64,000 bases of DNA from Neelides folsomi (Eukaryota > Arthropoda > Collembola > Neelipleona > Neelidae), in NCBI GenBank assembly GCA_034687125.1, contig JAQGBZ010000035.1, positions 248,001 to 312,000 on the forward strand. Reading direction: 5' to 3'. The translations under genes were made by a program, and so were the position numbers. The notes under the pieces were generated by a model. That model worked only from the letters and a program-made list of their open reading frames with translations, was not told where the DNA came from and searched no databases. Position 1 is the first letter of the stretch, and every line of letters begins with the position of its first letter. Positions 1-64,000 of this stretch are shown here, piece by piece.

Positions 1-3000
1 CGCATTTGCCTGGTAATCCGCGTTAATAAAACGGGCGATGTATTTTTATGACGGGCTATTGGAGGGTTCGGGGCGGATTAATCGGGGGACGCGCTCAACC
101 CTCCCGTGTTCATTGGAGAGACGAGATTAAAAATAAGTGGAGAAATGCCTGAGATGCAAAGAGCCGTTAATGATACATGATTCCGGGAGAACATGACATC
201 TATTACTGTCTTTTTTTCCTCATTTGATTCCGTCCTTGGCCATTAAGTTGAGTTGGAGGGAGTTGATGATGTGTATTTACATAAACATATTGTTCGCCTC
301 TGATTTGCGCCTCCCTCGTTCTCCTCTCATTAGACCCTCCTCTCGTTCCCCCACAAAGGATCACAATTACAATCAACTTTATTTGACTCTGCCGCCTTGT
401 TAATGAATTTTTGACACCAGGAAAGTAATTGTACTTTGCCGATTCACCACTTCCTCGCTCCACGAGATCCCCCATTTAACATGCGGCCAGAGAGGGACGT
501 CGTGCCCATGCTGGTTCTCAAGGAACCATAACACTTCATATAAACCTCTTTCCGCCATGTCGGATGCATAAATTTCCATATTCATTCCCTCCTTTTTGCA
601 AGGTGGGGAGGGAGCATTTAGGGAGTTTCTTTCATTCGGAGGATTATGCATTGAAGGGGGCGTTCGTGTGGAAATGAAATCCTATAAACATGATTTCACT
701 TTCCACCCTATTAATTTCCTCGGGAGGGCGGAGGGCATTCCGGAGTTCTCGTTAGTACTTTATAGACCTCCCGGTCTATTTATGGGCCTCTGTTTAATCA
801 ATTAGGGGCCTCCTGCCCCCTTCCCCATCGGGGAATGAATCCTGGATTCGGAAATCGATACGCAGTTCCTTCTGCCCACCTCTCTTGGGGGCCACGAGAG
901 GAAACTCGAACGACCTGAAGGTGAGTAATGAGTCTCGGTGAGAGTTACTGTCAACTCTAAACGAAATGACTCCTTCCCATGTTATTCCAAGGGGGAAACG
1001 GGGAGAGGCAAACAATGAGCTAATTCACTTACACACAAACGCCAAGAAGTCTCTGAACTCTCCACGTTGTGGGCTCTTCAAGAGGGTATTTATGGGATCT
1101 CCTCTCCAACCTCTCCAATGAGGAACAAATGAATCGTTTAGAGAAGGATAAATAAGTTCCTTGAGAGCTTCTCTTGGGAAGCTTCTTCCTTGCTTTTCCG
1201 GTGGCGGGGAGCGGAATGAATAAAAATGTCATCAAGTGGGAGTCGTAAAGGAGGTTCCTCAAGAACCCTGGGACAAAGAGACCCTTATCTCGCCACAACC
1301 TCAACACAGCCCATTCCAATGTGGGGAATAAATGTGCGGACCACGCACACGTCCACAGACACAACTTGGGTCTTTGGGATGGATGACGATCATCTCTCGT
1401 CGGTGGCTCACCTTGTCTGCAGGGGGACCTCGGGGATTTGTCCTGATGAGAAGGACAAACGCAATCAAAGTGTCGGAAGTGAGGAGAAATATTTCTCAAT
1501 TCGGCCCACACTGTGAGCTGGGGGGAATCACCGACCCTTTCCTCAATGAACGGGGGAAATTCAGATTGATTTCTCCTCATTTCTCCTCCTCATCCTCCAT
1601 TCTCCTCACGCGGTGTTTAATGGCGAGGTTTGGACGGCGGCCTTTGACTCCCTCCGCTTCACCTCTTATAACTCCTCTCTTGACTCGTCGAGTCAAAATA
1701 ATTGAAGCCCCGAGGTGAGGAGGTTGATAAGCAAGCGTTTAGCGTCTCATTTCTCTCACCGCCGGCTCTCTCCTTTAATCCCCCTCATTTAATTGAGTAG
1801 AAATAGAAGTCTCCTTAACTTCAATCCCTGTGCCCTTTCATTTATCCCGACACCTGGCACTCGGCCGATTCTGGCCAAGTGGATTTCAATGATCTCATCG
1901 CAGGATTTATGGGCGTGATTAAGTATGTATCTTACTGTGTGTAGCTTCTCATTACAAGTGCAATTTAGCAGGATGTCAAAGAGGTCTTACATGGTATTTC
2001 GGGGAAGCGGTTGGAGTATTTAGCAGTAAAATAATAATATTGTTGGGGCGATGCAGGATGGAGTTGTTTGTGGGGGCGGGAGGAGCCCACGGTTGGCTGA
2101 AGAAGGAGAAGGGGAAGGAAGACCTCTTCTGTGCGTGTGAATCATAGACAAATCTTGATATCTAAATTGGCTCTCGACGGACATTCATTTTTGTTGTGTG
2201 TGACAGGGGAGTGACAGTTAGTTGACACAAATCGATAGCCGTGGCTGGAGCCCTTCACTCCGCCTCTCTTTAATCCAATTATGATCCTCGTCCTCTCCTT
2301 CATACATTTTTCAACCTGTCAACTCCTCAACGACTCTCATTCCCAATTCTCCTCAAATGGGTGAATGGGGGTTGAGCGCTGAGCTGGGTCGAGAGACGGA
2401 CGTCTTCCGCTTCCTCTCCAACAAACCCATTTCACTCAAAATGACTTTCCTTAAATATTAGCCAAACTCCTATGAGTCTACTTATGCAACCGATCCTTCT
2501 TATATAAATACTACGTAAATATATCTATCCTCATTGTTCACCATATAATAAATACTTTTACGCCATGTGCACATTCTTATGTAAGTAGACCCTGGAAGAA
2601 TCTGCTAGTTAGGACAACCACGTTGATGGCCCATAGCTTCAAATTAGTTTTAGAATTAGAATATATGGAGAGAGAACCCACATCGGGTTACGTCGTTTCA
2701 TGAAGAAGAATTGCTCGGGGATCCTGTGGACCCTTTAATTTGTCATTACGAGGGCGAGGGAGTTCGATTACCCTTAATGTCCTCCTAAGAGCACCCCAGA
2801 GCGTAAATCGCTTTTCGCCACTTAGGGGACGTCCCAAGTTCTTCCAATTGTTTTCTTAAGCCTTTCAATGCCGATTGATGACCATTTACTTGTCGTCGGC
2901 GCCTGGGAGGATTTCAAATCTCCGGCTCAAATCATTTCCCCCTGATTAGAATCCTAAATTTTCTCATCATTTGGCTTTTACATGGGAAATGGAATCCCCA

Positions 3001-3093
3001 CGATTCCACCCCGTGGATGAATGAGATCTCGGAGGATTTCCATAGCTTTGATTTCTGCCTTGTGGCGCATATTGACCTTTTCTGTTTTTCCAG

Positions 3094-3287
3094 GGGACAT
3101 GGGAGGTCAGGGGAATGCGCACCAAGCGTTCAACTCCCGCCAACCACCAAAGAAGAAGAGGAAGTCCCGGACGGCCTTCACGAACCACCAAATCTTCGAA
3201 CTCGAGAAACGATTCCTATACCAAAAATATTTGTCGCCGGCGGATCGTGACGATATCGCCCAGCAGTTGGGTCTGACAAACGCACAG
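3094..3287 (+). CDS. lbx: lbx exon with homeodomain residues 1-44
   Basis: Acceptor follows a pyrimidine tract (ctgtttttccag) ending at 3093, and the donor gtgaga starts at 3288. Two bases complete a codon from the missing upstream exon, then 64 codons follow: a linker starting GDMGGQGNAHQ, a basic stretch and homeodomain 1-44 ending LGLTNAQ. Confidence 0.93.
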
Positions 3288-4320
3288 GTGAGAGGAGGAG
3301 ATTTGTTTTGGATTTATGGGCCAAGCGGGGGCATGTTTATTTATAGGGACCATAATTGAGCTACCCGAACAACTCAGCTTCTTTCCCACATCATATAATA
3401 TTTTTCTTTAATATGGAGATGATGGTTGTGGAAAGGGAAGGAGTTTCTTTGAGCAGGGCCGACTCTAATTGCCCTATAATAAGGTGTAGATAAAGGCTGT
3501 CGTGGACAGGATTTTCACAGTAGGTCGATAGCCACATATGTGTAACGAAACTCCACGCATGCCTCCGACTTCTCACACATCTCCCTCCACATATGTGAGA
3601 AGTGATATTGAGGTATAGCTGAATTTATATTTAACTAATCCGCCTCGACCTCCAGTCTAATTTCCCTCATGTTCCCCAAGCTCCTGGCCAACCTTCTTCT
3701 CCGTCCATCCTTAATAGGCTGACCCACGGGGGAAACCAAGTTCCGTAATTGGGATCAAGTCATTCTCCACCTGCTCCTTGTACTAAAAAGCCTACCTTAT
3801 CGCTCCTTTTATAGAACGGCTCTAATGGGCTCCGAAATTATGATGAATTAACGCAACCACCCTTTCGCCCATTCCAAAAGGAGTCGCATAATATCAAATT
3901 ACCTCTCATTGCCCTCGCTCCCACAAAGAAGGCTCACTGTGGGAACTCGCAATTGCCTGCCTACTCGGTTTTAATTGTCCCCGAGCCCCTTCCTCCAGGC
4001 CGTTTAGCATCCAAGTCTAATGACCGATTTTTGCCCAGGTGATAACGTGGTTCCAGAACCGGAGAGCCAAGCTCAAACGGGACATGGAGGAATTGAAGAA
4101 GGACGTGGAGTCGGCCAAGATCCTCTCAGCCCACAAGTCCTTTCTCGAGTCTGCCCACGACCTGGGCCTCCTCAAGAAAAGGGCCCAGAGTCAGATGGAC
4201 ATGAGTTCTGCGGCCGCAGCGGCGGCCGCGGCCTACCACATCTCCTCCCCCGCCTCTTCCTCCCACTCATCTCAGTCCCCCATCAACCTCACGTCGGAAT
4301 CCCCGCCTTCGACTCATTAG
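3094..4320 (+). CDS. lbx: Ladybird/Lbx homeodomain transcription factor, 3' two exons (N-terminus missing)
   Basis: Nuclear homeodomain factor; in flies ladybird genes specify muscle and heart cell identities and in vertebrates Lbx1 acts in migrating muscle precursors and dorsal spinal cord. Two exons are seen, 3094-3287 and 4039-4320, joined by GT-AG sites exactly at homeodomain residues 44/45 (phase 0). They encode about 157 residues ending in TAG at 4318-4320. The homeodomain runs from KRKSRTAFTN through [16 protein letters not shown]47 next to W48 and the FLYQKYLSPADRD block are Lbx-specific. The tail carries EELKKDVESAKILSAHKSFL and DLGLLKK, as in arthropod Ladybird, then an eight-alanine run. 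The first exon begins in phase 1, so at least one upstream coding exon with the eh1 repressor motif must exist; I did not find it in 1-3093. Family call is firm. Confidence 0.95.
3288..4038 (+). other. lbx: lbx homeobox intron (751 bp)
   Basis: Intron at the 44/45 homeodomain position shared by many NK-class genes. It holds two copies of CACATATGTG (3533-3542, 3588-3597) and a 10-bp perfect stem with a 16-base loop (3568-3577 with 3594-3603). No other coding potential was recognised. Confidence 0.85.
4039..4320 (+). CDS. lbx: lbx terminal exon, homeodomain residue 45 to stop
   Basis: Acceptor ttgcccag ends at 4038. The exon reads [20 protein letters not shown] and continues for 93 codons to TAG. 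It includes the Ladybird tail, a polyalanine run and a Ser-rich, proline-containing end. Confidence 0.95.
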   Translation: MITWFQNRRAKLKRDMEELKKDVESAKILSAHKSFLESAHDLGLLKKRAQSQMDMSSAAAAAAAAYHISSPASSSHSSQSPINLTSESPPSTH

Positions 4321-4690
4321 ACACCCCATACTATAAGATGCACCACGCACACGCTCAGCTCCGGCCGGGACCCATCTGCTCCCACTTTGAGACTATATTT
4401 AAACGGATCTTTTTTGCCAAACCACAACATCCTAACAGAGGGATGACCCGCGACCGAGCGACCTGCGACACAACCTCGGAAAAATCCCGCAACTTGGTGG
4501 AACGAATATTTATTTAATGCTATCAATTTACCATAATGTACTCACTCCAACTACACACAAGTATTTTTCTCGTGGTCCCTGGGTTTAGGCCCCAACCAAC
4601 GTGTCGTGCGGAGGTGAACGAAGAGCTGGTGAAGAAAGTATACCAAAACGATAAATTATAAGTACATAAATAAATATCTACTAATTAAGT
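4321..4690 (+). other. lbx 3' untranslated region, probable
   Basis: The DNA turns AT-rich downstream of the lbx stop. An AATAAA at 4669-4674, about 350 bp past the stop, is a plausible polyadenylation signal. The AT-rich stretch continues to about 5.1 kb, so a longer 3' end is possible. Confidence 0.5.
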
Positions 4691-7600
4691 ATTTATATAA
4701 AACAGTTCTTCTGTAAGAGAATAATTGCTAAAATCTAATCTTGTAACTTGTTAGCGAGTATTGAATAATGCAATTTAATGTGTATGTGTAAACTTGAGTA
4801 GGATGGGATCGGTTCCTTTGACTTTAGACTTTTTAATTTGTAATAACCCTCAAGAGACCATGCGGAATGACGAGCCGTTACTCACAGCATATGTGGAGAA
4901 GGTATGTAACTCCGCATATTTTGTATGTGAACCCATGGTCTTATACTTGTCTGTGTAGAGGTATATGGATTTCAAACTGCTCTGCCGTATCAGTATTAAT
5001 GTAGGCTACATACACATGATATTAAATATTTGGTGTAACTTTAATGATACTAAATGCTAATGTATACAAGTTTCCTTTCTCTCATTATGTCGGAGCGGCG
5101 GAGCGGCCGGGCAGTGTGAGGGAGACATTTGAGTTAAGTTATGCGAAGCTTAGGATGACTGTTGAGGAGTTACGAGCTGGTCGTTGTTAATGATAATATA
5201 TTGCCTGGATAGGATATAAGTACCTCTTTAACAATTAAATGACCTCATGTGCTGTTGTTGTTGTGAGATAAGTGGATGTTTAGTGTTAAGCTCTGTGAAA
5301 ATTTCGCCGCCGCTCTGAAAGCGGATCCGACGGAGGACGTGTATCCTTAGGTGTGTGTCCTTTTCCTACGGATGTATACAGATCATCTCTTGAGTGAATG
5401 TGTAGAGCGGGCCAGTTTTGGAGAACTTGTACAGATTTGAATAAATAAGAATTTGAATGGACTCAATCGCGCCGTTCTTCATTAAATGGCTCATTTCTCG
5501 GAGACGGCACATCCGAGGGTGGTGATAATGAGTGGTGGAGAGTGTGAGCAATGGCTCCGCCGTCGCTGGGGCCTTTTTTCTTGGGAAATTTACGGTCGGG
5601 GATGATTAGCGGAGACACGGTTCCTTTCCGAAGGAAAACTCCATAGAAATAAATATAGATTAAAGAATGCGGGTCTTTGTGTGCTCAACATAAATTAACA
5701 AGGATAGATTAACGTGATGGGGACGGGACGCAAATGTTTTCCTTGGCTTACGGAACGAGTCGGGGCCTCGTTCAAGCGCGACCAATTTCCTCCTTGCGGG
5801 CTTTGAGGGGCCGCGCGGGTTCGGGTCGCCCCGAACATCATCACCACCATGTGGAGGGAGAATTGACTCATCTCGCCCATCCTCGATTTGCATAATTCTC
5901 CTCACGCCAATTGGAACCAACAGGTTTTGAAGGGATCTCGTGTGTGGCCCTTATAGAGATGTGAGCGGCGGGCGAGAGGAGAGGAAGGGAAAAAAACCCC
6001 GTGTTTGAGCCCTTTTCCATGTGTGACGCGGCTTCAGAAGCTCCAAGTCGGCTTGCTTTTCCCTGTAATTACCTCTAATCATTTCCCTTCCACAAAGGAA
6101 CGCCGAACCCTCCACCACTTGATACATTAAAAATTCTACCCGCTTCTCAAAATATTTTTTCTCCAAGTGAAAAAGCCATGCAGCCTCTCCCAATTCTCGG
6201 GTAGTTGTGATCTCCACCTAACAGCCTTAAAATCCTTCGCCTCAATCCCACGACGAGTCTCATGGGATTCCACGCAATCTTGTTATTTCATTCCTCGATT
6301 CCAATCTCCTTTGTTGTATTTAACACATCTCCTGTTTAGAAGATTCACAATCAGGGCAACAGGGATGCTTGTTGGGAAGAGACACCTCAAGGAAAAGATG
6401 GATAGAATATCGATGATGTAAAAAGTTTTAACAAGATAATGCATTTATCGAGAGTTAATGGGAATTTCATCGACTCGCATCGCCTCATTTCCGCCTCCAA
6501 TTGCATCCGGTGTTTAGAGGGAGTCAGTTACTGTCACTCACCTCCTGACTTGGTCGGCTGGAAGAGTTTCGACATTTCGCCATCTCGGCCGTGGTGATGA
6601 GGGGAGGTGGCGGAGCTTGGGGAGCCGACAGAGGGAACCGACCGAGAACAGGTGTGTTGAGGGGGTGGCTCGTCGGCAGACCTCAAAGAGCCGAGGTGCG
6701 AATTGTTGTTAGAAGTGTAATCACGCATTGATGGCTCTCTTTTTTCTCCCTTTTTAGCCCTCTCTTCTCTCACCGCCCGCTCTGCCCCTCTCATCCTTCA
6801 CTCTCACCAACTACCTGCTCCAAGGAAAAAATTTCAAATCAATACTAAAGAGATCACCAGATCGGAAATCGCTGTCAAACCGCGATAAGCGAGGAAAAAC
6901 TCGGATCTTTCATCGCCTCCTCGCCCCTCGCTTTCTCTCCATACAAATATAACTAACTATGTCCTAAACCCTAAACTAATGGTATGTATAAGTGAGTATT
7001 GGATCAATCGGTTGAAGGCAGTTGGCGTCCCAAGGGTTTGTCCGCAGATCCTACATAAACTGCATAAATTTCCGTCCAAGTCTCTGAAGACTTTATTCGT
7101 GGACTGGACTTGACAGAGAGGAAATGGTTGCTAATAGATCCGATGTGTCTCAGTATATGAGGAATTTTGAAGGAGGAATTCTCAGATGGTCTAGATACTC
7201 GGATGGTTGTCGGGAGGGGTGGGTAATGAGTGTGTGTTAATGCGGTGAAGAAGTGAGCCCTCGAGCGATGGAGAGCATCCTTTTCAGCTCGGTGAGGAAA
7301 TTAAAGAGCGCTCTCTTAAAGTGAACATCTAACTCCCATTTCACGCGCACCCCCATTTTTTTCTCAATTGATTACGACGAAGCCGCCCTTTTCAAGATGC
7401 CGAAAGGAGGAGAGGAAGGTAGATATGGGACGACGCCACCTCAGCCCCTGCACTACCCCCCTTATGCAAAAGAGGAAGGACGGGAGAGAAATATGATGAA
7501 GTTAATTTGAAAGGTTTTTAGAAAAACAAGTTTGGGTCTCTTCGGCCGAACCGGGCTCTGTGTGAATAGCAGGTGTGAAAACGGACTGGGGGGTCTGCCA

Positions 7601-10600
7601 ACAAATCTCCGCTCCTTACGCCCAGGAATTCCCCCGAATCCCCCCACCAAATTCATACATGGTCATGAGCGGCTAATTGAGATATGTTCCCCGGATCCCC
7701 CTTCCGGTTCCTGGGCTGAGCGTCGGGGTTTTGGATCTGTCTGTGTGGGCCCACCGGAGATTCAAAATTGACCCTTCGATAATCTCCCTCTCTCATGCCA
7801 TTTCCCCAATCACACGGAGTTCATTCGGCTTTTTTAGCTTCTTGGGAGTGCGAGGGAAAGGAATTGGTGCATTTAGCTAAATACAAGCATCTCGTAATTT
7901 GAGGTACTTGGGCGATTGACTTCCTCGACTCTTCAAGTAAATTCTTCCCACTTACACGCCATACTTAAATATGCTTTTTTATCCCATTTCTCTCCTGCAG
8001 TCGGCTCCAGTTCCTACTATGGTCTTACTTTTATTAACTGGAGTTGGATTCCATACTTCCCGCCAGTCACCTGGCCCACTCGATCGAGGAGGAGTGTCTG
8101 ATTGAACCCTCAAGTGTCATTGAAGTGGAGGAAAATCCCTCCGCCCATTCACTGTATCGATTTCCATCCTCCCGAGAATCCGGTTTATCTCTCGGCAAAT
8201 TGGAATTCATGGCGGCCGAAATCTCTACCTGCTGTTGCAGTTATTTAATTGGATAATAAATTTTAGTCGAGTGAGGGAATGCGTAAACGGATGATTTATG
8301 AGGTAAATTACGAAGATTGAGTCATATTTTTGACAAAGTCGATCCTGGAGCCCATCATCAGATAATGTGCCATAATGAGCGAGTGTAAGGACCAGGGGAT
8401 ATGTGGGGAATATGGGAAGTGTAGTCCAAGGTGTCTCTAATGACTCACATTCAACCATCTCCCATTTGAGGAATTTGACAGGGAAATTGTCCGTGATTAG
8501 ACGGGCAATTATTTAGCGGCGATCCGGCCGCATTTGATATATTCCAATTTGATTTATCCGTGGACGCCTGAAGAAAAGACTAATTTCCGAATTACGAAAT
8601 CCTATCCTTGTGGCCGGTCGGAGGGCGAGTTGTTTAACTGGAGCTCGCCTCGCCTCAAGCCTCCCCAAACTACACGGGATAAATCTCTCCTACCCATCCC
8701 AGAATCCCGACGACCCTCATCATCACACACGGAGAATTCCTTCATCATCTCCCTTCCATACAAATGACTCTCTCCCATTTACTCCTCCCTGCCTACTTAC
8801 GACCAAACGATTTGATATCAAATTATGGCTTCCCCCATATACCTGTCTCGTAAGAACAGGGGGATCACGTGAGTGTCTCTCTACTCACTACCTTGATTTA
8901 TGGACGCGGGTCTGCTCGAGCATACTAAATCTTTCAATTAGCCTCATTACTTATTTAATCTCGCTTTATCGGGGGAGATCGAATGAAGTTATTTCTTCCC
9001 AGCCCTGCAACATCACCGCAGACGCAAATCCTAGAGATCCTCCTGGGAGATAAACGAGTCTCCATAATGCGATCTGTCATAATCATGCCATTCCCCTGAC
9101 ACAAATGGCGACTAAATATGTTTTTACGAGAGGGGCGGGGCTGCGGCGTAACTTTTAATTGCCTCTAATTATCCCACCATTAGACGACGAATTCCTTCAA
9201 TTGCTCAATGAATTATTTGAGCGGTGACCGCAACGTCCGCCCAGTCGCCTTTCATTATTACAAATCATTTGCGAATTAAAGCGAAGGAGCATGAGAGGAT
9301 TTACATTCTAAATTATTGCTTGACATTTCCCCACAATATCGGGGCATACTCAATGAACTGGAACATGATCATCATCAGTTTATAATTGAAAGAGTGCATG
9401 CATTACATTACATTTGCCAGAATGGTTATCAGAATACTTATTATGTAAACCCCAGCCCCTATATTATTTTGGTATTTGAGCTAAATGCGAATGCTTACTT
9501 TTAGACGATTGCGTATTTAATAAAGAAATTGGATCTCATTTGATATGAATCGTAAAAAGGGGGTGTAATGCAAGTGAGTCGATATTCCTCCACAACCCAT
9601 ACATTTATTTGAAATAAATGAGAAGGGGAAATTGACAGGTAAGTTTCGTCTTTCCAACTTGTAAATGAGGGGTAAAAGAAGGAATTGCAAGCCATTAGGT
9701 AAGACGAATTGATTAATAGCTCCCATTTCCCACCGCCGCCCGATTAATTTCATATCCTTAGTTGAGCGGAAACGAGATGAAGTCGGTGAAGAGGGGATTT
9801 GAAAAGAAGCTCCTTCACCACTCGAAGAAGGAGGACAATCAAACCTTTGTTTAATGCCCGAACAAAAGACTTTTTCTGACTCCCCCATTTTAAAGAGTCA
9901 TGAGAGTGTGTGGAAGTGTTTCGGGAAGAAGATATTATTATTTCCCTCCTTCTCTGACGGGGGGAGGTAATAGCCCATGAATAAATCCTTTTTCGATTGT
10001 CTCCTCCATCCTAATTGAAATTGAAATGAATACGATGGCTTCGATGAACATTCAAATTATTCGCAAATTACCTGTGACAAATCCCTCATCACAATGGAGC
10101 TCCTTCATATCTTCACCGTTCTCAGTCTGCGCTTCATTCCAACTCAATGTCTCATTCTCCTCCAGAAGACTCCAAGGTTCAAACACATGTTTATTAATAA
10201 ATAAATAAACAACTCTGAACACATTGAGTGGCTCAATTATTTTTCATCCGCTACACATCAAATACTTGTAATAAGAATTCGGTGAGATAACCCAGTACAT
10301 ATTCTTTATTACATTGAGTTAGTATTTAGAAAATTATTGTAGTTGGTCATGTGTCTGGGTGTGTTGTTAACCATACAATAAGCATGGGGGATTAATGTGT
10401 GGGAAGTTTAAAATGAAAAAAAGTATGTTTTTTAGTGTTCCTTTCAATAATGGACTGGGTCGGAAGGTGGTGAGAGGAAGTGGAATGAAGACATTTTGAA
10501 ATGACATCTCACTTCTCGACCTCCTCAGAGGATCGTAAAAAGTCCGTCGATGAGACGTCGGCGGGGTGTGACGGAGCTTCTTCACGACATGTTGTTCTCA

Positions 10601-13600
10601 ACCCACGGCGGCGTCTCCCAATTGATGTTCTCCAACAAGGCATTCATCCTTTTTATCTCGAGGCTCTGCATTCCCCAGTGACATCTCGGCCGAGGGTCTG
10701 GGAGTTAATTAGCTTGCGAGGGGGTGAGGGATCCTCGATGGTTGCCACAAACAATTACTTAGGAATCAAATTAATAAATTGGATCTGGGTCTCATTATGC
10801 CCGCCACTCCGGTGGAACAGTTGCGGACCAGGAGCGGTAATGAGAGAACTCCAGGTTTAATAAGCCAGAGTGATCCGCATATAACAATGTCTATGTAGCG
10901 TGGTTAACAATGCGGTGTCTGAAGGGCACATTTAGGGATGTGATGAGTCCGTAGATCTTTTGATCCGGAGGAGGAGAATGGGGATTCCCTCGAACAGTCG
11001 TCGAGGGTTCACCTCAGGTGTGTCGGCTTTTCATTTCGTCTTCCCATTCTTGTCCTCCTCGTTTAAGTGGCCCCCCCTTTCCCACTCACCAATTTTCCCT
11101 CCTCGCTTTCACCACACGAGTGAATGGGATGGGTAATTGAGTCCATCCATTTGTTCGATTCCAAGATGCCATATGCGCACCGGCGCTAATTGAGAGATCC
11201 CAATGAGGAATCTCGGATGCAAATGGAGTGGGGATGAGTCCCGGGGCCATCAGTTTCTCGGGTCTTGAGGACAAAGGGACGAGATTGCGAGCCGGTGAAC
11301 TCGCGAGGTGCTAATTAGTGTTTGGGCGAGCCGACCTCCCAACTAGCCAATGGTTAAGTGGGATCATCAATTGGGCTTCTTAAAAGTGTTAAAAATGGTG
11401 TCGTTCGGGTTGAGCGGCTCGAGTGGAGGGATGATGAAAGTGGAGAGAGTGGGACAAAGGGCCGACTCGTACCTTATAAGGGAGAACAAATGGTGCCGAC
11501 GGTGTAATGAGCTCGAGAAGGCAGTGAGCTTATTAGAGGAGCCGTTCTCATCGTCTGGCCCCTTTACCCACCCGCCAGCCCACTCCTTTCAAAACACATG
11601 GTAACGAGACAATAATATTACAAATTAGACAAGATACGTGTCAAATTTACTCTCGGCCTCGTCCTCAAAGGCCAATGCCGCCCGACCCATGTCTCTATTA
11701 TCCCCACATTCCCAGACTCCTTCCGACTCCCGAGGAATTGATCGGCGAGGACGTCTCAATCCTATGAAATCATAACCGCCATCATCATCATTATCATCAT
11801 CATCATCATCTTGTATCATTTACATCAGCCCTTTCATGCTCCGTGGTGGCAACCCCAACTACCCAAATCCCTCAATGACAACTTTCAAGATCCAAATAAG
11901 CCCACATGTAATGGAGACATAACTACTTACTCTGCTTACACGGAACACAAACAGATTTACAAAATAACCATCCCTTACTTCCCACTTATTACCGCTTATT
12001 TCCGCTAATTTCCAACTTTCCTCAAACAAATACTCTCCGTAGATATCATGTTTATAATAACAACTCCAAAATAAACTAGAGCTTCTTCCCCTGATTGGAT
12101 ATGCTGAATAAAAATAAATCATGTATGAATGTATTTAATCTCAAATACTCATAGCTGATTGAATTATTTTTAATTGTCTTATATGAACATATTTAAGACT
12201 CACATTTCAGATTCTAATAAAGGGTGAGTATGTAACAAAGCTTAACGCCAATATTTCAGGTTTGAATGAGCTCAAATTGGATGTTGGGAAAGGCTGGTAT
12301 GATTACGTTGGGTGTTCATTTGGGGTTCGTTGAGGTGAAGTAGTTTTTGGAACTCGTCGTTTCAGGGGTTTTTGTTTTGGTTAGTTAGCTAGTTTGTTAA
12401 GAGGGATTCGACGCGGTTCGTTGGGATAGGAAGTAGCCTGAAATTAATAAGGAAGGTCCCGAGCTCGTTCGTCCCGTTGAAACGAACCGCCTCTTGTGGG
12501 TTTTTCCAAACTGTCGGATGCCGCCGATGCCGCCGAGGAGACGACACGGCCAATTTGGACCAACGAACCGCAGTTTGAGGAATAAAATGACTTGCAAAAT
12601 GATCTCAATTTAGGGTGTCTGAAGGAGGTTCACCGTAGGTTCCCATGTGCTCCCTTTTCAATCTCCATTCACACTCCACACACCTTAATCACTCTCCCAA
12701 ACAGGGGCCTTTTTTCTTCCTCTTTCATCCAGAAACCCCGAGACGTCCTCCGTGTGATGAGGTGAAAAAAAAGGCAAGTTCCTCGGTAAAAATCTAAACA
12801 AAATAAATTTTCACAAAAACAAAGACTCGCCCAACAGATGAGTGATCATAGTGGAAGCCGACGACGGAGGAGCTTCATCCAAAATAACAATTCACGAGAG
12901 ATTCCCTCCAATTCTCTCCACCCATGGCCAATTACTATTTATTTACTCCACCCTCCCTCTTTAACACGAATTTACCGAAAAATAATCCTCTTCATTTACG
13001 TCGTCAAAGTGCAAGCTTCTCTTCTGTGAGAAACCCTGGCTCTTAACTCCATGAGAGCCACATAAATACATTTACTAGAAAGGATAACTAATTTCCTCTA
13101 TATGAGCTCCTAGTGCCAGTATCGCAATCCGCGGAAGTGTGTATTAAAATTCCTTGAAAATCCAATGCTGATGATAGAGCTCTCAGGAAAATGAATGGCT
13201 CATAAAATATAATTGTTTCGCCCGAGCCCATTACGATAAACACAGTGAGAGTTATTGGAGGTTCATACGGATCTCTCATCATCATTTCGCATGTAATTTC
13301 ATTTATGTTTCAATCGACACTCGTATTAAGGTAACGACTAGGGCTGTGAGATTCCCGAGTCTCCTCACGTCCATATTCTCCTTTGCTCCTAATTAATCAA
13401 TTACATAATATTACGCATCTCCATCTCACCTTCTAAAGACGCGCACTGAGTCTTTGAAATGAATTGCCCATTCCATTAATCGGCCATTTAATAATTTCCT
13501 CCATTAATCCTCAATGTCGCCGATAAAGATTGCGATAATTGTTTCTCGCCAATTAGCTAAATTTATGAGTTACTGTTTTTATTAACATTTACATTGATTT

Positions 13601-13979
13601 CACAATTGGTTTAAGTGATCGTTTACCCTGTTGGAGATATTTAATAGTATTTTAATGTTCAAATAAGTTAGGGATTAAATTGGATTATTATGAAATGCTC
13701 CCAAAATATGGATGGTGAAGTTGAGAACTTTTCCATTGAGGCTTGAACTTGGTTGGGAATGATCCAAAAAAGAACGTTGTTTTGAGGCCCCTTGGAGCTT
13801 AATGCGGGAGAGCAGTTTGACAAACCCATCTGCCCTCTTCATCCACTGAATAAAAACATCAGAGGGAGAAACCACAAGGGTTTAAATCAAGGCCGTGACG
13901 CGGAGCTTTCAATCTCCATTTCCCAAACTTTGTTTTCGCCTTCTTCACTCTTTCTCTTTAAGCCCCGAAAATAAGTAGG
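4691..13979. other. lbx-bap intergenic DNA, no gene recognised
   Basis: About 9 kb, mostly moderate GC, with open frames no longer than about 147 codons, none resembling a known family and none bounded by convincing splice sites. It contains an ATC trinucleotide tract near 11.8 kb and a pair of NK2/Tin-like motifs (TCAAGTG 8110-8116, TGAAGTGG 8121-8128). Presumably regulatory or neutral DNA. Confidence 0.5.
11780..11810. repeat. (ATC)n microsatellite
   Basis: About ten ATC/CAT units with one interruption (tta). Confidence 0.85.
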
Positions 13980-14159
13980 GGAGACATGCAGTTGTCTCAC
14001 TTTTTTTAAATCTTCATTTATAGTATCATAGGATTAAAAATAAAATATAAAAGTAAATGCATTAATTTTATTAGGTATCAAAGTATCTATTTCAAAAACA
14101 AAAACTTAATTATTTTCCCAGTATATATTTAAATTTAAAATTTAAAAAAATTGATTATT

Positions 14160-14225
14160 GGACAATTGTTCTCTATATTGAGTACAATTGTCTAACGTGT
14201 GAGGTACGATTGTCCAACGTTGTTA
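14160..14225. repeat. Three 22-bp direct repeats beside the transposase relic
   Basis: Three imperfect units start at 14160, 14182 and 14204, each beginning G(G/T)AC(A/G)ATTGT. Units 2 and 3 differ at three of their first 18 bases (GTACAATTGTCTAACGTG and GTACGATTGTCCAACGTT). They lie about 115 bp beyond the 3' end of the transposase relic, where subterminal repeats of a DNA transposon could be. Confidence 0.6.
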
Positions 14226-14338
14226 TTATACATTAACATTTTATATTCCTGTCATAATTAAAATTGATCAAAAAGATTAATAGTGAATCATTTAATGAGC
14301 AAAGAAGTAAATTATATTATAAGTTAATTATGAATTAA

Positions 14339-15150
14339 TTAATTTGTAATTAAACGACGCGATACGGCTTTCTTCTGCTTCTTCATCTTAGGAGTGTTTT
14401 CTTGGTCATTAATGGCCATGGGTCTTTTCAAAGCATTTTTTCTCACTGTAACGACAGACTTTTCTTCAGCAATCAAGTTACGAACAGGTGTTTCTGTCAA
14501 AATGGATGTTTCCTTCCCCTTGTGTTGGCCTTTCTTTCTTCAGCTTTAGGAAAAGGAGCGATTGATTGAATGCTCATGGCTGTGGCGATCGAAGCTTATT
14601 CGGGGATAAATTGAATTTGCCTATCTGTTACTAATGAAGGTGCAAAATCAGCATCAGTGAATATGTTGTTGAATGGTTGAATCCCGGTGCAGTTGAATCC
14701 CGCTATTATATTATTCGAAATAGTGGCTTTTTCAAATGGCTCCTTAACAATTTTTGGAAGTTCGTAAATTGTCATAGTTTTCCCTGGGTTGTTTTTCATC
14801 CATTCATCACACGCTGAATTAAAATATTTTTTAAATGGACCGTAGACGGTTCGATCAAGTGATTGAAGTTTGTGTGCGCAGTGTGGTGGAAAGGTCAAAA
14901 GAATAATCTCGTTGGCACGGCAGAAATCAATCACACGGATAGAAATGTGTGATTTGTGATTATCCAGCAAAAGTAAAATTTTTTTTCAATTGACGCTCTT
15001 GTGAGGTTTGCAAAATGCTAAATATATACAGAAATCATCTTGCATCCAGCCCGAACCAGTTCCAATAGATCCGATTGGACTTCCATAAATAAAATGTTCC
15101 TTGAAACGTTTACGGGGGGAAATAAATTGGTCGGAACGCCTTGTAGAAGC
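14339..15150 (-). mobile_element. Tigger/pogo-type (DDE_1) transposase relic, inactivated
   Basis: On the minus strand one frame encodes the C-terminal half of a DDE transposase of the Tigger/pogo/Jerky type. In order it shows an FISPRKRF block, IYGSPIGSIG, SGWMQDD, KILLLLDNHKSHIS (containing a catalytic Asp), LTFPPHCAHKLQSLDRTVYG, GPFKKYFNSACDEWM and AGFNCTGIQPFN, all typical of the family. An in-frame TGA at 14986-14988, a TAA at the end of the main frame (14596-14598) and a one-base frameshift near 14520 show it is dead. After the shift the tail resumes with ETSILTETPVRNLI and a Lys-rich end, to TAA at 14339-14341. The N-terminal DNA-binding half was not found, and element ends were not identified. 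It lies within AT-rich DNA between lbx and bap. Confidence 0.85.
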
Positions 15151-15400
15151 CTAGGCAGACGTGATGGGCAGTTTGTGTAATAAAAGGATTACTTAACGGA
15201 GGGATTACCTACCATCACACCTTAATTATCACATATTAAGGTTTAATTTGGTATATTACTTTTGAAATTAATCCTTAAATTCTTTTTAAAATTCCATTTT
15301 ACAAGTCGGAAGTTTAGTATGGAACGGGAGTGTATAAACTATTCACTATTGGGCTTAATTTACAGAGTTTTTAATCGACTGTCCTTTTCATATGATCAAA

Positions 15401-15415
15401 CCTAACCTAACCTAA
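15401..15415. repeat. Three telomere-like CCTAA units
   Basis: CCTAACCTAACCTAA equals the arthropod telomere unit TTAGG read on the other strand. Only three units, so it may be chance. Confidence 0.35.
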
Positions 15416-16199
15416 ATATTGGCATTCCATGAGCGAAATGTGAAACCACATTACATATTAGACCCACTAACAAATGAAAAGATTTCTTTTAAAAACTTAA
15501 TTTTCTCTACTCATTTTCCCAATCAGCTTATGTATGTATAGCATAATGCAAAATGTTGATTGAATAGAAATGAAATAATACTACAGATATATAATATACA
15601 TAATGTATATAAATTAATAAATAATAAAATCTAGTACAATATAATCGAAGAGAAGGAATTTAATAGGTATTAAATATGAATATTTAGAATCCTTACCTAG
15701 GAGCTAGGACGTGTTGCATTAAAGACGATGGAATTGTTTCAAGATCAAGTGAAAGGTCGACAAGAAAGTATTTGGTTTAGTTTTCATTAATTATAACTCA
15801 AATTAAATTGTATTCCGATTAAATATAATATTATTTTTTGTGTTTTCGTTGTATTGTGTATTAAGTGTATTGTGTTCATTGTGAGAAATGAGAATTTTTT
15901 AAATTTCAAATTCCATCATATTTAATTCAATATTTGAAGCTTAGGTAAGGATTCTTATTATTCATACATACATTATTAAATTGATAATCAATATGAAGTC
16001 TTTCCAAAAGAGTTAAAAATTTTCGTTGTTGCTAAGAATAATTAAATTTAGGATAAACTGGGCAGGTTAGCCAAATTCGACAGTAGCCTGGGCTTAAATT
16101 AAAAATTTTTAAATTAAAGATATGTTATCTCTTTCTGGATATTTTTTATCATCTCATAAAAAGAGAACAAGGGTGATTAACTAAATCGGCATTAAATTG

Positions 16200-16219
16200 T
16201 ATATATATATATATATATT
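16200..16219. repeat. (AT)n microsatellite
   Basis: Nine uninterrupted AT units. Confidence 0.85.
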
Positions 16220-18119
16220 GAAAGAGCGTTTTTTGAACTCAATATATGTGGTGTAATTTGGAGTAATTTACTCCTTTGCATAATTACTTAAAATAGTTAA
16301 GGGTCTTATTTTGTTAGGAAGGGAATGTAAATTCTGTTCCTCAGATCGCGAAGGGGATGTTCGAATCTCATTAGAGTTCATTGAGAGATGCTCCAGTCGG
16401 AATGGCAAAAGCAGTGTAATTGAGAAAACGAGGAGGAAGATGAAGTCAAGTGGAGGAAGCTGCACATCAGAAACCACGTGTGTAAATACAATTTCCTCCT
16501 ATCTCCAACAGTTCACTTGACATCGGATCTTCACCTTTCACTCGATCCGTCCTTTGGCCACCCAATGGAGTAACCCTAACCCTCATGATCCATTATGAGG
16601 ACAAGCACTGTTTCCCCATTATCTCTCCCTCTCCGCTCCCTCACATTTGCCACCGAATCGGGAACGCGGCGACGCGCGAACGTGCTGAGGAATCCCCCGA
16701 ATCCCAAGTTCGAAGTGAGCCAAAAGATTTTAAACCTCAAACGAGTGAGCCCCTTTGCACGGTGCTTTCACTGCCCGTTTTCGTTTGTTCTTCTGATGCA
16801 ATGCGGTGAAAGACGTCTCCACCTCCATCATCTCCCATGAGAGAAGAGACAGCGTATACTTAGGCCCCAATCAACGTCCATTCACAAAGGAACCACGTCC
16901 GGAATAAATGATATGGAATCTTTCACTTCCACTCGTCAATAAATCTCTGAATATTTGTTATGCCACTCGAATGTCAGCCTTCCCTTTTCAATTGTGGTGC
17001 AGACAATTGGTCAGAGAAATTGCATGATTCTACCTCGATCATTGTGTTTACCGATGAAACTTGCATAATCTTCATCATTACTCACCCGCTGGTTCAATCT
17101 TGCGAAAGTTCTTTTAAGTTTACACCAATCTCAACAATTCCATTTGTTTACACGATTTCCTCCTTTGAATATTTTACCAAAAAAGCGAATACGATTTTTA
17201 GATTCTTTCAAATATTGAACAATTGAATTCCCCATTAAACAATTACAATTCAATGTTTAATCTTGTATTTATACTATATATTAAATACTTAAACAATTTC
17301 TAATTGTTGGAATGTAATCTGTCTCAAAGATCATTAGCGATTGTTATTTATAAAAAAGAATCGAATCCATCTTTGCTTAAAGAGATTTATTCAACAAAGA
17401 AGCATCACATGGAAAAGTTGAATGAACTGAATGATCTTTAATGTTGACTTTTTAAAAACACTACTGTACTTATCATATGTCACACAAAAGCATTCTTACT
17501 AGCTTTTTACTTTTATGGAGGCTAAAGTAAAGGATTATTTTGGATTATAAAATACAAAGGTTTTTTCAACTTTTAATACTCTTAATTTTACTTTGGGTTT
17601 ATTCAAGAACCAATGGACTAAACAAGACTAAATAGTGGTAAAAAATACTTAATAGTACGAGATATGTATTAAATATGTCCAACAGTACAATAATTAATAA
17701 ATATTAAAAACTAAAAATGCGATAAATCGCGTTACTTTCCGATCAAAAATGTACTTATTTTTCAAGTTGAGGGTTAAACTTTGAAATTAAAATTTCCATT
17801 GGATAAACTTGAAGCAATTTATGTCTACATTTTATTGTTATCTTCCATTTCACAAATGTGTTAAATTACAACCTAAGTACCTAAGTCACATATATATTAT
17901 AAGTCAGCACATAATCAGTTAGTTAAATGAACTTTTGTAAAGTCGAATGTAATTTTTGGTAGTTTGGGGTTTTGGGGCGAGATGGTAATTAAAGTGTGCG
18001 TGGTTCGAGATTGAGATTCCGATGAGAGGTTTGAGTGGCGCTCGAGGCGTGCGCCCTACTCACATCCCTACCAATTGGCCATCAATCGGCGCGATGTCAG
18101 CCCACTAAGACGCGGCCAA

Positions 18120-18139
18120 CTTATCGGCAAGTCCAAGTG
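18120..18139. promoter_or_regulatory. Candidate GATA and NK2/Tinman binding sites in the bap proximal promoter
   Basis: CTTATC (18120-18125, a GATA motif on the minus strand) and CAAGTG (18134-18139, the NK2-class core) lie 40-60 bp upstream of the bap TATA box. Paired GATA and Tinman sites are a known feature of fly cardiac and mesodermal enhancers. Their function here is inferred from the motifs only. Confidence 0.35.
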
Positions 18140-18181
18140 TGGAATAAGTGCACACCTCCCCTCGCCCAAACCCACTCAACC

Positions 18182-18189
18182 TATAAATA
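18182..18189 (+). promoter_or_regulatory. TATA box of bap
   Basis: TATAAATA lies 22 bp before the first in-frame ATG of the gene (18211) and 109 bp before the second (18298). A TATA box normally places transcription start about 25-32 bp downstream, near 18210-18214. This favours the second ATG as the translation start. Confidence 0.6.
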
Positions 18190-18297
18190 CGGGCTTTTGG
18201 ATCCGCACACATGGAACCGAATAGGAGGGGCAAATGCCACACTCACCCGAACATCTACAACTTCTACGGTTCAAACCCTGTGAGGGACTCGGCCGGG

Positions 18298-18496
18298 ATG
18301 TCGACCAAGTCGGAGGATCTCGCCGTTACCCAAACCCCGGCTTTCTCCATTCAGAACATATTGGGGAACAAGAACTATGACGGTGTGTGGACGACGATCC
18401 TCTCCAACAATCAGCCGCCCGACGACCCGCCGACTCCTCCACATTCCCAATGGGACTCACAAGCCCTCGACATGAGGATGAAACAGGAGATTAAAG
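18298..18496 (+). CDS. bap: bap exon 1 with eh1 repressor motif
   Basis: Open from 18211; the start at 18298 is chosen because of the TATA position. The donor gtaatt begins at 18497 and leaves one base (phase 1). The exon encodes FSIQNIL and a Pro/Asp-rich linker ending MRMKQEIK. Confidence 0.85.
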
Positions 18497-20970
18497 GTAA
18501 TTGTAATTCATTTTCATTCCCATTTTAACAAATTTCAAATTAAACGATTAAATGATAATCAATTAAATTAAATAATATATTTACAAATTTGACCTATGGA
18601 TAGAATAATTTTATGATTGACATATTATGAAACTGAGTGAGACATAACATGATTGCGTAATAAACAAATAAATTAGTACCAGTTACCCATTCTTGAACAT
18701 AAAGCTTTTCTTTGCCTTTTATAGACAGTGAAATGAAGCCAAGGAAGAAGAGATCTCGAGCTGCGTTTTCACATGCTCAGGTTCGTTAAGAATCCTTCAT
18801 ATTCTTTTATTCCATAAATATAAATAATTTCAGCTTTAACCAGTCTTTTCACAATTCAGCTTCGAAGCACCTTAAGCCTTAAGTCCTTAAACTATTGTCA
18901 TTTACATATGCTATCTACATATAATGTGTATCTACTTATAATGAGTAAATGAGTATCGCATTATGTTTCTTCAATCTTATCAGCTTTGAATTCAAATGAG
19001 TTTTTATTTATTTGAAGGTCTATGAATTGGAAAGACGTTTCAGCCATCAAAGATATTTATCTGGTCCTGAAAGAGCAGATCTCGCCCAGGCTCTTAAACT
19101 CACAGAAACACAAGTGAGCCTCGTTTCTTTAATTTCTAAACCCACGACTTGCCACTTAATTTTTAAATCTTTTGACTTTCCGTGCCCTCAATATTCATTA
19201 ATGATAAGAAAATTGTGAATATGAGTTTAAAAGTTAGTAAAACTTTGTCTGATTGTGAGAGAAATAAGATAAGATTATGATTATTTATTGAATACAAACT
19301 TCCTTTACATTTTCTCTACTTTCAACGTACTTAAACTTACTGGATTTTCACTATGAAGAAGAAATTCCCTATATACTGTATTCTACCTGTACTCTAGAAT
19401 TGATTTAAACTCAAGTCGTTTTATTTTTCGACTTTTATATCAGCCAGCCAGCCATAAAGTACTTTATCGTATTGAAGAATTTGAAGAGTGGATAGTAAGC
19501 ATGAATACCCCACTTGTAAGTGTATAAGTACTCTATATACCTTGAATTGCAGACATAATATGTAATAATGTAAATATGTAAGGTAGTTATTTATATAATG
19601 TATGTATATATGTAATAGGTACATATGTACATAATATGTATAGTATTTACATTTACATATTGCTTATAATTATATAACTTATTTTATAACTATTTACTAT
19701 TAGTTCATTGGTGGTGTGAAGCATGTTCCACACATTTTCATTTTATTTCAATCAGATTGTTATCTATATAGGCATTTGATATTTTGCATCTTCAAAGATA
19801 GCATGGAGTGGGGATGCGAATGTTATTTAGATCCTCGAGAGTTGTAGTTATTTCCAACTGTGGGTATATTGAAGGGCGGATCTCCTGGTAAGGTAGTTAG
19901 TCGTTTCTCACTCATCCCTAACTCTCCATTTCATGTCATTGCATTGAGTGGGGCGTTGGGAAGCATTATGGGTGTGATGTGGATGAGAGCCATTTGGATC
20001 CCGAGAGTTCATCTTGAGATTTCTCGATTCCTCACCCAACGCTTGCTTTGGTGTGTAGACATATGCACTTCTTTAATCACCACATGCCACTCAGAAGCAC
20101 TCTCAATTTCTATCAGTTTCCCACCACCACCCTCCTAATAAATATGAAGAGGTGATAAATATAAAAAATCCCACCAGCACCCAAACTTCCATTTTTAGTA
20201 ATATTATTATTGAATTCTCCATATTTCCATATACTTATACTATATAATATCCCCCACACTTGTTTCTACTATCATATCATTGGATTAAACGAGTATAAAA
20301 AAATTTCTATACTTTTCAAAATCAATTCTACAAATAATTGTTGGTGAGAAACTACATATATGAAAAATACGTTAAATCGTAAGTTGTTATATTCAAGGAC
20401 GTATTGTAGTTTGTAGTACAACGATATTTTGTCATTTCCCTTCTCTTGGGCCTATGCTATAAATACATACATATGTATGTATCCTATACATAGGTATAAA
20501 TTAAGATATCCGTAAATACTACACTTCCCACTTTTTAAGTTTAAATTCAACAGGGTGGAATTTTCTTATCATAATTTGTATTATCTACCAAATCACAATG
20601 ATGATTTTTATTATTTTAGGTCAAAATTTGGTTTCAAAACCGCAGGTACAAAACAAAACGGAAGTTGCAGCAGGACATGAGTTCTCCTTGTCAAATTCCT
20701 CAGGCGAGAAAAGTTGCCATCAAAGTCCTCATGAAAGATGACAAGGTGAGGAATTTATAGTATTCTCATAAATTACTTTAATTACCCTTTGGGTCTCTTA
20801 AGGTAATTTATGACCGAGAGGAAGTGAAGCCTTATTTGAATCCAACGAATCTTCTGTTTAATTCCTTCTATTCTTACTACTGTTGGCCTTTCTACCCTCC
20901 AAAGCCGCTGATGAATCCTCCGCCGGATGGAGAACCTTTGAGTCCAAGTCCTTTCAATTTCAAGAGATAA
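18298..20970 (+). CDS. bap: Bagpipe/NK3 (Nkx3-type) homeodomain transcription factor, complete
   Basis: Nuclear homeodomain factor; fly bagpipe specifies visceral mesoderm and vertebrate Nkx3-2 acts in axial skeleton and gut mesoderm. Five exons: 18298-18496, 18725-18780, 19018-19113, 20620-20745 and 20803-20970 (214 residues). Intron phases are 1, 0, 0, 0 and every junction keeps the frame. Residues 14-22 hold an eh1 motif (PAFSIQNIL). The homeodomain spans residues 74-133, from [12 protein letters not shown] to [12 protein letters not shown]. Residues 146-159 ([14 protein letters not shown]) match the conserved NK3 block after the homeodomain, and the tail is rich in Tyr, Trp and Pro ([13 protein letters not shown]), as in Nkx3-2. 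An upstream in-frame ATG at 18211 would add 29 residues but sits at the expected cap site. Exon 1 uses GC-ending codons while exons 2-5 are AT-rich. NK3 identity is very secure. Confidence 0.96.
18725..18780 (+). CDS. bap: bap exon 2, 56-nt micro-exon with homeodomain residues 1-12
   Basis: Acceptor ccttttatag ends at 18724 and donor gttcgt starts at 18781. It encodes [19 protein letters not shown], the NK3 homeodomain N-terminal arm. Confidence 0.92.
19018..19113 (+). CDS. bap: bap exon 3, homeodomain residues 13-44
   Basis: Acceptor tttgaag ends at 19017 and donor gtgagc starts at 19114. Exactly 32 codons run from VYELERRF to LKLTETQ, covering helices 1 and 2. Confidence 0.95.
19114..20619 (+). 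other. bap: bap intron 3 (1506 bp, homeodomain 44/45)
   Basis: Very AT-rich apart from a GC-richer island at about 19795-20110. The island has no splice-supported frame and could be a conserved regulatory element or an insertion. Confidence 0.7.
20620..20745 (+). CDS. bap: bap exon 4, recognition helix and NK3 block
   Basis: Acceptor ttattttag ends at 20619 and donor gtgagg starts at 20746. It encodes [15 protein letters not shown] and the downstream [14 protein letters not shown]. The following intron is only 57 bp. Confidence 0.95.
20803..20970 (+). CDS. bap: bap exon 5, C-terminal tail
   Basis: Acceptor gtctcttaag ends at 20802. The exon has 55 codons with the Tyr/Trp/Pro-rich NK3 tail and stops at TAA 20968-20970. 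Confidence 0.92.
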   Translation, partial: VIYDREEVKPYLNPTNLLFNSFYSYYCWPFYPPKPLMNPPPDGEPLSPSPFNFKR

Positions 20971-21690
20971 TCTCATAACTTAATCCACATTTACATACGT
21001 CCTATACGAATCAGACTTCCAAAATTAGTAATATGGAAGGGTGGCCCGAAATGAATCACCGCCTTCTCAATAATTAATGTACCAATACCAAATAATGAAT
21101 TTTTCCTCATATACTCAAATTCGATGTAAAAATCTCTGATTTTCTAACATTAATATTTTTAAGTACGATATTTAGTTGTATGTATAATGTGCCGTTTCAT
21201 TTCAATTACTCTTATTTACGATATGGATCCTTCTTGTGAAAAGTACACTTATGTATCTAATACCCTTCTTCTTACGTCATATACCATTGCTAACTTTCAG
21301 AAAATATACTTCAGTAGTTTACTATATATTAAATATTTGTACAGTGTAGAATTTAAATTAAAAATAATCAGACAAGATCTTTAATAATTATTACAGATAA
21401 TTTGATTTCTACATACCTATGTTATTTTGTTACTACTTACTTTAAAAGTAACATACTTATCTAATAATGCAAAATTGCATACACTCGTAAAGTTCATTTC
21501 TTGAATACAGAGATAAATAGTCACATAGTTTTACTCTAGTTAATAGATATTTAAATAGTCAATTTCCTTTGTAGACTATTTCCATTAAAGTACTGACCTA
21601 TGTATATGTAAAGAGATTGTATTATATAAATGTAAACTCGAGATTTACTTTTTTGTACTCCTCAATTTATAAATAAAATATAAATATTTC
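20971..21690 (+). other. bap 3' untranslated region, probable
   Basis: Strongly AT-rich sequence with AATAAA at 21672-21677, about 700 bp after the stop. Confidence 0.5.
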
Positions 21691-22820
21691 AGCATCATCT
21701 CATTTTGTATTCATTTGAAATATTCTAATATCTATTAACCAATTCTATATTTTAACTTCTATACATAAATACTACTACATAAAGACGACCATAAAAGCTG
21801 ATACAAATAAAGTTTTAATAAAACACATACTATTGTAATTATAAGACTAGAGGATTATAATACAATTCCCATATACAAAGCATGTATTCACACACTCGTA
21901 CTTGTTGACAATGTTGTTTAATGAAGGAACTTATTAAGTGCTTTGATCAATTGTTTGGAATAAACTCGTGAAAGCCATCAACTCTTGTGTATGGTCTTTT
22001 ATTAAATTTGTGGGATAGGTGAGAGAGGTGGCGAGGTTTGTGGTGAGGTTGAATGGGCGCAAAGGTAAAATTGTCCCACAGGTTCTCATTTGTAATTAGA
22101 GATTGGAGGGGATGGAAATGGGGAGACAATGGTGATTTGAAGAGAGCAATCTGGCTAAGTGAGCCTTGGGTGTGGGTTTCATATATGGAAGGTGATGGAG
22201 GTCCTTTTGTTCCTCCTCTTGGTGTGTCGGCGGAGTGAGGCAGTGCCAAGCACAGGGGCGATCAGTCCTTCTCAAGAACCCACCAATTTCCCTAATGGAC
22301 ACCAATATTCGTAATGCGGGGTGGCATCATTATCTCTCCGCGGTTCCACCGGCTCCTCTGCCACGCTCCGAAGGATAATAAAATAATTATAGGCTGCTCC
22401 CGAGAACCTCCAGACCTCTTCCACCCCTTCACCAACGCGAAAACCCCCCCGTGAAACAAGAAACCAAATTTAACTCTCATGTTGAAAACCATTCCCGACC
22501 ATAAACATTTCGGGCCCACACACGGTCCGTTTACACACATACAAGGTCGTGCATATGTGCTTATTCTATTAAGTATATGGGTGTATGGATGGAGACTATG
22601 AGCGGATTCCTATGGACGCTATCTCTATTGAGTGAGTGGGGATTTTGCGAGGGACTCGTGGGGTAATATGAATAGATAATCGAGGAATCTCTTAAACCAT
22701 TCAACGGGGAAATAACACTCGGGGAATAATAAACAGATTTTTATTAGCGCCCCACCTCACTCCCGAGCCCTGAAAAAATAAATCATATATTCCCCGATCG
22801 ATCCCAATCGGAGGATGAGG

Positions 22821-22860
22821 AAGTGGGGCCGTATGGGTGGAAGTGGGACCGTATGGGAAG
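22821..22860. repeat. 20-bp direct tandem duplication
   Basis: Two adjacent units beginning aagtggg(g/a)ccgtatggg differ at two or three bases. Confidence 0.7.
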
Positions 22861-24524
22861 AGGGTTCCCAACAGCATGGTCGTTGGGGGAGAGGCAATTA
22901 GGAACCACTGCGGTGTTTGATGACTTGATGAGGGATAAATGGACCCGGGGATGATGGTTGAGTGGAGTCAACTGGCTACTCCTCCGCGTTTACTTCAGCT
23001 ACTTACTTTTAGAGCCTCATCATCATCGACCCTTGGGACCGTCAAGTGTAACCGAAATCAATAAATTTGGGGGCCAATCAGTTATTCTGCTCTCGAAAAC
23101 AGTTTTCAGCTCAATTTGATCCGCACAATATCCGTTTGATTAGGAGGGGAGAAGCTTTGGATGGGCTTCAAAGACTTTTAATCTCATGATTGGACCTCCC
23201 CTCACACGTCGGCCTTCCCTTTGGACCAGGTCTTGAGATGAGGACAGTGATGATCTCTCCCATTCACTCCCGAGGGTCGCGAGTGTTTACAATAGGTGGG
23301 GAATTGATAAACCTCCCTCTGCTCCTCCAAAAGAACCGACTTTTAAACTCAGTTTATTTGTTCAGTGAGAGGCCAAATAGAACTAGGGAATATTCACTCA
23401 TTCCCAGAACAATCTTGATCCATTTAATTCTCTTGGCCCTGAAACCACCCAAGTCTCCTCTTCTTCGTGGCCTGAATCCACAAATCACCCCTTCCCATTC
23501 ACGACACAAATATCACAAATTCCTCGGATCTCGATTACAGATGAGCCGGACTTCTGCCGTTCAACGCTTATTTTCCAAACGTCGGCCCAGCACAAACTCA
23601 TCCCTTGAAACATCTCGCTTCAAAAACAGAAACTAGGAATAAATACCGACAAATTCCATATATGAGTCTTTAATGGCCATTTTATTTTATAACTCATTAA
23701 CTTAACCTTATTAGCATATAATGTAATTATCTAATACCCAATGTTATCTGTATAGTACTATTGGTCAGCTTTAATCTGATTAAAGGTTATCTTTTAAATA
23801 AGGATTAAAAGTATTGTTTTTTGTTTGATTATTGGAATTGTACTACTCTAAAAGCATCATTTAAATACAATTACTATTGTGATCATATCTGACAGATCTT
23901 TAATAAGTCATAATAATAAATAAAGTAAATAATTGATTTGTTAACAAATAATTTAACACTGTACTAGAATGATAAAAGATTGATAAGACAAATTTTAAAT
24001 ATTGTTTTCTCATTTATATTAATTTAGTAACTTTCTTAATAAAAACCAAACTAAAGAAAGTAAATCACGATTACTTGACAAATAAATACATTTTTATTAC
24101 TTATTAACCTTATTGTATCTCCCTATGTAATGTAAATTTATATTTAATTTAACATTAATTTCATCAATATGAGTGAGTTACATTATTCCAAAGGACGCAT
24201 AACAACGCGCATTATGCATAGTAAATTATCTTAAAATTATTCTTACAATATTGTGTATCAATTTAATAATGATGTCAAACATTGATAAATACAGGGTCCC
24301 GAGTTTTTTATCACGAATAAATGTAGCTTATACCTAGGTAGGTAATATGACGAATAATTAAAATCTATTAATGTGTGCGTTCGATAAGAAAAATATTTCC
24401 TTATTATGAAGGAAACTATAACTTGAATTGCTTAAACCATTATTAAAATATAGACACTTCCACTAGATATTAGATATGTAATATGATTTATCGTTTCTTT
24501 TCTCCTGTTTCGATTTCAAATTGA

Positions 24525-24760
24525 ACTATTGAACCTTTCCCTTGGCCACCACACCCCTCATCCCAATCCACTAGATTTTTTTCATTTGGAGATATTATTA
24601 TGTAATGAACAAGGTCTATGGCAAAAAAACTCATCAGTCATCAACAATGATGAAGCTCAAAGTTGGAATTGCCGAAGCGTTCAGCGAAATACTATCCATT
24701 AAAGTGGTTGCGAAACTTACAGAGTTGTTTGCAGCGCCGTATTAAAGCCAATAAAGTCCA
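24525..24760 (+). mobile_element. Relic of a mariner-like transposase C-terminus
   Basis: One plus-strand frame, broken by several stops, reads EPFPWPPHPSSQSTRFFSFG and, about 40 codons later, LRNLQSCLQRRIKAN. The first resembles the WPPRSPDLTPxDFFLWG signature of mariner-superfamily transposases common in arthropod genomes. The second sits where that family has a helical Arg-rich end. The segment is more GC-rich than its surroundings, as expected of inserted coding DNA. Heavily decayed; the rest of the element was not found. Confidence 0.5.
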
Positions 24761-25257
24761 AGTCTTAAATTATGATTTATGACTGTTCTTATTAAATGAT
24801 GTATAGAGAATACAATTACAATTTGTTATATAATTTGATTGAAAATTAAATATGTACCTAGGTATGTAAGTTATGATTGGTTTTAAATAAAGTGTTAACT
24901 CGGGATCCTGTACATAATAAAAACCAATTTAAGTATAGTACTTTTATATCTGAAATGAAAAATTTAAACTAAAAGTTTAAATTAGAAGGGAAAACAAACA
25001 AATATTACATAATACAGTATATGCCATGCATAAATTGATAATTAACTGATGATTGTACGATGATTCATATAGCTATAACACTAATGATGAATTAGAATAA
25101 ATAAATAAGAGAGAGTAGACATTGATATACATACATATAATATTACATCTACTTACATTGATTATGTATGTTTACTCGTATGCATACGATATAAGTATGA
25201 ATATTTTTATATAAAGGGTATATATATAAATGACAAATCCTACTAATCAAAATCTTT

Positions 25258-25263
25258 TTTATT
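25258..25263 (-). promoter_or_regulatory. Candidate tin polyadenylation signal
   Basis: TTTATT on the plus strand (AATAAA on the coding strand), about 310 bp past the tin stop in AT-rich DNA. Confidence 0.4.
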
Positions 25264-25571
25264 ACATTATTATATTACATGCAAATAATTACAAATATGT
25301 GTATGAATGTAATAGGTAATAATACGAGTATCATATTTATATAGAGTAAAAGTAGAGTAAGTACCTGGTATTTAGTAATTATATAAATTCAATACCTTGC
25401 ATATCATTCAAATCTTTAAAGCTTGGCGCATGGATTAATACCCATTTAATAATTGTAAGACCAATTTAGGATTAAATTTGATATTAAAAAATTTAAAAGA
25501 CAATACGAAGAGAGTTTCTCATTAATTCCAAGCCATTGTATGACTTGGAGTGGTCATCTGATGAATATGTA

Positions 25572-25859
25572 TTATTGAAGAGAAAACTGTGCTGTAATTG
25601 ATTTGGGAGTGAGATGATTGGAATGAATGATTCCAAAGGCCGGCTGTTGTTCGAACCCCTCACGGGCGGAGTGAAAGACGGGTTCCGTCCGCGACCCGCC
25701 CGGGAGACTCGAGCTCTTCTTTGACTTGTAACGGCGATTCTGGTACCATATCTTGACTTGATTCGGAGTTAGTTTTAGGGACCGGGCAAGGATGTCTCGT
25801 TCCGTGGCAGAGAGATAGCGTTGCTGTTTGAATCTCCGCTCCAACTCGAACACTTGGCT
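25572..25859 (-). CDS. tin: tin terminal exon, homeodomain residues 11-60 and tail
   Basis: The acceptor (coding strand ttgactatttag) ends at 25860. The 95 codons start [10 protein letters not shown] and end with stop TAA. The recognition helix reads [14 protein letters not shown]. Confidence 0.92.
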
Positions 25860-27078
25860 CTAAATAGTCAAAGGAATAGATTTGATTCACTCGCACTAGA
25901 TAGCGTCCGTTCTCCCACGTCCCCTTCGCGCTGCATGAGGCGAGAGGGAGAGAAAAGCCCAAAGCCTCTGCACCCAAATAACAAATCTTCAAAAGGAACG
26001 ATGGATTTGTAAATTATCAATAAAGACATTCAATTGAAGAAATGAACCTCCAAATAAATTGAATGCATCAGCCCATTTTCCTACTCACTTTTGTATGATT
26101 AATGATAATGACTGCATTGACAAGGACGTATTGGTAATTCACTTTCACTTAAAGCTAAAGATGGATATTCAGATGATACTCCGAGGCTCTATAGAACATG
26201 GGTGATAAAAATTATTTATAATAATGCATAGTCCGAATTACCTAACAGATGTGTGTAGTTAAGTATTTATACTTATGTACTTATTGGAACTACTCTCAAT
26301 TTTGCATTAAATTGTAATATATAAATGTTTTCGCTTCGGTTTCAGTATCAATCCAATATATCTTTCCACTCATTTGATCGTGTTGATTGTGATGCGTAGC
26401 TGTAGTTTTACAATTTTCGTTTTTAGCCTCACCGAGGAAGTTTGTGGGAAAAGTGCGGAGTTTTAATAGGGATTTGTATAATCAAGTGCGGAGAGAAAGG
26501 AGGTTTAATCAGTGAATGGATGCGTAAGGAAGGAGTATGAGGTAATGAGGGAGGAATAAGATATTAATTTATCAGATGAGAGATGAAGATGGAGATGGGG
26601 ATAGGGATAATAAGGAAGGTGTGTTGTTGGTAGGAGATTGATGGACTCAGGTCGTCCTGCTCCAGGACCACAACGCTGCTACCACACAAGGAGGAGAGAT
26701 GCGATGATTGAATAAATAATTGATGATGTAGGTGGGTTGCCTTATAAAGCAGAGGAGTCGAACGACGACAATTACGAGCTTCTGGGAGACTGAGCTGATT
26801 GAGAGGGAGAAATATCGTCTCCGCAATCAGAAATCATTCACTCGGGTATAAATTCCCCCATCTGAAGGGGAACATAAATCAGGGATGCTCAAAGGGTGTT
26901 CTTTTAATCTCAATCTACATTTTTTCCCTGGAGGACGGGAGCTGGTGGTTACCTGAGAAAACAAGATGCGAGGCTTTCTTTTGGGTCGACGAGTCGATGA
27001 AGAGGAAACGTCCGGTCGCTTGGGTCCGCTCTCCCCAATCATCTTCTCACAGCTCTCCCAACTCTTCACACCTTCTTC
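25572..27078 (-). CDS. tin: Tinman/NK4 homeodomain transcription factor, homeobox exons (5' part incomplete)
   Basis: NK2-class homeodomain factor; fly tinman and vertebrate Nkx2-5 specify heart and dorsal mesoderm. Two firm exons on the minus strand, 26953-27078 and 25572-25859, are joined in phase 0 after homeodomain residue 10. The homeodomain begins [10 protein letters not shown], continues [20 protein letters not shown] and ends NRRYKSKK; Tyr54 is the NK2-class hallmark. Residue 49 is Tyr instead of the nearly invariant Phe (WYQNRR, codon 25743-25745). A short 45-residue tail follows to TAA at 25572-25574. NK4 is preferred over NK2.1/2.2 because the neighbour is bap, tin's partner in the ancestral cluster, and no NK2-specific domain is visible. 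Two phase-compatible candidate upstream exons are listed separately. The N-terminal TN/eh1 motif was not found. Confidence 0.85.
25860..26952 (-). other. tin: tin homeobox intron (1093 bp, after homeodomain residue 10)
   Basis: Contains TCAAGTG (26482-26488), an NK2/Tin-like core. No other coding sequence recognised. Confidence 0.75.
26953..27078 (-). CDS. tin: tin exon with homeodomain residues 1-10
   Basis: The donor (coding strand CAG|gtaacc) begins at 26952. The acceptor gtttgtgatag ends at 27079, inside an in-frame TAG, so the exon must start close to here. It has 42 codons starting [10 protein letters not shown], then a Ser/Arg-rich linker and [10 protein letters not shown]. Confidence 0.8.
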
Positions 27079-27253
27079 CTATCACAAACACAGAAGGATC
27101 GCTGGGTTAATTCCAAAGGTCACTTTCAATCTTTTCCTCTAGTCAATTAACTCCCATTTCTCAACCAGATCCCATCCAAACTTCCCAATCTTATTATTCC
27201 CAACCATCAACCAGGTGTATGTAAAAGAGCATTAAATGGGCGCCCGCATCAAT

Positions 27254-27264
27254 TAATTGAATTA
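27254..27264. promoter_or_regulatory. P3-type homeodomain dimer site, candidate
   Basis: TAATTGAATTA fits the palindromic P3 consensus TAAT-YNR-ATTA bound by dimers of paired-type homeodomains. It sits in a run rich in AATTA words, 175 bp from a tin exon. Confidence 0.3.
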
Positions 27265-27414
27265 ATTAAACCATCATTAGTTGAACAAACTTGTAATTAT
27301 TAGCATAATTATTTTTTGTATCCTCCAAATGGGAGAAGACTGATGTGCATTTTGAAATGGATGAAAAATGTGGTTTTGATGGGTCAAAGGGATGAAATTG
27401 ATATTTGAGCTCAC

Positions 27415-27520
27415 CCTGAAGGAACTCTGTTGGGGCAGAACGAAGGTACTCAATTGGGCCACGTGTGGAGATGTGATGATCGACGGCCGGTGGAGACCCG
27501 ACGAGACTCGCCCTGGGAAC
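27415..27520 (-). CDS. Candidate upstream exon of tin (exon B)
   Basis: On the coding strand an acceptor cctaacctag (ending 27521) and a donor AGG|gtgagc (starting 27414) bound 106 bases. After one leading base the frame is open for 35 codons (FPGRVSSGLHRPSII, then VAQLSTFVLPQQSSFR). The exon enters in phase 2 and leaves in phase 0, matching candidate exon A and the homeobox exon. No family similarity was recognised, so this rests on splice signals and phase alone. Confidence 0.35.
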
Positions 27521-27819
27521 CTAGGTTAGGAATTTGAGGAATTCAACTTGTATATAAATTTGATTCTCATCCACCCTATTCTTCCGCTTACTATTTATTA
27601 TTCCATCACAAATGATATTGTGGACTTGACATGTGAATAAGGAAACATTTGATATAAAGACCTTCGTCATATTAAGATGATAAGGACCGGGGTACATTTA
27701 TTGTCCACAAATTTGGAAAGGATTCTACGAGGTGGAGGATAATTCTATGACTTTAGGTGCTATACATGAAATGGTCAATTACTTTTGACAAGTGTTGGGA
27801 AAGTATTAGAGTCTCTTAC

Positions 27820-27960
27820 CCTTGTAAAAAGCCCTCGGAGGGACTCTGATGAGTATTTGATGAGACCCCTTGTGAGTCATTTGACCAAAAGTGATCTATT
27901 GGCGGTGAGAAATGATGGGGGTCAGCGAGGAGCTCACGGAAGGAGGGGACCATTCCAGTG
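27820..27960 (-). CDS. Candidate upstream exon of tin (exon A)
   Basis: Acceptor ggttttcttccag ends at 27961 and donor GG|gtaaga starts at 27819. One leading base, 46 open codons and two trailing bases (phase 2) fit exon B exactly. It encodes TGMVPSFRELLADPHHF and a Ser/Asn-rich end SPSEGFLQ. The internal Met could be a start, or a further upstream exon may exist. No recognisable TN motif. Confidence 0.35.
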
Positions 27961-30900
27961 CTGGAAGAAAACCGTGGGACCCTCCGTCGGCCCTTTACGT
28001 CATCTCCACCTCCAATTACTCCACACAATCAAACTCCCGTGTCGGCGAGTCAAAGGTGAACTTTCTCCGCCCAACACTCTCGACGGACCTCGGTCGACTG
28101 GACAGGAACCAATGGGTTTTAAAATGTTTATTTCCCATTTGAAGGCTCGGCATGAGACGTTTTAAATTAACCAGCACCCCTCCTTTTTAATCTCAGTCGA
28201 ATAAACATTGGAGCCAAACACCCATCAATAACACCCAAATGCATCATATAATAAGGCGAGGTGAAGATGAATTTAGAACTCTTTTCACTCCCACCCTCAC
28301 AACCAATTGGGATGAATTTCTACTTATGTGGAATGGAATATCTCCCAACCAACTTCCTTCAATCCGCTCAATAATGATAACTGTGAGATATTCAAAGTGG
28401 GAAAGTGCATTTGAGCCCCCTTGTCGGCTCATATACATTGTAACTTGGAGGAAGAAACATCGATTCTCATTTAAGATGGGGGAGGAGAAGAAATTGGAGT
28501 CGGAAAGAGAGAGCAAATGATCCCAACGATTCAAGTTCAATTACTCCGCAGAAATTTACGACCTTTGCATATTCAGTAAATAGTACGGGTGATTTGAATA
28601 GTTCCCGGTCTCTGCGTACATGTTGCGTACTTAATGAGCGGGACGGATGGAGGTCTTTGAGGAGAAGGAAGGAACCTCGCCGAAGACGTGAAACGAAACA
28701 GAAACTCGTAATTAAGATAAGCCGTCACATTAACATTTAACATTTGCCCCGAGTTGGATAAAATGCACCCCTCATTTGTGTAAACAGTGATTCGAGGCCG
28801 ATAGGTCGAGAGTTCCCATCCTATGGCGGAGTCCTGGGATTTATGGGCTCCGAAGGAAAAGATGAGGAACAGGTAGGAATTGATAATCATATATTTCTTC
28901 AGTCTGATCCGGCTTATAAACTCATGTAATACATGGTAATGGGGTAAATTGAAGAGTGTGTGATTAATCATCCTTGGGTTCCTTGGTCGGGGCGGGACGT
29001 TTATTTCCCATTTTATTCCCGACGACCCGGAGTTCATTTCCTCCTCAACGTCCGCGAGGCGGAGTTCAGCGAGCCGAGAGGTCAAACCCATTTCCCCTAT
29101 CGATTTAATTATAATAATTCTTCTTGATATTTATTGGGCCATTGGGAAGGGATCATGAGGATATTAAAGAGGGTTTATTCACTTTTTAATTGATTCCCAG
29201 CCTCGGTAATGACGATGTGGTTGAGGAGGTGCGGCGTGGCCGAGAGCGAGGAACCAGGAAGGTCGTCCTCGTCGTTCCTCTCGGGTGTCGGCGGAAATGG
29301 GAAGGGTTGGGAAGTGTGAACGACGCCCGTCGTTTTTGTCAAATGAGGAGCGGGTAGAATAAGGCAACTCTTTGGCGTATTTCTCCGAGCTTAATTGACC
29401 GGGAGGAGGAGATTAAGGAATCAACGGTTCATTAATGCCAGGCCGATAAGTCTCCCCCAGAGAGGACGGCAATGGAGCTCTTGAGCTCCGATCCTCTGGG
29501 CAATAATGCGACTTCTCCCGGGCCGTTATCTCCCCCCACTCACTCATCCATTTATTGAATGATATGAGGCGGGGAGGCTGTAAAGTAATCGGAATGGTGT
29601 CATAATCGTCGTAATCATCACAATACGGACAGATTCTCCCCTCCCTTTCTCCCAATAAACAGGAGCATTTCCCCTTATAAAGGGCGCATAATGGGCCTGT
29701 TTAAAAATGGAGGGGATCTCTCAACCTGTGGGCCCGCGTGATTTCTCCGTCTGGGAGAGAAAGTGGCAGTTAATTGAGAGGAGGATAAATGGAGTGGAGA
29801 TGGAGATGCACGGCCCTAATGTCTCCTTGTTCCCCGACGAGCTCCGAGAAGAATTGGAATTGGAAGAGGGAGCTCGAAATTGGAATCTGCATAAAATTTA
29901 TGGGCTCTCAAAGGTAAAAATGGTAATAAAAATGAAAAGAGACTAAATCCGAGGGAGTAAATTGAATTGCAGAAAAACGACTTCAATTTAAAAATGTCGG
30001 GAGAGCGAAAGTTTTTCCCCCACTTTCATTTTCCCCTTCACGACGGCCCCGGAGGACGAGACATTCAGAGTCTAAATTGAATCGAATTTATTTTAAATGT
30101 CTTTCGGGTGCGTTTCTCCGCCTCGCCCACAATTTACGGACGGGGAAAAAGTTTTTTCTCCTCCTCCGCCTTTGGATTTCGATATATCCTTCTTCCCGGG
30201 TCTCCCAAGGCCCCTGAAACATAAAAATGTAAATATGGCCAATCTATTTTGCATCCTAAATTCCGGGTGCGCAACACTTTACCCGGGACTGGAAATTGCG
30301 TCTGACAAACTTCTATTTGAGATTCAAAGACCAGCCCCTTCTACTTAACTCCGCCATAATACCATTTCAATTCAAACGTCCCCTTATGTATGTATAATCA
30401 ATCCTATTATCCAGCGATGATCATTCCCGATCCCATCTCCTGCCCCTACAGACCTATTGTGCATCCGAGAAAACGGGTTTCTTTAATTAAACTCCCAGAC
30501 AAGGATGTTGGATCCAGTTAATTAAATCCCTCCATTAAACTCCTTCGTCTTCGGATCATCGAAGATCAACGAGGAAGGTGGGCCCATTAAGCCAATTGAG
30601 CTCCAGTTCGACTCACACCCGGCTCCAATTATGCCTATGCTCCTCTAATTCAATTACTATTTGCCTAGCGATAAATGGGATTAGACCCCATGGACAACTC
30701 CCCATACGGTCCGCATCAATCATCAGCTATGAATAAAACATCTCTCTTTAAACGCGTCCTCCCCGCTCTCACGCTCGCGCCCAACAGAGGAACAACGTAA
30801 TGAGAGATTGAACGAGGGGCTTGTGGCCGGCCGCCGATTTGGATTCCGGAGCGAGGCCTTAATTTATTCAGAATTAAGCCGCGGATGTTAATTAGCATAA

Positions 30901-33900
30901 AATGAGGAGGGGACGGGGGTTATTGCGAAATGAATAATTGCCGTTCCTCCGCCTCCTTCTCTAACGAGTCGAAATGAAAGTTAGCCCAATAACTGCTTAT
31001 TATTACAAATATTATTATTTTGGATGTTGAGGATAGACGCGTATTAGCTGCATTGGATCGTTCCGCCTCTTGAGCATAATTGCCGTTTTGAATGGAAAAT
31101 AAAAATTTCGCAAGACCTCCCCCATTCTGGTCTAATGCTTATTAGAGAGAAATTACCTGTAATAACACGTCCAGTCGGAGCTCATAATAGGTGTCTTTCC
31201 ATTTAGCAGAATTGATTTATGTGTGATGTATGAAGATATGAATGCGGATTTATGAGATCTCCATTATTGATGAATGGGCCGGATAGTCCTGGTAGTCTTA
31301 ATGAAAGCGAATGAGGAAATTACACAGGTGGACTTTTATTCCGAAGGACGGAATGCACTTGGTGCGGAATTCCCGCCTCACCTTTCAAGCCCATTTATAA
31401 AAGGAGGGATTGATTGATTGTGGAATGGCTGGTAGAAAGGCTATTGATTGAGGTGTCTTTAGGAGGGGAGGAGAAGGAGAATAGAGACGTTAATGACTCC
31501 CTTTTGCCCCGTCTTCCAGAGTGAGATGTGACCACAAATAGGGATTCTAATTGAGAATCAATAGGGCCCCCATTAGGGCACTGAGCCCACCGTTTACAAA
31601 AACTCCACAACATGTTAATGAGGAGAATGGTCGAGTGGGAAGTGGCATTGTCCCATCTTGCCACTCATCCTCGCCACTTGTCCACCGCCGGGAGAAGAAG
31701 ACCTCACTCCGCCCATTCCCACTATAGATCATCACATCCCTCGTTGGAGGGAGGGAGAAAAAACCGGACACTCCACACAATGGGCTCAAATTGTATTCAG
31801 GAGATCGGGAATTAATTCCTTTCTCGATTGAGACGTTCCTGAGGTGGACGGATTCCATTTTAGGAGTTGAAACAATAATTAAGAACTCCTTTCCGCGTAA
31901 TTACCACCGAGCATGCAGGGCCGAGGAAAAAACCCGCCCAATTAATTCTCCTCAATAGGATCGTAAATACGAGGGTGAGTTGGCTGATGAGATTATCATT
32001 ATGAACTATTATGACTCCTATCATCTTCGACCCTTTCGGGGTTGTTGGCAAGGAGGGTCAAATCTGTGGGTTTTCCATTATTACGGCTTTTAATTTCGGC
32101 TCGTGTGGAGTGTTGGTATATGGTAAGACCATATAGATCTCCCGTGGTAGAAGCCTAACATTTCCCCTCCAAGGCGGCGTCCCTCCAACGCGAAGGAAAT
32201 TAATTTCCTCCATTAGTAATTATTAAGTCATTTTGAATTGCAAATGAAGGGGAGTTTAATAAATTGAGGAGTTCTTGTGTGGTTCTTCTCTCATCGTCTC
32301 ATCCCACCGCCTGTCAACTCCAACTCCTTGTGGCGAAAAGAAGGCCCAGAGAGAGCGGCCGGCTCCTCCGCTCCTTTCAAGGAAATGTCCGCTAATTGGG
32401 CTCGAAGATCATCTCAATAATTGAGTCAATTCCAAGCCCCTTGCTTATGTTGCTAGTTTGCGAGATGTTAGGCCGGCATGGAACCGCAATAGACCTACAT
32501 GGTTAATATTATCAATTACCCCGCTGAGGTGCTCTTGGTGGATGTGAGGGGAATGCAGAGAAATATGTAAATATGTGGCAGACAAGCGAAATAGCCCAAA
32601 TAGTTTATGATCTTGTTAAGAGGGAGTGAGGGAGGTTTTTGATATGAACCATCTTGGACGGAGATTCATATCCTCGAACGTCTCTTGATGATGCCTGGGA
32701 GGTGAACAAGAAGGGAATCGCCGATTCTCCCTTTCATCTTCTCCCGGACCATATGTAATAATGGTTTAATTTCATCCGCGACCGCTGGGTGAATGGATTG
32801 AATAAACTATCCGTGTAATCCCCGATTAAAACAAATCGAGTCCCGGAGGGAAGAAATTGTTTTGGCGCAATGCCGCCGCCGACCCCAACGATCCATTTCC
32901 CCTTTATTCCTCCATAAGCCCCTCGTTTTCTCCTTATTGGATGAGGGGAGAAGTTAAGTAAGTGCGTTGATTTCAGACTCATTGGCACATTTATTATTTC
33001 TCTTTTAATTGTGTCGGATTCTTGGGAATGGGAACCAAGACATTGAGCTGTCTTGGTGACTCAAATACAATAAGTAGTTATATTATTATTATGAATGTCC
33101 AAATGACATAACACTTTGACCTCTCGCACATGAAAGTTATATCATATAATTAGTATTTAAGTAAAGTTGTTAAATGAACCTTTCCCTGTAAGATCACGAA
33201 CAAAGTATCACAAATTATAAAAGGATTGTCGGACAACAATCGGACAATTGCTACGTACGTTTATTAACTCAGTTCCCTCTTAATAAGGAAAGTCCATAAT
33301 CAAAGTTCATAGACTTGAACCAAGTGAATTAAAAAAGGTAATTTGAAACACAAGAGATCATTTCTGTAAGAGAGCTCATCCACTCGAGAAATTTTAATTA
33401 AGAGCTGTTGAAGGGAAAAAAGCTTTTACTCACATCGAATGACACTATAAAATATTCCTTTTAGTGATAATTATAATGAATGATGAAGTTTCTCTCGTCA
33501 TTTACGAAGAATAATTACAAACACACAGGATAAGTTTATGGAGATATCATCCATTAAAGAATCCTCACATGACATTCACACATTGGCTATATAAACACAC
33601 CTTATTATTTTCACCACAAAAGAGGCTCGAACCTCTTTAATAAATTATGAGAAAAGTATATAAATTACTATATTATTAAATATTGGAAATTGCTTCCACG
33701 ACTTAAGTTTTATATATAACAATTAATTAACTTTAAGTTTACATTATATTTCGTACACGCTTAAATGATCAATTTAAAATAGGTAAAGGGAGTAGTAGTG
33801 TACATTAAATAAGTATTGGCAATTTAATCAAATGTCTTCTATCAAAGAGTGAATTAAGTGAAGATGAGGCGCGAAGGGCTTTTTAATCTTCACAATAATT

Positions 33901-34099
33901 ACATTAAAGAGAGAAGAAAATGAATCTCTCGTGAAGAGCGAGTCCATTTGTTTGGTAATTTACAAATTAATTTGAAACCCGTTTTCACGTAATGATATGT
34001 GGATTGATACATTATCTTATATACTCCTCAACTTGTTTCTCTCGACTATGAGATAGAATACACGACTAATATAAATATGATATATAAGATATATATATA
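27961..34099. other. tin-Msx-a intergenic DNA
   Basis: About 6 kb, mostly moderate GC with an AT-rich end (33.0-34.1 kb). It may include tin 5' exon(s) and promoter. A palindromic, partly repeated TCGGACAA motif lies at 33225-33250. Frames of up to about 172 codons are present, but none resembles a known protein. Confidence 0.5.
33225..33250. repeat. Short palindrome and direct repeat (TTGTCGGACAA, TCGGACAA)
   Basis: TTGTC-G-GACAA is palindromic, and TCGGACAA recurs 11 bp later, followed by TTG. Similar GGACAATTG words occur by the Tigger relic (14160) and in Msx-b intron 1 (about 51760). Confidence 0.4.
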
Positions 34100-34105
34100 T
34101 TTATT
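34100..34105 (-). promoter_or_regulatory. Candidate Msx-a polyadenylation signal
   Basis: TTTATT on the plus strand, about 120 bp past the Msx-a stop, inside an AT-rich tract. Confidence 0.4.
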
Positions 34106-34222
34106 TTATATTTATGTATGTCTGTACGGGCTGAGGGCTTAAAGTTATCAACACACGTTGTCTGTTCGTTCGAGAGTATAATTTATGCACATGGTATGGA
34201 ACAGTCGGACCGTCGCGTCCGC

Positions 34223-34396
34223 TCAATGGTGGGCGAAGAGCTGAGAGTTTTGGATGAGGTTGTTAAAGTTGGCGGCCGCCGCTGCGGCTGCGAACGCTGC
34301 CGCCAGATGTGGCCTCGTCGCCATTTTTAGTTTCTCCAGCTCGGCCTCTTGGAGTCGCTTCGCCTTTGCTCTCCGGTTCTGGAACCAAATCTTCAC
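34223..34396 (-). CDS. msx: Msx-a terminal exon, homeodomain residue 45 to stop
   Basis: The acceptor on the coding strand ends ttag at 34397. The 57 codons start [20 protein letters not shown], include an [11 protein letters not shown] run and end at TGA (34223-34225). Confidence 0.95.
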
Positions 34397-36561
34397 CTAA
34401 TTGAGCAAATGTACATAAACGGTTAAACATCCAATAGATAAGGTTGTGTAAATATTTAACTTCTTATGTAAGTAACCTTCCCCAACTTGTTCGTCTATCT
34501 CTACGTGCTTTAGCTCCTGGTTCGAGAAGCTGTGTGAGCTTTAATGATGATGATTATGAAGGAATTTAATGTCCATAGAGCACACGTGAGAATTCCTTCA
34601 ATTCCACACATGAGATCTTTTATCTCCCTTTTGATTGTGCTCTTTCACAGTTTCGCATTTGGTTTAAAGGAGGATTCAACCATTGGCTCTTCCCACACTT
34701 GTTAGTCCATTCTGTAAAAACACGCGTGTTTGTCTCCGTGTGTGTGTTCTCATATTTGCATGTGGGGAGTTTAATAATGGGGAGAGCAGTTAAAAGATTG
34801 AATGAGCTACACCTTCTTTCCATTCTCATAACGATCGTCGAGTGAGCGGAATTGGATAATCAGCGTAAAATAATTTTCTTAATGAGCTTCGCCTTTTAAT
34901 AAATTCTGAACGTTTGTTTGATTATCAAGTGGATTGGAGGAGCGAGGAATTAGAGGGCGGGAACGTTCATTAAAAATATAAATCCAATTGGACCCTCTGC
35001 TCATTAAAATTAAATTTGGAGCCGTTTAACCACAATGTATCATGCTGACGGAGGATAATGGGACTTGTTAATTACATGTGGGTTTTAATGAGAGGCCCTC
35101 GTAAAAGCTCCCTCATTAACTAACCATCTTCAATCAATCTCTCCAATTATGGTCAAGGAACCTCCAGAGAGCCCTGCTATCAAATACACTCATCTCCCTT
35201 TGATCCTTTATTTCAATTGTGCCCAAATGCCCATCCCCTCACATCGCCTCACAAGGCGTCCACATCGCAAGGAACGAGTATTTTATCAAACAACAAAATG
35301 ATAAAACTTCTTCCAAATGACCTACGATATCTCAATGAATGAAGACAATAAACAAGGGATAATCAGCAAATGCTTTGTAATTAATTTCCACTTATGAGAC
35401 ATTCTCCTCTTAAACTCCTCGTCCATCTTTCATTCAATCTCCCGGATTAACGAACAATTAATGTTTCTATTTCACTTGAAATGGACGTCCTCTACATTTC
35501 CCTAATGACTATCAACATGGAAATACTGCATGAGATACCTAAATACAATGCACGCAAGTTTAACCTATGAGGGGATAATTGTTTTTGCTCAAAAGGCCTA
35601 TCGGGGATAGTAAATTAGGATTTATAGGTAATTTAAATATTAACCTGGGTCTCGGTGAGGTTGAGAGAGGATGAGAATTCGGCTCTTTCGGCTATTGAGA
35701 GATATTGCTTCTCCCGGAACTTTTTCTCTAAGGCGACGAGTTGTTGGGTAGTGAAGGGCGTCCGGGGCTTCCGATTCGGCTTATGCTTCCTCAGAGTGCA
35801 TTTCATGGGCGTTGGGTGTTTCATGGGTCCTGGAGAGTTGGAGATCGGACCTACAAAACCCACTTCATTAAAACATGGTGATTAACAAGAGACTTTTATG
35901 ACCGTTCGAGTCAAATGAGATAAACTCGTATAACATATTGGAGATGATAAGAAATACATGAAGACGGTATTATAATCTATTAAATACATGCTGACGAACA
36001 TGAGGACTGTAGCTGGATTGAAACGTAAAAATTTTGGGTTGCATTTAATATCATGTTTAAAATGTTAAGATAGAGTTTCTACTTAAATGTGTGGCAGAGT
36101 TCACAATAATTACGAGATGGCCTCTCATCTCTTATCAAGGAATTAATTGCTCAAGAGTGCTTCCTTGCTAATTTGTCTCTGGGCTGAGTATGATAGTAAT
36201 TGAGTAATTGAAGTGGGTTCTTACTTGGTGTGAGGTCGATGGGTGAAGGGAACTTCATCCCGGCCCAGGAGTGGATGGCGGCGGGATGCGGGAAGGGCAG
36301 GCCGTGCATGAGGATGTTGCCCGGGTAGCCGAAGGGGTATCCGGGAAACATGGGGCTGTTCGGGAGGGCCATGGGCTTGAGGATGGCAGACGAGGGGCTC
36401 GGCGGCGTGGCCGGCGGGGACAACTCGTTGAACTCATGGAGGTCTTTGGGGGCCAGGAGGGAATCGACGGTGAACAGGGACGACTTCGGCTTGGCTTCCG
36501 GACTTTTGGTCATCTTGGCCGGGGAGAGACGGGACGAGAGGAGTTTGAGGTCGGAGAGCAT
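34223..36561 (-). CDS. msx: Msx (Drop/msh) homeodomain transcription factor, first copy (Msx-a)
   Basis: Msx-class homeodomain repressor; fly Drop/msh patterns dorsal neuroectoderm and muscle. Three exons on the minus strand, 36225-36561, 35645-35850 and 34223-34396, with introns in phases 1 and 0, give 238 residues. Residues 30-36 form an eh1-like motif (FTVDSLL). The Msx signature [18 protein letters not shown] leads into a homeodomain at residues 138-197 ([38 protein letters not shown]). The C-terminus is short, with an alanine run, and ends NSQLFAHH. The chosen ATG (36559-36561) is the first clear Met, but the frame stays open upstream, so a 5' exon or earlier start is possible. It lies divergently from a second Msx gene 13 kb away. 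Family identity is certain; which copy keeps the ancestral role cannot be told. Confidence 0.93.
34397..35644 (-). other. msx: Msx-a intron 2 (1248 bp, homeodomain 44/45)
   Basis: Moderate GC with scattered TTAAT words and a TCAAGTGG near 34925. No coding sequence recognised. Confidence 0.8.
35645..35850 (-). CDS. msx: Msx-a exon 2, Msx signature and homeodomain residues 1-44
   Basis: Acceptor ggttttgtag ends at 35851 and the donor gttaat starts at 35644. Two bases then 68 codons cover [19 protein letters not shown] and the homeodomain to NLTETQ. Confidence 0.95.
36225..36561 (-). CDS. msx: Msx-a exon 1 with eh1-like motif
   Basis: Coding-strand donor CCAA|gtaagaa begins at 36224 (phase 1). 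It encodes [13 protein letters not shown], a Pro/Ser-rich stretch and a segment rich in Pro, Phe, Gly and His (GYPFGYPGN). A possible acceptor (cccttgcag) lies on the coding strand near 36618, so the true 5' end may differ. Confidence 0.85.
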
Positions 36562-39500
36562 TGGGAGAGATGTAGACTGAGGAGAGCCTCGGCGACGAGT
36601 GCAAGGGACTGCAAGGGTGAGAGGAGAAGAGCCTGCGACGAAGATGCGAGAGCTCCTCCCTAATTTTCGGCAGCCCCACGGTGACTCCCTGCCTCACCTA
36701 CCCTCCACATCCCCACAATGGCCCTTCCAAATTTCCATCCATCCCAACAATTACAAGAATTCGAACCTCTCAATGAACTCGGAGTCAATTATTGTTGGGA
36801 AAGAGATGGTCCTGGGATGGGCACAATTGGAGGACGAAGGGGAAGGAGGAGAAAATCTCCTTTGTCCGCTTCCCCACATAAATCACGGACACTTTTTCAC
36901 ACAACTGGGAAATAATTGTTGGGTTTGTCTCCCTGAGTCCGAGCTTTTTTCTTCACCCGTCCCTCCTTGACAAATTGTAAGAAACTCAAATCGCAGTCAC
37001 CACCAACACAAATTTTTACCTTCGCTCCTTGCCGTTATGGTAAAAGGTTCTGCGACCCATCCAACAACCCGGAATTCACCCAACACGGCCCTTCCAATTA
37101 AATCCCAACCTTCCCGATCCTCCTCGGTTTCTCAAGGATTGAAATCAATTAGGTCTCATGACTCCGCTTCTCCATTATGCAATGCACGCCAAGAGGCCGT
37201 CGCTCATTAATACTTACATACACGTTCAAGAATTCCATTTGCTGATGAAGTGATGAATATACACATCATACATCCCTTATCTGTCTCTCAATCATCAAAC
37301 GACGGGCTAAGGAGTTTTGGCTAGATAAACCCCATTTCGGTTTATTAACACCCTTCACGCCATTCCACCAAATCAAATGTCAAATAATAAAGAGACACCC
37401 TGTTTCCTTCCATACATCTTTCACATCAAGAATTTTTAGCCTTCATATGTGAGCTACTTTGTAAAAAAACAAAGAAAGCATTTTAATTATTATTCCGCTT
37501 ACCCATTCTTTGTTTATTTGTAAATATATAATTTGAGCTCAATATGGGCTAAGCAATAAAATGAATTTGTCTTTTAAGCTCCACTCTGATGTTACAAATA
37601 GAGCATAAGCCTGAATGACGGCGCCTACAAGATAATCCCATACAAACCCTAGAATACGTAAATACGAGTACATCAATACATAATATCAATGGTAAGTAAT
37701 TACATAAGCTTAGGATATCATTTTCAAAGTTTTAAATGTATGTATACTCTAAGCGCAAGCGTTAAACAAGAACTTGATTGTATTATTCTATTTATTACAA
37801 TTACAAGCATTGAATTTATTAACAATTTTCCAAACTGGCTTATATTATTATTAAATAATTTATTATTTAAATCTGAAAATACTCCTTTTAAATGGACTTG
37901 GAAGAACGGGGGGAATAATTAAAATTGACCAGGATCGTAATATATTTATTGACACGGAGCCTGAAACGGATATATGTTGAGTCGTAAAGGATATATTTAC
38001 CGGATCGTGTGAGGAGTCGTATAGATTAAAGACGTCGCCAAATGGTTTTAAGGGTCTAAAAGGGCTTTTGCCCTCGATTCTGCCATTGGCGACGAGAGCT
38101 GTGGACTCGAGGTCTCGCCTCGGACATTAGGCCCATTGTTTCAAGGAGCAATAAAGGGCCGGAGGGTCGAAGAGACAATTAGGAATTAGAGATCGTCTGT
38201 GTGAATGGTCTTCTGTTGTGGTCGTCGGCCCCTTGTGACGGCGACTCCTCGACCCTTGTAAACCTATTTCAAGTCCTTCGAGGAAACTCTCCGTCAGACT
38301 CGGATCAATTTTTGGGCGACAAATCGCTCTGCAGAAAATTGCCTCTGGATTTTTGACATGGAGACGGGCGTCTTTGACGGCTTCGACTCGTTGCATTTTG
38401 CTCCACCACTTTTACGCCACAGCTTTCACGACCTACAACACATTCGACTCTTGGCGTCGACCCACATCGCCTTTGTCCTTTTTGCGGAAATTGGTCTTTG
38501 AGTTGGCATTTCGCAGAGCACCTCCAATTAAACCTCCTATCACACGATTATTACCATTCTTAATAACTTTCCACAATTAAAAACGGTCTTCGCAATTATC
38601 CTAAACGTCGACTCACTCCCACGTCCTATCTCCATTGCATGATTGTTCCCGACGACATAATATGTAATTATAATTAAGCCGGTAATAAAAATATGGGAAA
38701 ATTAAGGTCGCCAGCTCATGAACACATGACTTTTTATTCCCTCGCCCATTGAAATAAACATTTATGCGCTCGACGAGGTTTCTTAATTAACTCCCTTGTC
38801 TTCAAAACCCAGGATCCATGTAGGCGAGTGAAACCTCGAAATTAACACGTTCTTGCCCATATCAATTATTCTATTAATTTTCAATCGTTTCCTCGTATAA
38901 TAATTTATTCAAATTAATCAACGTTTAAGAACTCCCTCGTGGTGATTAAATTGGGACTGGGAGATATTAACTATTTTTGTGAATCCACATGGCCCGTTGC
39001 GGTGCAATAAATATGACGGAGAACGCGTGTTGAGATAGTCCGGGCTCACGGCTCCGTTCGGCTATCTATTGTGAGGGAGTTTCCCGAGCGCCGTCCGGGA
39101 AATGGGATCATTCAAACGAGGGCTATACAAATATTATTCATTAAAGATGATGTCGTCGGAATGAATTTGGATGAGTGGGCGATTAATGGAAGGGAGGGTG
39201 CGTAATCTGTGGAAAGGGCATTTGTCAATTACGGCCATATTATTACATTATGGAAGCGGAGAGGGAGCATATGCGGCTCATCATAACTCATGGGCCTAAG
39301 GAGGATTGATACGAGGGCGAGGGAGTCGAAAGTCTCCCGTCCCGATTCCCTCCCGATAATGCCCATTCAATTCCGCTGCCTGAGTATTAGGTGTATAAAA
39401 AGGGTGATTTATGAGGACCAACCGTATCGGATCGACTTTGGGTACAAGGGGTTATGGATTCATTCAATCACTTGGTCCCTTTGTCTCCCAGGGCCCCAAT

Positions 39501-42500
39501 CCCCTCACCGCCAATTACCCGCCTCCCTCCGTCGACTCGACCAGGAGGAGGAGGCTCTCGAGTCATCACATAGACGCCTCTTCCCTCTCGGCAAATTGCG
39601 AACCGCTCATTATTACCTCGACGGAGGAGCCAATTGTGCAGTTGGACTCATCAGCCAAACCTTCCTCTGATAATAACCACTATTGTGAAGGCAATTTGTT
39701 CCCCTCGCATTCCTCCACTCAGCTAGCTCAAAACTCCTCGCATCTCCTCCCTCGCATATTAGGGATTATTGGGTAATTAGGATTCTCATGGTGGAACATC
39801 TCCCAATGGCGGCACCATAGCCCCGCACACAACCATACTGATTGTTAGTGCCCCGACTTCCTATGTGCCAATGGAGTCCTTCGGCCCTCATTTGGGACAC
39901 TGCCAACCCCAAAATACTCAGGAGGAGATGAAGGGATGAAATTTGGACAAGTGAGGTAATAATTGAGATAGGAGGGTTAATGGAGGGAGGAAGAAGGACA
40001 GATGTGGCTCCCAGGATGCCAGGAATACTCATCCTCAAGAGGGAAAAAACCCTGTGTAGGACATGAGTTTTTTCTTTAAAAGGGTTGACGGTCGGAGCGG
40101 CAGAAGGGTGGAATGAAGGTGTGTGTGCTGTGTGGGGTCCTGGAGGAGATGAACACACATGGGTGACCAAGACTGACTGACCTCACCAAACCCCCCGTTT
40201 GACAAATCCCTCAAATGTCCTTAATGAGATTATACGAGGTGGGTCGACCACCAAGCGACCCGGCTCTTCCGCACCCGCTAATAAGGACATTCAACTGCCA
40301 TTCAACCATTCCGACAATTGGCCGATGAGACAAGAGAGGCTTTGTTGTCCACTCAAGGCCTCTGCTTTTGATTGATTGTCTTTCTGGAGTCAAAAGCTCC
40401 GCGGCATCCACCCACATCAAACCCACCCTACACCCTTCTATTAATACTATCAAATATTTGACCACTCCACAAATTGTTTTCTTGCTCCACGTCTTGGCCA
40501 AATTACGAGTCCTTGGATACAAAATTTGTATAAAATTATGAGTAATTTTCCATATTTGAGCAAATGCTTGATAAAAGGACTAGAAACTAAATACTATTCT
40601 GATGATGTTTCTAATGTTTCTAATCTTAAACTCCATTACAATTACTTATGCAATACAATTTTTTTAAATTCTCCATATTTATTTCTGGATCTATAAAACT
40701 AATATTATCTAGCTATAAGTTTGCATTGTAAATTTTATAAAGTACTAGTATTTATCCTTGGTACACCAGTTTATCATTTTATAATATTTGCATAAAATAT
40801 TTAAGTATGGGTAAATATAAGGTTTGTTTTATTTGGCATTAGAGAGCCAAGATGGTCAAAATGGTTTCGATAACTTTTGTTATTTTCCGATCCTCTTGGG
40901 TTTGGATATTAAGGTCAATTTGTCTATTGACTCTTGCCAAGGGTCGGGAGAGATTCTCCATGCCTTTCCACGAAGTGGAGGCCAAAGGAGGGAGAAGAAA
41001 GGAATTATGGAGTTTGGAGCAGTTCATTGAGTGAAAAGAGTCTTTGAGTGTCGGACATCCATCAGGAGAGGAGGAGGGATACAAAGTTGTAATTGTTCAA
41101 GACCGTACCTGCTCGACAAAACCTGGCTATTTGTTCCACTTGTGTGGCATCGAGAGTCATTGAGCGGATTTGGGCCTTCTTCAGAAGGCACTGAATGGCC
41201 ATTCTAATTAGGCAGATGCTCCAGTGGCCCGAGTTGGGACGACAATGGGTCCAGGGAGTGAGCCCCGATCCATTACGAGAACAGACACCTTCGCCTTTCT
41301 CCGGGAAGAATGGGAGTTGTTCCTTGGGCACGGGACGGGTTTTCGCGTCCCCCACTTTATTACCCACCTTTTATTTGGCACTCTATTATTTTTCCATTGA
41401 GGACCACCTTGGCTATTCCCGTAATGTCCCTCTCCCAGGAGAATGGATCTCGAGTGTGGAGGATGAAAGGATGAAGGTGAAGAGTCCTCGGGGGAAGAAG
41501 TATCATGCTCGATTCTGGGTCCATTTAATGAATTGACCGTTCTCGAGAGCTTTTTTCTCCCCGCTTTAAACCCAGGGCCCATTATGAGATGTATTTAAGT
41601 TTTTATTGTGGGAATCCAAGCTGTCAGAGCCAATTATCGCCATATTCACGAAAGGATCTCATCGATTTCACGCTTTCGGCTCCATCCCGTGAGAGGGGTA
41701 ATGTATGTTGTGGAGGCATTTGAGGAGCTCCACCGGGCTCATGACGATGGCCGTTAAGTGGAGACTTCCCGACTCACCCTCAATTATTGATGAGCGCCCA
41801 TCGAGCTCAATTGAGGCAAATCATCCGTCGGATATTTAGTCGGTCCGCGTAATAGCGAACAAATTCAGACATTATTGGCCTCCTTCGGACACATCGCGAG
41901 GGAGGGAAGTCACGCAAGAAAGGAACGAGGAGCCAACATGGTTGCATACAAGAACTCCGCCGACAAGGGCCAGCCGCCGCCACCCGGGTCAAATGAAGAG
42001 GACAACGGGGAAAACTTCATTTGCCTCTCCAGTTATCCATGAAATAAGGCTAGTCTCCCCGGCGCCCATCTCCCTAATAAATGACACATGTTGACTCCAG
42101 GCCTTCGTCAAAGGAAACACAGGCCCACTAATTGGCCTTCTGACTTACACTCCGACCCGCAACGGAATTCTTCACAAGTCTCCAAAGAGCATTAGGGCTC
42201 CCATTTGGGAAAGATAAGCTCCCTTTGTCAATCGCCAGTGATAATTAGTTGTGTAGGAAGAGGATTTGTCGATGTGCACCTCTTCCTCATTGGGTTCGCA
42301 ATTAGAGGAAAGGAGTAAATACAGTTGGAGGAAATCGGATTAATTCCCCCTTTGATTTCATAATCACTTCATGATGTTAAGACTCTCAATAATGCCCCTC
42401 ACTTTGACAAGGAAATGGGCTAATTTTGAATTTAATATTTTTATCTCTTCCTTTTATCGGCCGTTTGTAAAAACAGACACATTATTAGAGGGCCCATATA

Positions 42501-45500
42501 ATAATCCCCGACGTAGGTTGATATGGACATATTGCTTATGACATAGGATATAGCGAGATTACATAGGCGGTAGACTCGATGGCGTAAGCATGATGAATGG
42601 GCGAGGCTCATTTATTTGACATCGCCTCCATGGGCTTCGTGTGGAGAGGGAAAAGGTTTTAGCGACAAGTTATTACAAAAGTAATCTTCCTTTGTGCGGA
42701 AGCGTAATCCTCTCCCTTTCATAGGATTTACATTGGGAAATTTATCCAGGGGTATAATAAACGGTATAATAGCTTCATCTTTGATTTGAGTCATCAAACA
42801 AAACCCAATTGTTGGTTTGCTCACTCACCCCGCAAAAAGAGAAACTCGAGTTTGATTCAACAATCTGCTCTTCTGATTTTTACTTTTAATGTCCCCATCA
42901 TTCACTACATATTTTTATTCATGGCCCTTTTTATTTCAATTATAATTATAATGACTCTGTTCCTATGAGCTTCTAAATCTCTACAAAAGAAGAACAATGG
43001 AGAGACGATTGAACTTCATTTCAATTATCATTCACTTGTTTTGAGTTCAATAAATGGGCCAATTAAATGAGAGAATAATAATATAATAATAACAATATAC
43101 GTGGTGAAAATTATAATTAATAATTCAGCATATATTTAATTATGACTCATAGTACTCAAAGGGATATGTACATATCCCTTTGGCTTGGTTTCAAAGGTTT
43201 TATGAGATGAATGATGGGACGTGGGAGGGATAATTGTTTTAATTGTTTTTTTGTGGGCCCGGACGACGGGATTTGTCACCTTGTTGAAGGAAGGAGTCGG
43301 GTGTGGGAAGGCTCATGCAGCTAATGAGGGACGGATATGAAAATGGGGGAAACAATAACAAGCATCGGGTTAAAATCCAGAGGAGGTCAACGATGATTTC
43401 ATGATACTTTCCTATATCATATGTTGTTAATGCATGATTCCATTCCTCATCCTCTGGGTGGATTTGCATGCAACGCCGTTGGGGAAAATATTTTCTCTAC
43501 GTGTGTTCCATAATGTGGTTATAAAGTATTAAAGAATCTCCATTGAGTGATGATTGCAGAGGGGAGCGAGGGAAAAAAACTAAGAAGGGGTTTCCACCCA
43601 TTCTGAGCATGCAATGGGTGAACTTCGTGAGCTCACCCTCTTCTTTAATAAATTCTCAATAAGGTCGAACTAATTTGGAAACAAATGTTTCTCCTTTTCC
43701 TTCTGCTTCTCCACAAAATTAGGGGGAAAATTGAACAAACACTCCGAGAATGAAGAATTGAGTATTATTTAATGCAGACATGTCTTTGCTTATATAACCC
43801 TTACTTTCCTAAGTTAGGACCGGAGATGAAAAACATTTCCGAAATTATTATGAATATTTTGGTGGGATTTTTGAAAACTGGCCAAGGATTGCCTTCCCAA
43901 ATGTTTCTCAATGATTGAAATGAAGTTTTTGTATGGGATCAGAGGGACAATCTCTGGGTGTTTTTTGAGAGTCGACCACTTTTTCGCGTGTTTTTCTTTC
44001 TCCGTCTTTCTCCTTTTTTCTCCCCCATCTCGGGAATTGAAAGGTACTAATTACATTTCACGCAATCCTAATTCTCTCTCAATCCTCTCGTCTGCTGGGA
44101 AATTGAGTTATTATAAACCAATTTTTCTAACAACCGCCTTGAAGACGTTGAGAAGGCCGACCCATCGGGCCACATCTCAACTTCATGTCCACCACCTGAG
44201 CCTCATTTCACTACCTATGGATTTCATTAACTCCCACCTCCAATTATCAGTCTCAGAGGGAATGGAAATGAAGGCCCTCGGCCCCCAAAAAATCCTTTAG
44301 GAACCGAGAGTGGGAATGTTGAACCTTATCGCCCCCCGTTCCTCATCCCATCTACTCAAAATGAGGTCTGTGTTGAGTGGAGGATTGGAATATCAAATGC
44401 GTCTTGAACACGGATATTCCTCGGCCATTGTCCACGTTTCCCTCCCGGTAGATTATCTCATTTGACGCTATTTTGACCTAATTGAAATTATCCTCCAATC
44501 TCGATTTTCTAATCTTAATTAGTGGGAGCACGAGCCGTGGAGGAACTTTCATTATAGAGTTGTTGTGTGGGTGAACGGCGACTTCATGAGCTCTCGTCAC
44601 GGCCGCCATTACCTATTACTTTTTATTCCCTTTCCTCGCCTCTTAATGTGGGGAGTGAGTTGAGGGCAGACACGTTATATGGGCCGAGATTAAATCCGGC
44701 AGGGACCTCCGAATTAATTCCACAATTAGACTTTCTCAAGGCTCATCTAATGTGCCCAATAGTCAGGGATATGACGAGGGCTGGTTTAATATGCTTTTAA
44801 TATTCTCCGACGGCTGCAGCATTGGAAGTCTATTCGGCCGAGGTAACCCAACCCGGTGGAATAATGGCCCTTTGGCTCACAATGAGGAAAGGGCCACTCC
44901 TTGTATCAAAGGAACGAGTCAAGCTTTGTCGAAACTCGAATCCTCGAACTCACTTTTTACAAAGTAAATTTGAAAGGTGGGGCTCCCCGATTTCAAAAAC
45001 ATTCTTTCTCCTCTCCCACAATGAGAATCACAATAAAAGTTGAAATATCACGGACAAAACATTTGTCCTCAGGAATTAAATCCACACTTAAGAATTTAAG
45101 ACCCTTCTGTAATAGACCTTTAAAGTTGATACTCGACAATGCACACAACAGAGGATTTGGCTACAAGTACTTAAGTATCTCTCTCCAATAACAGATGGAT
45201 TTTGGTCGTAAGTCAATCAGTTGACGGGAACTAATGGCCCCTATAATAATCAACCGTGTAAGATTTAAAATCATTTCATGATCCTTCTAGTCCTGCCCGG
45301 CCTAAATTTACCAAACCTCAAGAGCGCCGAAATTTGTGAAGGAATCCTATCAAATGTGTTGACTTTTTCCCTCGTTCTGGGACTTATTTGTCCATTGGAA
45401 ATGTTGAGGGCTGGTGAATTGAAATTGTTTATTTACAAGGGAATTCGAGAATTTAAAATATTTAATCCATAAAATCGTTCCAAGCCGACTTGAAATCCAG

Positions 45501-48500
45501 ACAAAGTATGCAGATATCCTCAAATTGGTCATATTACCAAACCCCGGGTTATAAATATATAAATCCAATCCAAGAACCCATTTGCTATATATCCAGATGC
45601 ATATTCCCACAGTTTCCCATGTAGGTTATTTACAACTACGCAACGTGAAAGTAATTGATGTGGGGGGTTTTTTCTCAATAGGAACATGTTTGTTTGAGGA
45701 GAATTGGTGACATTCCAAAGGAAGTTATATTTATAATTTAACGGAAGAGGTTTGAAATTGAGAATCAAAATATTTATGAAGATGAGAGGAAAGACGTGTG
45801 GTGGTAAATTGGAATCAAAGAGCCTCTGCGGAATGACTGAATGGGAATGAGTGATGGGGGGACAAGGGCTGAGTGACAGAAAGTGAAAATCGTTCCCCAT
45901 TTCCCTCTCAATGGGAAGGAACGGGTTCCTCAATGTCGAAGGTGGGACGGACAAACACCCGCATGTTGGGGAGAGCCCTTTGCTCCAAAGTCCCGTAGAA
46001 ACCACACACGTCCAAAGGCCCGAAGTCCCGAATCCATTCGTGAATCTCCTCTTCCTGTGTCTGCCACGCAGAGGCCTTCACTTATTATCTCCACATATGA
46101 TGTTTCCACTTTTTTCTGAATCTGTCTCTGAGCATGATATACATGTTACTCTGACTACTCTGGGAGTGTGTGTGTGTGTGTGTGACATCGAGTGGTATTA
46201 TTGTCGAGGTAAGGATGTATGGGAGTTTATCGCTGGGCGCCATCGGCCTCATTAAACGCCACCGCGGATCTTAATTTCATATTCATTTATTTGACAGAGT
46301 AAAGAACCCTTTGTTTGGCTCCTTCCTCTTTCGTGGCTGCTGGGAGATTGGGGCGATAAAGTGAATTCAGGCCCACCATCGAAGTTATAAATAGGTGGAT
46401 TTCCAACTTACAAAAATCCTCAAGACAATGAAAAGGTCTGATTGTCAGCCCAACTGTGTCTCAAAGTGGAACACATCCCCTCATCTCCTCATAATCACCT
46501 CTCAGTTTCTAGAGCCCAATTATTCATTCCCTGTACTTAATGCATTTAGCTTCGTAATTCACCACATTGTTTATTATTGTATTTATTACTCGCTAATGTG
46601 GGCATTTACAATGGACTTTTTGCGAAACCGGCCTTTGCATGAATGCTCGCCATCCATATTATACATGCAAAGGGACTTGGATGAGGAAGGAAACAAATAA
46701 TTACTACTACAATATAATTCATTAAACGGAAATTGCTCATGGTTTATTTTTATTTAAGTAAATAAATGGGCAAATAGGGGAATTAAATGTATAAATAACT
46801 TGTAAGACGATTTAGGAAAGAAGCAAATTTGGATGGAGCATTTGTCTTTTTGAACGCATTTATCTCCAATTAGGAGATAGATTACTTTCGCCTTTACCGG
46901 CTTCTCCCATGAGGGGCCGAACGTGAAGGAATATCACAGGCAAGGTATATTAATCTCCATAAAAGGATTGGCATGGCCTCCGTGCGAGCCTCTCCTTCCC
47001 GATTAAGTCCTTAATAATATAAAATGAAGAGAGAGCCCCTCAACACGCAATCCATTTATTTTTAATTTTATAGCATTTGACACCGTGGTAAAAGTTCCGT
47101 TTAAAATAATAGACATTAATTCACGGGCGAGGGCTCAAGGGAACCATTTATTTGCACTAAAAGACTCACTTTTTTAAAATCTGCTCATTTGGCCAAAGTG
47201 CAAAAATCCTTCACTGGCGCGAAGGGCTCCCTCACCACGCTTCAGCTCCAGCTCCGTCAAATACCTCAACGAGCCTTATTACATAAACCCGGGAGAATGC
47301 GGGCGTCGTGGAAATTTAATTTGTTGAGCCTATTAGTGGATCCACATTGGTAATTTTATATCGAGTAGAGGTAATTGCAGGATAATGAGCGGAATAAATA
47401 AAGCGAGGTTGGAAGGATGTTCCTATGACTAATGAGAGTTTGTTGGGAGATGTGGAGTTTGGGAATGCGAGGGCTTGCGAAGACTTGAGTCATTTGCCAA
47501 GGAGGAATTTGCAAATTTTCCTTCTCTCTCCGGCCGTAAATATCTGTGAGATGGGCGATAAGGGACGTTGTTATGGGTTAGTTAGTGCCGGGCTGGTGGA
47601 AGGAAACAATATCCAATTCTCATATTCTGCTCTTGTAGTTATACATACTAATATGTAGGATGGAACTATGCATGTGTGTATGACGGCCGGGGTTGTGGGA
47701 CGGTTGGCGAAGGAATGATAGGCTCCCCTTTATTGGAGGAGAATGGGGATAAATTCATTAGAGATTTGGTTCAAAGTGAGTGTCATTGTGCTGAGGGCCG
47801 TCACGCAATAGAGGGAGAAATGGTGAATTGATAAACGATTTCGTCGTGTCAGTCCCCCTCAATGGCCCTCGAAAGGAGCGGGGAGGGAGACTCAAAGCGG
47901 CCCGGTGTTTTCATCCTCTCCAAATCTGTCACCTTTTTGAAAGGGGGATGGGGAAAGGTGTGTGTAGTAGTGGAGACCAGACCCACTCAACGGAACGATG
48001 AACTTCGGAGTCAACTCCCAAACAAAGGGACAAAAAATGGTCATTCACTGCTTTAACCTGGCTCTCACATTATTACACTCACTTAACAAATGTCCCTATG
48101 GAGGTAATCCCATCCCCTCCTCGACAAATCAAAATCAACGAATGGGCCCTCATAACTCACGCAGCTCTCGCGGAGGCTCCCTAATTTAATATGCATGAGG
48201 AAAAGGGCCCCATTACGAGAGCCCTAATTTAATGGATCATTGTGAACGTCCCGCAGAGGCGGCCATGGGCCTTCCAAACCCTCACAACTCGTCAGGTGAG
48301 GCGAGTTTGGCTCCGGGCCTCCATCTCCCACTCACTAATTAATCCCTCAAACAAGGAAACACATCTTTTGATCATATAATGAAGCTATTTGTGAAGCCGC
48401 GGATTTATTGCTTCAAGATCCTTAAATTACGACATCAACTTCAGGAGGGAGGAATGTTCGTCTCCATTGCAAATTAATGAATATCCAACGAGATGTCTTG

Positions 48501-49590
48501 GGTTGCTTTTGGACTTCCACGGTGGCATCCGATTTTCTTGAGCACATTGCAAAAGCCAATGTGGGTATGGAGGCTGTAATTAAATGCAGTGGGTCAGGTG
48601 GGATTATGACGCAGGTCTCGAATGTTAATTGTGATTGACAATGCTGAGTTCACACCTTAGAGTTAGAGGGGAGAATGTAGGGCGGTTGATGGGGCAGATT
48701 GAATGGTGCAGAAGTTGAGCGACGTGTTCGTCTGATGTGATTTGTGTGAGAAATGACGAGGAGTTTGGAGATGGTAATCTCCTAGCCTTGCAAATTACTC
48801 TCCGCTCACCGGACCATGAATCATTATTACCTGCCTCTCCACCACTCCGAGCGCGAGATTAAATCAATCAATTTGGTAATGAGATACAAATCGAGTTAAA
48901 CGGTCTCCCGCATTTACAAATGTCTCGAGGTAGAGAAGTGTGGGCGACTCGTACCCTGGGCCAACGACGCAAGTCCCGAGTGTTGGGCAATTGATCCGGA
49001 GTGTTTTCCTCCCAAATAGCCAAGAATCTCTTTATTCCGGCCCTGTGAGATCCAGGCCGGTGTTCCGAGGCGCTCACAATGGTTTTCGCGTCCCTTGGTC
49101 CTCCAGGGATTTGAATAAGACAGGGCGGAGTCGAGCGAGAGGAGGGCCAGCTCATTATTGAGTATTTTTTACAGTCCCATTGTATGGAGAGAGGGGCGAG
49201 CAATTGACTCCTCATCTCTCTCTAAATGCTCATCTTCCTCGTGGGGTGAAGAGTGAAAAAATCGGAGAGGAGCTGGATGGGTTCGGAGCCCCTCGTTGGG
49301 CCTATTGGAGCGGAGGAAGGCGAAACGGGCGGAGAACTCGTTTCCAGGCGGAGCTCTCCACTGGGAGTGAAACAAACCCTGGATCCACTTTTAGTTCGAG
49401 CCTCGTCGATCTCACCCGTCCAATTCCCCTTGAGAATGGTGAGGACGACGAGTTGCCCCTCACCCTCCTCGATCTCTGCGAATCGAGGGAGATTCGCGTA
49501 GTTGGGAACTGTGGGCCAGTCCTCCCTTGCTTCCCGACCCAGTTGGACGGGGAAGGCAACACACACCCCGTCGAAATGTGATTCCTCCCC
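36562..49590. other. 13-kb gene-free interval between the divergent Msx genes
   Basis: Presumed shared upstream regulatory DNA of the two Msx genes. Mostly moderate GC with small AT-rich patches (37.4-37.95, 40.5-40.85 kb). A TATAAAAA near 39393 is not followed by a recognisable gene. Frames up to about 158 codons occur but show no family motif. Confidence 0.5.
46165..46184. repeat. (TG)n microsatellite
   Basis: Ten GT units in an uninterrupted run. Confidence 0.85.
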
Positions 49591-49871
49591 ATGACCAAAA
49601 CGTTCAGCTCCCTTCCCACTCCAATGAAAATGTCCGACTCGGAGTCGAAGGTGGGGCGGGAAGAGATCGAGGAGGAGGACGCCTACGTGTCCTCCGAAGA
49701 CCTCGAGGAGGACGAGGACGACGAGCCCCTTGAAGACCCCAAAGACACTCAAATCCTCCCCGGTTCCCTGCAGAACAAGAAGACTGAGAAGAAACTCTCT
49801 TTCAGCGTCGCTTCCCTCCTGGGGAAGGACGACAAGGACAGTGATGACCCCGGGCCGAGGAACTGCTACTC
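49591..49871 (+). CDS. msx: Msx-b exon 1, acidic region and eh1 motif
   Basis: Begins [20 protein letters not shown], includes runs of Glu and Asp, then [15 protein letters not shown]. The donor gtaagt at 49872 leaves two bases (phase 2). Confidence 0.9.
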
Positions 49872-52800
49872 GTAAGTCAATTCATTACTTCTTCCGCGTC
49901 CTTCATAGCCCTCCTATTTAAATCCCAAATGACCAGTTTTTCAATCCGTGAAGGCTAAATTGGAACGGAGTCATGTGATTGGGAACGTTGGATCCCGGAA
50001 GAAGAAATTCCTCCTCTTTAATTACCAATTCCAAGATCGATTAAATGAATTGAGTGGGAATTTAATGTCTCTTTTCGGATTACCCTCATTACTGTCATTT
50101 GAAAAGAAAACGAGTTTTTCTCACACTCTTCCAGCCACTTCATTATGAAGACGTATTTAGGCACAAAGGGCATTTTGAGTGGAAGAATGGGGGTTCCTTC
50201 CTTCCCACTCCACCTGAAGGGCTCAAAGGGAGATAATGCCATCATAGGAGATCACACGTGGATTTAGTGTCAGAGTAGTTTCGTTGCGTAAGAATAAGGC
50301 TGGTGAGAATGTTATTTAAGGGTCTGCTCTCAAAGGAGAATGAAGTCAAATGAAGTGAGCCAGGGTTCATTTCATGGATTGAAGTCTCCGTCTCGGTCGA
50401 GGGGACCTCACTTACAAAGACCCACATATATTTCGCGTCGGTCTCACTCGAAAAGTCATTTTCGACATGAAAAGACGATTGAGGTTGACATGGAGCTGAG
50501 CTGACGGGATTGGAAAATCACTTCAAAGCCTCACCTTCACGACATTTGTTCGCATTATTCCGAGAGACATTTAAGTAACTGAGAAGGCCCCTGAGGACTT
50601 TCCTATATCGACCATAGCTCCCATTGTGGCCCTGTAGGTGCATAGGGAAAGGTGTATTTATTTACATTCCCAACTTCCCTATGCCCTTCACATAGGGATG
50701 AATTCTTTTCCCACCCATGTCCTCGCATCTTTCTCATATGCATTGATGACTGGTTACACATGTGGGGACACCCACTCCCGGAATCGGAATGAATTTCCCC
50801 TCAACAATGGCCGTTATTTATACGCGCCGACTATCGCCGTTCCACCCGACTCTTCTGAGGATTGGGCCCAGGGGAGGAACAATATAAAATATAATATCGA
50901 TTGGCCCTCTCCCTGCCACTCTCTTCCTATATGGAGAGAGCACATAGGAGGCCTCATTGATTTTCCCCCTCTCCTGGGTAGGTGTAATGAGTTAAAGGAG
51001 CCGCAATCCGCTCCTTCACATTCCCCTATTCACCAGATGCTTATGGGACAATTAATATGAGGCATATGGATATAGGTCTGGAAAGTGATCCCTCCTAATA
51101 GCCCTCAAAGGATATGAATAGACCTCTTGAATAAATAGTCGCTCCGGAGGGATGATGAGGGGAATAAATCATGGGGGAATCCGACCCACACATAAATAAA
51201 TAGGAAAATGAGCATACGTGTGGTGCGGAATTTAATATTCATATCATGGCTCATTTAATAAGGAGATACATAAATGTAAACTTATTAGACCCTAATACAA
51301 TCTAGTTGTAGTAAATAAAGGGGAAAACGAGTTTAGTAGGAAGGATAAGCTAAATATTTAATTTGTTTTCCAAAGGAGTAATTAGAGGCTCCTCAGCTTT
51401 CTATTTAAATTACATATCGGCTCTTCATTTCTTATTTGTCGTCTCCTCAACGAGGTTCGTTTATCCTCGAGCGAATAAGCAAATCAGGGTAATTCCTATA
51501 CTCATGTCCTCTTTATCGTAAAAACGCGAATCCATCATCGTAATAAACTCATTCAATTCCAAACTTCAACCACAACATTCCACCTATATTGGAAATATTA
51601 TGTAAGGATAGGCTTCTACAATGTGTATGCTCATATGTTCTTCCTATGACTTTATTAAAATATGGCACAATTAAGTATACCCGGAACTTATCGCATTACA
51701 GTTATTAGATACAAGATTCTACCTAGTATCTGTTTATAAGTTTACATTATTAAAACTTGGACAATTGCACGCGTTATCTTCATTATTTATCATAGATAGT
51801 TATACTATATTATAACTATAATAGCATATTTAACAGTATATGAAATATTTATGATATACATACTAATATGTAATATATATTTAAATACACTTTTATACTA
51901 CATAATACAGGTATATGGTATATTTACTTATGTTCAGTGTACGTAAGTATTACTCTAGGTAGGTATTACTCAATAATACATAAGTATATTTATACTCTAA
52001 ATATATTTATACTAAAATGTGAGCTATGCAAATAATAAATCATTGGGAGATATTTGAGGAAAATATATGGGAAAATAGTGTAAGAATTTTCCGAGAAGTT
52101 GAAGATGATTTGAAGAGGATAATTGTCCCTTGGTTTTATATCGTAGGTATCTTTTCTCTCGGAAGGGAGAAGTGTAAAAGTACGCACGTGCCAAAATGGT
52201 TTCCTCTTCTTCCCCCAACAACCCTCATTATCTCTTCATCTCTCATCTCATAGTGAGGATTAAGATGTTCGAACATTGGATTTAATATACTTGATTCCTA
52301 TCAACGTCCATTAAAAACTATTCAACGAAGGTAAACGAATCCACGACCCGTCTCACATGCCCAATAGCTCTGACTCCCAATCAAGTTTTCCCCTGTTTTT
52401 CCATGCGAGCAACGTTTTCACACAAGGGAAACCCTACAGAATAACTATATTGAGCGCTTACCACTCCACCATGTTAATGAGCTGTTGGAACGCTTTTGTC
52501 AAACCCAGTGAATGGCGGGAGAAAGCAAACACTTTCGTGGATGCGCGCCCTTTCCAAGATCAAATTTAATGAAATATTATTCCGATTACTATTCTAGATC
52601 TCTCTGTTATAGACACGAGGAGAAATTGCTCGCGGCGGTGCGACGAGCCAACTCGGCCTTTAGTTCCATGTCCGGGACTCCGGACCACAGCCCCACGTCT
52701 TCTCGGTCCTACTCGTCCCCGATGTCGCCGCTGACTCCATCCTGGGCGCTGCCGCTCCTCAGCTGGGGCTATTCCTCATCCCCTGGAAGTGAGTCAACTT

Positions 52801-55482
52801 ATCTCTCCATCAGTCAATTGAAAGATCCTATCGCCCGACTCCCTTCGCTTCCCATTTTTCACCACTTTCCCTCTTCGGTCTCGGGGCTGGGTGGGGCGGA
52901 GGTGAGTGATCATGAGGAGGATCGACTCAGGCACTTGGGGATTAATTGCCCTATGACAGAGGAACATCCGGTGTGCGAGGATCGTAGCTGGTCCCGCGGA
53001 AATTAGAACATTAAATAATAAGAGGATAATAATTGTTCATAAGAGGAGAAAAAGGGTCCGTGTGTAGTGGAGTAAATGGAATACAAATGGGTCATTATAC
53101 GATGATGATAAGCGGGGGGCGACTTTCATTAGCTTGCGTGTGAGGAACTTCAAATGAGGTTCGAAGGGGGAAGAGGCGAAAGGAAAAATGGCGTGAATAA
53201 TTTTTGACAGGATGAAAGTAAAATGAGCATGACAGGATTGAGTCAGTGAGTGAGTTCCTATGAGCTTCAACTGCCCATTGTTGATTGTCTCGCGAGGTTC
53301 GTCGTCTTAATTGGCTGATGGACGGTGTGAAGTCGGAATCGGTCCGTCGTCATGCAACACCCATTTTCCCTCAGAATGTGGCTCGAGATTTGAAAAAGAC
53401 CTTAGACGGCCCTGATGAGCTCCGCAGGAATGTAGAGGGGTTTGGGAATGCCATGACCCGAACTCTCTCAATTAAAGGAGGCTCCGACGGAAGACTGAGA
53501 GACCGTTTACACATTCAATGCAATCAAACCGGCCCCTCCTTCCCCTCACGCAATGCAATTGATAATGTACTGAGTTTTTTTTAATTACCGGCTCTCATTT
53601 TGACTCGGCGGAATGAATTAGCGGGGAAATCGGGCGGGAAGAGTTGAAGGAACGAGGTTTCTTCCTTCACAAGGGGGGGGGGGTGACTGATTGGGCAATA
53701 ACGCCCCTCTTCCAAGAGGGTCACCTTTGTGGTCCCTTTGGGAATGCCGTGACCCCAACTCTCTCAATTAAAGAGACTTCGACGGAAGACTGAGAGACCG
53801 TTTACACATTCAATGCAATCAAATCGGCCCCTCCTTCCCCTCACGCAATTCAATTGACAATGCACAAAGTTTTTTAATTACCGGCTCTCTTTTTGACTCG
53901 ACGGAATGAATTAGCGGGAGAATCGGGCTGGATATGAGAGACGAGATTCCTCCTCTACAAGAGGGGCGGGGGTGACTGATTGGGCAATAACGGCCACTCC
54001 CCGCCAAGACTGTCACCTTCGTGGACCCTTTAAAATGACCATTCATATGGTGTCACTAAGAGGTCAATTTGACTCCTTTATCCTGTTTCAGAAGGCATCC
54101 TTCCTCCAAGGCTCCCAGGCCCACCCGTTCGCTGCCAGCTCCGGAAACACAAGCCAAACCGAAAGCCCCGGACGCCCTTCACCACACAACAACTCCTGGC
54201 GCTCGAAAAGAAGTTCCGAGAAAAACAGTATTTGTCAATCGCAGAGCGAGCCGAATTCTCCTCCTCGCTCAACCTCACCGAAACTCAGGTACTTTCAAAC
54301 GTCGCTGCTTTTGGGAAGCTTAGAAGCTTAATTGCGGTTAGGGGTGAGAGGATGAAGATAGGGCCACTCAATGTCAGGGTTTCACGGCAGAGGCCTTGGG
54401 CCTTTGGGTCCGAGATGTGGCGATATTTATCCCCGTGTAGATCCGACGTGACGGATCAATTATGTTGACAGATCTTGAGTAATATTGTAGTAGAAGGGAG
54501 TTTGGTGAGGGCGAGGTAGGAGGCTTGTTCTTGGTAGTCACCCTGTCTGACCTCTCCACCGATGAAGTTTTCGTTCCTCGGTGTCAGGGGATCCGTCGGC
54601 TCCTGCCGCTGGCCATCATCGCACACATCTCCATTCTCTTCTTATCATCCCATCCCTTCCCATTCATCACGACGAGAGGGCTGGAAGTTCTATGACTTCG
54701 TCTCACAAATCACGGGACCTCCGCCAATTAATTCATATGCCAAATTTCTCCCCTCTCCCACATCCAACCAAACAATGGAGATCGATCAAGGGAAACAAAT
54801 AATGTGGAAGATGAATTAAAACGGTTCATTCCCTTGTGGAATGAACGTTGTTCATTTCCTCACCCATCCTCTTTGGTTGAAAATGAAATGGGGGCTCATA
54901 TGAAAATAAATAGTCTGTAAACATATCTCCTCGGGAGTCGTTTAATCTGAAGTAGGGAATGACTGAGGAGAATAAATTGGGAATCTCCTCCCCATTATTA
55001 ATTGGGTGGGATAGGCGGAGTGCACAGTGGCACTCGTGGTGTCCAACATTTTTGTCCCACCGTTCCCCTTAATTGGATTTTTTCCCTGGGAGACCAATTT
55101 GCTTCGTTAAGTGGGAAGGCCCAATTAAACGAAGAGGCGAGATTGTATAGCTCGTAGAGAAGATGAAGAGATGCAATCAGGGGAGACGTAAATGAGGAGT
55201 TATGGGCTCCTTCATTTGGCTCCTGCACCAACTCTCAGTTCTAATGGCCTTCCTTTTTCACAGGTCAAAATCTGGTTTCAAAACCGCCGCGCGAAGGCGA
55301 AGCGTCTTCAGGAAGCAGAGATTGAAAAGTTGCGGTTGGCGGCGGCGCGGCCGCTTTTGCCGCCTTCCCTCGGCGGCCTCCTCCCGCCGCCGCTGATGGG
55401 CCATCAGTCGCTCCTGGCACGATCGGCCCATCTCAATGCCGCCTTCAGCCTCAACTCCCTCCTCAACCCCAACAAGATGTAA
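49591..55482 (+). CDS. msx: Msx (Drop/msh) homeodomain transcription factor, second copy (Msx-b)
   Basis: Four exons, 49591-49871, 52613-52788, 54092-54288 and 55264-55482, with introns in phases 2, 1 and 0, give 290 residues. An in-frame TGA at 49579-49581 and the first ATG at 49591 set the start. Residues 24-50 are strongly acidic, and residues 71-77 are an eh1 motif (FSVASLL). Exon 2 is Ser/Pro-rich. The Msx signature [18 protein letters not shown] leads into a homeodomain at residues 175-234, differing from Msx-a at one of 60 positions (Leu14 here, Val14 there). The tail is longer than in Msx-a, with a Leu/Pro-rich segment and ending [10 protein letters not shown]. The phase-1 intron before the homeodomain exon and the phase-0 intron at 44/45 are shared with Msx-a; the phase-2 intron is extra. 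Msx identity is certain; the exon 2 assignment rests on exact phase fit at both ends. Confidence 0.94.
49872..52612 (+). other. msx: Msx-b intron 1 (2741 bp)
   Basis: GC-moderate up to about 51.2 kb, then AT-rich to about 52.3 kb. A GGACAATTG word lies near 51760. Contained frames (up to 140 codons) show no family similarity. Confidence 0.7.
52613..52788 (+). CDS. msx: Msx-b exon 2, Ser/Pro-rich linker
   Basis: Acceptor ctctctgttatag ends at 52612 and donor gtgagt starts at 52789. One base, 58 codons and one base fit phases 2 and 1 exactly. It reads [16 protein letters not shown], then a Ser/Thr/Pro-rich stretch ending WGYSSSPG. Confidence 0.85.
52789..54091 (+). other. msx: Msx-b intron 2 (1303 bp) with internal tandem duplication
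   Basis: Nearly half of the intron is the two-unit 296-bp duplication listed separately. It includes an 11-base G run at 53673-53683. No coding sequence recognised. Confidence 0.8.
53441..54032 (+). repeat. 296-bp tandem duplication (two units) in Msx-b intron 2
   Basis: Unit 1 is 53441-53736 and unit 2 is 53737-54032. Long stretches match at a fixed offset of 296, for example GGAAGACTGAGAGACCGTTT, CGGCCCCTCCTTCCCCTCAC and GTGACTGATTGGGCAATAAC. Differences are mostly single bases; roughly 85% identity by eye. Confidence 0.93.
54092..54288 (+). CDS. msx: Msx-b exon 3, Msx signature and homeodomain residues 1-44
   Basis: Acceptor cctgtttcag ends at 54091 and donor gtactt starts at 54289. Two bases then 65 codons read [19 protein letters not shown] and the homeodomain through NLTETQ. 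Confidence 0.96.
54289..55263 (+). other. msx: Msx-b intron 3 (975 bp, homeodomain 44/45)
   Basis: Moderate GC, nothing recognised. Confidence 0.8.
55264..55482 (+). CDS. msx: Msx-b terminal exon, homeodomain residue 45 to stop
   Basis: Acceptor ctttttcacag ends at 55263. The 72 codons start [20 protein letters not shown] and end LNPNKM, with TAA at 55480-55482. Confidence 0.96.
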
Positions 55483-55950
55483 TGGATGGTGTTTATTTAT
55501 TCATCAAGTGGAGCGACAAGGACCATTGTCATCACTGCAATGCTCCAACTGTCCTCATGATACATTTAATTCCTTACACATGGATATATATATATATATA
55601 TATATATATTTCTTCTTACTACAAGATAAGGACGTCGTTTGTGTGTTTATTGTGTCTGAGTGAAGTGCGAGGAGCGCACACCTCCTCTCAATGGGAAACT
55701 TACCTATTATGATTATGACCTAAGGTATGATAGCTAATATTACAAATAACTTCTTATATCACACTATGTACTCAAAGTGGGAGTCGACGAGTCATGTGAG
55801 GAATTCAAATGCGGATGATTCCCGCCGTCTCTCTGCAGTGTACAAGGGCGGTTTTTATTAAACTATTATATACATATGATGTAAGTTGGGGTTTCCTCGT
55901 GTCGGGATCCGGTCCCGGAACTCCTCAACGGATGAAGGTGAATAAAGAGA
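55483..55950 (+). other. Msx-b 3' untranslated region, probable
   Basis: Contains an (AT)n tract and AATAAA at 55941-55946, about 460 bp past the stop. Confidence 0.4.
55584..55610. repeat. (AT)n microsatellite
   Basis: About thirteen uninterrupted AT units, in the probable Msx-b 3' UTR. Confidence 0.85.
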
Positions 55951-58900
55951 GGCATTTACCGTTTGAGCAATCGAATCCATTCAATTTATTGGGCCATCTG
56001 GGAGGAGTGGTGGGTGGGAAAGTGAACAAAACTGCATTGTCATAATAATTAGCTCGCTCGAAGGTCCCTCCTTGTTGGTCCGCAAGGCCCCCACGGATCC
56101 TGGGTTTAAGGCGAAGGAGATGAAATTATCGAGAAACCAGTTCCTTGTTGAAAGGACATTCTTCCCACAATTTATTGCTCTTTGAGGGCTACGGCCAAAT
56201 GAGACTAGGCAGCTCCCTGAATTTGGAGGAATAAAAACTGGGCGAGGAGGGAAGTCGATGAGAGTCAATTGGATCTTCACCAGCCCACGGCCCCATTCAC
56301 AACAACCACACACGAAAGAGGAATAAATACCAATATTTCCTTTTACGCTCCCTCATTTCAATAAAATTCATATTAAGAAGCACTTAACTCTTGACCCTCC
56401 TCGGCCATCCTCCAAACACCCATCTGATACAGAGGAACACACACAAAGACCCCCTTCACCGGACAAGCGGTCATTAAAGGCCGAGGAGGAACACATATAC
56501 ATGTCAATTGGGAGCGAGATCAATCTCATTAGCAGGAGAACTCAGTTGGTCCCAAGTTCGTTGAATTCGGTGAGGCAAATCTATATTTCCTCATACCGGA
56601 TAGGAGGACTTTCCTCCAAATTCCTTCCTTAATTGCCAAACAATGTATGTCTAATTGGAGGGCCGATACGAGCTACCTGCATTGCCGCCCTTCCCACACC
56701 ACCTCAAAGCCCTACGAGTCACTACTACTCTCATAGATAGTCATACTCGGGAATATACTCCATACGTTGGCATAGGCTCAAAGTGGTCCATGTGGTCTTC
56801 AACAACGGCCCGTTGAGGAGTCTGGTCCTAATTATCTCTCAAGACTCATTTACCTTCAAACCTCTTCATTTGTCCCAACTACTACATACAATTACACACC
56901 ATATCTCCAAGTCGGCTAATAGAAATGTCTCAGGGAGCTGTCTAATGTTGGAATTGGTACATCAGAATTCCAATGGACATGAGTGATTAATTCCGGGCTG
57001 AGTGACCAAGGAAGAAGAGGCTGGAAGATGGTCGGGAAGTTGGGAGGGAAGGAAAGCCCGTCTGCTCCGACTCGAGGGAGGAGATAGGGATCTAAACTGC
57101 TCCGCCGCCGCCCTCGTCCGGGAGGACAAATTTGAGGAGGAGGTCCAACGAGGGAATTAGGGGCCGAATAGGACAGATTGAGAGGGGCCGGAGATAGTCG
57201 GCGGGTCAGAGGAGAGCTCGACTCGAGGGTCCTAAACGATTTCCGATGATGAGCTCTTCACAAGAGCGGGTTTTTGGGGAGGAGAAAGGACCTCAATAAA
57301 TTGGAAATCAGGGGAGTGACAAGTCGGAAATTGGACTTTTTCCCGGCTGCGAGAGAGGAAATGAGCTCGGGAAGGTTTGAAGAAGGAGCTGGGCTTATCA
57401 GGCCAACGAATGGGGCCCGTGACACGAGTGACAAAACCCCTCAGCATCACGATCCAATAATATTCATAATAAGGGCATAATGGGAGCTGGGCCAATTAAC
57501 GCCCACTCTCAGGACCGCGTAATTAAAATGGGGAGCGGAACCGAGGACGCGTCACGCGAGGCGGAAGGAGAGGAAAGGCAATTAAGGATCGCCCGAGAGA
57601 TCATTACCGTCCGTGGGGTGGCGGGATTCCATTAGAGGGACTCAATGGCGATCCCCCTCAGCGCGATCCCTCGGAGGGCGACGACGAGGACGAGGCAGGA
57701 TATCAATACATATTTGCCCTGATGAGGCATATCAAAATCGACTTTGGTGGGCCGAGGGCCGCAGACGATAAATTTCATTACTCAGCCCACTAAATGATCC
57801 CAAATGGAAGAGGCCCGCGTCTCGGCGGGGGGGCCTTTATTGCCCAATCAGCCAGCCCCCCGCGTGGAGGAGGAAACTCGTCTCTCCAACTCTTCCCGCC
57901 GGACTCCCCCGCTAATTGAGATGCTGGGGAGAAGAGTCCTCCTAATGGCCTTAATCTCAATTTAATCTCTTCCGATAGCGATCATGAGCTCGACCAGGTT
58001 TTTCCCATCCTCAATGGGGAATGTGACGCCGGGTTTTTGTGTCCCATTCATGCAATCCACTTTTTCCTCCAAAGACGCCAATGTCGTCCAATTAGAGCGG
58101 AGGGTGGGGATCTCCCCTACCCACCTTCCTCATTTCGGGGGAGTCAAAGTGACCGCAGGGCGTAAAAAACTCCTTATCTCCTCCTCTCATCACGGGGCTG
58201 GGCAGGTGTTAAGACCCAATTAGCAGTGAAATATTGCTCTCGATGAGGCTGCGACAAAATCCAGAAAATGCTACCGGTTCCTCCTGAACAAATTTAGGGC
58301 GACTCCTAGACCTACCGGGCTCTCGACCTTCCCTCGCATTCAAATTGCTCAATTAAAACCCGTGCGTGGGGCCGAAGGAGAACATCATTTGTCTTCCGGG
58401 CCACGGAGATACGGATCGGGAGTCGTCGAAGAATCCATCGGGTCCCGAGGTGATCCGATGACATGGGAGCCACCGAGGCGGGCCGCCTCGGGCCATCATG
58501 CCAAAATTTGCATCTCCACCACGGTGTTGAGAGGTCAAGGGCAGGGAGGGTGACAGGCCCACCTTGCAGAGACCAGCGGGCAGCCGCTCTACGGAGATGA
58601 ATAATTGACCGAGGGCGGGCGAAGTTCGTGATCCGCCGCGTCCGCGCATGCCGCCTCCCGCCACCGCCTTATCTCCTTCCCCGCTCAACTGAACCCTCTG
58701 TGGCGACAAAAGACTCCAATTTATTGATCCTAATCATTTAATTTTTACGTCCCCTCCGTCGGCCCACTGCCAGCCCGGCCAAGTATTATTAACCCTCAAT
58801 TAACCTCCAGCGCCCAATTACAATTGCCCGAGGAATGGTATGAGAAAGGAGTCGGGCCGGTTTTGGGGCAAGAAAGGTCCTCACCCCTGCTGCGGAAATC

Positions 58901-61900
58901 TCTCGAGATTACCAAAGATTATTCAAAGGAGGATGAGATGTTGTCGGGCGGGAGAAATCTCTCCCCACCTTCTCATCATCCCAATCCTCCTCTGGTGCTG
59001 TGGGGAGATGTGTCACTCGCCCGTCCGCTCACCAATTGCCCCACAATGCATTCCTCCCTCTCAAATGGAGGTCTTAAAGGGGATTCAATTGGGAGCCACA
59101 TGTGGGAGAGTCGTCTTACTTTTTCCTGACTCGTTTAATCATCTTCTACAAACTATTCGGATTCAAGTGGCGGAGGGAAGTGTGAACCGAAATTGGCATG
59201 TGCTCCCTTCCGAACCGGGAGAATGTGAAATATGTGGGTCGCTAATGACCCACCATAAGAAAATATTTTTAGTTGCCCCGCTCGGGTTTCACATGGGCCG
59301 GGAAATGATTTGACAAGAAAGCAATTAGAGCCTCTTGGAGGTTGGACAGAAGAGGAGGAGGACCCAAACGGCTCTTGGGAAAACATTGTGATGAGAAAGA
59401 GGAGCTGAGTACAGAACGCTCATTAGCGACTCTTTTGACGTCAATTAGTTTTCGCTAAATTACCTCTAAGGAGATTTCTACGACAATTTGAGCACTTTTC
59501 AAATAAATTCCTTCCTCCGAACACCATTCACCTTCACATCCTCACAAAAGTTCTCACACTGGTTCCAAGATCACAAACGATCAGCTTTCAAAACTATGTA
59601 TTGTATTTATATCAACTATATATTATAAATTCTTCTCCAACACCTCCCCACTAATTGTGACTTTTGGGAAGATTCAAATTTTAAACCATGATTTGTACAT
59701 ATATTTATTCTCATAATTCAACCAAAATATTTAAGCCTATATCAGCATTTAACTTTTCTCTCTGTACCTGAAAACTGGTTCAAGATTCACTCATAGGAAA
59801 TCCATCCAATACTGGTATGCACTATGACCGATTTATTGGTTCAACAAACTACATATTTAACTACTGCATGTAAGTACAAGATTGCGACGAGATTCTGGCC
59901 GAACCGCTTGAGAGGATTAAATTTAAACTTGGACGAGCGAATTTAATAAAAATGATTTCCTGCCGAGGTGTTCATTTAGTGGGGGTTGGGAGACGTTGAA
60001 GGTAAGATTAATTTGCAGCGAGTCGGGAGCCGGGAGTTCTCATTGTGTTGGGGAGCTGGTGAGGGATGGGAGTTAGTGATGAGTGGGGCGCAACCGACGA
60101 GTCCCTTTCTTCTTCACATTATTATCCTCCTCTTCTATTTGTTTTCCGCCCAACTCAATTTTTCACAGGTTTGTAGAGATGTTAAATAGATTCTTGAGCG
60201 ATAATGGGACACAGGATTGATTACCGAGTGGATCAGTTGTGAGTTTGATTGATAAAGTGGTTTATTGTGACAGTAGGAGAGGTTTTTTCTTCTCCCCCAA
60301 ACGTTGGGACTCCAAGGGGCGTTCGCATTGTTCTCTCCCAAGACTCCATTTATGACCATAAATCTCCTGTGAACCAACCACTTGACTATATCTATATTTC
60401 TATTATATTTCTATTCATGGGTCGGAAGTATTTGTGAATGGATGAGCCAACGTGGGCTTAATTGAACTTGGGAGCTAATGAGGAGGTGGAGAGGTCCATG
60501 TGGAGCCCAGGCGCTGCATAAATCCTCGGCTCGGTGCCTCCGATTTTCCTTCTCGGTTGAACGGGTCCGGAACGGAGTGTCTTTAGGGAAGAGTGTTAGA
60601 GCGGTAATGAGGCTCCTCCTCAGTTTACAAAACGAGTCATTAGGGAAGAATGCGGGATTCTTTCCTCCTCCGCTATTAGATCTCAATTACGATGCGAAGG
60701 GGCCACCTCAGGAATCCCCGTCCAGGATATTAGCGCCGAATTCCTCCCGCCGCGCCCGAAATGGGGGACCATAAAGAATCAATGAACAAGGGGATAATGC
60801 GGGAGATAAGGGCCGTCTTCTCCCGATGGAAGGCCTATGGAAACTCATTTCCTTTGTACAAGCCCCCTCCTTTCTCCGTCCCGGCTTATCACGCCGCGGC
60901 CATAATTAACTGGGAATAATAGCTTAATTTGCAATTCGATTATGGGTGGAGGGATTTGAGATGGGCGATAGGGGCATATGTGTGGGGGTCTCCCCTCGAG
61001 ATCATAATTGAATCCCAGGGAGGAAATGAAGTGCGGGGGTCGTAGATTAATTTCGAGCCTCGTGTCTTCCCGGTGACAGCAACTTGGCACAGGCAGGACA
61101 CCTCAATCGATGAACGTAAAAATATCATAACTCTGCACATCTTTAACGCGTCATTTCCCCTCGAGATCATTTTGGAGCGGGGTTCCTCGCCCCGCGTAAG
61201 TGGCCGAATTCCCTGCCAAGGAACGTATAAAATGACACCCCAAATGACTCCTCAAGGGTCTAATGACTCTCGACTATTCCAGGAATCCCCATCTGTGCCT
61301 GGAGCGTCATTAGCAATGCGTAACTAGGAAAAATTTACGCCTAATTATCTCGCTAGTCCTTCTGAGGGACGTTGCCCGGGAGATCCCGTGACGGAGCTCG
61401 CACTTCCCTGCACAAACAAATGAGGTCTCAACAATCGTAATGTTTCTCGGGTCATTTACCTCACCCGTTCTCATCATAAAGTGCCATTAGTCTCCGGCGG
61501 GTGACAGGCGTCCTCCGGATCACATCCACCCAACAATCAAACCTTCTAATCCCCGTTTAATACTCGTTCAATTACTTCTCCTTCCTTCACCTCCGCTTCA
61601 GCTCCCTCGAGTCTCTTGGGCCGAGATTAGCCCTCGCCTCATAAAACTCTCACTTTTGGAAGAGCGGCCGACAAAGACCTCAATTGAATTTGTCTTTCCA
61701 TCGATTTCCCGAGCTCCCCTTTCTCACGCGGGTGTATAAGGGTGGTTGCTAATAGTCTCTAATCTTTTATTTACTCCGCTCCTCCAATCCCACGTCAACT
61801 CGGCCGTGATTTACGTCCTTCCTCAATGGTCACCTCGCCATTCACCGCCCTGGCACCTTCAAATCCCGGAATGAGCTCTTTCCAAACTCATCTCTAGTCA

Positions 61901-64000
61901 GGGGCGGACTTTGCCAATTACCAGCTCTTGATCCAGGAGGACCTGGCTCTCGTGTTGAATTTATTAATTGACTCATTGAGGATATTATGAGAGGGATGGC
62001 CCGGGGCGGACATCACAATCATCTCTGATTGATATGTCACTTAGAACTCACAATTCCCCTCCCGCCTCACCATGACGGAGTGTAAATTGTGATTATTTAT
62101 GATAGGAACAACATCAATCTTGAGGGATGATCGGCGATTCAAAAGACAGAGGAGGAGATTAGAGATGGGACGGTGAGATAAATTAATCAAAAATAGGATT
62201 CCCCTCTCCCGGGCCTGGGCGAGGGAGGTAGGAAATGAGTTATTTATTCGGCTGTGGATGATCCGTCGAGGATCGGGGCAATTTGGACGCCGGTGTGTGC
62301 GTTGGGCCGGGAATCAAACGACTGCTCATCCATCATCATTAATGTAATTCACAGGAGGAAGACTTGGAGGGCGTCGTCTCTTTGTTCCGGCCTCCTCCTC
62401 CGCAATCAGGTCCGGATGATGAATCCTCGACACTTCTCCTAATTCACGCTCCTTGGGAAACGGCCAATAACTCACCACCAATATAATTCGATGATGAGAG
62501 GGGAATTTGGGAACTCTGGAGCAATTAGCATTCATCATGTGGAAGGCGCGCCGAAGAAAAACCGCTGCAATTTTATCTCAAGGATCCCGATAAACCAGAA
62601 AAATCAATAATAAGGGGATGTAATTCAGAGGAGGTCTGAGTAATTTTTCCCGTTTCGAGCACCAGAGAGATGCGAAAGATTGGATTCAGCACCCTTTCAT
62701 GCACACAACATAGGAAATAATGCTGTTGGTTCACCTCCGGATTTTAAAATCATTAGTCGAGGCATTTAAAGTAAACCCCAGGACGACGTTGGGGCAGGAA
62801 AGAGGAATTTTCCCTTTTTCATGCCTTCAAGAGCAACACACATTTGCCTGCCTTCTTCCCACCTTATCATCTTGCTCCAAATAAGAAAAAAATGGTTCGT
62901 TTTCCGTTCAACCTCTTGCCAATTGATTCGAAACGGTGCATGCACAGAAACACTTTAAACATACTTTCCCATATTTAAACATTTCTCGAGATAATGCCTC
63001 TTACAAATGATGGAGCGGAATTTGTTATTTCCCTTCAGAGGAACAAATGAAAGTGCTTAAAATGTGACGCCTTCGATTCGATGAGGGGAAATTAATAAAA
63101 ATGAATTCAAATTCCTCGCTCACAAATGAAATGTCAATTGAACCAATTGACCAATGGATGCAAATTGTGTAAATGTAATGAGACCGAGCGATGGGTTGGT
63201 GGGGAAGAAATGAGTTTGCACAACACGACCTGCAATTATTTACAACTCATTTTCCTTTAAGAGACTTCTCCACTCAGATTCCTATCGTTAATTTGAGTTG
63301 AAAGGAAGGAAAACCTGCATGTAATGTCGACGCATTGTTTTGCCCTTTACAAGGGCAGGTCGAGTTTTAAATAATGGAAGACTCTCAGGAATCGACTGAC
63401 AAATCACATTTGACAAGGCACGAACAAGACGCCTTAAAAGACTTTCATTCAACAAAGGAACGGTCTCACGAACTGCATTCCAATTATGCTCCGATTTCCC
63501 TCCCAGTCAAATTCCCCATCATTGATGGCCTAAAAGGAGCTACAATCTTTCCCCCACAAACCTCAGCCTCCCCTAACGGCACAAATTAAAAACTCTGCCC
63601 AATTCAGAGTACCCCACATTGCTTTGAATTAATTTTTTAATGTCCAATTAATTCTTTTATTGATAATAAGCTACAACTAGATGAGCTCAAGACATACTTA
63701 ACTCAATTTTGTAAAATTCACATATCGAATTTATTAACTTTTAAATAATAAGTATTATACAAAAACTCTTCCACTAATAAACGATAATATACCTATCACT
63801 AATAAACGATCGGAAATTTGGTTTGCTAAAAGATGATTTTGTCTAAAAAGATAACAAGAATTTAAGTTCTTGTGCTTCAAACTATCGCATTAGGAGACAG
63901 ACGATGAGTGAGAGATGTTAAATAACCTAAGAGGTGTATAATTAAGACATGAATGAGCGATGATGATTCGGGTCCTGACAGCTCCTAATCACTCTTCACT
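55951..64000. other. DNA downstream of Msx-b, no gene recognised
   Basis: About 8 kb, mainly moderate to high GC with an AT-rich patch at about 59.55-59.95 kb. It holds an inverted relative of the Msx-b intron 2 repeat (57822-57918). Frames up to 157 codons lack family motifs or paired splice sites. Confidence 0.5.
57822..57918 (-). repeat. Inverted third copy of part of the Msx-b intron 2 repeat
   Basis: On the minus strand this segment aligns with the last third of each 296-bp unit (about 53615-53715 and 53909-54010). Shared blocks include AATTAGCGGG, GGCGGGAAGAGTTG (unit 1), GAGAGACGAG (unit 2), TTCCTCCTC (unit 2) and CTGATTGGGCAATAA. Similarity stops beyond AATTAGCGGG. Confidence 0.8.

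Follow-up and report, generated by a model that had tools for sequence, protein, structure and literature searches.

The DNA analysed here, referred to as the window, is a stretch of 64,000 nucleotides (C35:248001-312000) of contig C35, which measures 323,659 bases and belongs to an assembly of 75.1 Mb in 840 contigs. Homeodomain matches were sought across the entire assembly at an E of 0.001 and counted per exon. This search returned 93 matches and placed five homeobox genes in a 52-kb section inside the window; from left to right they are lbx(+), bap(+), tin(-), msx(-) and msx(+), the two last being called msx-a and msx-b below. For lbx, bap and msx-a, the second exon of the homeodomain was picked up by motif, that of msx-a also by assembly-wide msx matching. 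A preliminary description of this DNA had reported the same five genes in about 52 kb, with this order and these strands, and the search bears it out; the outer limits that it gave also agree with the lbx splice acceptor at 3094 and the msx-b stop at 55482. A simple Poisson estimate, in which 75 homeobox loci are assumed in 75.1 Mb, gives about 0.00002 clusters this dense expected by chance. The exons of the five genes and a transposase remnant lying among them are as follows (window positions).

3094..3287, + strand: lbx (ladybird) exon, coding for the first three-quarters of the homeodomain (homeodomain search; splice acceptor at 3094)
4039..4320, + strand: lbx last exon, with the remaining homeodomain, C-terminus and stop (motif, sequence reading)
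14596..14985, - strand: remnant of a DDE_1 transposase, located between lbx and bap but no member of the cluster (Pfam)
18187..18528, + strand: bap/NK3 open frame with TN-like motif FSIQNIL (pattern search; exon ends approximate)
18745..18780, + strand: bap/NK3 homeodomain start (12 residues, letters not shown), followed by a GT donor; the exon starts further upstream
19018..19113, + strand: bap/NK3 middle homeodomain exon (homeodomain search, GT/AG introns)
20620..20738, + strand: bap/NK3 last homeodomain exon (motif, GT/AG introns)
25572..25859, - strand: tin/NK4 exon coding for most of the homeodomain and for the C-terminus, with stop (homeodomain search, PDB match)
26953..27078, - strand: tin/NK4 exon with the homeodomain start, RKPRILFSQ (pattern search; outer end approximate)
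34223..34396, - strand: msx-a last exon, with stop (motif)
35645..35790, - strand: msx-a homeodomain exon, conserved part (homeodomain search; outer end approximate)
36151..36693, - strand: msx-a open frame, putative first exon, with eh1-like FTVDSLL (pattern search; ends approximate)
49582..49875, + strand: msx-b open frame, putative first exon, with eh1-like FSVASLL (pattern search; ends approximate)
54073..54288, + strand: msx-b homeodomain exon (homeodomain search; outer end approximate)
55264..55482, + strand: msx-b last exon, with stop (homeodomain search, sequence reading)

Further left on the same contig lies a sixth homeobox gene, Tlx/C15, at C35:220791-220958(+), 27 kb outside the window and about 30 kb from lbx. 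With it, all five core families (Msx, NK4, NK3, Lbx and Tlx) are represented, Lbx and Tlx being assigned only against hand-entered reference homeodomains, and the five families stand in the order Msx-NK4-NK3-Lbx-Tlx across the 82 kb of C35:220791-303305. Beyond Tlx and the genes of the window, the whole-genome search at an E of 0.001 found no homeodomain matches on C35.

Families were assigned from Pfam, from the best PDB chain matches and by comparison with 11 hand-entered reference homeodomains. The top PDB matches were Nkx-3.1 for bap, Nkx-2.5 for tin and Msx-1 for msx-a. Against these reference sequences, the best of the 11 was Lbx for the lbx homeodomain (56/59), NK3 for bap (50/59), NK4 for tin (45/59), Msx for both msx-a (54/59) and msx-b (55/59), and Tlx for Tlx (53/57). 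The homeodomain-interrupting introns of the five window genes all start with GT and end with AG. By sequence, the genes of the cluster encode homeodomain transcription factors, and their homeodomain similarity, measured partly against the hand-entered set, points to orthology with Lbx, NK3, NK4, Msx and Tlx. Pattern search revealed short TN-type or eh1-type motifs in bap and in both msx genes, which may serve in repression; similar pattern searches found neither an upstream first exon of lbx nor a TN motif of tin.

A Pfam scan of all 205 window ORFs of at least 72 aa, which as a single-frame scan is blind to short exons, domain-less genes and non-coding genes, assigned Homeodomain to seven ORFs and DDE_1 to one. 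It also gave four weak single-ORF matches, to EST1, HSD3, NleG and DUF7645 (E 0.0008 to 0.006), against about two chance matches expected at 0.01 among this number of ORFs. The EST1 match (C35:252030-252347) lies on the last exon of lbx and falls under the family cut-off, and the other three, each in one ORF with an E of 0.003 to 0.006, were taken as chance; none was retained as an extra gene. No further convincing host protein family was found among the 205 ORFs, so that the earlier statement that no other host gene is recognised between the cluster genes holds on this Pfam scan, for single frames only. Neither Rfam families at gathering score nor tRNAs (ARAGORN) were found in the window. Among the 73 ORFs that reach 80 aa in the flanks (C35:218001-248000 and 312001-323659), Pfam matched three to the DDE_Tnp_1_7 transposase and one each to Homeodomain, Homez and Homeobox_KN, and gave one weak Sec3 match, located on a transposase ORF; no other convincing host protein family was found in these ORFs.

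The remaining homeobox genes were named by eye from their translated homeodomains, six of the 93 matches (those on C576, C11, C31 and C333, one of two on C441, and C49:100437) falling outside this naming. NK1/slouch was located on C3, NK7 and NK6 about 29 kb apart on C49, Emx on C416, and two NK2-type genes on C63 and C407. NK5/Hmx was not found with a hand-entered Hmx homeodomain as query, the best match being NK1 at 60 percent identity. Of the genes that the preliminary description proposed to look for on either side (C15/Tlx, slouch/NK1 and other NK genes), Tlx is on C35. Of the nine-gene extended NK cluster, NK7/NK6 and NK1 are thus off C35, and their linkage to the core beyond a single contig is possible.

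The same naming by eye identified Ubx, Antp, ftz, Scr, Dfd, Hox3, pb and lab in a single orientation on C20, and abd-A and Abd-B on C93. This complement of Hox-type and NK genes is an arthropod gene set. The homeodomains of Hox3 and ftz may be closer to crustacean than to winged-insect ones. The mitochondrial contig C742, whose protein genes except cox1 were also named by eye, reads trnI, -trnQ, trnM, nad2, trnW, -trnC, -trnY, cox1, trnL(UAA), cox2, trnK, trnD, atp8, atp6. A trnL(UUR) between cox1 and cox2 marks Pancrustacea, and the order as a whole, which we take to be the pancrustacean ground plan, suggests that the genome is pancrustacean.

Only two msx genes were detected in the assembly, both in the window, the next match having 60 percent identity or less. 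They are adjacent on opposite strands, as in the inverted pair of Danaus, and for both a separate candidate first exon containing an eh1-like motif was located (pattern search). Their homeobox regions are identical at 73/78 residues and differ at 44/78 third positions and 17/30 fourfold sites; in a blastn comparison of their surroundings only the two homeobox exons align. Because of these third-position and fourfold differences and of an alignment limited to the two exons, msx-a and msx-b are, to judge by their sequences, old duplicates and neither alleles nor an assembly echo. We consider it possible, though on balance doubtful, that the inverted msx pair by tin stems from one duplication common to the present genome, the beetle and the butterfly. 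Were this true, the duplication would predate Pancrustacea or fall early in that group, and Drosophila, with Drop as its one copy, would have lost the other secondarily. In PMC13088399, the Tribolium msx duplicate is treated as lineage-specific within Mandibulata, and Msx ranks among the most frequently duplicated NK genes.

On sequence grounds, the region is almost certainly the core of the ancestral NK cluster (Tlx-Lbx-NK3-NK4-Msx), here with msx duplicated locally in inverted orientation, in an arthropod that is probably pancrustacean. We regard it as very improbable that a false join or an uncollapsed haplotype in the assembly has produced the linkage or the second msx copy. C35 does end 20 kb past msx-b, but the 175,659 bases of it that were joined for inspection contain no N, the divergence of the msx copies at fourfold sites and third positions and the restriction of the blastn alignment to homeobox exons argue against alleles, and a false join is very unlikely to reproduce a published gene order by accident. 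A history in which the NK genes were dispersed and later reunited is just as improbable. Such a reunion is on record within Drosophila (Chan et al. 2015, as cited in PMC10726417), and the location of NK7-NK6, NK1 and the core on separate contigs indicates that the wider cluster has been broken up or, at the least, spread out; however, five families standing in the exact ancestral order, as this is given in PMC13088399, require no reunion.

The preliminary description had further held that the mixed orientations imply inversions inside the cluster, which would have taken place in the present lineage. The strands do read + + + - - + for Tlx, lbx, bap, tin, msx-a and msx-b, but one common ancestral strand is not required of NK genes, the literature consulted states no ancestral strand gene by gene, and an inverted local duplication, like the inverted msx pair described in PMC8767184 for Danaus, would yield the msx pair with no inversion besides. 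The implication is therefore unsupported, and we judge such inversions rather unlikely.

On this reading the NK group has been kept together by descent, and the most likely cause of the retained linkage, as the literature leads us to suppose, would be enhancers shared or interdigitated among neighbours. Enhancer sharing is the accepted reason for NK clustering in PMC13088399, where an inversion is also reported to have switched a heart enhancer, between fly and beetle, from one to the other of ladybird and C15. Another genome with Tlx next to lbx on the same strand could help to decide which state is older. The present region adds, as a comparison point, a small-genome arthropod, probably pancrustacean, with the full five-gene core. 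It leaves the accepted picture of the NK cluster unchanged.

In Drosophila, the tinman complex holds tin, bap, ladybird and C15 together, and Msx (Drop) lies apart from the tin-bap-ladybird group, whereas the present genome keeps msx in place. Slouch comes after C15 in Drosophila according to PMC13088399. The cluster of the monarch butterfly Danaus plexippus (PMC8767184) comprises Dr, tin, bap and lb and resembles C35 in the linkage of Dr/msx to tin, bap and lb and in a local Dr/msx duplicate with inverted copies, and resembles the present genome in having NK6 and NK7 together, elsewhere. The Danaus cluster differs in that Tlx/C15 is not contiguous with lbx, which Tlx adjoins here, and in its span, the four families occupying about 206 kb in Danaus versus 52 kb from lbx to msx-b in the window.

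In spiders, NK clusters A and B comprise the same families as here (Msx1, NK4, NK3, Tlx and Lbx), the cluster having been doubled through whole-genome duplication (PMC10726417). Many chelicerates have Lbx and Tlx swapped according to PMC13088399, unlike C35, where this swap is absent and Tlx is the outer gene. NK genes are dispersed in tardigrades (PMC6050708), only gene pairs are given for a centipede (PMC4244043), and the NK cluster of a sea spider is fragmented (PMC12220506); the core has therefore not been kept across all arthropods and their kin. A literature search, with most subscription journals outside its scope, found no papers on the NK cluster of copepods; for branchiopods it returned PMC13088399 and PMC10809584.

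The closest counterparts of C35 are described in PMC13088399, which gives Msx-NK4-NK3-Lbx-Tlx as the agreed order of the bilaterian ancestor. In several species of that paper Tlx is followed by NK7, whereas NK7 and NK6 are here on a separate contig. The claim of the preliminary description that the cluster still links msx to tin, bap and lbx is confirmed, and the order found is this reconstructed ancestral one, for which PMC8767184 also speaks. Its view that the genome keeps an older linkage was likewise right, though the linkage was already known because the five-gene order is in print: PMC13088399 reports the five families, in the order seen on C35, for Tribolium, the millipede Trigoniulus and the onychophoran Epiperipatus, and Tribolium likewise has two msx copies. 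The arrangement described here adds one more example to those already known and is not a new one, and in gene order it matches that of the beetle, the millipede and the onychophoran.

A homeodomain search of the whole genome, with genes named by eye, placed NK7 and NK6 on a contig (C49) different from that of the NK cluster (C35). These two genes are still adjacent, at C49:105636 and C49:134787, with 29 kb between them. No convincing NK5/Hmx homeodomain was detected in the whole assembly when an Hmx homeodomain was used as the query.

Within the cluster, the tin homeodomain (window 25572-25859, minus strand) reads WYQNRR; NK4 proteins carry WFQNRR at this place, and the difference falls in the recognition helix. 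Pfam family matches also revealed transposase sequence between two of the cluster genes and to the right of the cluster:

window 14596-14985, minus strand, DDE_1 transposase remnant in the lbx-bap interval, of a pogo/Tigger-like family

L019:6377-7517 (right flank; C35:318377-319517), minus strand, DDE_Tnp_1_7 transposase pieces, of a piggyBac-type family

As for the Hox genes, likewise named by eye, eight lie on one strand of contig C20 over approximately 285 kb, and abd-A and Abd-B are found apart from them on contig C93. Contig C742 is mitochondrial, and its gene order, read from trnI to atp6, is the ancestral pancrustacean order.
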